In this document: positions 1 through 36,850 of the stretch, piece by piece
Numbering within the stretch: position 1 is the stretch's first letter
Layout of the letters: the number at the start of each line of letters is the position of its first letter
Source: Synergistaceae bacterium
GTDB lineage: Bacteria > Synergistota > Synergistia > Synergistales > Aminobacteriaceae
Reading direction: 5' to 3'
DNA length: 36,850 bases
NCBI GenBank assembly: GCA_031280635.1
Contig: JAITGK010000034.1
Coordinates: 1 to 36,850, forward strand
Made by a program: the position numbers and the translations under genes
Notes under the pieces: generated by a model
Told to the model about the DNA's origin: nothing
The model's database searches: none
Seen by the model: the letters and a program-made list of their open reading frames with translations, nothing else

Positions 1-605
1 AAAAGAGCCGAAGCTGGCAAAGACACTTCGAGAATATTGGCTTAAAACGAGAGTTTAAGCTGCAATTGAAAGATCGAAATGAAGTGTAGTGCTAGAAATT
101 TCTCCATTTTAGGTTAATAGCAACCAGCGGGAAAGTTTATACCCCTAAAACACTCAATTTTCTTTCAAACCTCAATTACAATAATGGATAATTGTACTAG
201 ATACTGTCGTCACGAGATGCCGGCCCAAAGAGCGACGCGTCTGAATATGCGCGGCGGCTAGAAACGATGAGGTGTTTTTTGCGTACTTTGTGGCAATCCC
301 TCGCCAGCGTTTTAAATATAAAAAAGCGTTTTCAACTAGATGTCTGAGTTTATATAAATATTTGATAGTGTTGTATAATGAATGATGACTTAATATAATT
401 TCGAAGCTAATTACGCCGAAGGAGTTGATGGGCTATGGTGTGTAGAAAATGTGGGAGTTCAGAAAGTGTAAAAAGTTGCGGGTTTGACATCTTTTTGCTG
501 GCTCACAGGCGGAGGCGGCTTTTGGGGAGTGTTCAAACTTGAGAAAATTTTTGGTATGATACCGCGTGAAAGGAAAAAATTTCTTGACAAGGAGTGTGCG
601 GTATC
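1..605. other. AT-rich region without a convincing gene
   Basis: I see no supportable protein gene in this stretch. A small hairpin with 7-bp GCTTAAA/TTTAAGC arms lies near 40-60. A perfect TATAAT is present at 374-379 without a clear -35 box. A well-spaced AAGGAG (419-424) precedes a five-codon ORF at 428 (MGYGV, stop), which may be chance or a leader peptide. The left edge may be the tail of an intergenic region whose upstream gene is outside the window. Confidence 0.5.
532..560 (+). promoter_or_regulatory. weak candidate promoter for the GLUG-repeat gene
   Basis: TTCAAA at 532-537 and TATGAT at 555-560 are separated by 17 nt, matching a sigma-70 type layout with imperfect boxes. The predicted start of transcription would lie shortly before the AAGGAG at 589-594. 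Pattern matching only. Confidence 0.3.
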
Positions 606-1922
606 GTGAACAAAACTGAAAAAACCAACAAAAAACTGTTCGCCCTCTTTTTTTCAGCGCTTTTCTTAACCGCGCTGTCTCTCCCAGGCGAGGCCGCGCT
701 TCCCTTCCCCAACCCCTTTGCTTCCCCTCAGAGGACGACGCCCTCTCCTCCAAGAGAAGAAACACAAAAAACCACGAGGAGCACGGCGCGCAGGGCTCAA
801 CCCAAGACACCTTCCACCTTCGCGAGCGGGGCGGGTACCCAGAAAAGCCCCTACCTGATCCGCACGACGGCTCAACTTGCCGCCTTCGCAACCTCGGTGA
901 GCAACGGCAACGCCTATGGGGGCGGCTACATCCGACTCGCCGCCGACGTCGATCTGGCGGGAGGCCTGTGGCGTCCCATCGGCTCATCTGCCAGGCCCTT
1001 CAAGGGAAATTTTGACGGCGCGGGGTTCGTGGTCTGGAACCTCCATGGCAGGGCGGGCTTCTTCGGCGCTATCGAGGGGGCCGCAATAACCCGCCTGAGC
1101 ATTCAGCACGCGGACATCGAGACGGAGAGCGACGCTGGAGTCATTACCGCGTTTATGAAAAACTCCACCTTGAAAGACTGCGCTGTCTCTGGCTCGGTGC
1201 GGGGCGGCGTGAACACGGGGGGACTGGTGGGCAGCGCGCTTCGCGGCCTGATTGAGGGGTGTAGCTTCTCCGGTTCGGTGCGGGGCGGAAACTCCGTCGG
1301 CGGCCTTGTGGGCACCATGGACCAGGCGGAGGTGCGCGTTGGTTCCGTCTCCGCTGGGCGCGTGGAGGGCTCAGACGATGTGGGAGGCGTCGTGGGCAGT
1401 ATCCTAGGCGGCAACCTCTTGCTCTGCACGGCCAGATCGCTGACCGTCCAGGGCGGGGAGAACATCGGCGGACTCGTGGGCAACGTCATCGACAGCGGAT
1501 ACGTGAGCAAGTCATCTTTCGACGGGCAGGTCATGGGGTCCGAGGGCGTCGGCGGCCTCGCTGGGCGTATAGCGGCAGGGGGTCTGACGGGCTCCTCTGT
1601 TTCCGGCGTTGTTCAGGGCGCAGCGGCCGTGGGCGGCATCGTAGGGGAGCTGATCGAGGGCGAGGCCCTCAACTGCGTTTCCAGGGCCTCGGTGGTGGGA
1701 ATAAGCGGCGTCGGCGGCGTGGTGGGTCACCTGTCCGGCGGTGGCAAGGTAGACGGCAGCGCCAATCAAGGTACCGTCAAAGGCGGGGAGATGGTGGGCG
1801 GACTTGTGGGCAACTTGGCCCACGGAAGCGTCTCCGCCAGCAAGAACAGCGGCGGCGTCATCGGCTACGCCCAGACCGGCAAACAAGTTGGCGCGATGGG
1901 TGAAGGCTCCGTTTCCGAATAA
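606..1922 (+). CDS. secreted GLUG-repeat surface protein
   Basis: About 438 aa. The N terminus has lysines followed by a hydrophobic segment (LFALFFSALFLTALSL), a typical signal peptide. Next is a Pro/Thr/Arg-rich low-complexity linker of about 50 residues, then a region with the motif WRPIGSS...FKGNFDGAGF that is common at the front of GLUG proteins. The rest is about eight repeats of 26-28 residues, each beginning VGGLVG or a variant (TGGLVG, IGGLVG, VGGVVG), the GLUG signature of bacterial surface proteins and adhesins expected to form a beta-helix. No transmembrane anchor or sorting signal is visible at the C terminus. I chose GTG 606, which leaves 11 nt after AAGGAG; GTG 594 overlaps the Shine-Dalgarno. 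The ligand is unknown. A dispersed repeat begins 12 nt after the stop. Confidence 0.7.
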   Translation: MNKTEKTNKKLFALFFSALFLTALSLPGEAALPFPNPFASPQRTTPSPPREETQKTTRSTARRAQPKTPSTFASGAGTQKSPYLIRTTAQLAAFATSVSNGNAYGGGYIRLAADVDLAGGLWRPIGSSARPFKGNFDGAGFVVWNLHGRAGFFGAIEGAAITRLSIQHADIETESDAGVITAFMKNSTLKDCAVSGSVRGGVNTGGLVGSALRGLIEGCSFSGSVRGGNSVGGLVGTMDQAEVRVGSVSAGRVEGSDDVGGVVGSILGGNLLLCTARSLTVQGGENIGGLVGNVIDSGYVSKSSFDGQVMGSEGVGGLAGRIAAGGLTGSSVSGVVQGAAAVGGIVGELIEGEALNCVSRASVVGISGVGGVVGHLSGGGKVDGSANQGTVKGGEMVGGLVGNLAHGSVSASKNSGGVIGYAQTGKQVGAMGEGSVSE

Positions 1923-1934
1923 TTTGTGAAAACT

Positions 1935-2027
1935 ACAGCGGATTGCGTAATCATGCGCAGAAATAAGAGACCAAAAACCTGATATAAACGGCAAAAACTC
2001 TGCGCGGAAAAGAGCCAACGGCTCTAA
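1935..2027 (-). repeat. dispersed ~90-bp repeat, full copy (minus orientation)
   Basis: Read on the minus strand this matches the copies at 16911, 18441 and 22719 nearly end to end: a hairpin AGAGCC-GTT-GGCTCT followed by TTTT, then a GC-AGAGTTTTTGCCG block, TTTTTGGTCTCTTA, and a tail ATTACGCAATCCGCT. It fills most of the gap between the GLUG gene and the IclR gene. On the plus strand the AGAGCC/GGCTCT hairpin (2011-2025) lies just ahead of the IclR ribosome binding site. Confidence 0.85.
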
Positions 2028-2043
2028 TTGAGGAGATCGACAT

Positions 2044-2841
2044 TTGAAAGAGTCCAAGAGTCCACTGCCTGCCCAGGTCAACCAGTCCTCGGACAAGTTG
2101 CTGTTACTGCTAGAGATCATGACTCAGCAGTCGGAGTCGTTGCGTTTGCAGGATATAGCGCGTCTGTGCGGGATGAACGTCAGCACGGCCCTGCGCTTTA
2201 TAAAGGCTCTGCGGAACCGTCAGTACGTGGAACAGGACGCCGACACGGGGCGGTACTACCTTACATTCAAGTTGTGCGCTCTGGCGCAGAACGTCAGCAC
2301 GTTTTTCGATATGCGCAGCCTTGTCCGACCCTTTCTCCGTAGCGTCGCCCAAACATTTTCCGAATCCTGCAACCTGGCGATAGAGCGCGACATGACGGTT
2401 GTCTACATAGAAGTGGAGAAGGGTCCCGCCAAAACCCTGATGAGCACGCAAAGGATCGGGAACGTGGCTCCGTTGCACTGCACTGGCGTGGGCAAGCTCT
2501 TTTTGACGGAGTACTCCCCGGCGGCTTTGGAGCAGATGGCTGCCGTCAAGGGGCTTGCGCGCTACACGGATCGCACGATCACCGACCTAACCGCGCTGAA
2601 GGCGGAGCTGGATAACGTAAAACGGGCCGGATACGCCTTCGACAACGAGGAGTGTGAGGATGGCGCGCGTTGCATCGCGGCTCCCTTGCGTGACTACACA
2701 GGCAGGATAAAGGCGGGCGTCAGTGTCAGCGGCCCGGTGGTGAGGATGACGGACAAACACGTCTTTCTCCATCTGCCGCACCTTCTGGACGCGGCGGAAC
2801 GTATCTCCTCTCGGATGGGCGGAGCAACGCTTAAAAAATAA
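2044..2841 (+). CDS. IclR-family transcriptional regulator
   Basis: 265 aa with a TTG start preceded by GAGGAG. The N-terminal part (about 14-80) is a winged helix-turn-helix: LQDIARLCGMNVSTALRFIKAL, then the wing with YVEQDADTGRYYLTFKL. The remainder is the IclR effector-binding domain, with SCNLAIERDMTVVYIEVEKG, the LHCTGVGKLFL motif and the late GYAFDNEECEDGARCIAAPL motif, all typical of the family. The effector cannot be told. The iron alcohol dehydrogenase starts 17 nt downstream and is the likely co-transcribed partner and possible target. IclR proteins often control catabolism of organic acids, sugars and aromatics. The family call is firm; the target is inferred. Confidence 0.9.
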   Translation: MKESKSPLPAQVNQSSDKLLLLLEIMTQQSESLRLQDIARLCGMNVSTALRFIKALRNRQYVEQDADTGRYYLTFKLCALAQNVSTFFDMRSLVRPFLRSVAQTFSESCNLAIERDMTVVYIEVEKGPAKTLMSTQRIGNVAPLHCTGVGKLFLTEYSPAALEQMAAVKGLARYTDRTITDLTALKAELDNVKRAGYAFDNEECEDGARCIAAPLRDYTGRIKAGVSVSGPVVRMTDKHVFLHLPHLLDAAERISSRMGGATLKK

Positions 2842-2858
2842 AGTTTGGAGGTTTTGAA

Positions 2859-4169
2859 ATGCGGGATTCAAAAGAACGCGCGGTGGCGCTCTTGAAGCAG
2901 TTTAAGGGAAACAGTTACACCTTTGGCCTCAATGTTTTGGACCAGGTGGGAGAGATCGCTAAAAGCCAGGGGAAGGACGGGAATGCCCCATTCGTGACCG
3001 TGATCGGTGGGGCCAGGAGTTCCAAGTCCATCGCCGATAGGGTCATCATCTCGCTGAAAAAGGCGGGCGCGCGGATCGTTCCCGACCGGTGCGTGGAGGG
3101 GGCCAGGCCGAACGCCCCCCGTGAGGACGTCTACCGTCTTGAGTCGTACCTTTTGCATTTCAAGCCCGACTGCGTGGTGTCCATCGGTGGGGGAAGCGGC
3201 ATTGACGCCGTGAAGGCCGCCGCTGCCTTAGCGACCCTAGGAACGGAGTCCCCGGAGCTCGACGCCTGGTTTGGTACTGGCGCGGTCACCGAGGGCCTGA
3301 AGCGTTCGGGGAAAAAGTTACTCCCCCACATCGCGATAGAGACCTCTGCCAGCAGCGGGGCGCACCTCACGAAGTACTCGAACGTCACAGACCCCATAGC
3401 CGGACAGAAAAAGCTGATCGTGGACGACGCCATAGTCCCATTCCACTCTATCTTTGACTACTCCGTAACGGTGAACATGCCCGCCGCCTTGACCGTCGAT
3501 GGGGCGTTGGACGCTGTCGCGCACGCCGTAGAGGTGTTTTACGGAGTGAGCGACGACAAGTATGAACTTTGTAAGGAAATCACGGAAACAGTGCTGGACC
3601 TCGTTCTACCTTACACGAAACGAGCCGTGGACAAACCGGACGACCTAGAGGCCCGCGAGGCCCTGGGGCTTGCCACCGACTTGGGCGGCTACGCCATTAT
3701 GATCGGCGGAACCAACGGGGCGCACTTGACCAGCTTTTCCCTGGTGGACGTCACCACTCACGGCCGCGCCTGCGGTATCATGAACCCCTATTACACTGTT
3801 CTTTTCGCGCCGTCCATTGAGAAACGTTTGAAGGCGATAGGCGCCTGCTACGCCGCCGTCGGCCACATGAAAAAAACGGGGTGGGAATCGCTTGCGGGGC
3901 GTGATCTGGCCGTCGCGGCCGCGGAAGGGATGATGAGCTTCGCCCGCTCCGTGGGCGCGGAGACTAAGCTCTCCGAGTTCCCGAACTTCACGCCCAAGCA
4001 CGTAACGCGCGCCCTGACGGCGGCGAAAGACCCGCAGCTTAAAATGAAGCTTCAGAACATGCCCATGCCCATGTCCAGCGAACAGGTTGACGAGTACATG
4101 GGCTCGGTGCTGGATGCCGCCGTGACAGGAGACTTCTCCAAGATAAAAACCCTGCCAGTGGCGCGATAA
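2859..4169 (+). CDS. iron-containing alcohol dehydrogenase
   Basis: 436 aa, group III (Fe-ADH) fold. The nucleotide-binding motif is [16 protein letters not shown] (about 106-120). The expected metal ligands are visible: D218 and H222 in [13 protein letters not shown]289 in [11 protein letters not shown] and H301 in [13 protein letters not shown]. The family oxidises or reduces alcohols, aldehydes or hydroxy acids with NAD(P)H. The C terminus is longer than in 380-aa relatives, as in the maleylacetate reductase and hydroxyacid-oxoacid branches. It has a good Shine-Dalgarno (TTGGAGG) and follows the IclR gene by 17 nt, so the two are probably one operon. The substrate is not known. No clear terminator follows it. 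Confidence 0.87.
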
Positions 4170-4239
4170 TCGCCCTCGCCGGCCGTTTTCGGCGCCGCAA
4201 AGCTAATCTTCGGAGATCCATGTCGCTATCTCAATCTTA

Positions 4240-4248
4240 TGCTATACT
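4240..4248 (+). promoter_or_regulatory. extended -10 promoter of the rpsB operon
   Basis: TG-C-TATACT at 4240-4248 fits the extended -10 pattern; no good -35 box is visible. It would give a leader of about 105 nt before the rpsB start. Long rpsB leaders are the site of S2 autoregulation in other bacteria, but I could not recognise the known structure here. Confidence 0.5.
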
Positions 4249-4360
4249 AGCGGCGTGTCAACACACACACAGGGGCACGGCGGGCATAAAGGTGTTTCGC
4301 GCGGGAACGCGGGATTTTGTCCGTCGCTGTGGAGGAATAACCTATCAGGAGGTTGAAAAA

Positions 4361-5155
4361 TTGGCAGTCGTAAGCATGAAGCAGTTGTTGGAGTGTGGGG
4401 TACATTTCGGACACCAAACAAGGCGCTGGAACCCCAAAATGAAGCCCTACATTTTTACGGAGCGCAACGGGGTCTACATCATTGACCTGCAAAAGACCGT
4501 CAGAGGATTGGACCGAGCCTACGATTTTGTCCGCGAGGTCTCCTCGGGAGGGGGTACCGTTCTTTTTGTGGGAACCAAGCGCCAGGCTCAGGACACTATA
4601 CGGGATGAAGCCGTGCGTTGCGGTCAGCATTACATCAACCAGCGGTGGCTGGGTGGTCTCATGACCAATTTTCCCACCATTCGCAAGCGCGTGCTACGGA
4701 TGCTCGAGCTTCGCAAGTATGACGAGAGCAACACATGGGAGACGTTTTCCAAGAAGGAGCTGGCCTCTTTGCGCAAGGAGCAGGCCAAGCTAGAAAAGTA
4801 TCTGGGTGGCATCGCTCAAATGCACGATATCCCAGACGCGCTTTTCCTTATTGATCCCCGGCGCGAGGAAAACGCCATTGCCGAGGCCCGCAAGTTAGGC
4901 ATTCCCGTGATCTCTATTGTGGACACCAACTGCGACCCCGAGGTCATCGACTACCCCATTCCTGGCAACGACGACGCCATCCGGGCCATCAAATTGATCG
5001 CCGGACTAATGGCGAACGCGGTCATTGAGGGCAGGCAGGGCGAGGACTCCTCCGTTCCGGACCTCGAAGGAGAAAAGGTCGGCGAGGTGGACATCATCGC
5101 TGTGAAAGAACGCTTGCACGAGACCTACGACGCCGAAACCGTAAGTGTCGAGTGA
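4361..5155 (+). CDS. rpsB: 30S ribosomal protein S2
   Basis: 264 aa from the TTG at 4361, which sits 8 nt after a perfect AGGAGG (4347-4352). The frame is open further upstream, but those residues do not look like S2. The family hallmark begins at once: [23 protein letters not shown]. Other S2 motifs are [36 protein letters not shown], and [19 protein letters not shown] followed by [13 protein letters not shown]. The protein sits on the small subunit at the head-body junction. It is followed by tsf 43 nt later, the conserved bacterial order. Length is normal. Confidence 0.97.
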
Positions 5156-5198
5156 CATCTAAGGAAACGAAAAGGAAACAAAGAGGGGAGACGCTTTA

Positions 5199-5795
5199 AT
5201 GCCTGAAATTTCCGCGAACGCTGTGAAAGAACTCCGGGACCGGACGGGTTCCGGTATGATGGATTGTAAAACGGCGCTGACCGAGACGGGTGGAAACGTC
5301 GAAAAAGCGATAGACTATTTGCGGGAGAAGGGCCTGGCCAAGGCCGCCAAAAAATCCGCAAGGACGGCCTCCGACGGGCGGGTTTTTCATTATGTCCACA
5401 CCAACTGCAAAGTGGGGGCCTTGCTGGAACTCAACAGTGAGACGGACTTCGTCGCCAAGACCGACGAGTTCAACGCTTTGGGGCACGAGCTGGCGATGCA
5501 CATCACGGCCGCAAACCCCCTCTACCTTAGGCCGGAGGACGTGCCCGAGGCGGACCTGGAGCGGGAAAAGGCCATCTACCATCAGCAGCTCCTTGACGAG
5601 GGCAGGCCTGTGGACAAACTTGATAGGATTATTGAGGGAAAGGTCAAGAAGTTTTACGAAACCACCTGCCTTTTGGAGCAGCCCTACATCCGGGACGGAA
5701 ACAGAAAGATTAAAGATCTGCTTGTCGATCTCATTGCCAAGCTGGGAGAGAATATTGTCATCCGCAGATTTGCCAGATTTATGATCGGGGAATAG
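5199..5795 (+). CDS. tsf: elongation factor Ts (short form)
   Basis: 198 aa. The N-terminal UBA-like domain shows the family signature: VKELRDRTGSGMMDCKTALTETGGNVEKAIDYLREKGL. The core contains GALLELNSETDFVAKTDEF, the EF-Tu-contacting TDFVA motif, followed by a single dimerisation-type domain ending in RFARFMIGE. EF-Ts exchanges GDP for GTP on EF-Tu. E. coli EF-Ts is about 280 aa; the shorter type with one reduced core subdomain occurs in Thermotoga, Synergistota and Firmicutes relatives. A terminator hairpin follows 21 nt after the stop. Confidence 0.96.
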   Translation: MPEISANAVKELRDRTGSGMMDCKTALTETGGNVEKAIDYLREKGLAKAAKKSARTASDGRVFHYVHTNCKVGALLELNSETDFVAKTDEFNALGHELAMHITAANPLYLRPEDVPEADLEREKAIYHQQLLDEGRPVDKLDRIIEGKVKKFYETTCLLEQPYIRDGNRKIKDLLVDLIAKLGENIVIRRFARFMIGE

Positions 5796-5816
5796 CGGCA
5801 GGGTGAGTGCGGTTAC

Positions 5817-5857
5817 ATCCGGCGTGGAGGGTTTTCTTCTTTCCGCGCCGGATTTTT
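5817..5857 (+). terminator. rho-independent terminator between tsf and pyrH
   Basis: Arms ATCCGGCGTGGA (5817-5828) and TTCCGCGCCGGAT pair over about 12 bp with one imperfect pair, around a pyrimidine-rich loop, followed directly by a run of T's (5853-5857). It separates rpsB-tsf from pyrH-frr and would reduce or separate transcription of the second pair. Confidence 0.8.
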
Positions 5858-5917
5858 TCGCGTAGACAGGTGAACAAGGTTCTTCGCATCAGCGCTTCTT
5901 GCGGAAGGGGTGTCCTT

Positions 5918-6631
5918 ATGCCACGCTACGAGCGGGTACTGCTGAAACTTTCGGGCGAGGCGCTGGCTGGCGACAAAAACTTCGGACTGGACTTCGAGGC
6001 CGTGCACCGCATTGGCGAGGAAATCGCGGCTGTCCACATGGCGGGAGTGGCTCTTGCTATGGTAGTCGGCGGCGGCAATATGTTGCGGGGCAGGGAAATG
6101 GAAAAGCTGGGCATCGAACGGGTGCAGGCAGACCACATGGGAATGCTGGGGACAGTCATCAACGCGCTGGCCCTGCAAGATGTTTTGGAGCAGTTGAACG
6201 TCCCAACGCGCGTCCAGACCGCAATCGAAATGCGCGCTGTGGCTGAACCCTACATCCGGCGCCGGGCGCTTCGTCACATAGAGAAGGGGCGGCTCGTGAT
6301 CTTCGCGGCCGGGACGGGCTCACCCTATTTTTCTACGGACACGACGGCAGCCCTGCGCGCCGCGGAGATGGACGTGGAGTGCATGGTGAAGGCGACGAAG
6401 GTTGATGGGATATACGACTCCGACCCAAAGACAAACGCCTCGGCGCGCCTGCTGGGGAATCTCACCTACCGTGAAGCCCTGACGAAGGACATTGAGATCA
6501 TGGACACGTCCGCCTTTTCCCTCTGCATGGAAAACAAAATTCCCATTCTTGTCATGAACATTTTGAAGCGCGGTAATTTGGTCTCCCTGCTTGTAAATGG
6601 CGAACGAATTGGTACAATTGTGCATGATTGA
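5918..6631 (+). CDS. pyrH: UMP kinase
   Basis: 237 aa from ATG 5918. The open frame reaches back to 5807, but the upstream part covers the terminator hairpin and is not family-like. Motifs of bacterial uridylate kinase (amino acid kinase fold): VLLKLSGEALAG at the start, the glycine loop AMVVGGGNMLRG, ERVQADHMGMLGTVINALALQD, the substrate segment GTGSPYFSTDTTAALRA, then VDGIYDSDPK and MDTSAFSLCMEN. It phosphorylates UMP to UDP with ATP, is hexameric, and is usually regulated by UTP and GTP. frr follows 72 nt downstream as in most bacteria. Confidence 0.97.
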   Translation: MPRYERVLLKLSGEALAGDKNFGLDFEAVHRIGEEIAAVHMAGVALAMVVGGGNMLRGREMEKLGIERVQADHMGMLGTVINALALQDVLEQLNVPTRVQTAIEMRAVAEPYIRRRALRHIEKGRLVIFAAGTGSPYFSTDTTAALRAAEMDVECMVKATKVDGIYDSDPKTNASARLLGNLTYREALTKDIEIMDTSAFSLCMENKIPILVMNILKRGNLVSLLVNGERIGTIVHD

Positions 6632-6703
6632 TACGGATTCGCGATAATGAACTTAAGATTAGAATAGCCAAAGAAAGACAGAATCGGGAAAGGAGGATTT
6701 TTC

Positions 6704-7261
6704 ATGGCCAAGGCCGAGATAAAGAGTTTACGGGAAAAAATGGAAAAAGCGCTGGAGTTTCTTCGAGGGGAGTATCTGGCTATACGCACAGGACGCGCGC
6801 ATCCAGGACTGGTAGCCGACATCAAGGCCGACTACTACGGAACCCCAACGCCCCTGAAGCAGATAGCCAACATTACCGTCCCGGAAAGTCGTAAAATTCT
6901 AATATCTCCCTTCGACCGAGGCGGCTTGAAGGCCATAGAAAAGGCGATCTTGGCGTCCAGCCTGGGGATTACACCCCAGAACGACGGGGAGTCCGTGCGC
7001 CTGACCCTCCCAGAGCTGACACGAGAGCGCCGCCTGGACTTGGTGAAGCTGGTGGGCAAAAAGGCGGAGGAGTCCAAGATCGTCATGCGCAACCACCGCC
7101 GCGACTCCGTGGAGGTTTTGAAAAAGATGGAAAAGGAGTCCAAGATCACGGAGGATGAGCTGAAAAAGTACACCAAGGAAGTGCAGGATATCACGAACGA
7201 TTTCATCAAAAAAATCGACGACGCTTTTAAAGCCAAAGAAAAAGAGGTTATGGATGACTAG
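6704..7261 (+). CDS. frr: ribosome recycling factor
   Basis: 185 aa, the normal length. ATG follows AAAGGAGGA. Family signatures: ALEFLRGEYLAIRTGRAHPGL, DYYGTPTPLKQIANITVPESRKILISPFD, LPELTRERRLDLVKLVGKKAEESKIVMRNHRRD, and the C-terminal helix with ITEDELKKYTKEVQDITNDFIKKID. Together with EF-G it splits post-termination ribosomes. In many bacteria uppS and cdsA follow; here a chemotaxis methyltransferase gene comes next. Confidence 0.97.
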   Translation: MAKAEIKSLREKMEKALEFLRGEYLAIRTGRAHPGLVADIKADYYGTPTPLKQIANITVPESRKILISPFDRGGLKAIEKAILASSLGITPQNDGESVRLTLPELTRERRLDLVKLVGKKAEESKIVMRNHRRDSVEVLKKMEKESKITEDELKKYTKEVQDITNDFIKKIDDAFKAKEKEVMDD

Positions 7262-7305
7262 TGCTGGTCGAGGCCGGCCTTTCGGATTTTTGAGGGGGCT
7301 CTGAA

Positions 7306-8109
7306 ATGGAAGAACCCAGTCTTTACAATTCTCCCGACTACGCGGTTTTCAAACAAAAAATGCGCAAGATCATTGGGGTGGACCTGAACTCCTACAAAAA
7401 CCAGATCCACCGCCGGGTTCATATGCTGAAAGACCGCTGGAACGCCAAGACGTATGATGAGTACTTTGAGATAATGAAGAATGACGACAAGAAGCTCCGC
7501 GAGTTTCTGGACTACCTGACAATCAACGTCTCGGAGTTTTTTCGCAACGACAGGCAGTGGTGGAAGCTGCGCGACCAACTCATTCCCGAGCTGGTTAAGA
7601 AGCGCGGCAACAACCGCCTGAAACTCTGGAGTTCCGGGTGCGCCACGGGCGAAGAGCCCTATTCCCTCGCGATCTTGTCGGCCGTCTGCGGCCTGGACCC
7701 CTCCACTCCTGTTCTGGCCTGCGACATCGACCAAGGTGCCTTGACCATCGCCCAGCGCGGCGTTTACCTGAAGCGCCAGCTCCTGAACGCGCCGCCTGAA
7801 TATCTCACGCATTACTTCATGACCTCCGACGGAGGGGAGACGTACCAGGTCAAGCCGGAGATCAAGCGACGGGTAACGTGGAAACGCTTTAACATGATTG
7901 ACGACGCTTTTGGGAGCGGATTTGATATCATCCTGTGCCGTAATGTCGTCATCTACTTCACCTCGGAGGCGAAGGCAACCCTCTACGTTAAGTTTTATAA
8001 CGCCCTGGCGCCCAACGGCTACTTCCTCGTAGGCTCGACCGAGCAAATCTTTGACTACAAAAAAATAGGCTTCGAGTCCGCGGGACCTTTCCTGTACACA
8101 AGGCGTTGA
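7306..8109 (+). CDS. cheR: CheR-type protein-glutamate methyltransferase
   Basis: 267 aa. The N-terminal all-alpha CheR domain (about 10-80) contains IHRRVHMLKDRW and ends in the family motif YLTINVSEFFR. The methyltransferase domain has the SAM-binding motif LWSSGCATGEEPYSLAI (about 107-123), the acidic residue in LACDIDQGAL, and FDIILCRNVVIYF (about 206-218), then NGYFLVGSTEQIF. It methylates glutamates on chemoreceptor cytoplasmic domains. There is no TPR extension. No other chemotaxis gene is in the window, so the partner receptors lie elsewhere. It follows frr by 44 nt and may be co-transcribed with it. Confidence 0.95.
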   Translation: MEEPSLYNSPDYAVFKQKMRKIIGVDLNSYKNQIHRRVHMLKDRWNAKTYDEYFEIMKNDDKKLREFLDYLTINVSEFFRNDRQWWKLRDQLIPELVKKRGNNRLKLWSSGCATGEEPYSLAILSAVCGLDPSTPVLACDIDQGALTIAQRGVYLKRQLLNAPPEYLTHYFMTSDGGETYQVKPEIKRRVTWKRFNMIDDAFGSGFDIILCRNVVIYFTSEAKATLYVKFYNALAPNGYFLVGSTEQIFDYKKIGFESAGPFLYTRR

Positions 8110-8204
8110 GAAAGCGCTGATCGTTAGGAGGTCTCCCCTTCACGGTTTAGGGGGCTAAACGAATGAGGAGATAAAATTCCTCAGCCGCTCGTCCCGCAAG
8201 GGGC

Positions 8205-8429
8205 TTGCCCCTTGCCTCCTATATTGTCGAAGGGCCGCTTCACCGCCCCTCCCGTGTAAAGGCCATCAAAGTAATTCAAGGGGAAGTACAGGATGTTTAT
8301 CCTGCCTTGTCAAAGAGTCAGCGCGGTATTCTAAAAGCATTAGGAATCCGCGTTCCAGGTCATGGCGGTTTGTATAATCATATGCGGAAAGAAGAGGTCA
8401 AAAACCGGATATATAGCAATTTGATTTAA
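8205..8429 (+). pseudogene. possible gene fragment, 74-codon open frame
   Basis: Up to 74 residues with a TTG start that lies inside a hairpin and lacks a Shine-Dalgarno, so a real start is doubtful. The stretch VKAIKVIQGEVQDVYPALSKSQRGILKALGI looks protein-like and may be the C-terminal tail of a transposase or another basic protein, but I cannot name a family. Its end runs into a palindrome. I read it as a remnant after deletion or insertion events. Confidence 0.3.
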
Positions 8430-8451
8430 TATATTATATATTAAATCAAAT
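8419..8451. repeat. perfect 33-nt AT-rich palindrome
   Basis: Sixteen-bp perfect arms around a single central T (8435), composed almost only of A and T (left arm starts ATTTGATTTAATATA). It includes the stop codon of the fragment at 8205-8429. It shares 6 nt (8446-8451) with the next palindrome, so the two hairpins compete. Confidence 0.9.
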
Positions 8452-8490
8452 ATCTAGATTAGAGCCAATGGCTCTAATCTAGATATTTGA
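8446..8490. repeat. perfect 45-nt palindrome with GAGCC-N3-GGCTC core
   Basis: Twenty-one-bp perfect arms (8446-8466 and 8470-8490) around the loop AAT. The core AGAGCC-AAT-GGCTCT is the same hairpin that heads the dispersed ~90-bp repeats. The last codons and stop of the ybjQ-family gene (8474-8476) lie in the right arm. It may act as a terminator for both convergent genes, although no long T-run follows on either strand. Confidence 0.9.
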
Positions 8491-8815
8491 CCGCCGTCCC
8501 GTAGGCGATCAGCTCGGCGGCGCCCTGGGTTATGGACGTGGTCGACAGCCTCAAGCCATACACGGCGTCCGCTCCCACGGCGCGGGCCTGCTCTTCCACG
8601 CGCTTCAAGACGATGCCCACGCCCTCGCTCATCATAGTGCTGTACGCGGGAAGTTCCCCCCCGATCGTCCAGTTGCGGACGTTGGCTATCACGTCTTTCA
8701 CTAGGGACTTACTCAGGCAGGCTACGCCATACACCGTGCCCAAAAGGCGAACGTTGCGCCCCGCCCCCACATCAATGGTCAGGATCGCGACGTCCGATCT
8801 TCCTTCCGATCGCAT
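8474..8815 (-). CDS. YbjQ/UPF0145 family protein
   Basis: 113 aa. Motifs of the UPF0145 family are visible: the strand VRLLGTVYGVACLSKSLVKDV, the YSTMMSEGVGIVLKRVEEQARAVGADAVYGLRL block (usually Y..ml...R..A...m...A...GAnAV.gvr), and a C-terminal small-residue strand AAELIAYGTAVKYL. These small proteins are thought to form pentamers; their function is unknown, with metal binding suggested by old annotations. ATG follows GGAGGGTGAAAA. The start overlaps the end of the upstream 726-aa gene by 37 nt, implying translational coupling. The 3' end lies in a 45-nt palindrome. Confidence 0.85.
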   Translation of the reverse strand: MRSEGRSDVAILTIDVGAGRNVRLLGTVYGVACLSKSLVKDVIANVRNWTIGGELPAYSTMMSEGVGIVLKRVEEQARAVGADAVYGLRLSTTSITQGAAELIAYGTAVKYLD

Positions 8816-10959
8816 TTTTCACCCTCCAGTCTTCTCGCGTCGGGCAGGATTTCCGCCTCAATCACCGCTCGTTCCGCTCGTCCCACTACAGCCGCCCCCC
8901 CGTACAGGGGCAGGCGTGTTATTTTGTAAAAGAAACGCGCCAGCAGGTACAGGAACATGAGCAAAGGTATCCAAAGAATCGCGAAACGCAGACCCTGACT
9001 GAGGCCGGTGGTGGCCTCAAAAAGGCTCACGCCGCCTATCGGCAGGTAATCACAGTACTCGGCCCACTTCACATCGTTGATCGTTATGAGCTTCGCAATA
9101 GGATACCCCTTATGCAGCGCCAGTTGAATGGCCAATTTGGCTATTGTTTCCTGCAGCGTCCCCGAGTCTTTGTCCACGAAGCGCCTCCACAGGACAAGCC
9201 CGTCTTTGCCATAATCCTCGTAAACGTCCGCAAGACGCGCGTCGCTCATCACCGCCACCACGGCCTCTTCCGGGGAGTACCGCGATTCCCTCTCCAAAAA
9301 TTCGGCGACGGAGAGCGTGTTCTCGATCTTGCGCACCGTGTCCCAAAACGCCAAGGGCTGGAGCTTCACCAACGCCCCGGAAAGCTTGGGGGTCTTCCCA
9401 TAGGCCCTCAACAGCGCGTTGGCCATGCGGTCAGACTGGAAAATTTTCACGAGCTTCGCCCGTTCCTCGGGCAAAATCGCGGTGAACGCCTCCTCATGCG
9501 TGAAAACCCTCCTCAAGGACTCCTGCCGCCAACCCTCGGTGGACACTCCCAGACGCAGCAGCAAAAAGACCCCTCCGCAGGCCTCCATATCCTCCGTGAT
9601 GAAAGAGGCGTATGGGGTGAAAACGGCCAGGTCGTCTTGTTCGGCTTCGGTCCGGTAGCGCAGGTAGTTTTCGACTCCGAGGAGCTGCGCTTTCCGAATC
9701 CGGTCATCGAACAGGGCCCTGTCCTGGGCGAAAAGCTCGACGAACTCGCTCCCCGTGACGTCCAGCAGCCGGGAAAAACGTCCCCGGAAGGCCGGCGGAA
9801 TGCGAAATACAATCTGCTCCAGCATCTTGACGTCGTAATCGCTCAATATCTTGTCCTTGAAGACGTAGTAAAGCTGTTTCAGCGTGTCGTATATCTGGGA
9901 GTCCGAGCGCCCATCCTCGCGCTCACGTCTGACGTACTCTCTCAGCGCGGGGACTTTCTGAACAATGTCGGAGATGTCGATGAAGCTGGCGGCGATGGTC
10001 CGGCACTGGTTCTCTATCTCCAGGCACGAGCGCTTCACCGTGTCCCGCAGCTCGCCTGACGCTACGATTTCCCGCCAAATAACCTCCGCGCTGAACGACT
10101 GCTTGTACTCCGTAAAGAAATTTTTGCGAAGCTCCTCTTCGAGGTTGGCCTTCGCCTGAGCGGCCGACCATATTTCCCAGCCGACCATAAACCAGCCCAC
10201 GACGGGTATCAGCTTGGCGACGATTTTCCCTCCCATCTTGACGGCGATGGCCGTGGAAACCCGATTTACGATCCTCTTCACGAGGGGCAGCAGGATCATC
10301 CCGATCCCCAGGGCCAGCGTGGCCGGAGACTGAGCGGCGCTTGCCCCTTCCCGTCCGCGGACGCTTTCCAGCGCCAGGTCCAGCGAGGGAGTGGCCGTCA
10401 CGGAGGAGACGAGCTCCTTGCCGAAAACCTGACCCATCGCCAGGTTATATTTCCCCCAGATGTTGCTGTTGGCCAGGGTGATGTTATCCATGAGCTTTTT
10501 GTGGAGTTCGCCACTGAGCCGCTCCTGAAGCTCCATGACGCTGCCTCGCGTAGTCTTTTGAGCCCGGTCGGCGAAACTCTGTACCAAACCGGCAAGCGCC
10601 GCGTCGAACCCGCTTCCCGCCTTGATCTGCGACCAATAGACCTCAAGTCCCCCCACGTCTTCGCCAAGGGTGACGTCCGCCAGGATAGATTCTACCTCGG
10701 CGTAGTGCTCTTCCATGACTCGAGTGAGGCGTCTTTTATACCAGGCGTCCAGGTCATTGAGAATTCTTTTTTCCTCGGTCTGGGCGATATTCCGCCCCGC
10801 CAGGTCCTGAAGATGACGGAAAGCCGCGTTCTTCCTCTCCTCCAGGATGTCCATCCCATGGATATTCATCCCATTTTGGGGCTCGGCGGCCCAGGACGCG
10901 CCGGCGAAAAAAAACACAAGAAACGCCTCCAGCAAACTCCAATAAAAACCCCTTTTCAT
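8779..10959 (-). CDS. large membrane-anchored exported protein of unknown function
   Basis: 726 aa from ATG 10959, which follows GGGAG; upstream codons of the open frame lie in a terminator. The N terminus is a signal peptide (MKRGFYWSLLEAFLVFFFAGASWA, cleavage likely after ASWA). Residues about 30-200 are charged and helical. Two hydrophobic segments lie near 212-229 and 246-266 (LGIGMILLPLVKRI; LIPVVGWFMVGWEIW). A long, probably helical domain of about 380 residues follows. A strong transmembrane helix lies near 658-680 (AILWIPLLMFLYLLARFF), with a short charged tail. I recognise no catalytic motif and no family. It overlaps the ybjQ-family gene and follows pckA after a terminator, so these two genes form a separate unit. 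Confidence 0.75.
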   Translation of the reverse strand: MKRGFYWSLLEAFLVFFFAGASWAAEPQNGMNIHGMDILEERKNAAFRHLQDLAGRNIAQTEEKRILNDLDAWYKRRLTRVMEEHYAEVESILADVTLGEDVGGLEVYWSQIKAGSGFDAALAGLVQSFADRAQKTTRGSVMELQERLSGELHKKLMDNITLANSNIWGKYNLAMGQVFGKELVSSVTATPSLDLALESVRGREGASAAQSPATLALGIGMILLPLVKRIVNRVSTAIAVKMGGKIVAKLIPVVGWFMVGWEIWSAAQAKANLEEELRKNFFTEYKQSFSAEVIWREIVASGELRDTVKRSCLEIENQCRTIAASFIDISDIVQKVPALREYVRREREDGRSDSQIYDTLKQLYYVFKDKILSDYDVKMLEQIVFRIPPAFRGRFSRLLDVTGSEFVELFAQDRALFDDRIRKAQLLGVENYLRYRTEAEQDDLAVFTPYASFITEDMEACGGVFLLLRLGVSTEGWRQESLRRVFTHEEAFTAILPEERAKLVKIFQSDRMANALLRAYGKTPKLSGALVKLQPLAFWDTVRKIENTLSVAEFLERESRYSPEEAVVAVMSDARLADVYEDYGKDGLVLWRRFVDKDSGTLQETIAKLAIQLALHKGYPIAKLITINDVKWAEYCDYLPIGGVSLFEATTGLSQGLRFAILWIPLLMFLYLLARFFYKITRLPLYGGAAVVGRAERAVIEAEILPDARRLEGEKCDRKEDRTSRS

Positions 10960-10974
10960 TTGGAAGCTCCCTTC

Positions 10975-11007
10975 AAAAAAGGACAAGGCCTGAAAACGGC
11001 TTTGTCC
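10975..11007 (-). terminator. rho-independent terminator after pckA
   Basis: On the minus strand GGACAAAGCC and GGCCTTGTCC pair over 10 positions with one mismatch around a GTTTTCA loop, and six T's follow. It ends transcription from pckA before the 726-aa gene, whose ribosome binding site lies just downstream. Confidence 0.8.
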
Positions 11008-11021
11008 CTTTTCACCGCGTA

Positions 11022-11073
11022 TGGGGCTCCGCCCCAAACCCCACTTAGGGGTCGGGAGCCCCTAAGAACCCCG
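11022..11073 (-). repeat. GC-rich double-hairpin repeat, copy A
   Basis: On the minus strand: GGGGTTCTTAGGGG, a 23-nt hairpin with perfect CTTAGGGG/CCCCTAAG arms (11044-11066), then TGGGGC-GGA-GCCCCA (11022-11036). Nearly the same order of blocks occurs in the opposite orientation at 12839-12893. It begins 7 nt after the pckA stop. Confidence 0.75.
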
Positions 11074-11079
11074 TTTATA

Positions 11080-12738
11080 TCAGTACTTCCCGATCTCCTC
11101 CGTCGCTAGCTCAATGGCCTTGTGAGCGTCCGGCGGTAGCTTGTCCAGGCCGCCCAACTCCGTGTCACGGGACTTGACGAAGTTCAGGCGATCTTTGAAA
11201 CGCGCGTGAAGCTGCTCTCTGTAGGCTTTATCGTTCACGTCGATCTTAAAGTCGTCTATGGGAAGAATTTGCATCCCCGTGAAGTTTCCAAAGGGCGCCC
11301 ACTTGGCCGAGCCTTCAATGATGGCCTCCAAAATACCCAAAGTATGGGTCGGCTTGACCTTTGTGCCCATAAAGTCCCCCGTGTTCAGAATGTAGCAGTC
11401 CACACCGTCGGCCAGGAGCTGCTTGAAGCGCGTGTAGTCCATTTCCAGCGGGTAGGTGCGGAAGGGATTGGCATAGGGTTCGCACACCAGCGCGTTGGGG
11501 TCCACGCCAGGAGCCAGGCGCTCGGCGCTGGTGCGCTTTGTGGCTAGGGTCGCGCCCAAGACGGAGCCCAGCTCGGGGCCGGTTAGCTTCAGAACGGGGG
11601 GTATGGTGGGGTCGCGCATCAGCCAGAAAATGGCGTTCAGTGGCTCGTCAATACGGTCAATGCGGTTGGGAGACCAGAACTTGGACTTCATCGCGCGACC
11701 GTTGCCGTTGCGGACGTCCTCGGTGACGGCGATCAACGTGCCGTCGGCCTGGCGCGTGACGCCGCAGTTCTGCATCGTGACCAGGAACTTGTTGTCCGGG
11801 CAGCCAATGGGGTAGTCCTGCACCTTGTCGAAGTACGCGGGCTCTAGGGCAATGGCGTATTTGTCCTTGACGTTCACCACAAACGCGTCGTCGTGCAGCA
11901 CGGTGATTTCGTACTTGCCGCCGTGGGTGGCATGGGTGATGGTGGACTTGCCTGAGCCCGACAGGCCAAAAGCGGCCAAAACAAACTTCCTGCCGTTCTT
12001 CGCGCTGTAGCGTTTGAGGCCGCCGTGGCAGGAGGCGTAGCCATTGCGCGCGCCGATGCCCCAGCCCAGGGTCAGAGTGCCCTTCTTGAGCTCGCCGAAG
12101 TAGCGGAGTCCCAGCACCACCGCGCAGTTCTCCTTGGGGGAGAAGAAAGCCAGTCCCATCGGGTAATCTGGGTGCGTCCAGTCCGGATCAGCGAAGATGA
12201 AGACGTCGCCATCCGTGTCCGAGATCTGCCGCGAGCGGTTGTACATCTCTTTGTACTTCTCGTTGACGTACTGAAAGTTGAACATCCAGCTGTATAGGTT
12301 GTTCTCGAACCCCTGGGGGACGATGAGGTGGGCGGCCACCATGAAGTCTTCCTCCAGGCCGATGTAGGCGTCCGCTGTGTAGAGCTGGCGGTAACGCATG
12401 TTGTAGATCGCCTCGCGGACAAGGGTCGCCATTTCCTCCGGCTTGACGTTGGGATAACCGATGATGCGCCGCGCCGCCGCCGTGCGCCCGTAGAAAGCGC
12501 CGTCGTTGAAGAGCAGCACGTTAGCCCCCGCGGGAAGTCCTTGCTCCTCCGGCTTGTAGACGGGCATCCCCGTGAGCTCCACCGCGCCAGGGCTGGCTTT
12601 CGCCAGTTCGTAGGCGACCTTCAGGTCAGGAACCTTCTTCACGTTGTTGCCGTAAAACAGGGATTCCACAGTGGTCCTGATGGGCGTTTGATGCATTTTC
12701 TTGAAGTTTTCCGGGTCATAGTGTCCGATTGTTGCCAT
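11080..12738 (-). CDS. pckA: phosphoenolpyruvate carboxykinase (ATP), divergent form
   Basis: 552 aa. The kinase-1 loop FGLSGSGKST is at about 257-266, and the family's acidic metal-binding motif appears as LHDDAF (about 281-286), where typical enzymes have GDDEH. Just upstream, FGELKKG matches the conserved (G)GEMKKG segment. The C-terminal half has the adenine-site region with YILNTGDFMGTK and the hinge EPYANPFRTY. It interconverts oxaloacetate and PEP with ATP; in fermenters it often runs toward oxaloacetate. The divergence from standard pckA motifs points to a separate subfamily. ATG follows TTGGAGG. The gene stands between two copies of a GC-rich repeat and ends before a strong terminator. 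Confidence 0.85.
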   Translation of the reverse strand: MATIGHYDPENFKKMHQTPIRTTVESLFYGNNVKKVPDLKVAYELAKASPGAVELTGMPVYKPEEQGLPAGANVLLFNDGAFYGRTAAARRIIGYPNVKPEEMATLVREAIYNMRYRQLYTADAYIGLEEDFMVAAHLIVPQGFENNLYSWMFNFQYVNEKYKEMYNRSRQISDTDGDVFIFADPDWTHPDYPMGLAFFSPKENCAVVLGLRYFGELKKGTLTLGWGIGARNGYASCHGGLKRYSAKNGRKFVLAAFGLSGSGKSTITHATHGGKYEITVLHDDAFVVNVKDKYAIALEPAYFDKVQDYPIGCPDNKFLVTMQNCGVTRQADGTLIAVTEDVRNGNGRAMKSKFWSPNRIDRIDEPLNAIFWLMRDPTIPPVLKLTGPELGSVLGATLATKRTSAERLAPGVDPNALVCEPYANPFRTYPLEMDYTRFKQLLADGVDCYILNTGDFMGTKVKPTHTLGILEAIIEGSAKWAPFGNFTGMQILPIDDFKIDVNDKAYREQLHARFKDRLNFVKSRDTELGGLDKLPPDAHKAIELATEEIGKY

Positions 12739-12838
12739 TTCGTTTCGTCCTCCAATACAATGATATAGCGGCTTACATACGTTATTAACGCTAAAACAGC
12801 GCGTTGGCGCGCCGACCCAACCTACATAGACCCCTCAA

Positions 12839-12893
12839 ATGGGGTTCTTAGGGAGCTTCGGCCCCTAAGCGGGGTGTGGGGCAGGGCCCCGCT
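12839..12893 (+). repeat. GC-rich double-hairpin repeat, copy B
   Basis: Plus-strand order GGGGTTCTTAGGG, a hairpin with CTTAGGG/CCCTAAG arms, then GGGGC-AGG-GCCCC. It is the same unit as at 11022-11073 with a few substitutions and the opposite orientation, and lies about 15 nt after the fhs stop. It may act as a terminator or mRNA 3' end stabiliser for fhs. Confidence 0.75.
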
Positions 12894-12908
12894 TTCTTTT
12901 TAGACTTT

Positions 12909-14579
12909 TCAGAACAACCCCGTGATTTTTCCGTCCTCGTCAATGTCAATGGAGAGCGCCGCGGGTTTCTTGGGAAGCCCAGGCATCGTCATAATGGCCC
13001 CTGTCACCGCCACCAGGAAGCCCGCCCCAGCGGAAAGCCGCACCTCTCGCACCGTTATGTGGAAGTCCTTAGGTCGCCCGATTTTCGCTACGTCGTCCGA
13101 GAGAGAATACTGCGTCTTGGCCATGCAGATCAGCAGATCGTCCTTGTCCAGCTCGTGGATCAGCTCCAGGTCTTTTTCGGCTTGAGCGGTGAAAATTACC
13201 CCGTCCGCGCCGTAGATCTCCCGCGCGATAACGTCAATTTTCTCCTTAGGGCTCATCTGGGGATCGTAGATAAACTTCAACAAGGGTTTCGGCTTTTCGC
13301 AGGCCTCGACCACCTTCCTCGCCAACTCCGCGCCGCCCGCGCCGCCCTTTTCCCATACCTCCGACAGCGCGAAACTAGCTCCTAGTTTAGCGCAATTTTT
13401 TTCCACCAGCGCCAGCTCCGCGGCCGTGTCCGTGGGAAAGCGGTTGAGGGCGACCACAACGGGCAGGCCGAACTTCTTCACGTTCTCAATGTGCTTCTCC
13501 AAATTGGGCATACCCGCTTCGAGAGCTTTCAAGTCCTCGCCAACCAGTTCCGTCTTTTTTCTGCCGCCGTGCGTTTTGAGGGCGCGCGCCGTCGCGACAA
13601 TGACTGCCACGTCGGGCTTAAGTCCCCCAACACGGCACTTGATGTCCAAAAACTTCTCTGCTCCCAAGTCCGCGCCAAAGCCCGCCTCCGTTACCAAGTA
13701 GTCCGCCAGCTTCAGGCCCAGCTTCGTGGCCTGGAGACTGTTGCAGCCGTGGGCGATGTTGGCGAAGGGTCCTCCGTGGATAAAAGCGGGAACGCCTTCC
13801 AGCGTCTGCACCAGGTTGGGTTTGATGGCGTCCCTCAAGAGCGCGGTCATGGCGCCAGCCGCTCCCACGTCCGCCACAGTTATGGGTTTGCCGTCATAGG
13901 TGTAGGCCACAATGATCCGGGCAAGACGGGTCTTCAAATCCATCAGGTCCATGGCCAGGCAAAGAATGGCCATTACCTCCGACGCCACAGTGATGTCGAA
14001 GCCGCTTTCACGCGGGACGCCCTCCGTTCTGCCGCCCAGGCCGATGACAAGCTTGCGCAACGCGCGATCGCTCAAGTCCACCACCCGGCGAAACACGATA
14101 CGGCGGGCGTCAATGTTCAACTCGTTGCCCTGCTGGATGTGGTTGTCGATCATCGCGGCGCAGAGATTGTGGGCCGTGGTGACGGCGTGAAGGTCTCCCG
14201 TGAAGTGAAGGTTGATATCCTCCATGGGAACCACTTGGGAGTAACCGCCCCCCGCCGCGCCGCCTTTGACGCCAAAGTTGGGTCCCAAGGAGGGCTCTCG
14301 GAGCGCCACGCACGCCCTCTTGCCGATGTGAGTCAGCCCTTGAGCAAGGCCCACGCTGATAGTGGTTTTGCCCTCGCCCGCAGGGGTGGGGGTGATTGCC
14401 GTCACCAGCACCAGTTTGCCATCTGGCTTGTCCGCCAGCCTTTTGAAGCCCCTCACCTTTGCCTTGTACCTGCCGTAAAGCTCCAGTTCGTCCTCGCCTA
14501 TCCCCAACTTCGCGGCAATGTCAACGATGTTTTCCATCTTGGCGGCCTGGGCAATCTTGATGTCGCTGAGCGCCATCAT
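12909..14579 (-). CDS. fhs: formate-tetrahydrofolate ligase
   Basis: 556 aa, the usual length. The nucleotide loop is [20 protein letters not shown] (about 63-82). Other family signatures are [77 protein letters not shown] and YGADGVIFT near the end, then [10 protein letters not shown]. It makes 10-formyl-THF from formate, THF and ATP in the cytosol, the entry of the folate C1 branch (Wood-Ljungdahl methyl branch, or the reverse in purine, histidine or glycine fermentation). Two ATGs (14579 and 14576) are both possible behind GGAG. Neighbouring fhs partners such as folD or fchA are absent. Confidence 0.97.
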
Positions 14580-14616
14580 GTTATCTCCGTCCCTTCAGGT
14601 AAGTCGTGTAAAGAGT

Positions 14617-15108
14617 TTACCTTACCCGCGCCCATACCGCAACGTGGGATTTTTTGTAAATATATTCCCTGGTGGACATTAAAGGAGGAACTTCTATGTC
14701 ATCCGAGCCGTAAAGGGGCATGGCCTCTGCGGCCTTTGCCTCGACGATCTCGTACACCCTGGGCTTGCCTTTTATCTTCACCCCCACCCACCAGAAACCA
14801 CCCCGGATGATGAAGGCGTAGCGTACTGGCTCGTTGATGATGCGTCCGTGGTCCATGTATTTGCCCAGAAGCTCGGCGTGGTTGGTTGTCTCTTGGGGAA
14901 GGAAACCGCCGTGCTCTTGGACGAAGAGGATGGCGCTGGCTTTCATCAGCCGAAGGTCGTTGAGGATGGCCGTGGCCTCCGCGATGGCGTCGCCTCCCCC
15001 ATACGCGAGCATCATGACCCCCACCAGTATCGCGATGATGACCATAGAGACCACGAGCTCGACCAGCGTGAAGCCCTCCCGTCTCGCCAAAATCCGCCCC
15101 TTTTCCAT
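14617..15108 (-). CDS. type IV prepilin-like (pseudopilin) protein
   Basis: 163 aa from ATG 15108, after GGGGG with a 7-nt spacer. The N terminus MEKGRILARREG/FTLVELVVSMVIIAIL is a class III signal peptide: basic leader, Gly-12 before the cleavage site, Phe-13, Glu-17 at mature position 5, then a hydrophobic helix. The remaining body is short, with no disulfide pair, and resembles a minor pilin or GspH-like pseudopilin. It would be processed by a prepilin peptidase and assembled in a pilus or secretion pseudopilus. No other pilus gene is nearby, so its apparatus must lie elsewhere. It is 37 nt upstream of fhs and 42 nt downstream of the HATPase gene. Confidence 0.85.
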   Translation of the reverse strand: MEKGRILARREGFTLVELVVSMVIIAILVGVMMLAYGGGDAIAEATAILNDLRLMKASAILFVQEHGGFLPQETTNHAELLGKYMDHGRIINEPVRYAFIIRGGFWWVGVKIKGKPRVYEIVEAKAAEAMPLYGSDDIEVPPLMSTREYIYKKSHVAVWARVR

Positions 15109-15150
15109 CACTTTGCCCCCAGCTGTTGAGTTTTTTATGAACAAAACTTT

Positions 15151-15729
15151 TTACGCGATTGCGCAATCCGCTATAAAATTTGACTGTTTCCGCCAAACGC
15201 GAGAGGGAAAACTCAGAGCTCGCGCGATCAGGGGCTTGACCCTCAGTGCGACGGCAGGGAATCTCAGGGCTTCCAGTCCGCCGAGAGCCTGGGAAATTTC
15301 CTCGGAGTCCAGGGTTTCTGACTCAAGCGTGAAAACCCACCGCGCGCTGGGCGCGGCAATCATTAGGATCAGGCAGGCCCCCGGCAGGTCCCCCAGGGGG
15401 GGGGTGTCGATGTGGCTCAGGGAGAACGAGGCGGACACGCGCGTTCCCCGGCCTGGCTCGGAGAGAAAATGGAATGAGCCGCCGCACTGTTCCGCGCTCT
15501 GTTTGAGAAAGGAAAGCCCCAGTCCGACGCGGCGCGATGTCCGGCTGGTATTGCGAAAGGGGTTTGTCGCGACGGCCTCGCTCAGGTCGACGCCCCCGCC
15601 GTCGTCGATGACCTCCAACTTCAGGAAGCCTAGGGGCTTTTCCTGGATGGAGGCCTGGACGCGACGCGCCCCGGCGGCGACGCTGTTCATCGCGATGTCC
15701 AGGAGATGCGCCGACAGGTCTTCGAGCAT
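15151..15729 (-). CDS. small HATPase (histidine kinase-like ATP-binding) protein
   Basis: 192 aa consisting almost only of a GHKL ATPase domain. The N box reads LLDIAMNSVAAGA (about 9-21), the G1 box LEVIDDGGGVD, and the G2 region GLGLSFLKQSAEQCGG then GRGTRVSASF. There is no dimerisation histidine, receiver or membrane part, so it is not a complete sensor kinase. Similar stand-alone proteins occur near [FeFe]-hydrogenase genes in anaerobes; no such gene is here. The last codons (IADCAIA and stop) are encoded by a fragment of the dispersed repeat, so the original C terminus may have been altered. It is 6 nt downstream of the TPR gene, clearly one operon. Confidence 0.85.
   Translation of the reverse strand: MLEDLSAHLLDIAMNSVAAGARRVQASIQEKPLGFLKLEVIDDGGGVDLSEAVATNPFRNTSRTSRRVGLGLSFLKQSAEQCGGSFHFLSEPGRGTRVSASFSLSHIDTPPLGDLPGACLILMIAAPSARWVFTLESETLDSEEISQALGGLEALRFPAVALRVKPLIARALSFPSRVWRKQSNFIADCAIA
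15152..15176 (+). repeat. tail fragment of the dispersed ~90-bp repeat
   Basis: The segment GCGATTGCGCAATCCGCTATA equals the 3' tail of the full repeats (GTGATTGCGCAACCCGCTATA at 16911-17003) with few changes. It contains the perfect palindrome GATTGCGCAATC. It overlaps the 3' end of the HATPase gene. Confidence 0.65.
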
Positions 15730-15735
15730 AAGCCT

Positions 15736-16623
15736 TTACTTGGGATAGTTCCCGGCGGTGAGGGTGTCCAGCGCCGCCGTGTCTGAGGCGTTTTCTAGGT
15801 GAGACGTCAACTCCTTGTAGTCCGCCGCGCCACCCAGGGTTGCCAGAATCTCCCGCATGTCGTCGCTCTCGTCCCCAAAGCGGCCCGTCAGCAGCCCGAA
15901 AAGGATCGTTCCTTTGGAAAACCAGTTCAGCAACTCGCGGGAAGTCGTCCACACGTCCTCGAACAGGATGGCGAAATGGAAGTCCTCGTCTTCTGAATCG
16001 TTCAGGGGCTCCGGCATATAACCCAGCATATAAAAAGGAACATTCGGCGCCATGCGCACCGCGTCCCAAAGCATTTTGTTCAGGTTCTTGCCGTTTTTTT
16101 CGACCTTCCTCCTGCCGCCGGCCAACATAAAAGTCGCGGCGATCCTGGCGTAAGCCCAGCCCAGGCCCCGCACTGACTCGCGCATGGTTTCCTCCAAGGT
16201 GCGCGCCCACTCCTTTCGCTCCAGGAGGATGCGGTAATAAAGGGGTTTAGCCATTGCCAGATCCTCGTGATCGTAGCGCAGGAGTTCCTCTACCAGTTCT
16301 AGCGATCGATCGTCGTCCTCCAGGCTGAAGAGCGTGTAAGCCGCGCGCTGTAGCAGGGCAAGGTGCGTCAGACCCGTTTCATCCTCCAAAAGGTTTTCGT
16401 CAGCGACGTCCTCGTCTTGGATATAGCGTCGCGTGCTCTCCAAAGCCCTTTCCAAAAGGGGCAGTCGATCCTCGTCTTCCTCGGTGAGGTCGGCCTTAAG
16501 CAGAAGGGCCTCGGGGTTGTCCGGCGCTAGAGCGAGCGCACGCTCCACCAGCTCCAAGACCTCGTCCGCGTCCTCCAATTCGTAGGCCCTGTTGAGCAGG
16601 TCGTAGATTGCGTCGTCGCCCAT
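15736..16623 (-). CDS. tetratricopeptide-type protein of unknown function
   Basis: 295 aa from ATG 16623, behind a GGGGGAGGG Shine-Dalgarno. Highly acidic. Residues 1-60 look like a TPR unit (YDLLNRAYELEDADEVLELVERALALAPDNPEALLLKADL). Further helical pairs follow at about 85-150. A more specific segment NKMLWDAVRMAPNVPFYMLGYMPEP (about 185-210) resembles a block in cytosolic TPR/ST7-like proteins. No signal peptide or membrane segment. It likely acts as a protein-interaction scaffold. It leads the TPR-HATPase-prepilin-fhs run. The partner is unknown. Confidence 0.75.
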   Translation of the reverse strand: MGDDAIYDLLNRAYELEDADEVLELVERALALAPDNPEALLLKADLTEEDEDRLPLLERALESTRRYIQDEDVADENLLEDETGLTHLALLQRAAYTLFSLEDDDRSLELVEELLRYDHEDLAMAKPLYYRILLERKEWARTLEETMRESVRGLGWAYARIAATFMLAGGRRKVEKNGKNLNKMLWDAVRMAPNVPFYMLGYMPEPLNDSEDEDFHFAILFEDVWTTSRELLNWFSKGTILFGLLTGRFGDESDDMREILATLGGAADYKELTSHLENASDTAALDTLTAGNYPK

Positions 16624-16647
16624 CAATACCCTCCCCCTTCAAACTTT

Positions 16648-16653
16648 ATTATA
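16648..16653 (-). promoter_or_regulatory. candidate -10 box for the TPR operon
   Basis: A perfect TATAAT on the minus strand, 24 nt upstream of the TPR gene start. No convincing -35 box is seen at 17 nt. Confidence 0.4.
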
Positions 16654-16910
16654 CTCCACTTGATGATAAGCGGTTCGTGACGAGTTAGGGAAACGCTGAT
16701 TTATCAGCGGCCCGCGCGAAGTCCGCGAAGCTGGTTTGGAGTGGGAGCGGGTGGAGGTAAATAGCCATTGCTTTTATCTTGTTCAGGTATAAATGGCTCA
16801 ACGCTGTCGCGTGAGTATTCTCGTTCGTCTCTATACCTGTAAATATACAGAATAAAGGTGTATGACGTCAATCCCCTTTATGAAGAAAATCACTGACATT
16901 ATGCGACTTT

Positions 16911-17003
16911 AAAGCCGTTGGCTCTTTTATGCGCAAAGTTTTTGCCGTTCATATCCGGTTTTTGGTCTCTTATTTCCGCGCGTGATTGCGCAACCCGCTA
17001 TAT
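16911..17003 (+). repeat. dispersed ~90-bp repeat, full copy (plus orientation)
   Basis: Head AAAGCCGTTGGCTCTTTT, middle GCGCAAAGTTTTTGCCG, then GGTTTTTGGTCTCTTATTTCC and tail TGATTGCGCAACCCGCTATA. It matches the copies at 1935-2027 (reverse), 18441-18532 and 22719-22813 in order and spacing. It lies between two minus-strand genes, opposite to their direction. Confidence 0.85.
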
Positions 17004-17028
17004 TACGCGCTCTGCTATAAAACATGCC

Positions 17029-17817
17029 CTAAGAGCGCTTTCGCGCGATAATTTGCATTTCTACGCACCACGATGGGACATGGGCGCCCAGCCAACAATT
17101 CCATTGCCACCACAAGCGGCAGTGCTCCAGCGGCTTTAGCACCCCGCCGGAGATAACGCGGAAACCGCGACACACTATGACGTCTACATTGGGGCACGCC
17201 TTTTTTAGCTCTTTGATAAAATCGCGTTTGGACCACGCCTGGATGTGCCCTCTAACTTTCTGAACCCTGAAAAGGCGATCCATTACGGGAACGACATGCC
17301 TTCGAATCAAGTGCAGTCCAGCCGGAAATATCGGGACTCCCACGACAAGAAGCCCGTCTGGACGCAGAACTCTTGACAGCTCAGACATGGCCAGACGGTA
17401 GTTTTTTAGATGTTCCAAGACCTGTTCACATACGACTACATCAAAAGAATTCGCCGCTAGGTCTTTCATACCGCAATTCAGGTCGATACAGTGATGCTTC
17501 CAGCCGGCGTGCTTGTAAACGAATTCGATGCCGTTTGGGTAAATATCGACGGCTTCGTACCGGATATACTCGCTTCCCGGATGAACCTCCGCATATCGCC
17601 TCAAAACGCCGTCGTTAGTCCCCACATCCAACAAATCCAGTGGCCTTCCGAGATTCTGATGATGTTCCCAAGCCCATCTCGCCAGGTCGCGGCCCAATTC
17701 GTAATACCTGGCCTGACGCAACCGGTAAGGCCTGGCATGGCCTCCCTCTATTCCAAAAGCATGATCCGTTTTCAAGTCCACTATGTCTTTACTTGTAATT
17801 TTTGTAATGGAAATCAT
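17029..17817 (-). CDS. class I SAM-dependent methyltransferase
   Basis: 262 aa from ATG 17817. The open frame extends to 17907, but those first 30 codons are translated from a dispersed repeat, so I chose the internal ATG. The SAM motif is LDLLDVGTNDGVLRRYA (motif I), followed by acidic YEAVDIYPNG (motif II), FDVVVCEQVLEHLKNYRLAMSELSRVLRPDGLLVVGVP (Methyltransf_11 core) and a C-terminal part rich in W and C. Cytosolic, no membrane segment. The Methyltransf_11 type acts on many small molecules and glycan or lipid precursors; the substrate cannot be told. It is an isolated minus-strand gene flanked by repeats on both sides, which suggests an accessory or acquired gene. Confidence 0.85.
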   Translation of the reverse strand: MISITKITSKDIVDLKTDHAFGIEGGHARPYRLRQARYYELGRDLARWAWEHHQNLGRPLDLLDVGTNDGVLRRYAEVHPGSEYIRYEAVDIYPNGIEFVYKHAGWKHHCIDLNCGMKDLAANSFDVVVCEQVLEHLKNYRLAMSELSRVLRPDGLLVVGVPIFPAGLHLIRRHVVPVMDRLFRVQKVRGHIQAWSKRDFIKELKKACPNVDVIVCRGFRVISGGVLKPLEHCRLWWQWNCWLGAHVPSWCVEMQIIARKRS

Positions 17818-17860
17818 TGGTTGTCCCACCCGTTGTATTGATTGTCGTTCCCGAACATTC

Positions 17861-17905
17861 TTAGAGCCGTTGGCTTTTTTCCATGCAAAGTTTTTGCCGT
17901 TCATC
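17861..17905 (+). repeat. dispersed repeat, truncated head copy
   Basis: TTAGAGCCGTTGGCTTTTTT followed by GCAAAGTTTTTGCCGTTCAT matches the first half of the ~90-bp repeat. The match stops abruptly near 17905. It lies upstream of the methyltransferase gene and supplies the last codons of the remnant ORF at 17861-18070. Confidence 0.8.
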
Positions 17906-18070
17906 AATGAGGCTCATGCGTTTGCCCCACTCCCACACGCATTGGGTCGTCCCGGACACGCGGACGCACACAACCAACGCGCCATCCTTTCCGGGACGCG
18001 GCACAACCACCGACACACGAATTTTGTAAGGGAATCCGTTTTTGCGAAAACGCGCCTTTTTTTGCGGCAC
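17861..18070 (-). pseudogene. gene remnant ending in a dispersed repeat
   Basis: The frame reads protein-like text (QKKARFRKNGFPYKIRVSVVV, then GALVVCVRVSGTTQCVWEWGKRMSL) and remains open upstream to a stop at about 18103-18105. The last roughly 14 codons come from the repeat copy at 17861-17905. Only a GTG start at 18070 with a poor Shine-Dalgarno is available. I recognise no family. The best reading is a decayed gene whose 3' end was replaced by the repeat. Confidence 0.35.
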
Positions 18071-18118
18071 GCCCTCGTGGGCTAAGGCGGGAAAGAAACG
18101 TTAAAGAAAGGGAACCGG

Positions 18119-18280
18119 TTAGAAGAACACAGTTACGCTTGCCGCTTGCCGCTTGCCGCTTGCCGCTTGCCGCTTGCCGCTTGCCGCTTGCCGCTTGCCG
18201 CTTGCCGCTTGCCGCTTGCCGCTTGCCGCTTGCCTAAAATTGTAGCATATATAATCAAAAAAGTCAAGCGTTAAAATCAT
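18119..18280 (-). CDS. small ORF containing a heptanucleotide tandem repeat
   Basis: 53 codons from ATG 18280. The start is preceded by AAGGAGGTG (18288-18296) with a 7-nt spacer and by an extended -10 promoter at 18339-18347, so translation signals are unusually good for so short a frame. The protein begins MILTLDFFDYICYNF. About four and a half copies of the heptapeptide RQAASGK follow, encoded by three heptamers each, then VTVFF and TAA. With 14 heptamers the frame stops just after the tract. By my reading, one more copy would extend it to about 125 codons (stop at 17904), and two more would stop it at once. It may be a phase-variable leader, a regulatory ORF, or a decayed gene start. Confidence 0.4.
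   Translation of the reverse strand: MILTLDFFDYICYNFRQAASGKRQAASGKRQAASGKRQAASGKRQAASVTVFF
18136..18234. repeat. heptanucleotide tandem repeat, 14 copies
   Basis: Fourteen perfect copies of CGCTTGC (plus one extra C), with no interruption. Perfect identity suggests recent expansion by slippage or active maintenance. It sits in a small minus-strand ORF and in the probable 5' leader of the methyltransferase gene. Confidence 0.97.
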
Positions 18281-18338
18281 GCTTTTTCACCTCCTTCTAT
18301 TTATTTTAGCTTGCACGCTAATTTTTTACTTTCACCAA

Positions 18339-18347
18339 ATTATAGCA
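18339..18347 (-). promoter_or_regulatory. extended -10 promoter reading toward the heptamer ORF
   Basis: On the minus strand TG-C-TATAAT is a perfect extended -10 box. No good -35 is visible. A short hairpin TTAGC/GCTAA (18306-18321) and AAGGAGGTG (18288-18296) follow in the predicted transcript before ATG 18280. The transcript would continue through the heptamers toward the methyltransferase. Confidence 0.6.
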
Positions 18348-18440
18348 TAAATTCTCCTTTTACCTTCCTCTTCATGAGCGCGGCGGAGTTCTCGCGTCCC
18401 GCTACTGGAGAATGAGCGAGACTTTGACATACTCTCATGA

Positions 18441-18532
18441 CTAGCTGGTCCTTTTATTCGCAAAGTTTTTGCCGTTTATATCAGGTTTTTGGCCTTGTAC
18501 TTTCCACGCGTGATTATGCAACCCGCTATAAT
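18441..18532 (+). repeat. dispersed ~90-bp repeat, full copy with degraded head
   Basis: The head hairpin has decayed (CTAGCTGGTCC), but TTCGCAAAGTTTTTGCCGTTTATATCAGGTTTTTGG and TGATTATGCAACCCGCTATA match the other copies. Its tail CTATA joined to AAT makes a perfect TATAAT (18527-18532), 42 nt before the DUF2339 gene, so this copy may supply its promoter. Confidence 0.8.
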
Positions 18533-18573
18533 AGCAAAGACAGGGAAGCATGATACAGAAGGGTGGCTTGAAA

Positions 18574-21336
18574 ATGGAGGTACTTCTGATAATCGTCGCG
18601 CTATGTTGGTTTTTCACCCCATTTTTCATCATGAGCAAAATAGGTGATTTGTCGGAACGACTCGAACGGTTCAAGGAGACCCTTGAGGAAAAGCTCACCG
18701 CCTCTGAACGGCGACTCCAGCAGACCTTGGAGGAAATACTCCGCGGAGCTCCTGGGGAGCCCCAAACGCGGGAGGCGGCTGTGGCCTCGCCGTTTGTTCC
18801 CGCCATGCCGCCTTCCGCCTCAGCCCCTTCGACGCCCGAAATTTTAGCCACCCCCATTCCTGAGATTTCTGAGAAAGTTTTTGAACCCGAGGTTTCCGCT
18901 CCTGCGATTCACGAAAGCGAGGTCCCGCTTGAGCCGGAAGTCCCCGGCGTCCTGGAGTTGGCGCTACGGCGGTTTCTATCGTGGATGCTGGCGGAGGGCA
19001 ACGTTTGGGTATGCGCGGGCGCGCTTTTGTTCTTCGTGGGGTTTGGACTCCTGTTTCGCTACGCGCTTCAGCTCGACCTCCTGACCCTGGAGATGCGCTT
19101 GGCGGCGGCGGCGCTCACGGGCATCGCTATGGTGTGGTTTGGCTTCCACATACGAGAGCGGCGACGCGTCTACGCCCTGATCCTGCAAGGCGGGGGCATG
19201 GGCGTGCTCTACCTGGTGGTACTGGGCGCGGCAAGGCTCAACGCGTCGGGGGGGCTGCCCATCCTGTCTCCGGCCTTCTCCGCCGCCGCCATGTTGGTTC
19301 TCTCCGTCTTTACCGTCCTGCTGGCCTGGCTTCAGGACTATGAGCCCCTCGCTCTCTTCGCCGTCATGGGCGGGTTTGCCGCGCCTATCCTAGTTAGCGT
19401 CAGCAGCCGAAACTACGTGGCGCTCTTTTCCATCTATACCCTGTTGAACTTCGAGGTTTTAGCGCTGACCTTCAAGCGCAACTGGCGGCTTCTGAACCGC
19501 GCGGCTTTCATCATCACCATCGCGGTGGGGACGGCCTGGGGATTCCGCGATTGGAGACCTGAGCTCTTCGCCTCCGTGGAGCCCTTTTTGGTGATATTCC
19601 TCGTGACCTACACCTTGGTGGCCGCCGCACGAGGGGATGGAACGCGCTCGCCCGACATTTTCCTGGCCTTGGGAGCGCCTTCCGGATTTTTTCTTTTGCA
19701 GATGAAGGCAGCGGAACACCTCCGGTATGGCATGGCTCTCACTTGCTTGGGTCTAGGTCTTTGGCACCTGCTCCTGGGCGCGTGGCCTCGTCGTCCCAGT
19801 CGCGCACTATCGCGCCTTCATATGGCGCTGAGTATTCTGTTCTCAAATCTGGTCATCCCCTATACCTTCGACAACACCATATCCTCCGCGGCTTGGGCCG
19901 CCGAGGGCGCGTTCCTGGTGGGGGCCGCGAGTCGCTGGGGCAGCCACAAAGCCCTTCTGGCGGGACTTGCCCTCCACGCTGGGGCGCTGTACCTCTACGG
20001 CCCCGAGATATCGCGGCTGGACTTGAGCGCGGCGGCGCGGCTGAGTCCGCTTTTCATCAGCGGCGTGTTGTTCGCGGCGTCTTGCTGGTTGAGCGGTTTT
20101 TGGGTCTCGCGCTTCCGTTTGTCCTATAAACCGTCCCTTAAAGGCTGGGAAGGGACGCTGAAGGAGAACGTGGGCAAATGGGGGAGCTTCCTGTCCTGGT
20201 CGTTCACAATTCTAGGTTCTCTGTGGTGGTGGTATACGATTTATGACCAGATCTCGCGCCTGGACGTGAACTGGCTTTTTCCAGCCGCCTGCCTCACGGC
20301 CCTGGCCGGAAGCTGGTTGTCCGTGAAGCTGGACTGGAAGGCCGCCCGGTTCCTGCTGCTCTGCCCTATCGCGTCGGTTCTCGCCTGGACGCCAATAGGC
20401 TGGAGTCAGTTGCTAGGCGTGACAATGCCGTTTTTCAGGAACAGCTTCTTGCAGACGATTGGGGAAAACGCCTGGGTGAACTCCGTGGCCTACGTGGTCT
20501 CCATCGGGGGTTCCCTCTGGCTTCTGCGCGGAACGGCCACGTTTTTTTCCCCCGTCACCTTGTTCATCGCCACGTGGAGCGGGTTGCCCTTGATCGAGGG
20601 AGCGGCGCGGCAGATGGGGCTCCGTTTCGGCCATGAATGGGGTCCGCTTTTTTCCCTCCTGCCCTTTTTCGGACTGCTTTTACTCCTGCGGCGTTTTTCT
20701 GAGAAAGAGGAGGTTTTTAGAAGACATCGTACGCCTTTAACCTGCGCCACGGGCATGGAACTGCTTTTCCTAACTTGGAGTTTTGTCAGAAGTTTTTCAA
20801 GCGCTGGAAGCGCCGTTCAGGAACTCTTCATACCCCTTCTGAATCCCCTGGAACTTTGGCAGGCGCTGATTTTGTTTTCTCTTGCCGTGTGGCGCCAAAT
20901 TTTCGCCGTAAAGGGCCAACCGGCGTGGCCGAAATGGACGCGACAAGGGTCGGCCCTGCTGCTTTTCGTGTGGCTGAACCAGGTCACGGCGCGGGGCGTG
21001 TGGTGGCATTTGCTTGATAGGAGGCATTACGATATGTGGGAGGTAGCGTTTACCTCGGAGTACCAGGCCGTCATCGCCATTGTATGGGGCGTCCTAGGGT
21101 TGTGGGCGGTTCTCTGGGGGCAGAAATTCCGCTCTCGTACTCTGTGGTTTTCCGGTTCGGGCCTTCTGTCCATTGACGTGGCGAAACTGTTGCTGGTGGA
21201 TTTGCAAGGGGCGGCAACGCTCACCCGCATTCTGGCGTTTCTCGTGTTGGGCGGACTGTTCCTCTTGATCGGCTGGGTCGCGCCCCTGCCGCCCAAGGAA
21301 GACGCGCAACAAAATAAAGGGGAGACGCCGTCATGA
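18574..21336 (+). CDS. DUF2339 polytopic membrane protein
   Basis: 920 aa from ATG 18574 (behind AAGGGTGG). ATG 18550 would add eight residues and cannot be excluded. A first membrane helix (LLIIVALCWFFTPFFI) leads into a coiled-coil segment (about 20-60, SERLERFKETLEEKL) and a Pro/Glu-rich linker. From about residue 135 on there are some 20 hydrophobic helices, typical of the DUF2339 family (about 600-1000 aa). The segments GNVWVCAGALLFFVGFGLLFRYA and YALILQGGGMGVLYLVVLGA are characteristic. Function in the family is unknown; an envelope role is commonly assumed. The stop overlaps the start of the DUF3999 gene (ATGA), a partnership seen in other bacteria. Confidence 0.87.
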   Translation: MEVLLIIVALCWFFTPFFIMSKIGDLSERLERFKETLEEKLTASERRLQQTLEEILRGAPGEPQTREAAVASPFVPAMPPSASAPSTPEILATPIPEISEKVFEPEVSAPAIHESEVPLEPEVPGVLELALRRFLSWMLAEGNVWVCAGALLFFVGFGLLFRYALQLDLLTLEMRLAAAALTGIAMVWFGFHIRERRRVYALILQGGGMGVLYLVVLGAARLNASGGLPILSPAFSAAAMLVLSVFTVLLAWLQDYEPLALFAVMGGFAAPILVSVSSRNYVALFSIYTLLNFEVLALTFKRNWRLLNRAAFIITIAVGTAWGFRDWRPELFASVEPFLVIFLVTYTLVAAARGDGTRSPDIFLALGAPSGFFLLQMKAAEHLRYGMALTCLGLGLWHLLLGAWPRRPSRALSRLHMALSILFSNLVIPYTFDNTISSAAWAAEGAFLVGAASRWGSHKALLAGLALHAGALYLYGPEISRLDLSAAARLSPLFISGVLFAASCWLSGFWVSRFRLSYKPSLKGWEGTLKENVGKWGSFLSWSFTILGSLWWWYTIYDQISRLDVNWLFPAACLTALAGSWLSVKLDWKAARFLLLCPIASVLAWTPIGWSQLLGVTMPFFRNSFLQTIGENAWVNSVAYVVSIGGSLWLLRGTATFFSPVTLFIATWSGLPLIEGAARQMGLRFGHEWGPLFSLLPFFGLLLLLRRFSEKEEVFRRHRTPLTCATGMELLFLTWSFVRSFSSAGSAVQELFIPLLNPLELWQALILFSLAVWRQIFAVKGQPAWPKWTRQGSALLLFVWLNQVTARGVWWHLLDRRHYDMWEVAFTSEYQAVIAIVWGVLGLWAVLWGQKFRSRTLWFSGSGLLSIDVAKLLLVDLQGAATLTRILAFLVLGGLFLLIGWVAPLPPKEDAQQNKGETPS

Positions 21337-22718
21337 GGAAACGGCTGTGGAAAAACGCGGAGCTCGCCTTGTGCGCGTTTCTGCTGCTGTCCGCCGCGGC
21401 GGAGGGAGCGCGGACGCCGGCGCGGCAGGAAAAACCAACCCCCGTGACCTTAAAGGACTTTATTCACGCCGTGGAGCTGAAAACGGCGATGGATGGCGCG
21501 ATTTACCGCTTCGTCCTGCCAAAGTCCGTCTACGAGGGTCTGGTACAATCCCAGCGGGTCGATCTCGCCGTTTTCAACGCCAGTGGGGAGGTTGTGCCCT
21601 TCGCCGTAACAGAACCGCCGGCGCGCGGCACGGTGGAGCGAGCCGAACACGCTGTCCCGTTCTACGAGCTTCCCGCTCGGTTGGAGAGTCCTGGGGCCAG
21701 CCCTGTGGGACCCATTGACATTTACGTCAGAACCGGCGCGGACGGACAGGTCGTCTCCGTGACGGGCGGCGGCGGAGGGGGCGAGGCGAGGCTCTATCTG
21801 CTGGACTTTTCCTCAGTGCGGTTGGGTGAAAACGCCCTTGGTCACACGCTGACCCTCTCCTTGCCAGACGATGTGACGGGGCTGTCCGCCCAAATGTCCT
21901 TCTTCGAGAGTTCGAACCTGCGAGATTGGTCCTCGTTTTTGACAGACGCTCCCCTGATTCAGCTTCGCAACGAGGATTCACGCCTGACTCGCGACAGCGT
22001 TGAGCTGCCCCGCGCCCCCAGACGCTATTTGTTGTTGAGGATCAAGGGAGCCCATTTCAGTTTAAAGGGCGTTCGCTACTCCGCCACGTTACGAAGCGCC
22101 TCCGTCTACGAAGAAGAGGGCGTGGCCAGACCTGGCGTCGCCCTGGGATACGACCTGCTGGGGGCTTTCCCTGTGTTGAAGGTCAACTTTGTTCTGCGAG
22201 AACCGGGCTTTTACAGAGCGCGTTATCTCTCCCGACCCCAGGAGGACGGTCCGTGGCAGACGCGGGGCGAGCTGCGACTCATGATGATACGCAACCCAGA
22301 TGGAAGCGTGACCTCCAACCTCCCCGTTCCCGTAGACCCACGCCTGGAGCACCGCCACTGGCGACTGGAGTTCGATGGCGCCTTCTCCGGGGCGCCTCCG
22401 GAGATGCGCTACTTCTGGCGTCCCAGAGAGGTCTTCTTCTTGGCACAGGGCAGGGCGCCTTACATCCTGGCCTTCGGCAGCTCTCGGAAAGGGCTTGCCC
22501 TCCAGGACGCGTCGTTTCTGAGCGGCGTTCAGGCAACGGAGGCGGAGATCGGCCCGCCTATCGATCCTGGCAAGACTCCAGACCTGGCCCCAGGAGGGGA
22601 AGAGGCCGGACGCGGCGAAACCGAGTGGCAACGCTATTTGGTATGGGCGCTCCTGGCGTTCAGCGGTTCGTTGCTCTCCGCCATAGCCTGGAAGCTGATG
22701 AAGAGCGAGAATCAATGA
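21333..22718 (+). CDS. DUF3999 exported, membrane-anchored protein
   Basis: 461 aa. A signal peptide lies at about 1-25 (WKNAELALCAFLLLSAAAEGA). The following domain has features of DUF3999: YRFVLPKSVYEGLVQSQRVDLAVFNASGEVVPFAV, LYLLDFSSVRLGENALGHTL, a WSSFLTDAPLIQL strand pattern (a galactose-binding-like beta fold is plausible), and RYLLLRIKGAHFSLKGV. A single transmembrane helix closes the protein (LVWALLAFSGSLLSAIAWKLM), so most of it would be outside the cytoplasm. It overlaps the upstream DUF2339 gene by 4 nt, so the two products likely form one envelope complex of unknown role. Confidence 0.85.
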   Translation: MRKRLWKNAELALCAFLLLSAAAEGARTPARQEKPTPVTLKDFIHAVELKTAMDGAIYRFVLPKSVYEGLVQSQRVDLAVFNASGEVVPFAVTEPPARGTVERAEHAVPFYELPARLESPGASPVGPIDIYVRTGADGQVVSVTGGGGGGEARLYLLDFSSVRLGENALGHTLTLSLPDDVTGLSAQMSFFESSNLRDWSSFLTDAPLIQLRNEDSRLTRDSVELPRAPRRYLLLRIKGAHFSLKGVRYSATLRSASVYEEEGVARPGVALGYDLLGAFPVLKVNFVLREPGFYRARYLSRPQEDGPWQTRGELRLMMIRNPDGSVTSNLPVPVDPRLEHRHWRLEFDGAFSGAPPEMRYFWRPREVFFLAQGRAPYILAFGSSRKGLALQDASFLSGVQATEAEIGPPIDPGKTPDLAPGGEEAGRGETEWQRYLVWALLAFSGSLLSAIAWKLMKSENQ

Positions 22719-22813
22719 CTAGGGCCATTGGCTCTTTTCCGCGCAAAGTTTTTGCCGTTTATATCCGGCTTTTGGTCTCTTAATTTCCGCGTATGATTAC
22801 GCAAGCCGCTATA
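22719..22813 (+). repeat. dispersed ~90-bp repeat, full copy (plus orientation)
   Basis: Head GGGCCATTGGCTCTTTT, then CGCGCAAAGTTTTTGCCG, GGCTTTTGGTCTCTTAATTTCCGCG and tail ATGATTACGCAAGCCGCTATA. It starts right after the DUF3999 stop in the same direction, so its head hairpin plus T's can serve as that operon's terminator. Confidence 0.85.
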
Positions 22814-22831
22814 GCCCGAAAAGAAACGCGC

Positions 22832-22851
22832 AGACGCGCGGTCGCGCGTCT
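22832..22851. repeat. perfect 20-nt inverted repeat upstream of the carbohydrate operon
   Basis: Arms AGACGCGCG and CGCGCGTCT pair perfectly over 9 bp around GT. It lies 21 nt upstream of the candidate -10 box of the btpA-like operon. It could be a repressor operator or, less likely without a T-run, a terminator. Confidence 0.55.
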
Positions 22852-22872
22852 CTCCTTGAGGGAACTTTTTTG

Positions 22873-22881
22873 TGGTAAACT
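22873..22881 (+). promoter_or_regulatory. candidate extended -10 promoter of the BtpA/ABC operon
   Basis: TG-G-TAAACT fits an extended -10 with two mismatches to TATAAT. A TTGAGG at 22856 is too close (14 nt) to be an ideal -35. The proposed transcript has a leader of about 65 nt. Confidence 0.35.
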
Positions 22882-22953
22882 GTCGTTGCGTTCAGAGTAT
22901 CACGTCATATTGAAAAATTGAAAACACGTCAGTCTATCGCGGGAGGTTCGTGT

Positions 22954-23766
22954 ATGAGCTTGTTGAAACAGATGTTTGGCGTGGAAAAACCGATTCTAGG
23001 AATGGTGCATTTTCCGCCTCTTCCGGGTTCTCCGCTCTATGACGAGTCCGGAGGACTGCAAAAGATCAGGGAGACCGCCATGCGCGACGCTGAGGCTCTG
23101 GTGAAGGCGGGCTTCGACGGCCTGTCCTTCAGCAACGAGGGAGACCGTCCCTACCTTTCCAACGTGGACAAAACCACGGTGGCCGTTATGGCTTCCGTCA
23201 TCTCGGAGGTATCGTCGCATTTCAAGATTCCCTTTGGACTGTCCGTCCTGGCTGACCCGGAGGCCGCCATCGCCATCGGCGCCGCTACGGGAGCCAACTA
23301 CGTCCGCATTTTTCTCTCCTGGGTGTTCGTGGGAGATTGGGGCATTGTGGACCCAGGAGCTGGGGCGCTCCAGCGCTTCCGCCGGAACAGCGGCGCGGGG
23401 AACATAAAGGTGTTTGCCAACATCTCAGGTCACACGGAGCCCCTGGGCGGCCGGAGCCTCAAGGACATCGCCTCCGGAGCCGTCAAGTTCGGCTTGGCCG
23501 ACGCCCTGTGTCTGGCGGGAACCACCGCGGGCAGCCCTGTTTCGGAGGACGACTTGACCCAAGCGCGGGCGGGATCCTTCGGCGTCCCGGTCATCGCGGG
23601 AACCGGCGTCAACGTCGATAACGCGGAAAAAATGCTTCGCCTGAGCGACGCGGTCATCATGGGTACCAGCGTCAAGGTCGGAGGGGACACCTTCAGCCCC
23701 GTAGACCCCACTAAGGCCGCGGCGTTCATGAAAAAAGCCAAAAGCGTCCGCGAGTCCCTTTCATAA
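22954..23766 (+). CDS. BtpA/SgcQ-family TIM-barrel protein
   Basis: 270 aa from ATG 22954, 7 nt after GGGAGG. Family motifs: PILGMVHFPPLPGSPLYD at the N terminus, RDAEALVKAGFDGLSFSNEGDRPYL, PFGLSVLADPEAAIAIGAATGANYVR, and the late barrel strands ADALCLAGTTAGSPV and VPVIAGTGVNVDNAEKMLRLSDAVIMGTSVKVGG, which resemble a phosphate-binding end. Cyanobacterial BtpA was linked to photosystem I assembly, but SgcQ in E. coli lies in a sugar operon, and here the gene leads an ABC-sugar and kinase operon. An aldolase, isomerase or other phosphosugar or nucleoside-like reaction is likely, but the reaction is unproven. It precedes the ATPase gene by 14 nt. Confidence 0.88.
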   Translation: MSLLKQMFGVEKPILGMVHFPPLPGSPLYDESGGLQKIRETAMRDAEALVKAGFDGLSFSNEGDRPYLSNVDKTTVAVMASVISEVSSHFKIPFGLSVLADPEAAIAIGAATGANYVRIFLSWVFVGDWGIVDPGAGALQRFRRNSGAGNIKVFANISGHTEPLGGRSLKDIASGAVKFGLADALCLAGTTAGSPVSEDDLTQARAGSFGVPVIAGTGVNVDNAEKMLRLSDAVIMGTSVKVGGDTFSPVDPTKAAAFMKKAKSVRESLS

Positions 23767-23780
23767 ACGCCTCCCGCGCC

Positions 23781-25334
23781 ATGCCTCTTCTAGAAACAAG
23801 AAATCTTGTCAAGCGCTTCCCTGGCGTTCTGGCGCTGGATCACTTCGACGCCGCCTTCGAGGCGGGAGAGGTTCACGCGCTGGTGGGCGAAAACGGCGCG
23901 GGCAAGTCCACCTTGGTAAAAATCCTTTCCGGGGTTTACGCTCCCACCTCCGGGGAGGTTTTATGGGAGGGACGACCCGTTCGTTTCGCCTCGCCCCGTG
24001 ACGCCAGAGGCCTCATGGGGGTGGTTCACCAGGAGCGCGAGCTGATCCCTCACTTCACGGGTTACGAAAACCTCTTTCTGGGCCTGGAGCACAGCGCGTT
24101 CGGCTTCCTGAACCGGAGGCGCATGGAACGCGAGGCGCGGGAGTTCCTCGAACGCTACCAGGTGCGACTCGACCTCTCCATCCCGGCCCACCGCCTCAGC
24201 AGCGGCCAGCAAGAGATGTTGACGGTCCTCAAGGTGCTTTTCCACGTTACCGGCGGCGGCCCGCGCGCCGTCATCTTCGACGAGCCCACAGCCCCTTTGA
24301 GCGTCGCCGAGTGCGAAGTTCTCTTTTCCCTCATTGAGACGTTGAAGAAGGACGGACGCGCCGTCTTGTACATTTCTCACCACCTGTCCGAGGTGCTCCG
24401 CGTGGCGGACCGGGTCACGGTCATGCGCAACGGCGCCAAGGCGGCCACGGTGGAGAGCGCGAATACCAGCGAGGACGGGTTGATCCGCCTGATGATCGCC
24501 AAGGACCTGGAAAACCAGTACCCCAAGTTTCCCGCGGAGGTCGGCGAGGTGGTCTTTTCCGCCGAAAACTTCCTCGTACCGGGGATACGAGCCGTGTCTG
24601 AGGCGCTGGAAGCCCGGATCCCTAGGGTGAGTTTCCTCATCCGCGCGGGGGAGATCGTGGGCTTTGCGGGACTGGTGGGGGCGGGACGCACGGAGCTGGC
24701 CAAAAGCGTGTTTGCTGGAGGCTTCAAGGACAGGCGTGGGGTTCTCAGGCTGAAGGGCAGGGAGTTCCACCCCAAGAGCGCCCAGGACTCCATCGCTCAA
24801 GGCGTGGTGATGATCCCGGAAAACCGCAGAGAGGAGGGTCTGATTACGGACATGGACGTGGGAGCGAACCTGATGCTGCCAAGCCTAGGGTTGCACACGC
24901 GCTTCGGTTTCGTGAGCGGGAAGAAGGCCAGGGCCGCCGCCCAGGGCGCGGTGGAGAAATATGGGATCAGAACGTTTGGACTCCCACAGCTTGTGCGGAC
25001 GCTTTCGGGGGGCAACCAGCAGAAGGTCTCCGTGGGGAAGTGGGATCTGGCCCAGGCCGCTCTGTGGATATTCGACGAGCCGACCCAGGGCATCGACGTG
25101 GACGCGAAGACGGAAATTTACTCTATCATGGGGCGCATGGCGACCTCCGGGGCCGGGGTGTGGTTCATCAGCTCGGAGCTTCGGGAGCTGACCGCCATCG
25201 CGGACCGTATCTACGTTATGAAAAACGGGGAGATCGCGGCGGAGTACTCCCGGCCCTACGACAGGCAAGCCATCCTCGACAGCATGATCCTGGACTCGGA
25301 GGTGCGACATGGAAGCGAAAGAAAGAATATCTGA
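23781..25334 (+). CDS. sugar ABC transporter ATP-binding protein (RbsA type)
   Basis: 517 aa with two ABC cassettes in tandem, the RbsA/MglA/XylG layout. Cassette 1: Walker A GENGAGKSTLVKIL (about 36-49), signature LSSGQQ (139-144), Walker B AVIFDEPTA (163-171), switch histidine in YISHHLSEV. Cassette 2 has the degenerate Walker A GLVGAGRTELAKSVFAGG typical of the family, signature LSGGNQQKVSVGKW and Walker B WIFDEPTQGIDVD. It powers uptake of a monosaccharide-like solute in the cytoplasmic membrane. It overlaps the permease start by 26 nt. Confidence 0.95.
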   Translation: MPLLETRNLVKRFPGVLALDHFDAAFEAGEVHALVGENGAGKSTLVKILSGVYAPTSGEVLWEGRPVRFASPRDARGLMGVVHQERELIPHFTGYENLFLGLEHSAFGFLNRRRMEREAREFLERYQVRLDLSIPAHRLSSGQQEMLTVLKVLFHVTGGGPRAVIFDEPTAPLSVAECEVLFSLIETLKKDGRAVLYISHHLSEVLRVADRVTVMRNGAKAATVESANTSEDGLIRLMIAKDLENQYPKFPAEVGEVVFSAENFLVPGIRAVSEALEARIPRVSFLIRAGEIVGFAGLVGAGRTELAKSVFAGGFKDRRGVLRLKGREFHPKSAQDSIAQGVVMIPENRREEGLITDMDVGANLMLPSLGLHTRFGFVSGKKARAAAQGAVEKYGIRTFGLPQLVRTLSGGNQQKVSVGKWDLAQAALWIFDEPTQGIDVDAKTEIYSIMGRMATSGAGVWFISSELRELTAIADRIYVMKNGEIAAEYSRPYDRQAILDSMILDSEVRHGSERKNI

Positions 25335-26280
25335 CTCGCGGGTGACGCGGCTACTTTCCCGGTTCGGCGCTATTTTGGCGCTCGTGATTCTTCTTGGGAT
25401 ATTCCTTCTCTTTATCCCCGGTTTTTCCGACGGGCGGAACCTGCTGAACATCCTCTCGCAGATAGCGTTGCTGGTGGTGATCAGCGAGGGCTTCACTCTG
25501 TGCCTGATCGTGGGAGAACTGGACCTTTCGTTTCCCAGCGTGGCCAGTCTGTCGGGAGCTCTGGTGGCCGGACTCATCTTTGGGGGCGCTCACCCGGCCT
25601 TAGCCGTTCTGATATGCTTGGCGGTGGGGGCGCTCTTCGGCGCGGCCGCCGGACTGCTGGTGACGAAGGTCGGGATTCCCTCCCTCATCACCACGCTGGC
25701 GTCGGGGATCATTGCCGGAGGAATGGTGTACATGTACACCAAGGGGGTCTCCTTTTACGGGAAAATGCCGGAGGGGTTTCTGCTCTTGGGGCGGGGATAC
25801 GTGGGACCCGTTCCCTCGCTGATCGCCATCATGCTGATCGCTGTGGCCACCGCGCAGATTTTTATCTCTTGCACGCGCGCGGGGAAGTACATGCAGGCCA
25901 CGGGAGCCAACCCAGTCGCCGCTCGACTCGCCGGGGTGAACACGGACTTTTATAAGATACTGGCCCTAGCCCTTACAGGACTGGCCGCCGCATTCACCGG
26001 CATTCTACTCACCTCCAAGCTGGGCTCCGCCAACCCGGAGGGCGCGGCGGGTTTTATGATGGACGCCTTCGCCTCCTCGCTCCTGGGCATGACGGTGCTC
26101 AACATGGGACGGGCGAACCCCTTCGGAACCTTCGTGGGCGCACTCATGATCGGCGTCATCAACAACGGAATGACCCTCGCGGGCGCCCCCTATTACCAGC
26201 AGGACATCACCAAGGGCATTATCATCATTTTTTCCGTGGCTCTGACCTCCATTCAAAACAAACGGCTCGCCAGCGGCTAG
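25309..26280 (+). CDS. sugar ABC transporter permease (RbsC type)
   Basis: 323 aa with about eight to ten membrane helices. Family landmarks: NLLNILSQIALLVVISEGFTLCLIVGELDLSFPSVASLSG (the LNIL.Q...... G.T.V...G..DLSVGS pattern), GALFGAAAGLLVTKVGIPSLITTLASG, the EAA-like TGANPVAARLAGVNTDFYKILALALTGLAAAFTG and MGRANPFGTFVGALMIGVINNGMTL. It forms the membrane channel with the ATPase encoded immediately upstream, with which it overlaps. Confidence 0.95.
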   Translation: MEAKERISDSRVTRLLSRFGAILALVILLGIFLLFIPGFSDGRNLLNILSQIALLVVISEGFTLCLIVGELDLSFPSVASLSGALVAGLIFGGAHPALAVLICLAVGALFGAAAGLLVTKVGIPSLITTLASGIIAGGMVYMYTKGVSFYGKMPEGFLLLGRGYVGPVPSLIAIMLIAVATAQIFISCTRAGKYMQATGANPVAARLAGVNTDFYKILALALTGLAAAFTGILLTSKLGSANPEGAAGFMMDAFASSLLGMTVLNMGRANPFGTFVGALMIGVINNGMTLAGAPYYQQDITKGIIIIFSVALTSIQNKRLASG

Positions 26281-26310
26281 CCGAAATTCAAAGACGGGAG
26301 AGTGTGTAAG

Positions 26311-27237
26311 GTGAAGAAAGCGTTGGTTTTGGCGTGCGCGTTGTTGTTGGCGGTTTCCGCAACCTCGGCGGCGGAACTCAAGGTGGGGTTTGTAGCGACC
26401 AACTTCGCGGCGGAGGCCCAGGCCCGCGTGGCGAACGCCTTCGAGAAGATCGCCAAGGAAAAGGGGTGGAACGCCCAAATGCTCAACTCGGCGGGTTCCA
26501 TCGACACCCAATCTACCCAGCTCGAAAACCTGCTCCAGATGAAAGTGAACGCCGTGGTGCTGGCTATGGCCCACCCGCTGGAGGTGCGCCCCGCCCTGGA
26601 GAAGCTCTTCGAGGCCAAAATCCCGGTGATCACCATTGACTCCGGCTACGTGGACGGCGTGGTGGTGGACATCACGTCGGACAACTTCGGCGTGGGGGCC
26701 AAAATGTCCACCTACTTGGTGGACGCGCTTGGAGGGAACGGCAACATCGTCCTCATCAAGTTCGAGAAGCACCAGGGCAGCCGCAGGCGGGGCAAGGTTA
26801 TGGACGCCGTCCTGAGCGAGTATCCAGGGATCAAGGTTCTGGCGGAGTACAGCGTGGTGGCCACCAAGAGCTTCATGGACGACACCCGCTCCGCGGTGGA
26901 GACCTACGTCACCCGCTTCGGAGAGCAGATCGACGGGGTGTGGTGCGCCTTTGACCAGCTCGCCTACGCGGCGGGGGACGTGCTTTCCGAGCGGCTCAAG
27001 GACAAAAAGCCCATTATCGTGGCCGCGGACGGGAACAAGGAGACGTTCCGACGTATCGGCGACGGACTGATGAGCGCCACGGTGGCCCAGCCCTTCGAGG
27101 AAATGGCGGCAGTGGCCGCGTCCCTGGTGGAGAAGATCGCGGTGGAGGGGAAAATGCCGGAACAGGCCACTCAGGGCAAGAAGCTCTTCTACGTGGACAC
27201 ACCCCTTTACGACGCCGCCAACCTTCCAAAGGAGTAA
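26311..27237 (+). CDS. periplasmic sugar-binding protein (RbsB/PBP1 type)
   Basis: 308 aa from the GTG at 26311, about 10 nt after GGGAG; GTG 26302 is too close to it. Signal peptide KKALVLACALLLAVSATSA with cleavage before AEL. The mature part has the periplasmic binding fold: LKVGFVATNFAAEAQARVANAFEKIAKEKGWN, then LENLLQMKVNAVVLAMAHP, IPVITIDSGY, GVGAKMSTYLVDAL, RRGKVMDAVLSEYPGIKVL, and IDGVWCAFDQLAYAAGDVL near the end. It captures the solute outside the membrane for the RbsAC-type transporter. Ligand specificity cannot be judged by eye. Confidence 0.93.
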   Translation: MKKALVLACALLLAVSATSAAELKVGFVATNFAAEAQARVANAFEKIAKEKGWNAQMLNSAGSIDTQSTQLENLLQMKVNAVVLAMAHPLEVRPALEKLFEAKIPVITIDSGYVDGVVVDITSDNFGVGAKMSTYLVDALGGNGNIVLIKFEKHQGSRRRGKVMDAVLSEYPGIKVLAEYSVVATKSFMDDTRSAVETYVTRFGEQIDGVWCAFDQLAYAAGDVLSERLKDKKPIIVAADGNKETFRRIGDGLMSATVAQPFEEMAAVAASLVEKIAVEGKMPEQATQGKKLFYVDTPLYDAANLPKE

Positions 27238-27247
27238 CAGGGGAAAA

Positions 27248-28687
27248 ATGCCGTTTTACCTGGGGGTGGACCTGGGGAGTTCGTTCATCAAAGCGACCTT
27301 GTTGGATGGAGAAGGTCGGGTAGTGACCCGCGCTAGGCGGGAGTCCTCCGTATTTAGCCCCAGGGAGGGCTTTTTCGAGGTGGACGCCGAGGAGGTTTGG
27401 TGGAAGGGTTTTCTTTCCATCTGCCGAAAAATGTGCTCGGAGGCGCCGGCTGTCTCCATTCGCGCCCTGTGCGTCAGCTCGGTGTGCGGTTCTTTTGTTC
27501 CAGTGGACGAGGCCTTTCGTCCCGTTCATAACGCCATTCTCTACGGTATCGATCGGCGCAGCGAGGTGTTGGCCGCGACCCTCAACGCTCATTATGGAGA
27601 GGAGTTTCTCCAGCGCCGCCTGGGGAACGTCTTTTCTACCCATTCCGTGCTGCCAAAGATCCTCTGGCTGAAGGAGAACCGCCCGGAAGAGTACCGTCGG
27701 GCGGCTTTTTTCGTTTCGAGCTTCAACTTCATCTCCGCGCGCCTCACGGGCGTTCCCTCGTGGGACGCGCCCACCGCCTACGGGGCGCTGATGCTGGACG
27801 GGGAGACAGAGGACGTCCCGAAATGGTTCCTAGAAGACCAGGGGATCGCCGCCGAAAAAATCCCCTCCGTGGGTCCCGCTGTGGCTCCGCTGGGAGTTGT
27901 CACGCGCGGGGCTGCTTTAGAGACGGGTCTGGCCGCCGGGACGGTGGTACTGCGAGGCGCCTGTGATGTGAACGCCGAGGCGATGGCCGTCAATGCCGTG
28001 GTTCCGGGGTCGGCTGTGGCCGTTTTCGGCTCCACGGTCTCCCTTCTGCTGAACACCAAAGCGCGCTGCGGCCTAAAGGGGTTCATGACGGGGCGCTCCC
28101 TGTTCCCAGGCGTATGGCGTATTGGCGCGGCTACAGCCTCCGGTGGGCGAACGGTGGAGTGGGGGCGCAAACTTGGGGCCACTGCCGTTCCCGCGTCGCC
28201 CACGGGCATTTTTTTCATCCCTTACCTGGACGGGGCCCGGACGCCCTTCGACGATCCCTCTGCCAAGGGGGCGTTTCTAGGACTGACCAGCGCCCATACC
28301 CCGCTGGATATGGCCGCCGCCGTGCTGGAGTCCCTGGGTTACGAGCTGGCGATGATTATTTCCAAAATGGAGGAGGCCGCGCCCTTTCCCTTCCTGATGG
28401 AGGCCTCAGGGGGCTTGACCAACCTGCCTGGCCTGATGGAGCTCGTCGCCGACGTCACAGGAAAATCCCTTCGCCCACGCCCCGACGTGGACGCCTCTTA
28501 TGGGGACGCGCTCATTGCCATGACGGCGGACGTGTCCCCCGACGCCCTGCCCTCCCTCGACAAGTCGCTTCACGTCGTCTATCCTTCTGAACGCGCGGCG
28601 GCCTACGCGGAACTCCGCGCCCGCTTCACCCAATGGGCGTTGCCGCTTACGGCGTCGTCGAAATTTCTACCCAACTCAAACGCTTAA
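27248..28687 (+). CDS. FGGY-family carbohydrate kinase
   Basis: 479 aa. The N-terminal ATPase-fold phosphate loop is LGVDLGSSFIKATLLDGEGRVV (about 5-26), followed by the EVDAEEVWWKG motif common to xylulokinases and relatives. Other family blocks are LYGIDRRSEV, SVLPKILWLKENRPEEY, SARLTGVPSWDAPTAYG, and the adenosine-binding region with the catalytic Asp in GACDVNAEAMAVNAVVPGSAVAVFGST, then LMEASGGLTNLPGLMELVADVTGK. It phosphorylates a sugar, ketose or polyol with ATP in the cytosol. It starts 10 nt after the binding-protein gene, so it probably acts on what the transporter imports. The substrate is unknown. Confidence 0.93.
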   Translation: MPFYLGVDLGSSFIKATLLDGEGRVVTRARRESSVFSPREGFFEVDAEEVWWKGFLSICRKMCSEAPAVSIRALCVSSVCGSFVPVDEAFRPVHNAILYGIDRRSEVLAATLNAHYGEEFLQRRLGNVFSTHSVLPKILWLKENRPEEYRRAAFFVSSFNFISARLTGVPSWDAPTAYGALMLDGETEDVPKWFLEDQGIAAEKIPSVGPAVAPLGVVTRGAALETGLAAGTVVLRGACDVNAEAMAVNAVVPGSAVAVFGSTVSLLLNTKARCGLKGFMTGRSLFPGVWRIGAATASGGRTVEWGRKLGATAVPASPTGIFFIPYLDGARTPFDDPSAKGAFLGLTSAHTPLDMAAAVLESLGYELAMIISKMEEAAPFPFLMEASGGLTNLPGLMELVADVTGKSLRPRPDVDASYGDALIAMTADVSPDALPSLDKSLHVVYPSERAAAYAELRARFTQWALPLTASSKFLPNSNA

Positions 28688-28855
28688 AAACTTTTCAAGT
28701 ATTTAAAACAACTTTGCGCGCATTCGAAAAATCTGCTTAAACCATTCCAACAGCCACATTACATCCATGGGCAGATTTACGTAAATAAAAATTTTATTCA
28801 GTAATTGCAATGTCTTACGTGTAAAACGTGTTGCGTCTGGACTACAATAAGTATC

Positions 28856-28884
28856 TTGACATATTGATTCGTATCCTTTATTCT
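28856..28884 (+). promoter_or_regulatory. sigma-70 promoter of the cold-shock gene
   Basis: Perfect TTGACA (28856-28861), 17-nt spacer and TATTCT (28879-28884). The leader would be about 50 nt, much shorter than the cspA leader of E. coli. The 250-bp gap before the gene shows nothing else. Confidence 0.75.
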
Positions 28885-28940
28885 GTATATACGCCGTCTT
28901 TGTGATCGGTAATTTTATTTGTTTTAGGAGGCTTTTCTTG

Positions 28941-29141
28941 ATGGCTCAAGGCACCGTGAAGTGGTTCAACGAAAGCAAGGGGTATGGGTTTATCACCGCT
29001 GACGAGGGAAAAGACGTGTTCGTGCACTACAGCGCGATAGTAGGTGATGGATTCAAGACTCTTGCTGAAGGGCAGAAGGTGTCGTTCGAAATCGTGAACG
29101 GCGAGAAGGGACCACAGGCAGCGAGCGTCTCCAGGCTTTAG
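28941..29141 (+). CDS. cold-shock-domain protein
   Basis: 66 aa, normal for CspA-type proteins. ATG follows AGGAGG with a 9-nt spacer; upstream codons lie in the leader. The OB-fold motifs are intact: [15 protein letters not shown] contains RNP1 (KGYGFI), VFVHYSAI is RNP2, then [15 protein letters not shown]. It binds single-stranded RNA and DNA as an RNA chaperone. Monocistronic, with its own promoter and a terminator. Confidence 0.96.
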
Positions 29142-29164
29142 TCCACGCAGACCACAAAAAAAGA

Positions 29165-29200
29165 AGAGGTCTCCCGCGAGGGAGGCCTCCTTACGTTTTA
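29165..29200 (+). terminator. rho-independent terminator after the cold-shock gene
   Basis: GAGGTCTCCC and GGGAGGCCTC pair over 10 positions (one G-T pair) around GCGA, followed by the T-rich CTTACGTTTT. Confidence 0.75.
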
Positions 29201-29209
29201 GATGCCATC

Positions 29210-29395
29210 ATGCGAAAAGAGTTCAAGTACATTATGGCGGCTTCGATGTTGTTTTGTCTTGCCATCATCGCCACGGCGGGCCTGCGCTTACCGTGGAGCG
29301 AGGAGGGAGCCGTCTACGCGATCTACGGGGGCTCGGTGGGCTTTTACGCCGCGGTAGCGATGGGCATGTTCATCGTGTGGAAACTGAAAAAGTAG
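29210..29395 (+). CDS. small two-helix membrane protein
   Basis: 61 aa with two hydrophobic segments: YIMAASMLFCLAIIATAGL (about 8-26) and GGSVGFYAAVAMGMFIVW (about 40-58), separated by a short loop LPWSEEGAVYAIY and closing with KLKK. The start lacks a strong Shine-Dalgarno and another ATG lies at 29234. No family recognised. It is convergent with the Cys-rich gene, 12 nt away. Confidence 0.55.
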   Translation: MRKEFKYIMAASMLFCLAIIATAGLRLPWSEEGAVYAIYGGSVGFYAAVAMGMFIVWKLKK

Positions 29396-29407
29396 CGTCG
29401 CCGGGCG

Positions 29408-29665
29408 TCAGGGCTGGCATCCCCCACCGCAGCCCGCGCAGGCGCCCCCGCAACTTCCGTTTTTCCAGGCGTTGACCACGGGGACGAACACGTCCATGAT
29501 CTCCGGAATCTTGTCCGCGCCCTTGTCCTCGTTGGTAATGCCGAGAAGCTCCATCACGGTGTCCGGCGTCTCGGCGCCGTCCATAATACCCTGCACCACG
29601 TCGCGCAAAGTCGTTCCCTTTTCCTCACAAACCACCGTCGCAGCCGCCGCTCTAGTCCAATCCAT
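29408..29665 (-). CDS. small protein with a Gly/Cys-rich C terminus
   Basis: 85 aa from ATG 29665, 8 nt after AGGAGG. Two parts are visible: an N-terminal helical region (MDWTRAAAATVVCEEKGTTLRDVVQGIMDG) and a C-terminal tail SCGGACAGCGGGCQP with four closely spaced cysteines, suited to metal or Fe-S binding. A fifth Cys is near position 13. No family recognised. The good Shine-Dalgarno and promoter-like boxes at 29713-29742 support expression. A promiscuous selenium, metal-trafficking or Fe-S role is only a guess. Confidence 0.7.
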   Translation of the reverse strand: MDWTRAAAATVVCEEKGTTLRDVVQGIMDGAETPDTVMELLGITNEDKGADKIPEIMDVFVPVVNAWKNGSCGGACAGCGGGCQP

Positions 29666-29712
29666 CAAAAACGCCTCCTTATTTGGGGAAAAACAAACTC
29701 CCCCTCTCTGAA

Positions 29713-29742
29713 ATTCTACATTCTTTACTCCCGGTTTGTCTA
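29713..29742 (-). promoter_or_regulatory. promoter of the Cys-rich gene
   Basis: On the minus strand TAGACA (29742-29737), 18-nt spacer, TAGAAT (29718-29713); each box matches consensus in five of six positions. It gives a leader of about 40 nt. Confidence 0.5.
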
Positions 29743-29816
29743 GAGTATATACTGAATTATATAATTACTAACTCCCAAATAGCGTGTAAAAAGCTCATAA
29801 CCACCGCTATTTATAA

Positions 29817-29876
29817 AAGAGCCAATAGAGCGGGTCGCATAATCATTCGCGAAAGATAAGAGACCAAAAAAACTGA
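29817..29876 (-). repeat. dispersed repeat, rearranged or partial copy
   Basis: On the minus strand GTTTTTTTGGTCTCTTATCTTTCGCG is followed by ATGATTATGCGACCCGCT, matching the right half of the ~90-bp repeat. A GGCTCT head-like block follows instead of preceding it, so this copy looks permuted or truncated. Confidence 0.65.
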
Positions 29877-29970
29877 AATCGAAAGAAAAGTGGGTATATG
29901 AAAAGCGTCATTTTTTTCATCGTGCCTGAATTTTGGAGGAGAGGTGGAGATTTGGGTCTCGCGCCAGTCC

Positions 29971-29999
29971 TTGACACCGCGGAAACCGGGTGTTAGCAT
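29971..29999 (+). promoter_or_regulatory. promoter of the UxaA/Tct operon
   Basis: Perfect TTGACA (29971-29976), 17-nt spacer and TAGCAT (29994-29999). Transcription would start near 30006, downstream of the ATG at 29998, which supports translation from GTG 30046. Confidence 0.55.
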
Positions 30000-30045
30000 G
30001 AAACTATACCGTTTAAACAATCAAAATTGTCTGGAGGCGTTTGGA

Positions 30046-30360
30046 GTGGAAAATGTGAACTTTTCCGACATAGCGCGGGGCAAAACCGCCCTTGTGCTCC
30101 ACCCCAAAGATAATGTGGGCGTGGCGCTGGCGGACGTGAGGGCCGGGGACTCCGTGACGGTGCGCGGGGACAGCGGCGATCCATACGGCGTCGTGGTGGC
30201 GGAGGACGTAGCGTTTGGGCACAAGTTCGCGCTGGGGGAGCTCTCGGCGGACGCCCCCGTCTACAAATACGGCGAGGAGATCGGGAGAACAAAGTCCAGG
30301 GTAGTCGCGGGCGGGTGGATTCACGTCCACAACATGTACTGCGACAGGGGAATGAAATAG
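30046..30360 (+). CDS. UxaA-family lyase, small (SAF-domain) subunit
   Basis: 104 aa from GTG 30046, 8 nt after GGAGG; a longer reading from ATG 29998 would add 16 residues but has no good Shine-Dalgarno and overlaps the promoter. The protein is a SAF-type domain: LVLHPKDNVGVALADVRAGDSV, then FGHKFALGELSADAPVYKYGEEIGR and GGWIHVHNM, as in the N-terminal part of altronate and galactarate dehydratases and in sulfolactate sulfo-lyase SuyA. It would form an active complex with the large subunit encoded 1 nt downstream. Substrate unknown. Confidence 0.85.
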   Translation: MENVNFSDIARGKTALVLHPKDNVGVALADVRAGDSVTVRGDSGDPYGVVVAEDVAFGHKFALGELSADAPVYKYGEEIGRTKSRVVAGGWIHVHNMYCDRGMK

Positions 30361-30361
30361 G

Positions 30362-31528
30362 ATGGACACGTTCTGGGGGTATCGCAGAGAGAACGGAGCG
30401 GCAGGGGTACGGTGTCACATCGCGGTCATTCCGTCGGTGTTTTGTGCCGCGAAGGTAGCGCAACGGATAGCGGCCAGCGTACCGGGGGCCATTTCGTTCA
30501 CGCACCCCGTGGGATGCAGTCAAGTGGGGGAAGACCTGGAAGTAACCGCAAAATCCCTGATCGGCGTCGGCAGAAACCCGAATTTCGCGGGAGTGGTGGT
30601 GGTTGGACTGGGGTGCGAGCGTTTCACGCCCGGTGAGCTTGCCGAGGGTATAGCCTCTACCAGCAAGCGCCTTGAAGTGGTGGTGATACAGGAGGTCGGC
30701 GACTCGATCAAGACAACGGAGCTTGGAGTTCGCCATGCTCGTAGTATGATGCAGGCTGTGTCCTCCGAGAAGCGTGAGGAAATGCCGGTGAGTGAGCTCA
30801 TGTTGGGTCTGAACTGCGGCGGATCGGACATGACGTCTGGGCTTGTGGCCAACCCTTCTTTGGGCGTCGCTTCCGATAAAATCGTGGCCCAGGGCGGCTC
30901 TTCCATCTTGAGCGAACTAACCGAGCTCTTGGGCGTTGAGGAAATCTTGGCCCGAAGGGCGGAAAACCAAGAAGTGGCGGACGATATCGTGAAGGCCATA
31001 CGCGCTATGGAGGAACGGCTTTCGAACCAGATACGGCACTCCAGCAACGACAAACGCAAGAACCTTATTTCAACTGGCAACTACGACGGCGGACTTTCCA
31101 GTGTTGTCGAAAAATCTCTGGGTAGCATGAAAAAATCTGGCGACGCCAAGTTCGTTCAGGTATTTAAGTACGGCGACGCCCCGTCCAAAAAGGGCCTGCT
31201 CCTCATGGACAGCCCCGGCCACGACGGCGAGGTGACCACGGGGCAGGTGGCCGCGGGCGCGCAGCTCATCTGTTTCCCCACAGGACGAGGTACCCCTACG
31301 GGGTTTCCGGGGGTTCCAGTGCTGAAAATAACGGGCAACCCCGGCACTTACGAGCGCATGAAAGAAAACATCGACCTCAACGCGGGGAAGGTAATTTGGG
31401 GCATTTCCTCCATGATGGACATGGGGGAGGAGATCTATTCTGAGATTCTCGCGGTGGCTTCAGGCAAACTGACCAAGGCCGAGGCGTTGGGGCACGACGA
31501 ACAATTCTGCGTGACTCGTTTGCCGTAG
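30362..31528 (+). CDS. UxaA-family lyase, large subunit
   Basis: 388 aa with the GarD/UxaA C-terminal domain: MDTFWGYRRENGAAGVRCHIAVIPSVFCA at the start, the cysteine motifs SFTHPVGCSQVGED and VGLGCERFTPGE, MLGLNCGGSDMTSGLVANPSLG, and ending LMDSPGHDGEVTTGQVAAGAQLICFPTGRGTPTGFP. The Cys residues fit the Fe2+-dependent (or Fe-S) active site of this family. Altronate and galactarate dehydratases are single chains of about 500 aa; here, as in SuyAB (3-sulfolactate sulfo-lyase, pyruvate plus sulfite), the two parts are split. Dehydration of a sugar acid or elimination of sulfite are both possible. The start follows the small-subunit stop by one base, so the genes are coupled. Confidence 0.87.
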   Translation: MDTFWGYRRENGAAGVRCHIAVIPSVFCAAKVAQRIAASVPGAISFTHPVGCSQVGEDLEVTAKSLIGVGRNPNFAGVVVVGLGCERFTPGELAEGIASTSKRLEVVVIQEVGDSIKTTELGVRHARSMMQAVSSEKREEMPVSELMLGLNCGGSDMTSGLVANPSLGVASDKIVAQGGSSILSELTELLGVEEILARRAENQEVADDIVKAIRAMEERLSNQIRHSSNDKRKNLISTGNYDGGLSSVVEKSLGSMKKSGDAKFVQVFKYGDAPSKKGLLLMDSPGHDGEVTTGQVAAGAQLICFPTGRGTPTGFPGVPVLKITGNPGTYERMKENIDLNAGKVIWGISSMMDMGEEIYSEILAVASGKLTKAEALGHDEQFCVTRLP

Positions 31529-31587
31529 GACGGGCGAGGGCGCGAGAGCTACGGGCAGGAGTGGACATTTTCCAGGAGGCGAAAAAG

Positions 31588-32568
31588 ATGAAAAAGTTGG
31601 TATTTTTGTTCGTCGCGGCGTTTGTTTGTGTTATGGCGGCGTTTCCCCCTGTGGCGTTGGCGTCGAATTACCCGAATAAGCCGGTAACGGTTCTTCAGGG
31701 TTTCAAAGCGGGGGGCGGCAGCGATACCCTTGCCCAACTCACCCAGCCTTATCTCGAGAAGATCATCGGCCAGTCTTTTGTGAATCAGTATATCCCCGGC
31801 GCAACAGGGGCCATAGCTTGGACTCAGCTCGCCAAGACCGCCAAGAAGGACGGCTACGTCCTCAGCATCACCAACACCCCGATGCTCCAGACCAACTACA
31901 TCATGAACTCCGATATCACCTACACCATCGCCGATTTGGAACCCATCGCCAACGTCATCACCGATCCGGGCATCATTGTGGTGGGCAAGGATAGCCCTTA
32001 CCAAACCGCGGAGGATCTCTTTAAGGCGGTAAGGGACAACCCCGGCAAGATCACCGTTGGCAACTCCGGCGTGGGAGGCGACGACTTTTTTACCGTCCTG
32101 ATTCTCGAAAAGACATCAGGCATGAAATTTCAGCAGATACCCTTTGAGGGAGACGGTCCTTCGTGGCAGGCGGCCATGGGCGGCAAGATCGACGCTAGCT
32201 TCAATAACCTGGGCATCACATTCCCGCAGATTCAGGCTGGTAACCTAAGGGCGCTGGCTCTACTGGCCGAGGAACGCTACGTGGGGCTTCCCAACGTGCC
32301 TACAGTGAAGGAGCTGGGATATGACGTGGTCTCCGGTTCGTCACGGGGTTACTCCGCCCCTAAGGGAATTCCAGCAGAGGCGCGCGAGGCCCTCGTCAGC
32401 GCGTTCAAGATTATGGCTGAGTTGCCGGAGTTCAAAAAGGCCTGCGACGACCGCGCCTCGATGATCGACATGAAGTTAGGCGCTGACTACGCCAAGATGC
32501 TAGAGGAACAGGAAAAAATGTTCAAAACGATATGGAGCGAGGTCAAGGATCAGTATCAGGGCAACTGA
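31588..32568 (+). CDS. TctC-type tripartite tricarboxylate transporter receptor
   Basis: 326 aa from ATG 31588, 8 nt after AGGAGG (31574-31579). A signal peptide lies at about 1-25 (KKLVFLFVAAFVCVMAAFPPVALA). The mature protein has the Bug-family hallmarks YPNKPVTVLQGFKAGGGSDTLAQL, VNQYIPGATGAIAWTQLAKTAKKDGY, and IPFEGDGPSWQAAMGGKIDASFNNLG, then LRALALLAEERYVGLPNVPTVKELGYDV. It is the exported receptor that binds a carboxylate for the TctAB permease. The family binds tricarboxylates, dicarboxylates and other acids, so the ligand is open. It follows the UxaA large subunit by 59 nt. Confidence 0.93.
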   Translation: MKKLVFLFVAAFVCVMAAFPPVALASNYPNKPVTVLQGFKAGGGSDTLAQLTQPYLEKIIGQSFVNQYIPGATGAIAWTQLAKTAKKDGYVLSITNTPMLQTNYIMNSDITYTIADLEPIANVITDPGIIVVGKDSPYQTAEDLFKAVRDNPGKITVGNSGVGGDDFFTVLILEKTSGMKFQQIPFEGDGPSWQAAMGGKIDASFNNLGITFPQIQAGNLRALALLAEERYVGLPNVPTVKELGYDVVSGSSRGYSAPKGIPAEAREALVSAFKIMAELPEFKKACDDRASMIDMKLGADYAKMLEEQEKMFKTIWSEVKDQYQGN

Positions 32569-32601
32569 CTTCCCCTGGTTTTCGAAGGAGGCCGCTGGCG
32601 T

Positions 32602-33039
32602 ATGACAAACGCGATGAAACACTACCTGTTTTCGGCTTTCACCTTGGGGATAAGCGCCTTTTTCTTCTATAACTCCAGAAATCTGCCGAACAGTGCCGCC
32701 CTTTTTCCCAGGCTGATCGCCGCACTCGTGGCGTTGTTCTCGGTTCTCATGGCCACCCAGGCCCATAAAGCCGAAAAGCCTGGCGAGGAGCCAGGACAAA
32801 AGATACACGCAGCCCTGTGTTTCACGGTGACAATCGCCGTCTATATCTACCTCATTCCCATCCTTGGATTTTTTATCATAACGCCGGTTTACATCGTGTT
32901 CACGTACATGTACCTCAAAGCCGCGAACTTCTTCGCGGCGGCGGTTATAAGCGTGCTGTTTTCGGCGTTCATCTATGCCCTTTTTGTCAGCTTTCTCAAG
33001 CTGCCGGTACCCCTGGGGCTCATGGAACCCTTCATGTAG
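32602..33039 (+). CDS. TctB-type small transporter subunit
   Basis: 145 aa with four membrane helices (HYLFSAFTLGISAFFFYNS, LFPRLIAALVALFSVLM, the cluster VTIAVYIYLIPILGFFIITPVYIVF, and AAVISVLFSAFIYALFVSFLKLPVPLG). The SAALFPR segment after the first helix is typical of TctB. It is the small membrane partner of TctA. Shine-Dalgarno AAGGAGG precedes the ATG. It lies 33 nt after tctC and 14 nt before tctA. Confidence 0.9.
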   Translation: MTNAMKHYLFSAFTLGISAFFFYNSRNLPNSAALFPRLIAALVALFSVLMATQAHKAEKPGEEPGQKIHAALCFTVTIAVYIYLIPILGFFIITPVYIVFTYMYLKAANFFAAAVISVLFSAFIYALFVSFLKLPVPLGLMEPFM

Positions 33040-33053
33040 GCAAGGGCATGTGT

Positions 33054-34550
33054 ATGCTGAACAACCTGTTGCTGGGACTTACCAACGTGCTCATGCCGTC
33101 GAACCTGTTTTTCGTGATGTTGGGAACGGCTCTGGGGCTCTTCGTGGGGGCCATGCCGGGTCTGTCGGCCACCATGGCCATAGCGCTACTGCTGCCCGTC
33201 ACGTTCAAGATGCGTCCGGAAACGGGCATCAGTATGCTCGCCGCCATTTACATGGGCGCCATGTATGGTGGCTCAATAGCGGCGGTGTTGATCAAAACTC
33301 CGGGTACCCCCGCCGCCGCGGCCACCGTCATGGACGGCTACCCTATGGCTCAAAGAGACGAAGCCGGGCGCGCTTTAGGCATTTCGCTGACCGCGTCTTT
33401 CGTGGGGGGCGTCATCAGCTCGGTCATCCTGTTGACCGCTGCCCCCATGCTCGGCTGGGTCGCCGTGATGTTCGGCCCCGTAGAGCTCTTTGGCGTGGCG
33501 GTGTTGGGCATGACCATCATCGGTTCCCTTTCGCAGGGATCGGTGATCAAGGGGCTTCTCTCTGGTTCGCTGGGACTCATTTTCTCGACGGTGGGGATGG
33601 ATTCCATAACTGGGATGCCGCGTTTTACCCTGGGCAACATCAACCTGTATTCCGGCATTCAGTACACCGTGGCCCTCATTGGCCTGTTCTCTATACCCCA
33701 GGCTATAAAATTGATAGAGACGGACTCCGTCAAGGGCAGTCGCTCGGCGAACAAGATAACGGACAGGATATTGAGGCCCTGGAGCGAGCTCAAAGAGCTG
33801 TTTCCCACGTTCATCAAATCTTCCTTCATTGGCGTGTTCACCGGCATCGTTCCCGGCGCCGGCGGCGACACGGCCTGCTGGTTCGCCTACAACGAGGCCA
33901 AGCGGCTCCACAACGACGACGACATGTTCGGCAAGGGCTCGCCCTACGGCATCGCGGCCCCGGAGGCGGCCAATAACGCCGTGGTGGGGGGCGCTCTTGT
34001 CCCCACCATCGCCCTGGGCATACCCGGCAGCTCCTCGACCGCCGTTCTTTTGGGCGGACTGATGATACACGGCATCATGCCGGGTCCCTCTCTCATGACG
34101 GAGTACGCCGGAGTCACCTACACGCTCCTGTGGGCTGTTCTGTTGAGCACCGTGATCATGTTCTTGGAGGGCCTGGCTTTCACCAAGGCGTGCATCATCG
34201 TCACCCGCGTGGAAAACAAGCTGCTCTCCGTGGCCATTGTGGTGCTCTGCGTCATCGGCTCCTTCGCCATCAACAACAGCATGTTTGACGTGGGCGTCAT
34301 GTTCGCCTTTGGCGTCCTCGGCTACTTTATGGAAAAGCTTTCCATGCCCGTAGCGCCCCTGGTGGTGGGGTTGATCCTTGGAAGAATGCTGGACGTAACC
34401 CTGCACCAGTCCCTTCTTATGAGTCAAGGATCGTGGATGATATTCGCGCGGAACCCCATATGCGTGGCGCTCCTGCTGCTGGCCGCCCTGTCGTTGGCGC
34501 AGTCTACGCCGACCTACGCCCGATGGCGCGCCGCCCGCAGGACAAAGTAA
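33054..34550 (+). CDS. TctA-type large transporter permease
   Basis: 498 aa from ATG 33054 behind AAGGG with a 7-nt spacer; ATG 33048 is an alternative that adds two residues. The frame is open further upstream, but that part overlaps tctB. About twelve membrane helices. Family signatures: LGLFVGAMPGLSATMAIALLLPVTF, YMGAMYGGSIAAVLIKTPGTPAAAATVMDGYPMAQRDEAGRALG, IGVFTGIVPGAGGDTACWFAYNEAKRL, and PEAANNAVVGGALVPTIALGIPGSSSTAVLLGGLMIHGI. It carries out sodium or proton coupled uptake of a carboxylate. It ends a UxaA-TctCBA transcript. Confidence 0.95.
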   Translation: MLNNLLLGLTNVLMPSNLFFVMLGTALGLFVGAMPGLSATMAIALLLPVTFKMRPETGISMLAAIYMGAMYGGSIAAVLIKTPGTPAAAATVMDGYPMAQRDEAGRALGISLTASFVGGVISSVILLTAAPMLGWVAVMFGPVELFGVAVLGMTIIGSLSQGSVIKGLLSGSLGLIFSTVGMDSITGMPRFTLGNINLYSGIQYTVALIGLFSIPQAIKLIETDSVKGSRSANKITDRILRPWSELKELFPTFIKSSFIGVFTGIVPGAGGDTACWFAYNEAKRLHNDDDMFGKGSPYGIAAPEAANNAVVGGALVPTIALGIPGSSSTAVLLGGLMIHGIMPGPSLMTEYAGVTYTLLWAVLLSTVIMFLEGLAFTKACIIVTRVENKLLSVAIVVLCVIGSFAINNSMFDVGVMFAFGVLGYFMEKLSMPVAPLVVGLILGRMLDVTLHQSLLMSQGSWMIFARNPICVALLLLAALSLAQSTPTYARWRAARRTK

Positions 34551-34725
34551 GGAGGACTTGTGAATGTCGGCAATAGACAGTCGACCCCATAACCCTTCCT
34601 AGGGTTGCCCCTACGATCTCGCCTTCGACAGCGAAAGAAACTTGAGTTTGAATCAATTAGCGCGGTAAAGTTGCTCATAAGGATAACGTAGAGTAGATTC
34701 CCTGGACTGGAAAGGAGGGTGTGTT

Positions 34726-35502
34726 ATGACCTATAGGGATATTGTGTGCGAAGTCAGAGATCACATCGCGTTTGTCACCATCAACCGGCCTAAGTCGCTC
34801 AACGCCTTGCTCATGAACACGAAAGAGGAACTGGAGCGCGCTGTGGACGCGACGACGAACGACGACGACGTTCGTGGACTCATCATCACCGGCGCGGGGA
34901 AGGCTTTTTGCGCGGGAACCGACATCTCCGAGATTCCTGGCGATATTGAAGGCGTTCAGAACATGTCAAGAAAGGCTCATAATCTTTTCAATAAGTTTGA
35001 CGAGATGGGAAAGCCGATACTTGCGGCGGTGAATGGCTACGCGCTTGGAGGCGGAATGGAATTGACGCTCGCCTGCGATCTCGTCATCGCCAGCTCTAGG
35101 GCGATCTTTGGGATGCCGGAGATCGATTTGGGCGTGCATTGCTGCTATGGCGGCACTCAGCGTTTGCCAAGAATTGTCGGCAAGGTGGTGGCCAATGAAC
35201 TGCTCTTCACCGGAAAGACCATCGACGCGTGGGAGGCGAAGGCCTTGGGTCTCGTCAACAGAGTAGTGGAGCACGCCGACCTGCTTTCAGAGGCGGAAAA
35301 ATTCATGAAAGAGCTGATCAACAAGGCTCCAGTGGCTTTGAAGCACAACAAATATCTGGTGAACAAAGGGCTGGACATGACGCTCGCGGACGCCTTGGAC
35401 TACGAGGAGAAAACGGCCGGCGTTGTTTTTGTGACGGAGGACGCAAAAGAAGGGCTTCGGGCTTTCCTCGAAAAGCGAAAGCCCCATTTCAAAGGGGAAT
35501 AG
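34726..35502 (+). CDS. enoyl-CoA hydratase/isomerase (crotonase) family protein
   Basis: 258 aa, the normal length. Oxyanion-hole motifs are present: ITGAGKAFCAGTDISEI and VNGYALGGGMELTLACDLVIAS. The two catalytic glutamates of hydratases appear to be kept: the E in GGGMELTL and the E in GMPEIDLGVHCCYGGTQRLPRIVG. The CC in the latter replaces the usual PGAG-type residues, and may tune substrate. AAGGAGGG precedes the ATG. It lies 175 nt after tctA, perhaps with its own weak promoter, and is convergent with the KdnB-like gene. The substrate is unknown; hydration of a CoA ester made from the imported acid is possible. Confidence 0.9.
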   Translation: MTYRDIVCEVRDHIAFVTINRPKSLNALLMNTKEELERAVDATTNDDDVRGLIITGAGKAFCAGTDISEIPGDIEGVQNMSRKAHNLFNKFDEMGKPILAAVNGYALGGGMELTLACDLVIASSRAIFGMPEIDLGVHCCYGGTQRLPRIVGKVVANELLFTGKTIDAWEAKALGLVNRVVEHADLLSEAEKFMKELINKAPVALKHNKYLVNKGLDMTLADALDYEEKTAGVVFVTEDAKEGLRAFLEKRKPHFKGE

Positions 35503-35541
35503 TCACTTCAGTCATCGACGGCGTGTTCAGCTCAAAAATCC

Positions 35542-36651
35542 TTACGCCGCGACGATCTTCTCGTAGATATTTCGCACAAACTCCCGTGTGACCGTCTTCT
35601 CCCAACCCTCGCCAAAATGGCTCTGCCAGAGCTTGTCCATGCCGAGGGCTGTTGTGGTCATTTTATCGACCTGGGAGGCGTCGATTCCGTAGTCCCGCGC
35701 CCGTGGCGTGGGAATTGCGTTGGTTTCAAGGTATTTCAAGGTTTCATCATACCCGCCGTCCGGGTACAGAGCCGCGAGGCCCAGCATGGAGATCGTCACC
35801 GCGACGCTGTGAGAAAGGGTGGGGCCAGAATTGCTTAGGCCGTAGGAAATGGCGTGACTAGCCCCCACCCGTCCCCCTGTGCTACTGCTACCTCCGAGGA
35901 TGGAGGCCCGCGCGGAGTCTATCGCCGCTTCCAGGTCGTAGCGGGACAGGTCACGGGAGAGCACGCGCCGACAGAGGATGAGACCATCCTCGGCGTCAAG
36001 AACCGCGTCCTTGACGCTGGTCTTGCTGCGCGTGATCTCGTAGTGGTGGTAGTAGCAATCCATCATCGTGTAGAACCGGTTGAACTTCCTGACTCCGTTG
36101 GACAACTGTGGGTCAATGACCGCTACCTTAGGTGCGACAAGAGGTGTGTTGATCCCCAGTTTTTTTTCCGGACCCCGCAACACCGCGATAGGCGTCAGCT
36201 CCGCGCCCGTGCCGTTTAGGGTCGGCGCGACCCATACGTCAACGCCTGGCGCCATGTCAAAGCCCCAGCCCTGATACTCCGCGGCGGTCTTAGAGTTTTT
36301 TAGACAGATACCCACGGCCTTTGCCAGATCCATGACACTCCCGCCCCCCACGCCCACAATTACGTCGGGATCCGGCGTCCTTTCTTGAATGGACTTCACC
36401 AGGGAATCCACATCACTGGTTCTGGGCTCTGAGGTCGTCGCGTCGAACAGGAAAAGGGCATCCCCGCTGCGCTCTAAAAGCAACTTGAACCTCGTCTGCC
36501 CTTTCAAGGCCGTATCCAGAATGAAAAAAGGCTGCTTTTTTTTCTCTCCCAGCAACCGAAGTAGGTCGCCCACGCCGTCCTTGGACAGCACTACCTCACT
36601 TGGCACGTCGATCCTCCACCATCGTGGGGAGTACACAAAATTATCCAGCAT
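35542..36651 (-). CDS. iron-containing alcohol dehydrogenase, KdnB-like
   Basis: 369 aa from ATG 36651 (AAGGAGGAG, 7-nt spacer); a TTG at 36675 would add eight residues. The dinucleotide loop is VIVGVGGGSVMDLAKAVG (about 97-112), and the metal ligands fit D198, H202, H266 and H281, in MDCYYHHYE, GASHAISYGL and LSHSVAVT. The blocks EYQGWGF, PTLNGTGAELTPIAVLRGPEKKLGIN, FYTMMDCYYH and LGMDKLWQSHFGEGWEKTVT follow, as I remember it, the Shewanella 8-amino-KDO enzyme KdnB (3-deoxy-octulosonate 8-oxidase). The partner aminotransferase KdnA is not in the window, so the reaction here may be different. Confidence 0.82.
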   Translation of the reverse strand: MLDNFVYSPRWWRIDVPSEVVLSKDGVGDLLRLLGEKKKQPFFILDTALKGQTRFKLLLERSGDALFLFDATTSEPRTSDVDSLVKSIQERTPDPDVIVGVGGGSVMDLAKAVGICLKNSKTAAEYQGWGFDMAPGVDVWVAPTLNGTGAELTPIAVLRGPEKKLGINTPLVAPKVAVIDPQLSNGVRKFNRFYTMMDCYYHHYEITRSKTSVKDAVLDAEDGLILCRRVLSRDLSRYDLEAAIDSARASILGGSSSTGGRVGASHAISYGLSNSGPTLSHSVAVTISMLGLAALYPDGGYDETLKYLETNAIPTPRARDYGIDASQVDKMTTTALGMDKLWQSHFGEGWEKTVTREFVRNIYEKIVAA

Positions 36652-36850
36652 TTTTACTCCTCCTTGAGAGTTCAAAGTTTTGTACTAAGAACTTGTCTAA
36701 AATCTTTTCAAAAGAAGAGAGACAAGAGCCAACTTAGAGTATCTATCATAACCATGCTATCTTGATAAAGTTTACTTTGAAATACTGCATTTATAAAAAT
36801 TGCTTTATAGCCTGAAGGCCCAAACAGGTGGGTTATGTTAGGAGCTCTTA

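Follow-up and report, generated by a model that had tools for sequence, protein, structure and literature searches.

What is the repeat of about 90 bp that is dispersed on both strands of the window (the whole 36,850-nucleotide stretch analysed here, contig C18 of a Synergistaceae MAG), and is it a small non-autonomous element, a mobile terminator or a regulatory RNA element, the three possibilities named in the original prediction? The MAG spans 2.84 Mb on 187 contigs (98.6% complete, 8% contamination). An iterated profile, run over 1.86 Mb (66% of the genome), resolved the repeat as R1, a high-copy 94-bp family with sharp ends. All four near full-length window copies matched at E ≤ 2.3e-18 and within a few bases of their predicted positions (Table 1). 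Genome-wide copies with conserved boundaries proved numerous: the profile list for the 1.86 Mb holds 301 matches (149 on the plus and 152 on the minus strand), with 246 at E < 1e-4 and ~190 near full-length, and 50 Markov-shuffled windows searched with the same profile gave no match at E < 1. A first-look scan of the whole 2.84-Mb MAG yielded ~358 candidates. The genome holds some 300-400 copies, which account for about 1% of it, and among copies exactly 94 bp long the median identity to the consensus is 89%. This consensus is non-coding, about 94 bp long and laid out as TA-GAGCCGTTGGCTCTTTTCCGCGCAAAGTTTTTGCCGTTTATATCCGGTTTTTGGTCTCTTATTTCCGCGCRTGATTACGCAACCCGCTA-TA. Aligned copies begin with T-TA-G(A/T)GC (TA in ~95%) and end with GCTA-TA-A (~93-96%), and conservation drops just beyond TTA...TAA.

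Table 1 R1 and R2 features in the window, with the profile match or sequence that identifies each.
Feature	Position	Strand	Basis
R1 MITE, full-length	1934..2026	-	profile positions 1-93 of 94, E 4.8e-25
R1 right half of disrupted copy	8362..8415	-	profile positions 39-92, E 1.5e-8
R1 head hairpin, same disrupted copy as 8362..8415	8461..8475	-	sequence
R2 copy	11020-11076	-	ends AGGAARCGCTGAT
R2 copy	12837-12904	+	ends AGGAARCGCTGAT
R1/R3-family deletion derivative (weak)	15129..15176	+	profile positions 12-94 with internal deletion, E 0.16; ATGAACAAAACTTTTTACGCGATTGCGCAATCCGCTATAA
R1 MITE, full-length	16910..17002	+	profile positions 1-93, E 1.3e-26
R1 left half, truncated	17862..17911	+	profile positions 1-48, E 5.9e-8
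R1 MITE, near full-length, head degraded	18444..18531	+	profile positions 8-94, E 2.3e-18
R1 MITE, full-length	22720..22813	+	profile positions 1-93, E 2.9e-24
R1 right half, truncated	29827..29870	-	profile positions 50-92, E 3.1e-4

The finer description of the window copies needed revision. The head AGAGCC-N3-GGCTCT, which the original prediction had as common to the four near full-length copies, is exact in one of them (1934-2026) and in the head at 8461-8475; it reads AAAGCC in the copy at 16910 and AGGGCC in that at 22720, and is lost at 18444. Partial copies placed at 17861 and 29817 were recovered as truncated halves, and the one placed at 15152 matched weakly; its sequence (ATGAACAAAACTTTT...GCGCAATCCGCTATAA) suggests an origin by deletion from a sister subfamily. 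The head hairpin thought to stand alone at 8461-8475 actually belongs to a disrupted copy with its right half at 8362-8415.

Insertion sites, and with them a second MITE family, R2, were found by joining the flanks of each R1 copy and then searching the genome. R2 is palindromic and TA-flanked (TTAAGGAARCGCTGATTAAATGGGGTTCTTAGGGG...CCCCAAAGTGTTTAATCAGCGTTTCCTTAA), with 100 matches at E < 1e-4 in the 1.86 Mb. Empty and filled versions were recovered for three kinds of site, two in R2 and one in the coding sequence of an IS630-family element, IS630-B. The left site in R2 reads GCTGAT-TA-AATGGGG when empty and GCTGAT-TA-GAGCC..CGCGA-TA-AATGGGG when filled (L094:9402), and the right site reads GTGTT-TA-ATCAGCG when empty and GGGTT-TA-GAGCCG..CGCTA-TA-ATCAGCG when filled (L061:9167, L129:16859). 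The IS630-B site is empty in L172 (GAGGC-TA-AAGGTGG) and filled in L124 (GAGGC-TA-GAGCC..CGCTA-TA-AAGAAGGTGG); the right junction of the filled site is three bases longer. One TA when empty against two when filled means that R1 insertion duplicates a single TA, as do IS630/Tc1-mariner elements on insertion. Orthologous sites were also sought in the sister species G001, where the neighbouring genes lay on different contigs or had no match.

The termini of R1 point to the same family of elements. DDE_3 remnants occur at 8 places in the 1.86 Mb, with PF13358 above cut-off for the C-terminus, and a search of the same 1.86 Mb for an intact IS630 transposase gave fragments only. The broken IS630-family (PF13358) genes form two sequence groups, A and B. 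The right end of IS630-B is TATAGCTTTTTTCATAATTA, the group ending in TATAGCTTTTTTCATAATTATGAGTAATAGCC, and the nine 20-mers of the 1.86 Mb that differ from this end at no more than one position are all either IS630-B ends or R1-family right ends (the latter in L112, L133, L150 and L162). The best match is with the R1b subfamily (left TATAGCGGTTCGCTCTTTT, right TATGATTATGAAAAACGCCATAA), whose right end is within one mismatch of IS630-B over 20 bp; this close match is limited to R1b and concerns the right end. The terminal inverted repeats of R1 are short and imperfect (TAGCGGTT / TRGCGTTT in R1b, GAGCCGTTGGC / TAGCGGGTTGC in the majority subfamily, R1a). At L106:9804-9917, a natural chimera joins the R1 left end and middle to the terminal ~60 bp of IS630-B. 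R1 copies also lie inside IS630-B copies (L124, L085 and L073); the arrangement at L073 suggests that sequence between two of these insertions has been deleted.

R1 is thus very probably an IS630-type MITE, mobilised in trans by an IS630-family transposase and inserted with TA duplication. TA duplication at empty/filled sites, a right end in common with an IS630-family element and high copy number bear out the small non-autonomous element among the three possibilities. To judge from the shared terminus, its mover was probably a decayed IS630-family transposon of the same genome. An IS630-family (Tc1/mariner-like, DDE_3) transposase would recognise the short imperfect terminal repeats (TAGCGGTT-like) in trans, mobilise R1 and insert it at TA, which would be duplicated. 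The mover would be the IS630-B transposase, today known from broken copies, and its activity may have ended or be low. The intergenic location of R1 may reflect the purging of harmful insertions.

Within the same MITE class, another TA-specific transposase, such as the mover of R2 or of IS630-A, could have taken the place of IS630-B, although we consider this unlikely. The R1a right end (CGCAACCCGCTATA) is further from the IS630-B end than that of R1b, and IS630-A likewise ends in TATAGC; however, the IS630-A terminus goes on as AATTTGATTTAATA, unlike R1, whereas R1b agrees with IS630-B for some 20 bp and the chimera exists.

Genomic location and orientation bear on the terminator. The 205 R1 copies that were placed comprise 145 intergenic copies, 37 at contig or piece edges, and 23 that overlap gene calls; 18 of the 23 reach no further than a gene end and 5 lie inside a call. 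The calls came from a home-made caller that recovered most obvious window genes and missed 17029-17907. With no gene call beyond the 37 edge copies, R1 is probably behind some contig breaks. A mobile transcription terminator, retained since the head hairpin and T-run end upstream transcription, as proposed for SPRITE, is physically possible: AGAGCC-GTT-GGCTCT forms a 6-bp stem that, read in one direction, runs into TTTT, the window copy at 22720 begins directly past the stop codon of gene 21333-22718, and, of 146 stop codons next to R1, 61 are no more than 30 bp away. Yet its orientation relative to genes is unbiased, with 42 copies in the same and 54 in the opposite orientation in gaps between codirectional genes, and 30 with and 31 against the gene next to stop codons; start-adjacent copies within 60 bp were split 31 versus 18, judged not significant. 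The lack of bias speaks against selection of R1 as a promoter too. Several stem pairs are also broken without compensation in many copies (CA in 32/215 at pair 6-12, TC in 37/215 at pair 3-15), and the terminator reading is improbable.

A structured regulatory RNA, conserved for its fold, is more improbable still. The two small hairpins would suit it, as would one clear covarying swap, C-G to G-C at pair 7-11 of the head hairpin, which defines R1b, but most hairpin variants are uncompensated, on neither strand does R1 fold better than shuffled sequence (z-scores 0.31 and -1.14), and its orientation shows no preference. Rfam covariance models gave no match at gathering score over the window and none at E ≤ 1 over 16880-17040. 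R1 is neither an RNA gene nor a selected terminator. We give almost no credence to an IS200/IS605 (HUH) transposase as the mover of a palindrome-associated element, or to a REP/BIME, despite the sub-terminal hairpin at the left end and the dispersal between genes, because HUH elements insert without target duplication, whereas TA is duplicated in the empty/filled pairs (a refutation, short of R1 itself supplying the second TA wherever it has inserted), and the R1 termini match a DDE_3 element.

R2 copies often carry R1 insertions. R1 adjoins R2 at one recurrent TA (GCTGAT-TA-AATGGGG), with 18 cases in one orientation and 2 in the other, and at least 21 R2 junctions at this sequence are intact. 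TA is symmetric, so something beyond TA must orient the insertion, and the R1 copies within R2 come from different subfamilies, so at least several of the insertion events were independent. For this last reason, we do not favour R1 and R2 having spread together as one composite R1+R2 element. As a tentative suggestion, R2 might be a preferred, oriented landing pad for R1, with the R1 transposase or the R2 hairpins steering insertion beyond TA; if true, the effect would be to divert new insertions from genes as well. The oriented hot spot is the one R1 trait that is possibly more than routine.

The R1 family also includes derived forms. A sister subfamily, R3, has R1 ends and a different middle (ATGAACAAAACTTTTGCGGTAGTTATGAGCTTTTT...; L094:9402, L125:3846, L121:4566 and L128:8899), and 12 R3 cores were counted with one pattern. 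TTGG-CTCTT-TTTCCGCGC is present twice within R1, which raises the idea of a diverged dimer, and short forms of ~47 bp (TAGAGCCGTTGGCTCTTTTCCGCGC-RTGATTACGCAACCCGCTATAA; L144:14944, L105:6369, L150:14770, L171:8887 and L083:11540) join both, as if they had recombined between the two internal TTTCCGCGC repeats. At L020 (G000:C97:21191-21317), two R1 copies stand head to tail, the second beginning at the TA that ends the first.

Across the order, 5 of 183 genomes match R1 at E < 1e-6, the source genome included. In a looser search, the sister species G001 had 4 matches, few and mostly partial. G017, from another genus of the same family, had 18, and its full-length copies are ~69-73% identical; G002 had 5, and G147, which belongs to a different family, had 3. 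The relatives in G017, G002 and G147 are diverged, at ~70-76% identity. Among named records, an exact 25-base piece of R1 was found in just one, the Synergistaceae MAG JAITGX010000073, the two R1 matches of which are the same in sequence as those in the same-genus genome G001. Phages, plasmids and IMG/VR were searched for R1 with no match. We infer that R1 expanded mainly in the lineage of the source genome, from an older family scattered in the order.

As a sequence family R1 is new, but its kind is well known in other bacteria; it belongs to the general class of IS630-type MITEs and is a member of neither RUP nor Correia. Its nearest analogue appears to be RUP of Streptococcus pneumoniae, a non-coding 107-bp element with a TA target, 9-bp ends in common with IS630-Spn1 and >100 intergenic copies, which inserts into IS elements and for which mobilisation by IS630-Spn1 has been proposed (PMC2229807, PMC3049150). 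R1 is similarly ~100 bp, non-coding, high-copy and intergenic, with a TA target, an end in common with a resident IS630 and insertions into IS. It differs from RUP in organism and, as far as the comparison goes, in sequence, and in its broken partner IS, its subfamilies with exchanged ends and its strongly oriented hot spot in another MITE. The Correia element (CREE/NEMIS) of Neisseria is a MITE of ~107/155 bp with 100-250 copies and TA termini (PMC5039591, PMC2229807). Its terminus TATAGTGGATT resembles TATAGCGGGTT of R1, and tatagtggattaac... is comparable to TATAGCGGGTTGCG... of R1, the Correia start being tatagtgga (PMC5039591). However, Correia elements have inverted repeats of 24-26 bp (the 26-bp tatagtggattaacaaaaaccggtacgg or variants) at both ends, whereas those of R1 are short and imperfect; at one end R1 is similar to the 26-bp repeat over its first ~11 bases alone, and the R1 left end is TAGAGCC. 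Correia also has an IHF site and promoters, and the likeness covers ~10 bp of one terminus, from which we claim no descent. As with Nezha of cyanobacteria, a MITE assigned to a resident IS, ISNpu3, from its termini (PMC3049150), R1 is assigned to a resident IS by its terminus. SPRITE of pneumococcus, enriched at gene 3' ends and proposed to be a co-opted terminator (PMC3049150), is like R1 a small dispersed repeat with a terminator-like hairpin, but R1 is unbiased in orientation. R1 extends the range of lineages with RUP/Correia-like IS630 MITEs to Synergistales, and with its decayed partner, many non-autonomous copies and MITE-in-MITE nesting it can serve to illustrate the life cycle of these elements.

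Other features of the window were also noted. We take its ORFs to encode a TctABC-like transporter, an IclR-type regulator, PEPCK and formate-THF ligase, which fits an anaerobic fermenter. Upstream of an R1 copy, the 7-base unit CGCTTGC forms a tandem array (18136-18236). IS630-A, the second group of broken IS630-family genes, ends in TATAGCAATTTGATTTAATAT (L133:12128, L101:5221, L136:3040 and L058:256), and a relative in another genus (L186, G010) is less broken and has a similar right end. In the disrupted R1 copy, the head and the right half flank an A+T-rich palindrome that ends with the IS630-A terminus (CAAATTGCTATA), and locus L074 has a similar arrangement. The surrounding region (8340-8500) is nested and fold-back-like: the gene end and R1 head are repeated inverted (TCAAATATCTAGATTAGAGCC/GGCTCTAATCTAGATATTTGA), followed beyond the inverted repeat by the palindrome, 33 bp long with the IS630-A terminus at its end, and then by the R1 right half. 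The arrangement may have come from a template switch at the hairpin, or may be a mini IS630-A element inside R1.

Follow-up and report, generated by a model that had tools for sequence, protein, structure and literature searches.

A heptanucleotide array within a dispersed leader module as a candidate phase-variation element in Synergistaceae

We find that a perfect heptanucleotide array in a Synergistaceae bacterium lies within a leader open reading frame (ORF), directly behind a near-consensus promoter, and belongs to a stereotyped 5′ module that recurs at surface-glycan genes across the family. The array probably acts as the hypermutable element in a contingency (phase-variation) module. 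For the family this phase-switch reading is well supported by the comparison of sequences, through the anatomy of the module, its reading frames, its recurrence, the genes it accompanies and the differences in copy number between orthologues and between paralogues. At the locus described here, upstream of a methyltransferase gene, a phase switch would take a less direct form.

The array and its leader ORF

The window, by which we mean the whole stretch of 36.9 kb that was analysed, contains one array of note according to Tandem Repeats Finder, at 18136-18234 (period 7, 14.1 copies, 100% match). The array and the elements around it are as follows.

17977..18360, minus strand: dispersed module, approximate extent in its own genome, from DNA search and alignment
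18339..18347, minus strand: outer promoter P1, extended -10 TGCTATAAT, with the TATAAT hexamer at 18339-18344
18288..18296, minus strand: Shine-Dalgarno (SD) sequence AAGGAGGTG, kept in nearly all aligned module copies
18119..18280, minus strand: leader ORF of 53 codons, MILTLDFFDYICYNF, then QAASGKR repeats, then VTVFF and a stop
18239..18267, minus strand: inner promoter P2, TTGACT-17-TACAAT, from a consensus scan
18136..18234, minus strand: heptanucleotide array, 14.1 perfect copies, CGCTTGC on the plus strand and GGCAAGC as read on the minus strand
17904..18135, minus strand: read-through frame 3′ of the array (CVLLT..PRGRAAK..), open in six copies
17029..17817, minus strand: class I SAM methyltransferase (Methyltransf_11/23), with its ATG at 17817, 319 nt past the array

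The leader ORF starts with the ATG at 18280 on the minus strand. This analysis confirms what the earlier note had described, a perfect 14-copy tract inside a 53-codon ORF with a strong SD and an extended -10, and adds P2, which was absent from that description. P2 is a near-consensus sigma-70 promoter (score 10/12) lying over the opening codons of the leader ORF, and its -10 ends 4 nt ahead of the array. At P1, a -35 element, TTGACA, is additionally present in several other copies of the module.

When the copy number was changed in silico, 14 copies gave 53 codons with a stop 18 nt past the array, and 15 copies gave a leader ORF of 127 codons, close to the 125 or so of the earlier estimate. 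With 16 copies the ORF again has 53 codons and stops 4 nt past the array, in agreement with the immediate stop predicted previously; 13 copies likewise stop 4 nt past it. The heptamer unit is stop-free in every frame and encodes the same heptapeptide repeat whichever frame is used. Since the unit is 7 nt long and free of stops in all frames, only the exit frame shifts with copy number.

These features suggest the following mechanism. P1 would give a transcript that carries a strong SD and a start codon, from which ribosomes would translate a few codons and then the array. Slipped-strand mispairing would add or remove copies and so change the frame in which ribosomes leave the array; one frame of the three would read on, and the other two would soon meet a stop. 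The surface-glycan gene itself occupies the open frame in most relatives, which would make a classical ON/OFF switch. At the window's locus, ON would correspond to a translated leader and OFF to an untranslated RNA with polarity, perhaps together with an effect of array length on transcripts begun at P2 inside the array. Slippage in living cells, switching of expression and any effect on the methyltransferase are what we infer.

The array is not a product of chance. In its own genome of 2.84 Mb the exact three-copy pattern occurs in arrays only (contigs C18, C176 and C185), the reversed three-copy pattern has no occurrence, and a 227-kb sample of the genome, which together with searches of the genome made up our survey, holds no unit of 4-12 nt repeated more than three times. 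As the assembly is a draft of MAG-like character (2.84 Mb, 187 contigs, 8% contamination), the exact copy number of 14 may be an assembly consensus. Rfam returned nothing meaningful at the locus, with one below-threshold match to a eukaryotic snoRNA. Hairpin-driven instability was considered and rejected, because the array folds no better than shuffled sequences on either strand.

Recurrence of the module in the genome and the family

The earlier note treated the tract as standing alone within a single small ORF, a view that has to be abandoned: a DNA search revealed the array to be one copy of a dispersed module, with at least six copies in its own genome and more in the congener G001. Module paralogues lie on contigs C185, C176, C70, C35, C129 and C90; besides partial copies at other places there are array-less relics on C72, C84 and C83. 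The unit varies among copies (GGCAAGC, GACAAGC and GGCAGGC in the own genome; AGCAAGC and AGCAGGC in the congener) and the period is always 7. The arrays are essentially perfect while their flanks are 73-85% identical, which points to recent array turnover. In the alignment P1, SD, ATG and P2 are conserved across module copies. The 3′ ends are variable, and for that reason a transposon with fixed ends is unsupported.

Behind the array, no stop interrupts the read-through frame in any of six copies, and the indels in this frame come in multiples of three. The ratio pN/pS is 0.66-0.77 in all three post-array frames, and selection at the amino-acid level on the read-through leader was rejected on this ground; to judge from the alignments, it looks as if the openness of the frame is kept and the peptide sequence is not. 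On C185 the open frame runs straight into a polysaccharide export protein (Poly_export/SLBB), and on C129 it enters a small secreted protein. The congener's module likewise precedes a methyltransferase. All four complete copies of the window-type module (C18, C35, C129 and G001:C10) are OFF, which could be a sign of decay and, like the missing constraint on the peptide, counts against the phase-variation reading.

Two other elements were met during this survey. An inverted-repeat element with ends like GGGCAAACGCATGAG ... CATGCGTTTGCCC adjoins heptamer-module remnants on C84 and on C176 (about 240-390). Another dispersed element, intergenic and about 80-100 bp long, has the core GCGCAAAGTTTTTGCCGTTTATATCCGGTTTTTGGTCTCTTATTTCCGCGCGTGATTACGCAACCCGCTATAAT and more than 30 copies in the own genome, including 18451-18533 and 16924-17005 of the window; it is MITE-like, with one promoter-shaped end.

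In a phylum-wide search, four copies of RRCARGC were found in 12 of 188 genomes. Genera of Synergistaceae share one layout, in which an extended -10 (P1), SD, start codon, P2 -10 abutting the array, heptamer array and gene follow one another. Arrays are joined in one frame to Poly_export/SLBB, WbsX, Acyl_transf_3, GT1, GT2, GT8, DUF4422, ATP-grasp and Bac_transf genes, and they precede MBOAT acyltransferases (in two genera), methyltransferases, Synerg-CTERM surface proteins and other secreted proteins. In genus g16 the unit CGAACAG, first met in the reversed-pattern control search, stands at GT1, GT2, DUF4422, ATP-grasp, methyltransferase and Poly_export genes, and these arrays have the P1-type layout too. 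Of the 29 arrays surveyed, 20 are abutted on the repeat strand by the -10 of a sigma-70 promoter that scores at least 10/12, and at another 3 a 12/12 promoter points in from the opposite side; these counts include paralogues and are therefore not all independent, and several genera with unrelated spacers do provide independent cases. Random positions reach a promoter score of 10/12 with a frequency of 0.0018. At arrays in two other families (G072 and G123) no abutting promoter was found; in one of them (G123:C1:789400-791600, 979-1164) a (CAACATT)7 tract runs directly into (CAACAGG)19, with no adjoining promoter. Some copies in other genera, judged by eye, had the appearance of a small non-coding RNA made of promoter, array and terminator, an interpretation that was dropped because the genes are mostly fused to the array.

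The same architecture emerged when the search pattern left the repeat unit unspecified (TTGACAATG-N13-15-TAYAAT; 50 sites read). A perfect heptamer tandem follows 21 of the 26 sites with an SD, compared with 2 of the 24 without one, and at least 13 different heptamers, plus one pentamer, occupy the same position. The pentamer, TCAAG in four copies near the start of G112:C106, is the sole other period in this set, and three does not divide it either. Upstream of 16 of the 21 array sites there is a P1-type -10 (background 0.21), and the genes behind the arrays include GT1/GT4, GT2, GT8, Bac_transf, Acyl_transf_3 and others. At the 24 loci where a long gene follows, the gene's frame stays open for 236-478 codons past the array, and both other frames meet a stop within 28. 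An upstream start in the gene's frame is found at 6 of these 24 loci, and at 7 of 28 once G088, G091:C200 and two G094 loci are added. Both phases are thus present, 7 of the 28 loci being in frame and the rest out of frame, a scatter to be expected of a switch caught in random phases.

Copy number differs both between loci, among paralogues, and between species, among orthologues. GT8 orthologues (44-49% identity) that share one unit carry 5.6 (OFF), 13.4 (ON) and 6.6 (OFF) copies. GT4 orthologues (69-72% identity) have different heptamers, CGCGACA, AGCCAGA and CGAACGC (loci L202, L210 and L214), at one position past the start codon. Two paralogous modules of genome G005 (C7 and C35) have 14 and 8 copies, with upstream bases identical at 59 of 60 positions, and tandem paralogous polysaccharide-export genes (G094:C15, 2385-4087) carry 5 and 4 units, one being ON and one OFF.

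Comparison with known repeat systems

The system in the window is best filed as a variant of the SSR contingency loci. In Haemophilus influenzae hmw1A and hmw2A, a heptamer SSR overlaps the -10 of the P2 promoter, and its expansion lowers expression (PMC8262952). The Synergistaceae arrays resemble these loci in that a heptamer abuts or overlaps the -10 of P2 and is carried in the 5′ end of the transcript of a surface gene, and in that paralogues differ in copy number (PMC8262952; PMC2651432). However, HMW has a second promoter past the array and a reported graded effect rather than one on the frame, whereas the Synergistaceae have an SD and ATG before the array, the gene frame after it, and a unit sequence that varies by locus. 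Frame-switch SSRs of H. influenzae include tetranucleotide loci and, as a heptamer candidate, (AACAACC)n at a TonB-dependent-receptor homologue (PMC2651432). Shared with such frame-switching loci are the non-triplet repeat in an ORF, the one open frame of three and the surface functions; in the Synergistaceae, in contrast, heptamers are standard family-wide, the unit is free, and a consensus promoter lies in the first codons.

Many dispersed heptamer arrays close to start codons are also a feature of Beggiatoaceae, where TAACTGA direct repeats of one fixed sequence stand just 5′ of the start codon and are proposed to be bound in the control of translation (PMC4679880, which also treats heptamer repeats in cyanobacteria). 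The window's array departs from this pattern, since its unit is CGCTTGC, the unit varies by locus and the array stands downstream of the start. Cyanobacterial STRRs are a further case of heptamer tandem repeats in bacterial genomes; we know of no comparable arrangement of SD-ATG, promoter and gene among them.

The methyltransferase and alternative explanations

At the window's locus the 15-copy frame of 127 codons ends 86 nt short of the methyltransferase start and no frame reaches this gene, so that any coupling would be indirect; an effect of the array would fall on the leader, through polarity, coupling or the transcript, and not act through fusion. A sequence scan revealed no intrinsic terminator between the array and the methyltransferase, and a consensus scan of 17700-18600 gave a single sigma-70-type promoter and no second one with a -35 reaching into the distal end of the array. 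The neighbours of the methyltransferase are housekeeping-like genes with no glycan cluster; a DUF2339 protein is encoded in the neighbourhood of the array. In common with contingency loci, the window copy has a long perfect non-triplet repeat whose copy number sets the reading frame. A switched gene in the post-array frame, as seen on C185 and in many relatives, is missing here, and because the methyltransferase lies outside that frame the window copy is a leader-type variant and not a plain contingency-locus member. The genes of the family are mostly glycan or surface genes, and that of the window is a predicted methyltransferase. The phase switch proposed in the earlier note is strongly supported by the family, with its SD-ATG-heptamer arrangement at surface-glycan genes, one open frame and both phases; at the window, where the methyltransferase is unfused, its bearing on the gene is more doubtful.

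The window copy might be a relic, that is, a duplicated module upstream of an unrelated methyltransferase, whose array still slips and controls nothing here. The dispersal of the module, its variable 3′ ends, the array-less remnants on C72, C84 and C83, the lack of a frame reaching the methyltransferase and its housekeeping-like surroundings would all fit this possibility. However, the machinery up to the array is intact in the window copy, with SD, ATG, the P1 -10 and P2 conserved, the read-through frame has stayed stop-free with indels of 3n in six copies, and the congener's module also precedes a methyltransferase. We consider a relic possible but rather doubtful; indirect control of the methyltransferase, through polarity or coupling and perhaps also an HMW-like length effect on P2 transcripts, is somewhat more likely, though not established. 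Such a length effect could also act without any frame switch, if transcripts start at P2 and have a 5′ UTR whose length and composition depend on copy number, giving graded expression of the methyltransferase. The score of P2 (10/12), the promoters abutting 20 of 29 arrays against the background of 0.0018, the methyltransferase's own start and the hmw precedent, where the heptamer overlaps the P2 -10 and expansion lowers expression (PMC8262952), speak for a transcriptional tuner of this kind. Yet the genes of most relatives have no evident start of their own past the array, so a P2 transcript would hardly be translatable, the SD and ATG ahead of the array have been conserved, and unit lengths besides 7 would serve equally well; we give transcriptional tuning no better chances than a relic.

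At fused loci a transcript from P2 would be without an upstream start codon. Arrays start 0-5 nt past the -10 of a consensus promoter, their period and place locked and their unit sequence free, and the first copy would roughly cover the distance from the -10 to the transcription start (about 7 nt). This has led us to a more speculative and unlikely suggestion, that initiation at P2 drives both the birth of the repeat and its slippage, P2 being a built-in promoter of mutability and not of expression. Neutral growth of a simple repeat without function, or an artefact of assembly, is very improbable: the assembly is a draft and several contigs terminate within arrays, but many other arrays are spanned by contigs, one of them on a contig of 829 kb (G115:C1), and the place near P2 and SD-ATG, the gene class and the period are all non-random. 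Equally hard to defend is an array of RNA- or DNA-binding sites read by a repeat-binding regulator, of the Beggiatoaceae TAACTGA or cyanobacterial STRR type. Unit length, tandem layout and leader position are alike (PMC4679880), but the unit varies freely among loci, even at orthologous genes, which a fixed site would forbid, and the array stands past the start codon, not before it. The phase-variation reading remains the one that we regard as probable.

A search of full-text literature, with subscription journals mostly outside its coverage, found nothing relevant on Synergistota or Synergistetes together with phase variation. The loci described here point to a large, apparently undescribed repertoire of surface-glycan phase variation in Synergistaceae, outside the classical pathogens, in which one stereotyped 5′ module would be used throughout. 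This module raises the questions of how many surface states a population may hold, why the unit has seven bases and why the array starts at the -10, and it offers a simple sequence signature by which further loci may be located.
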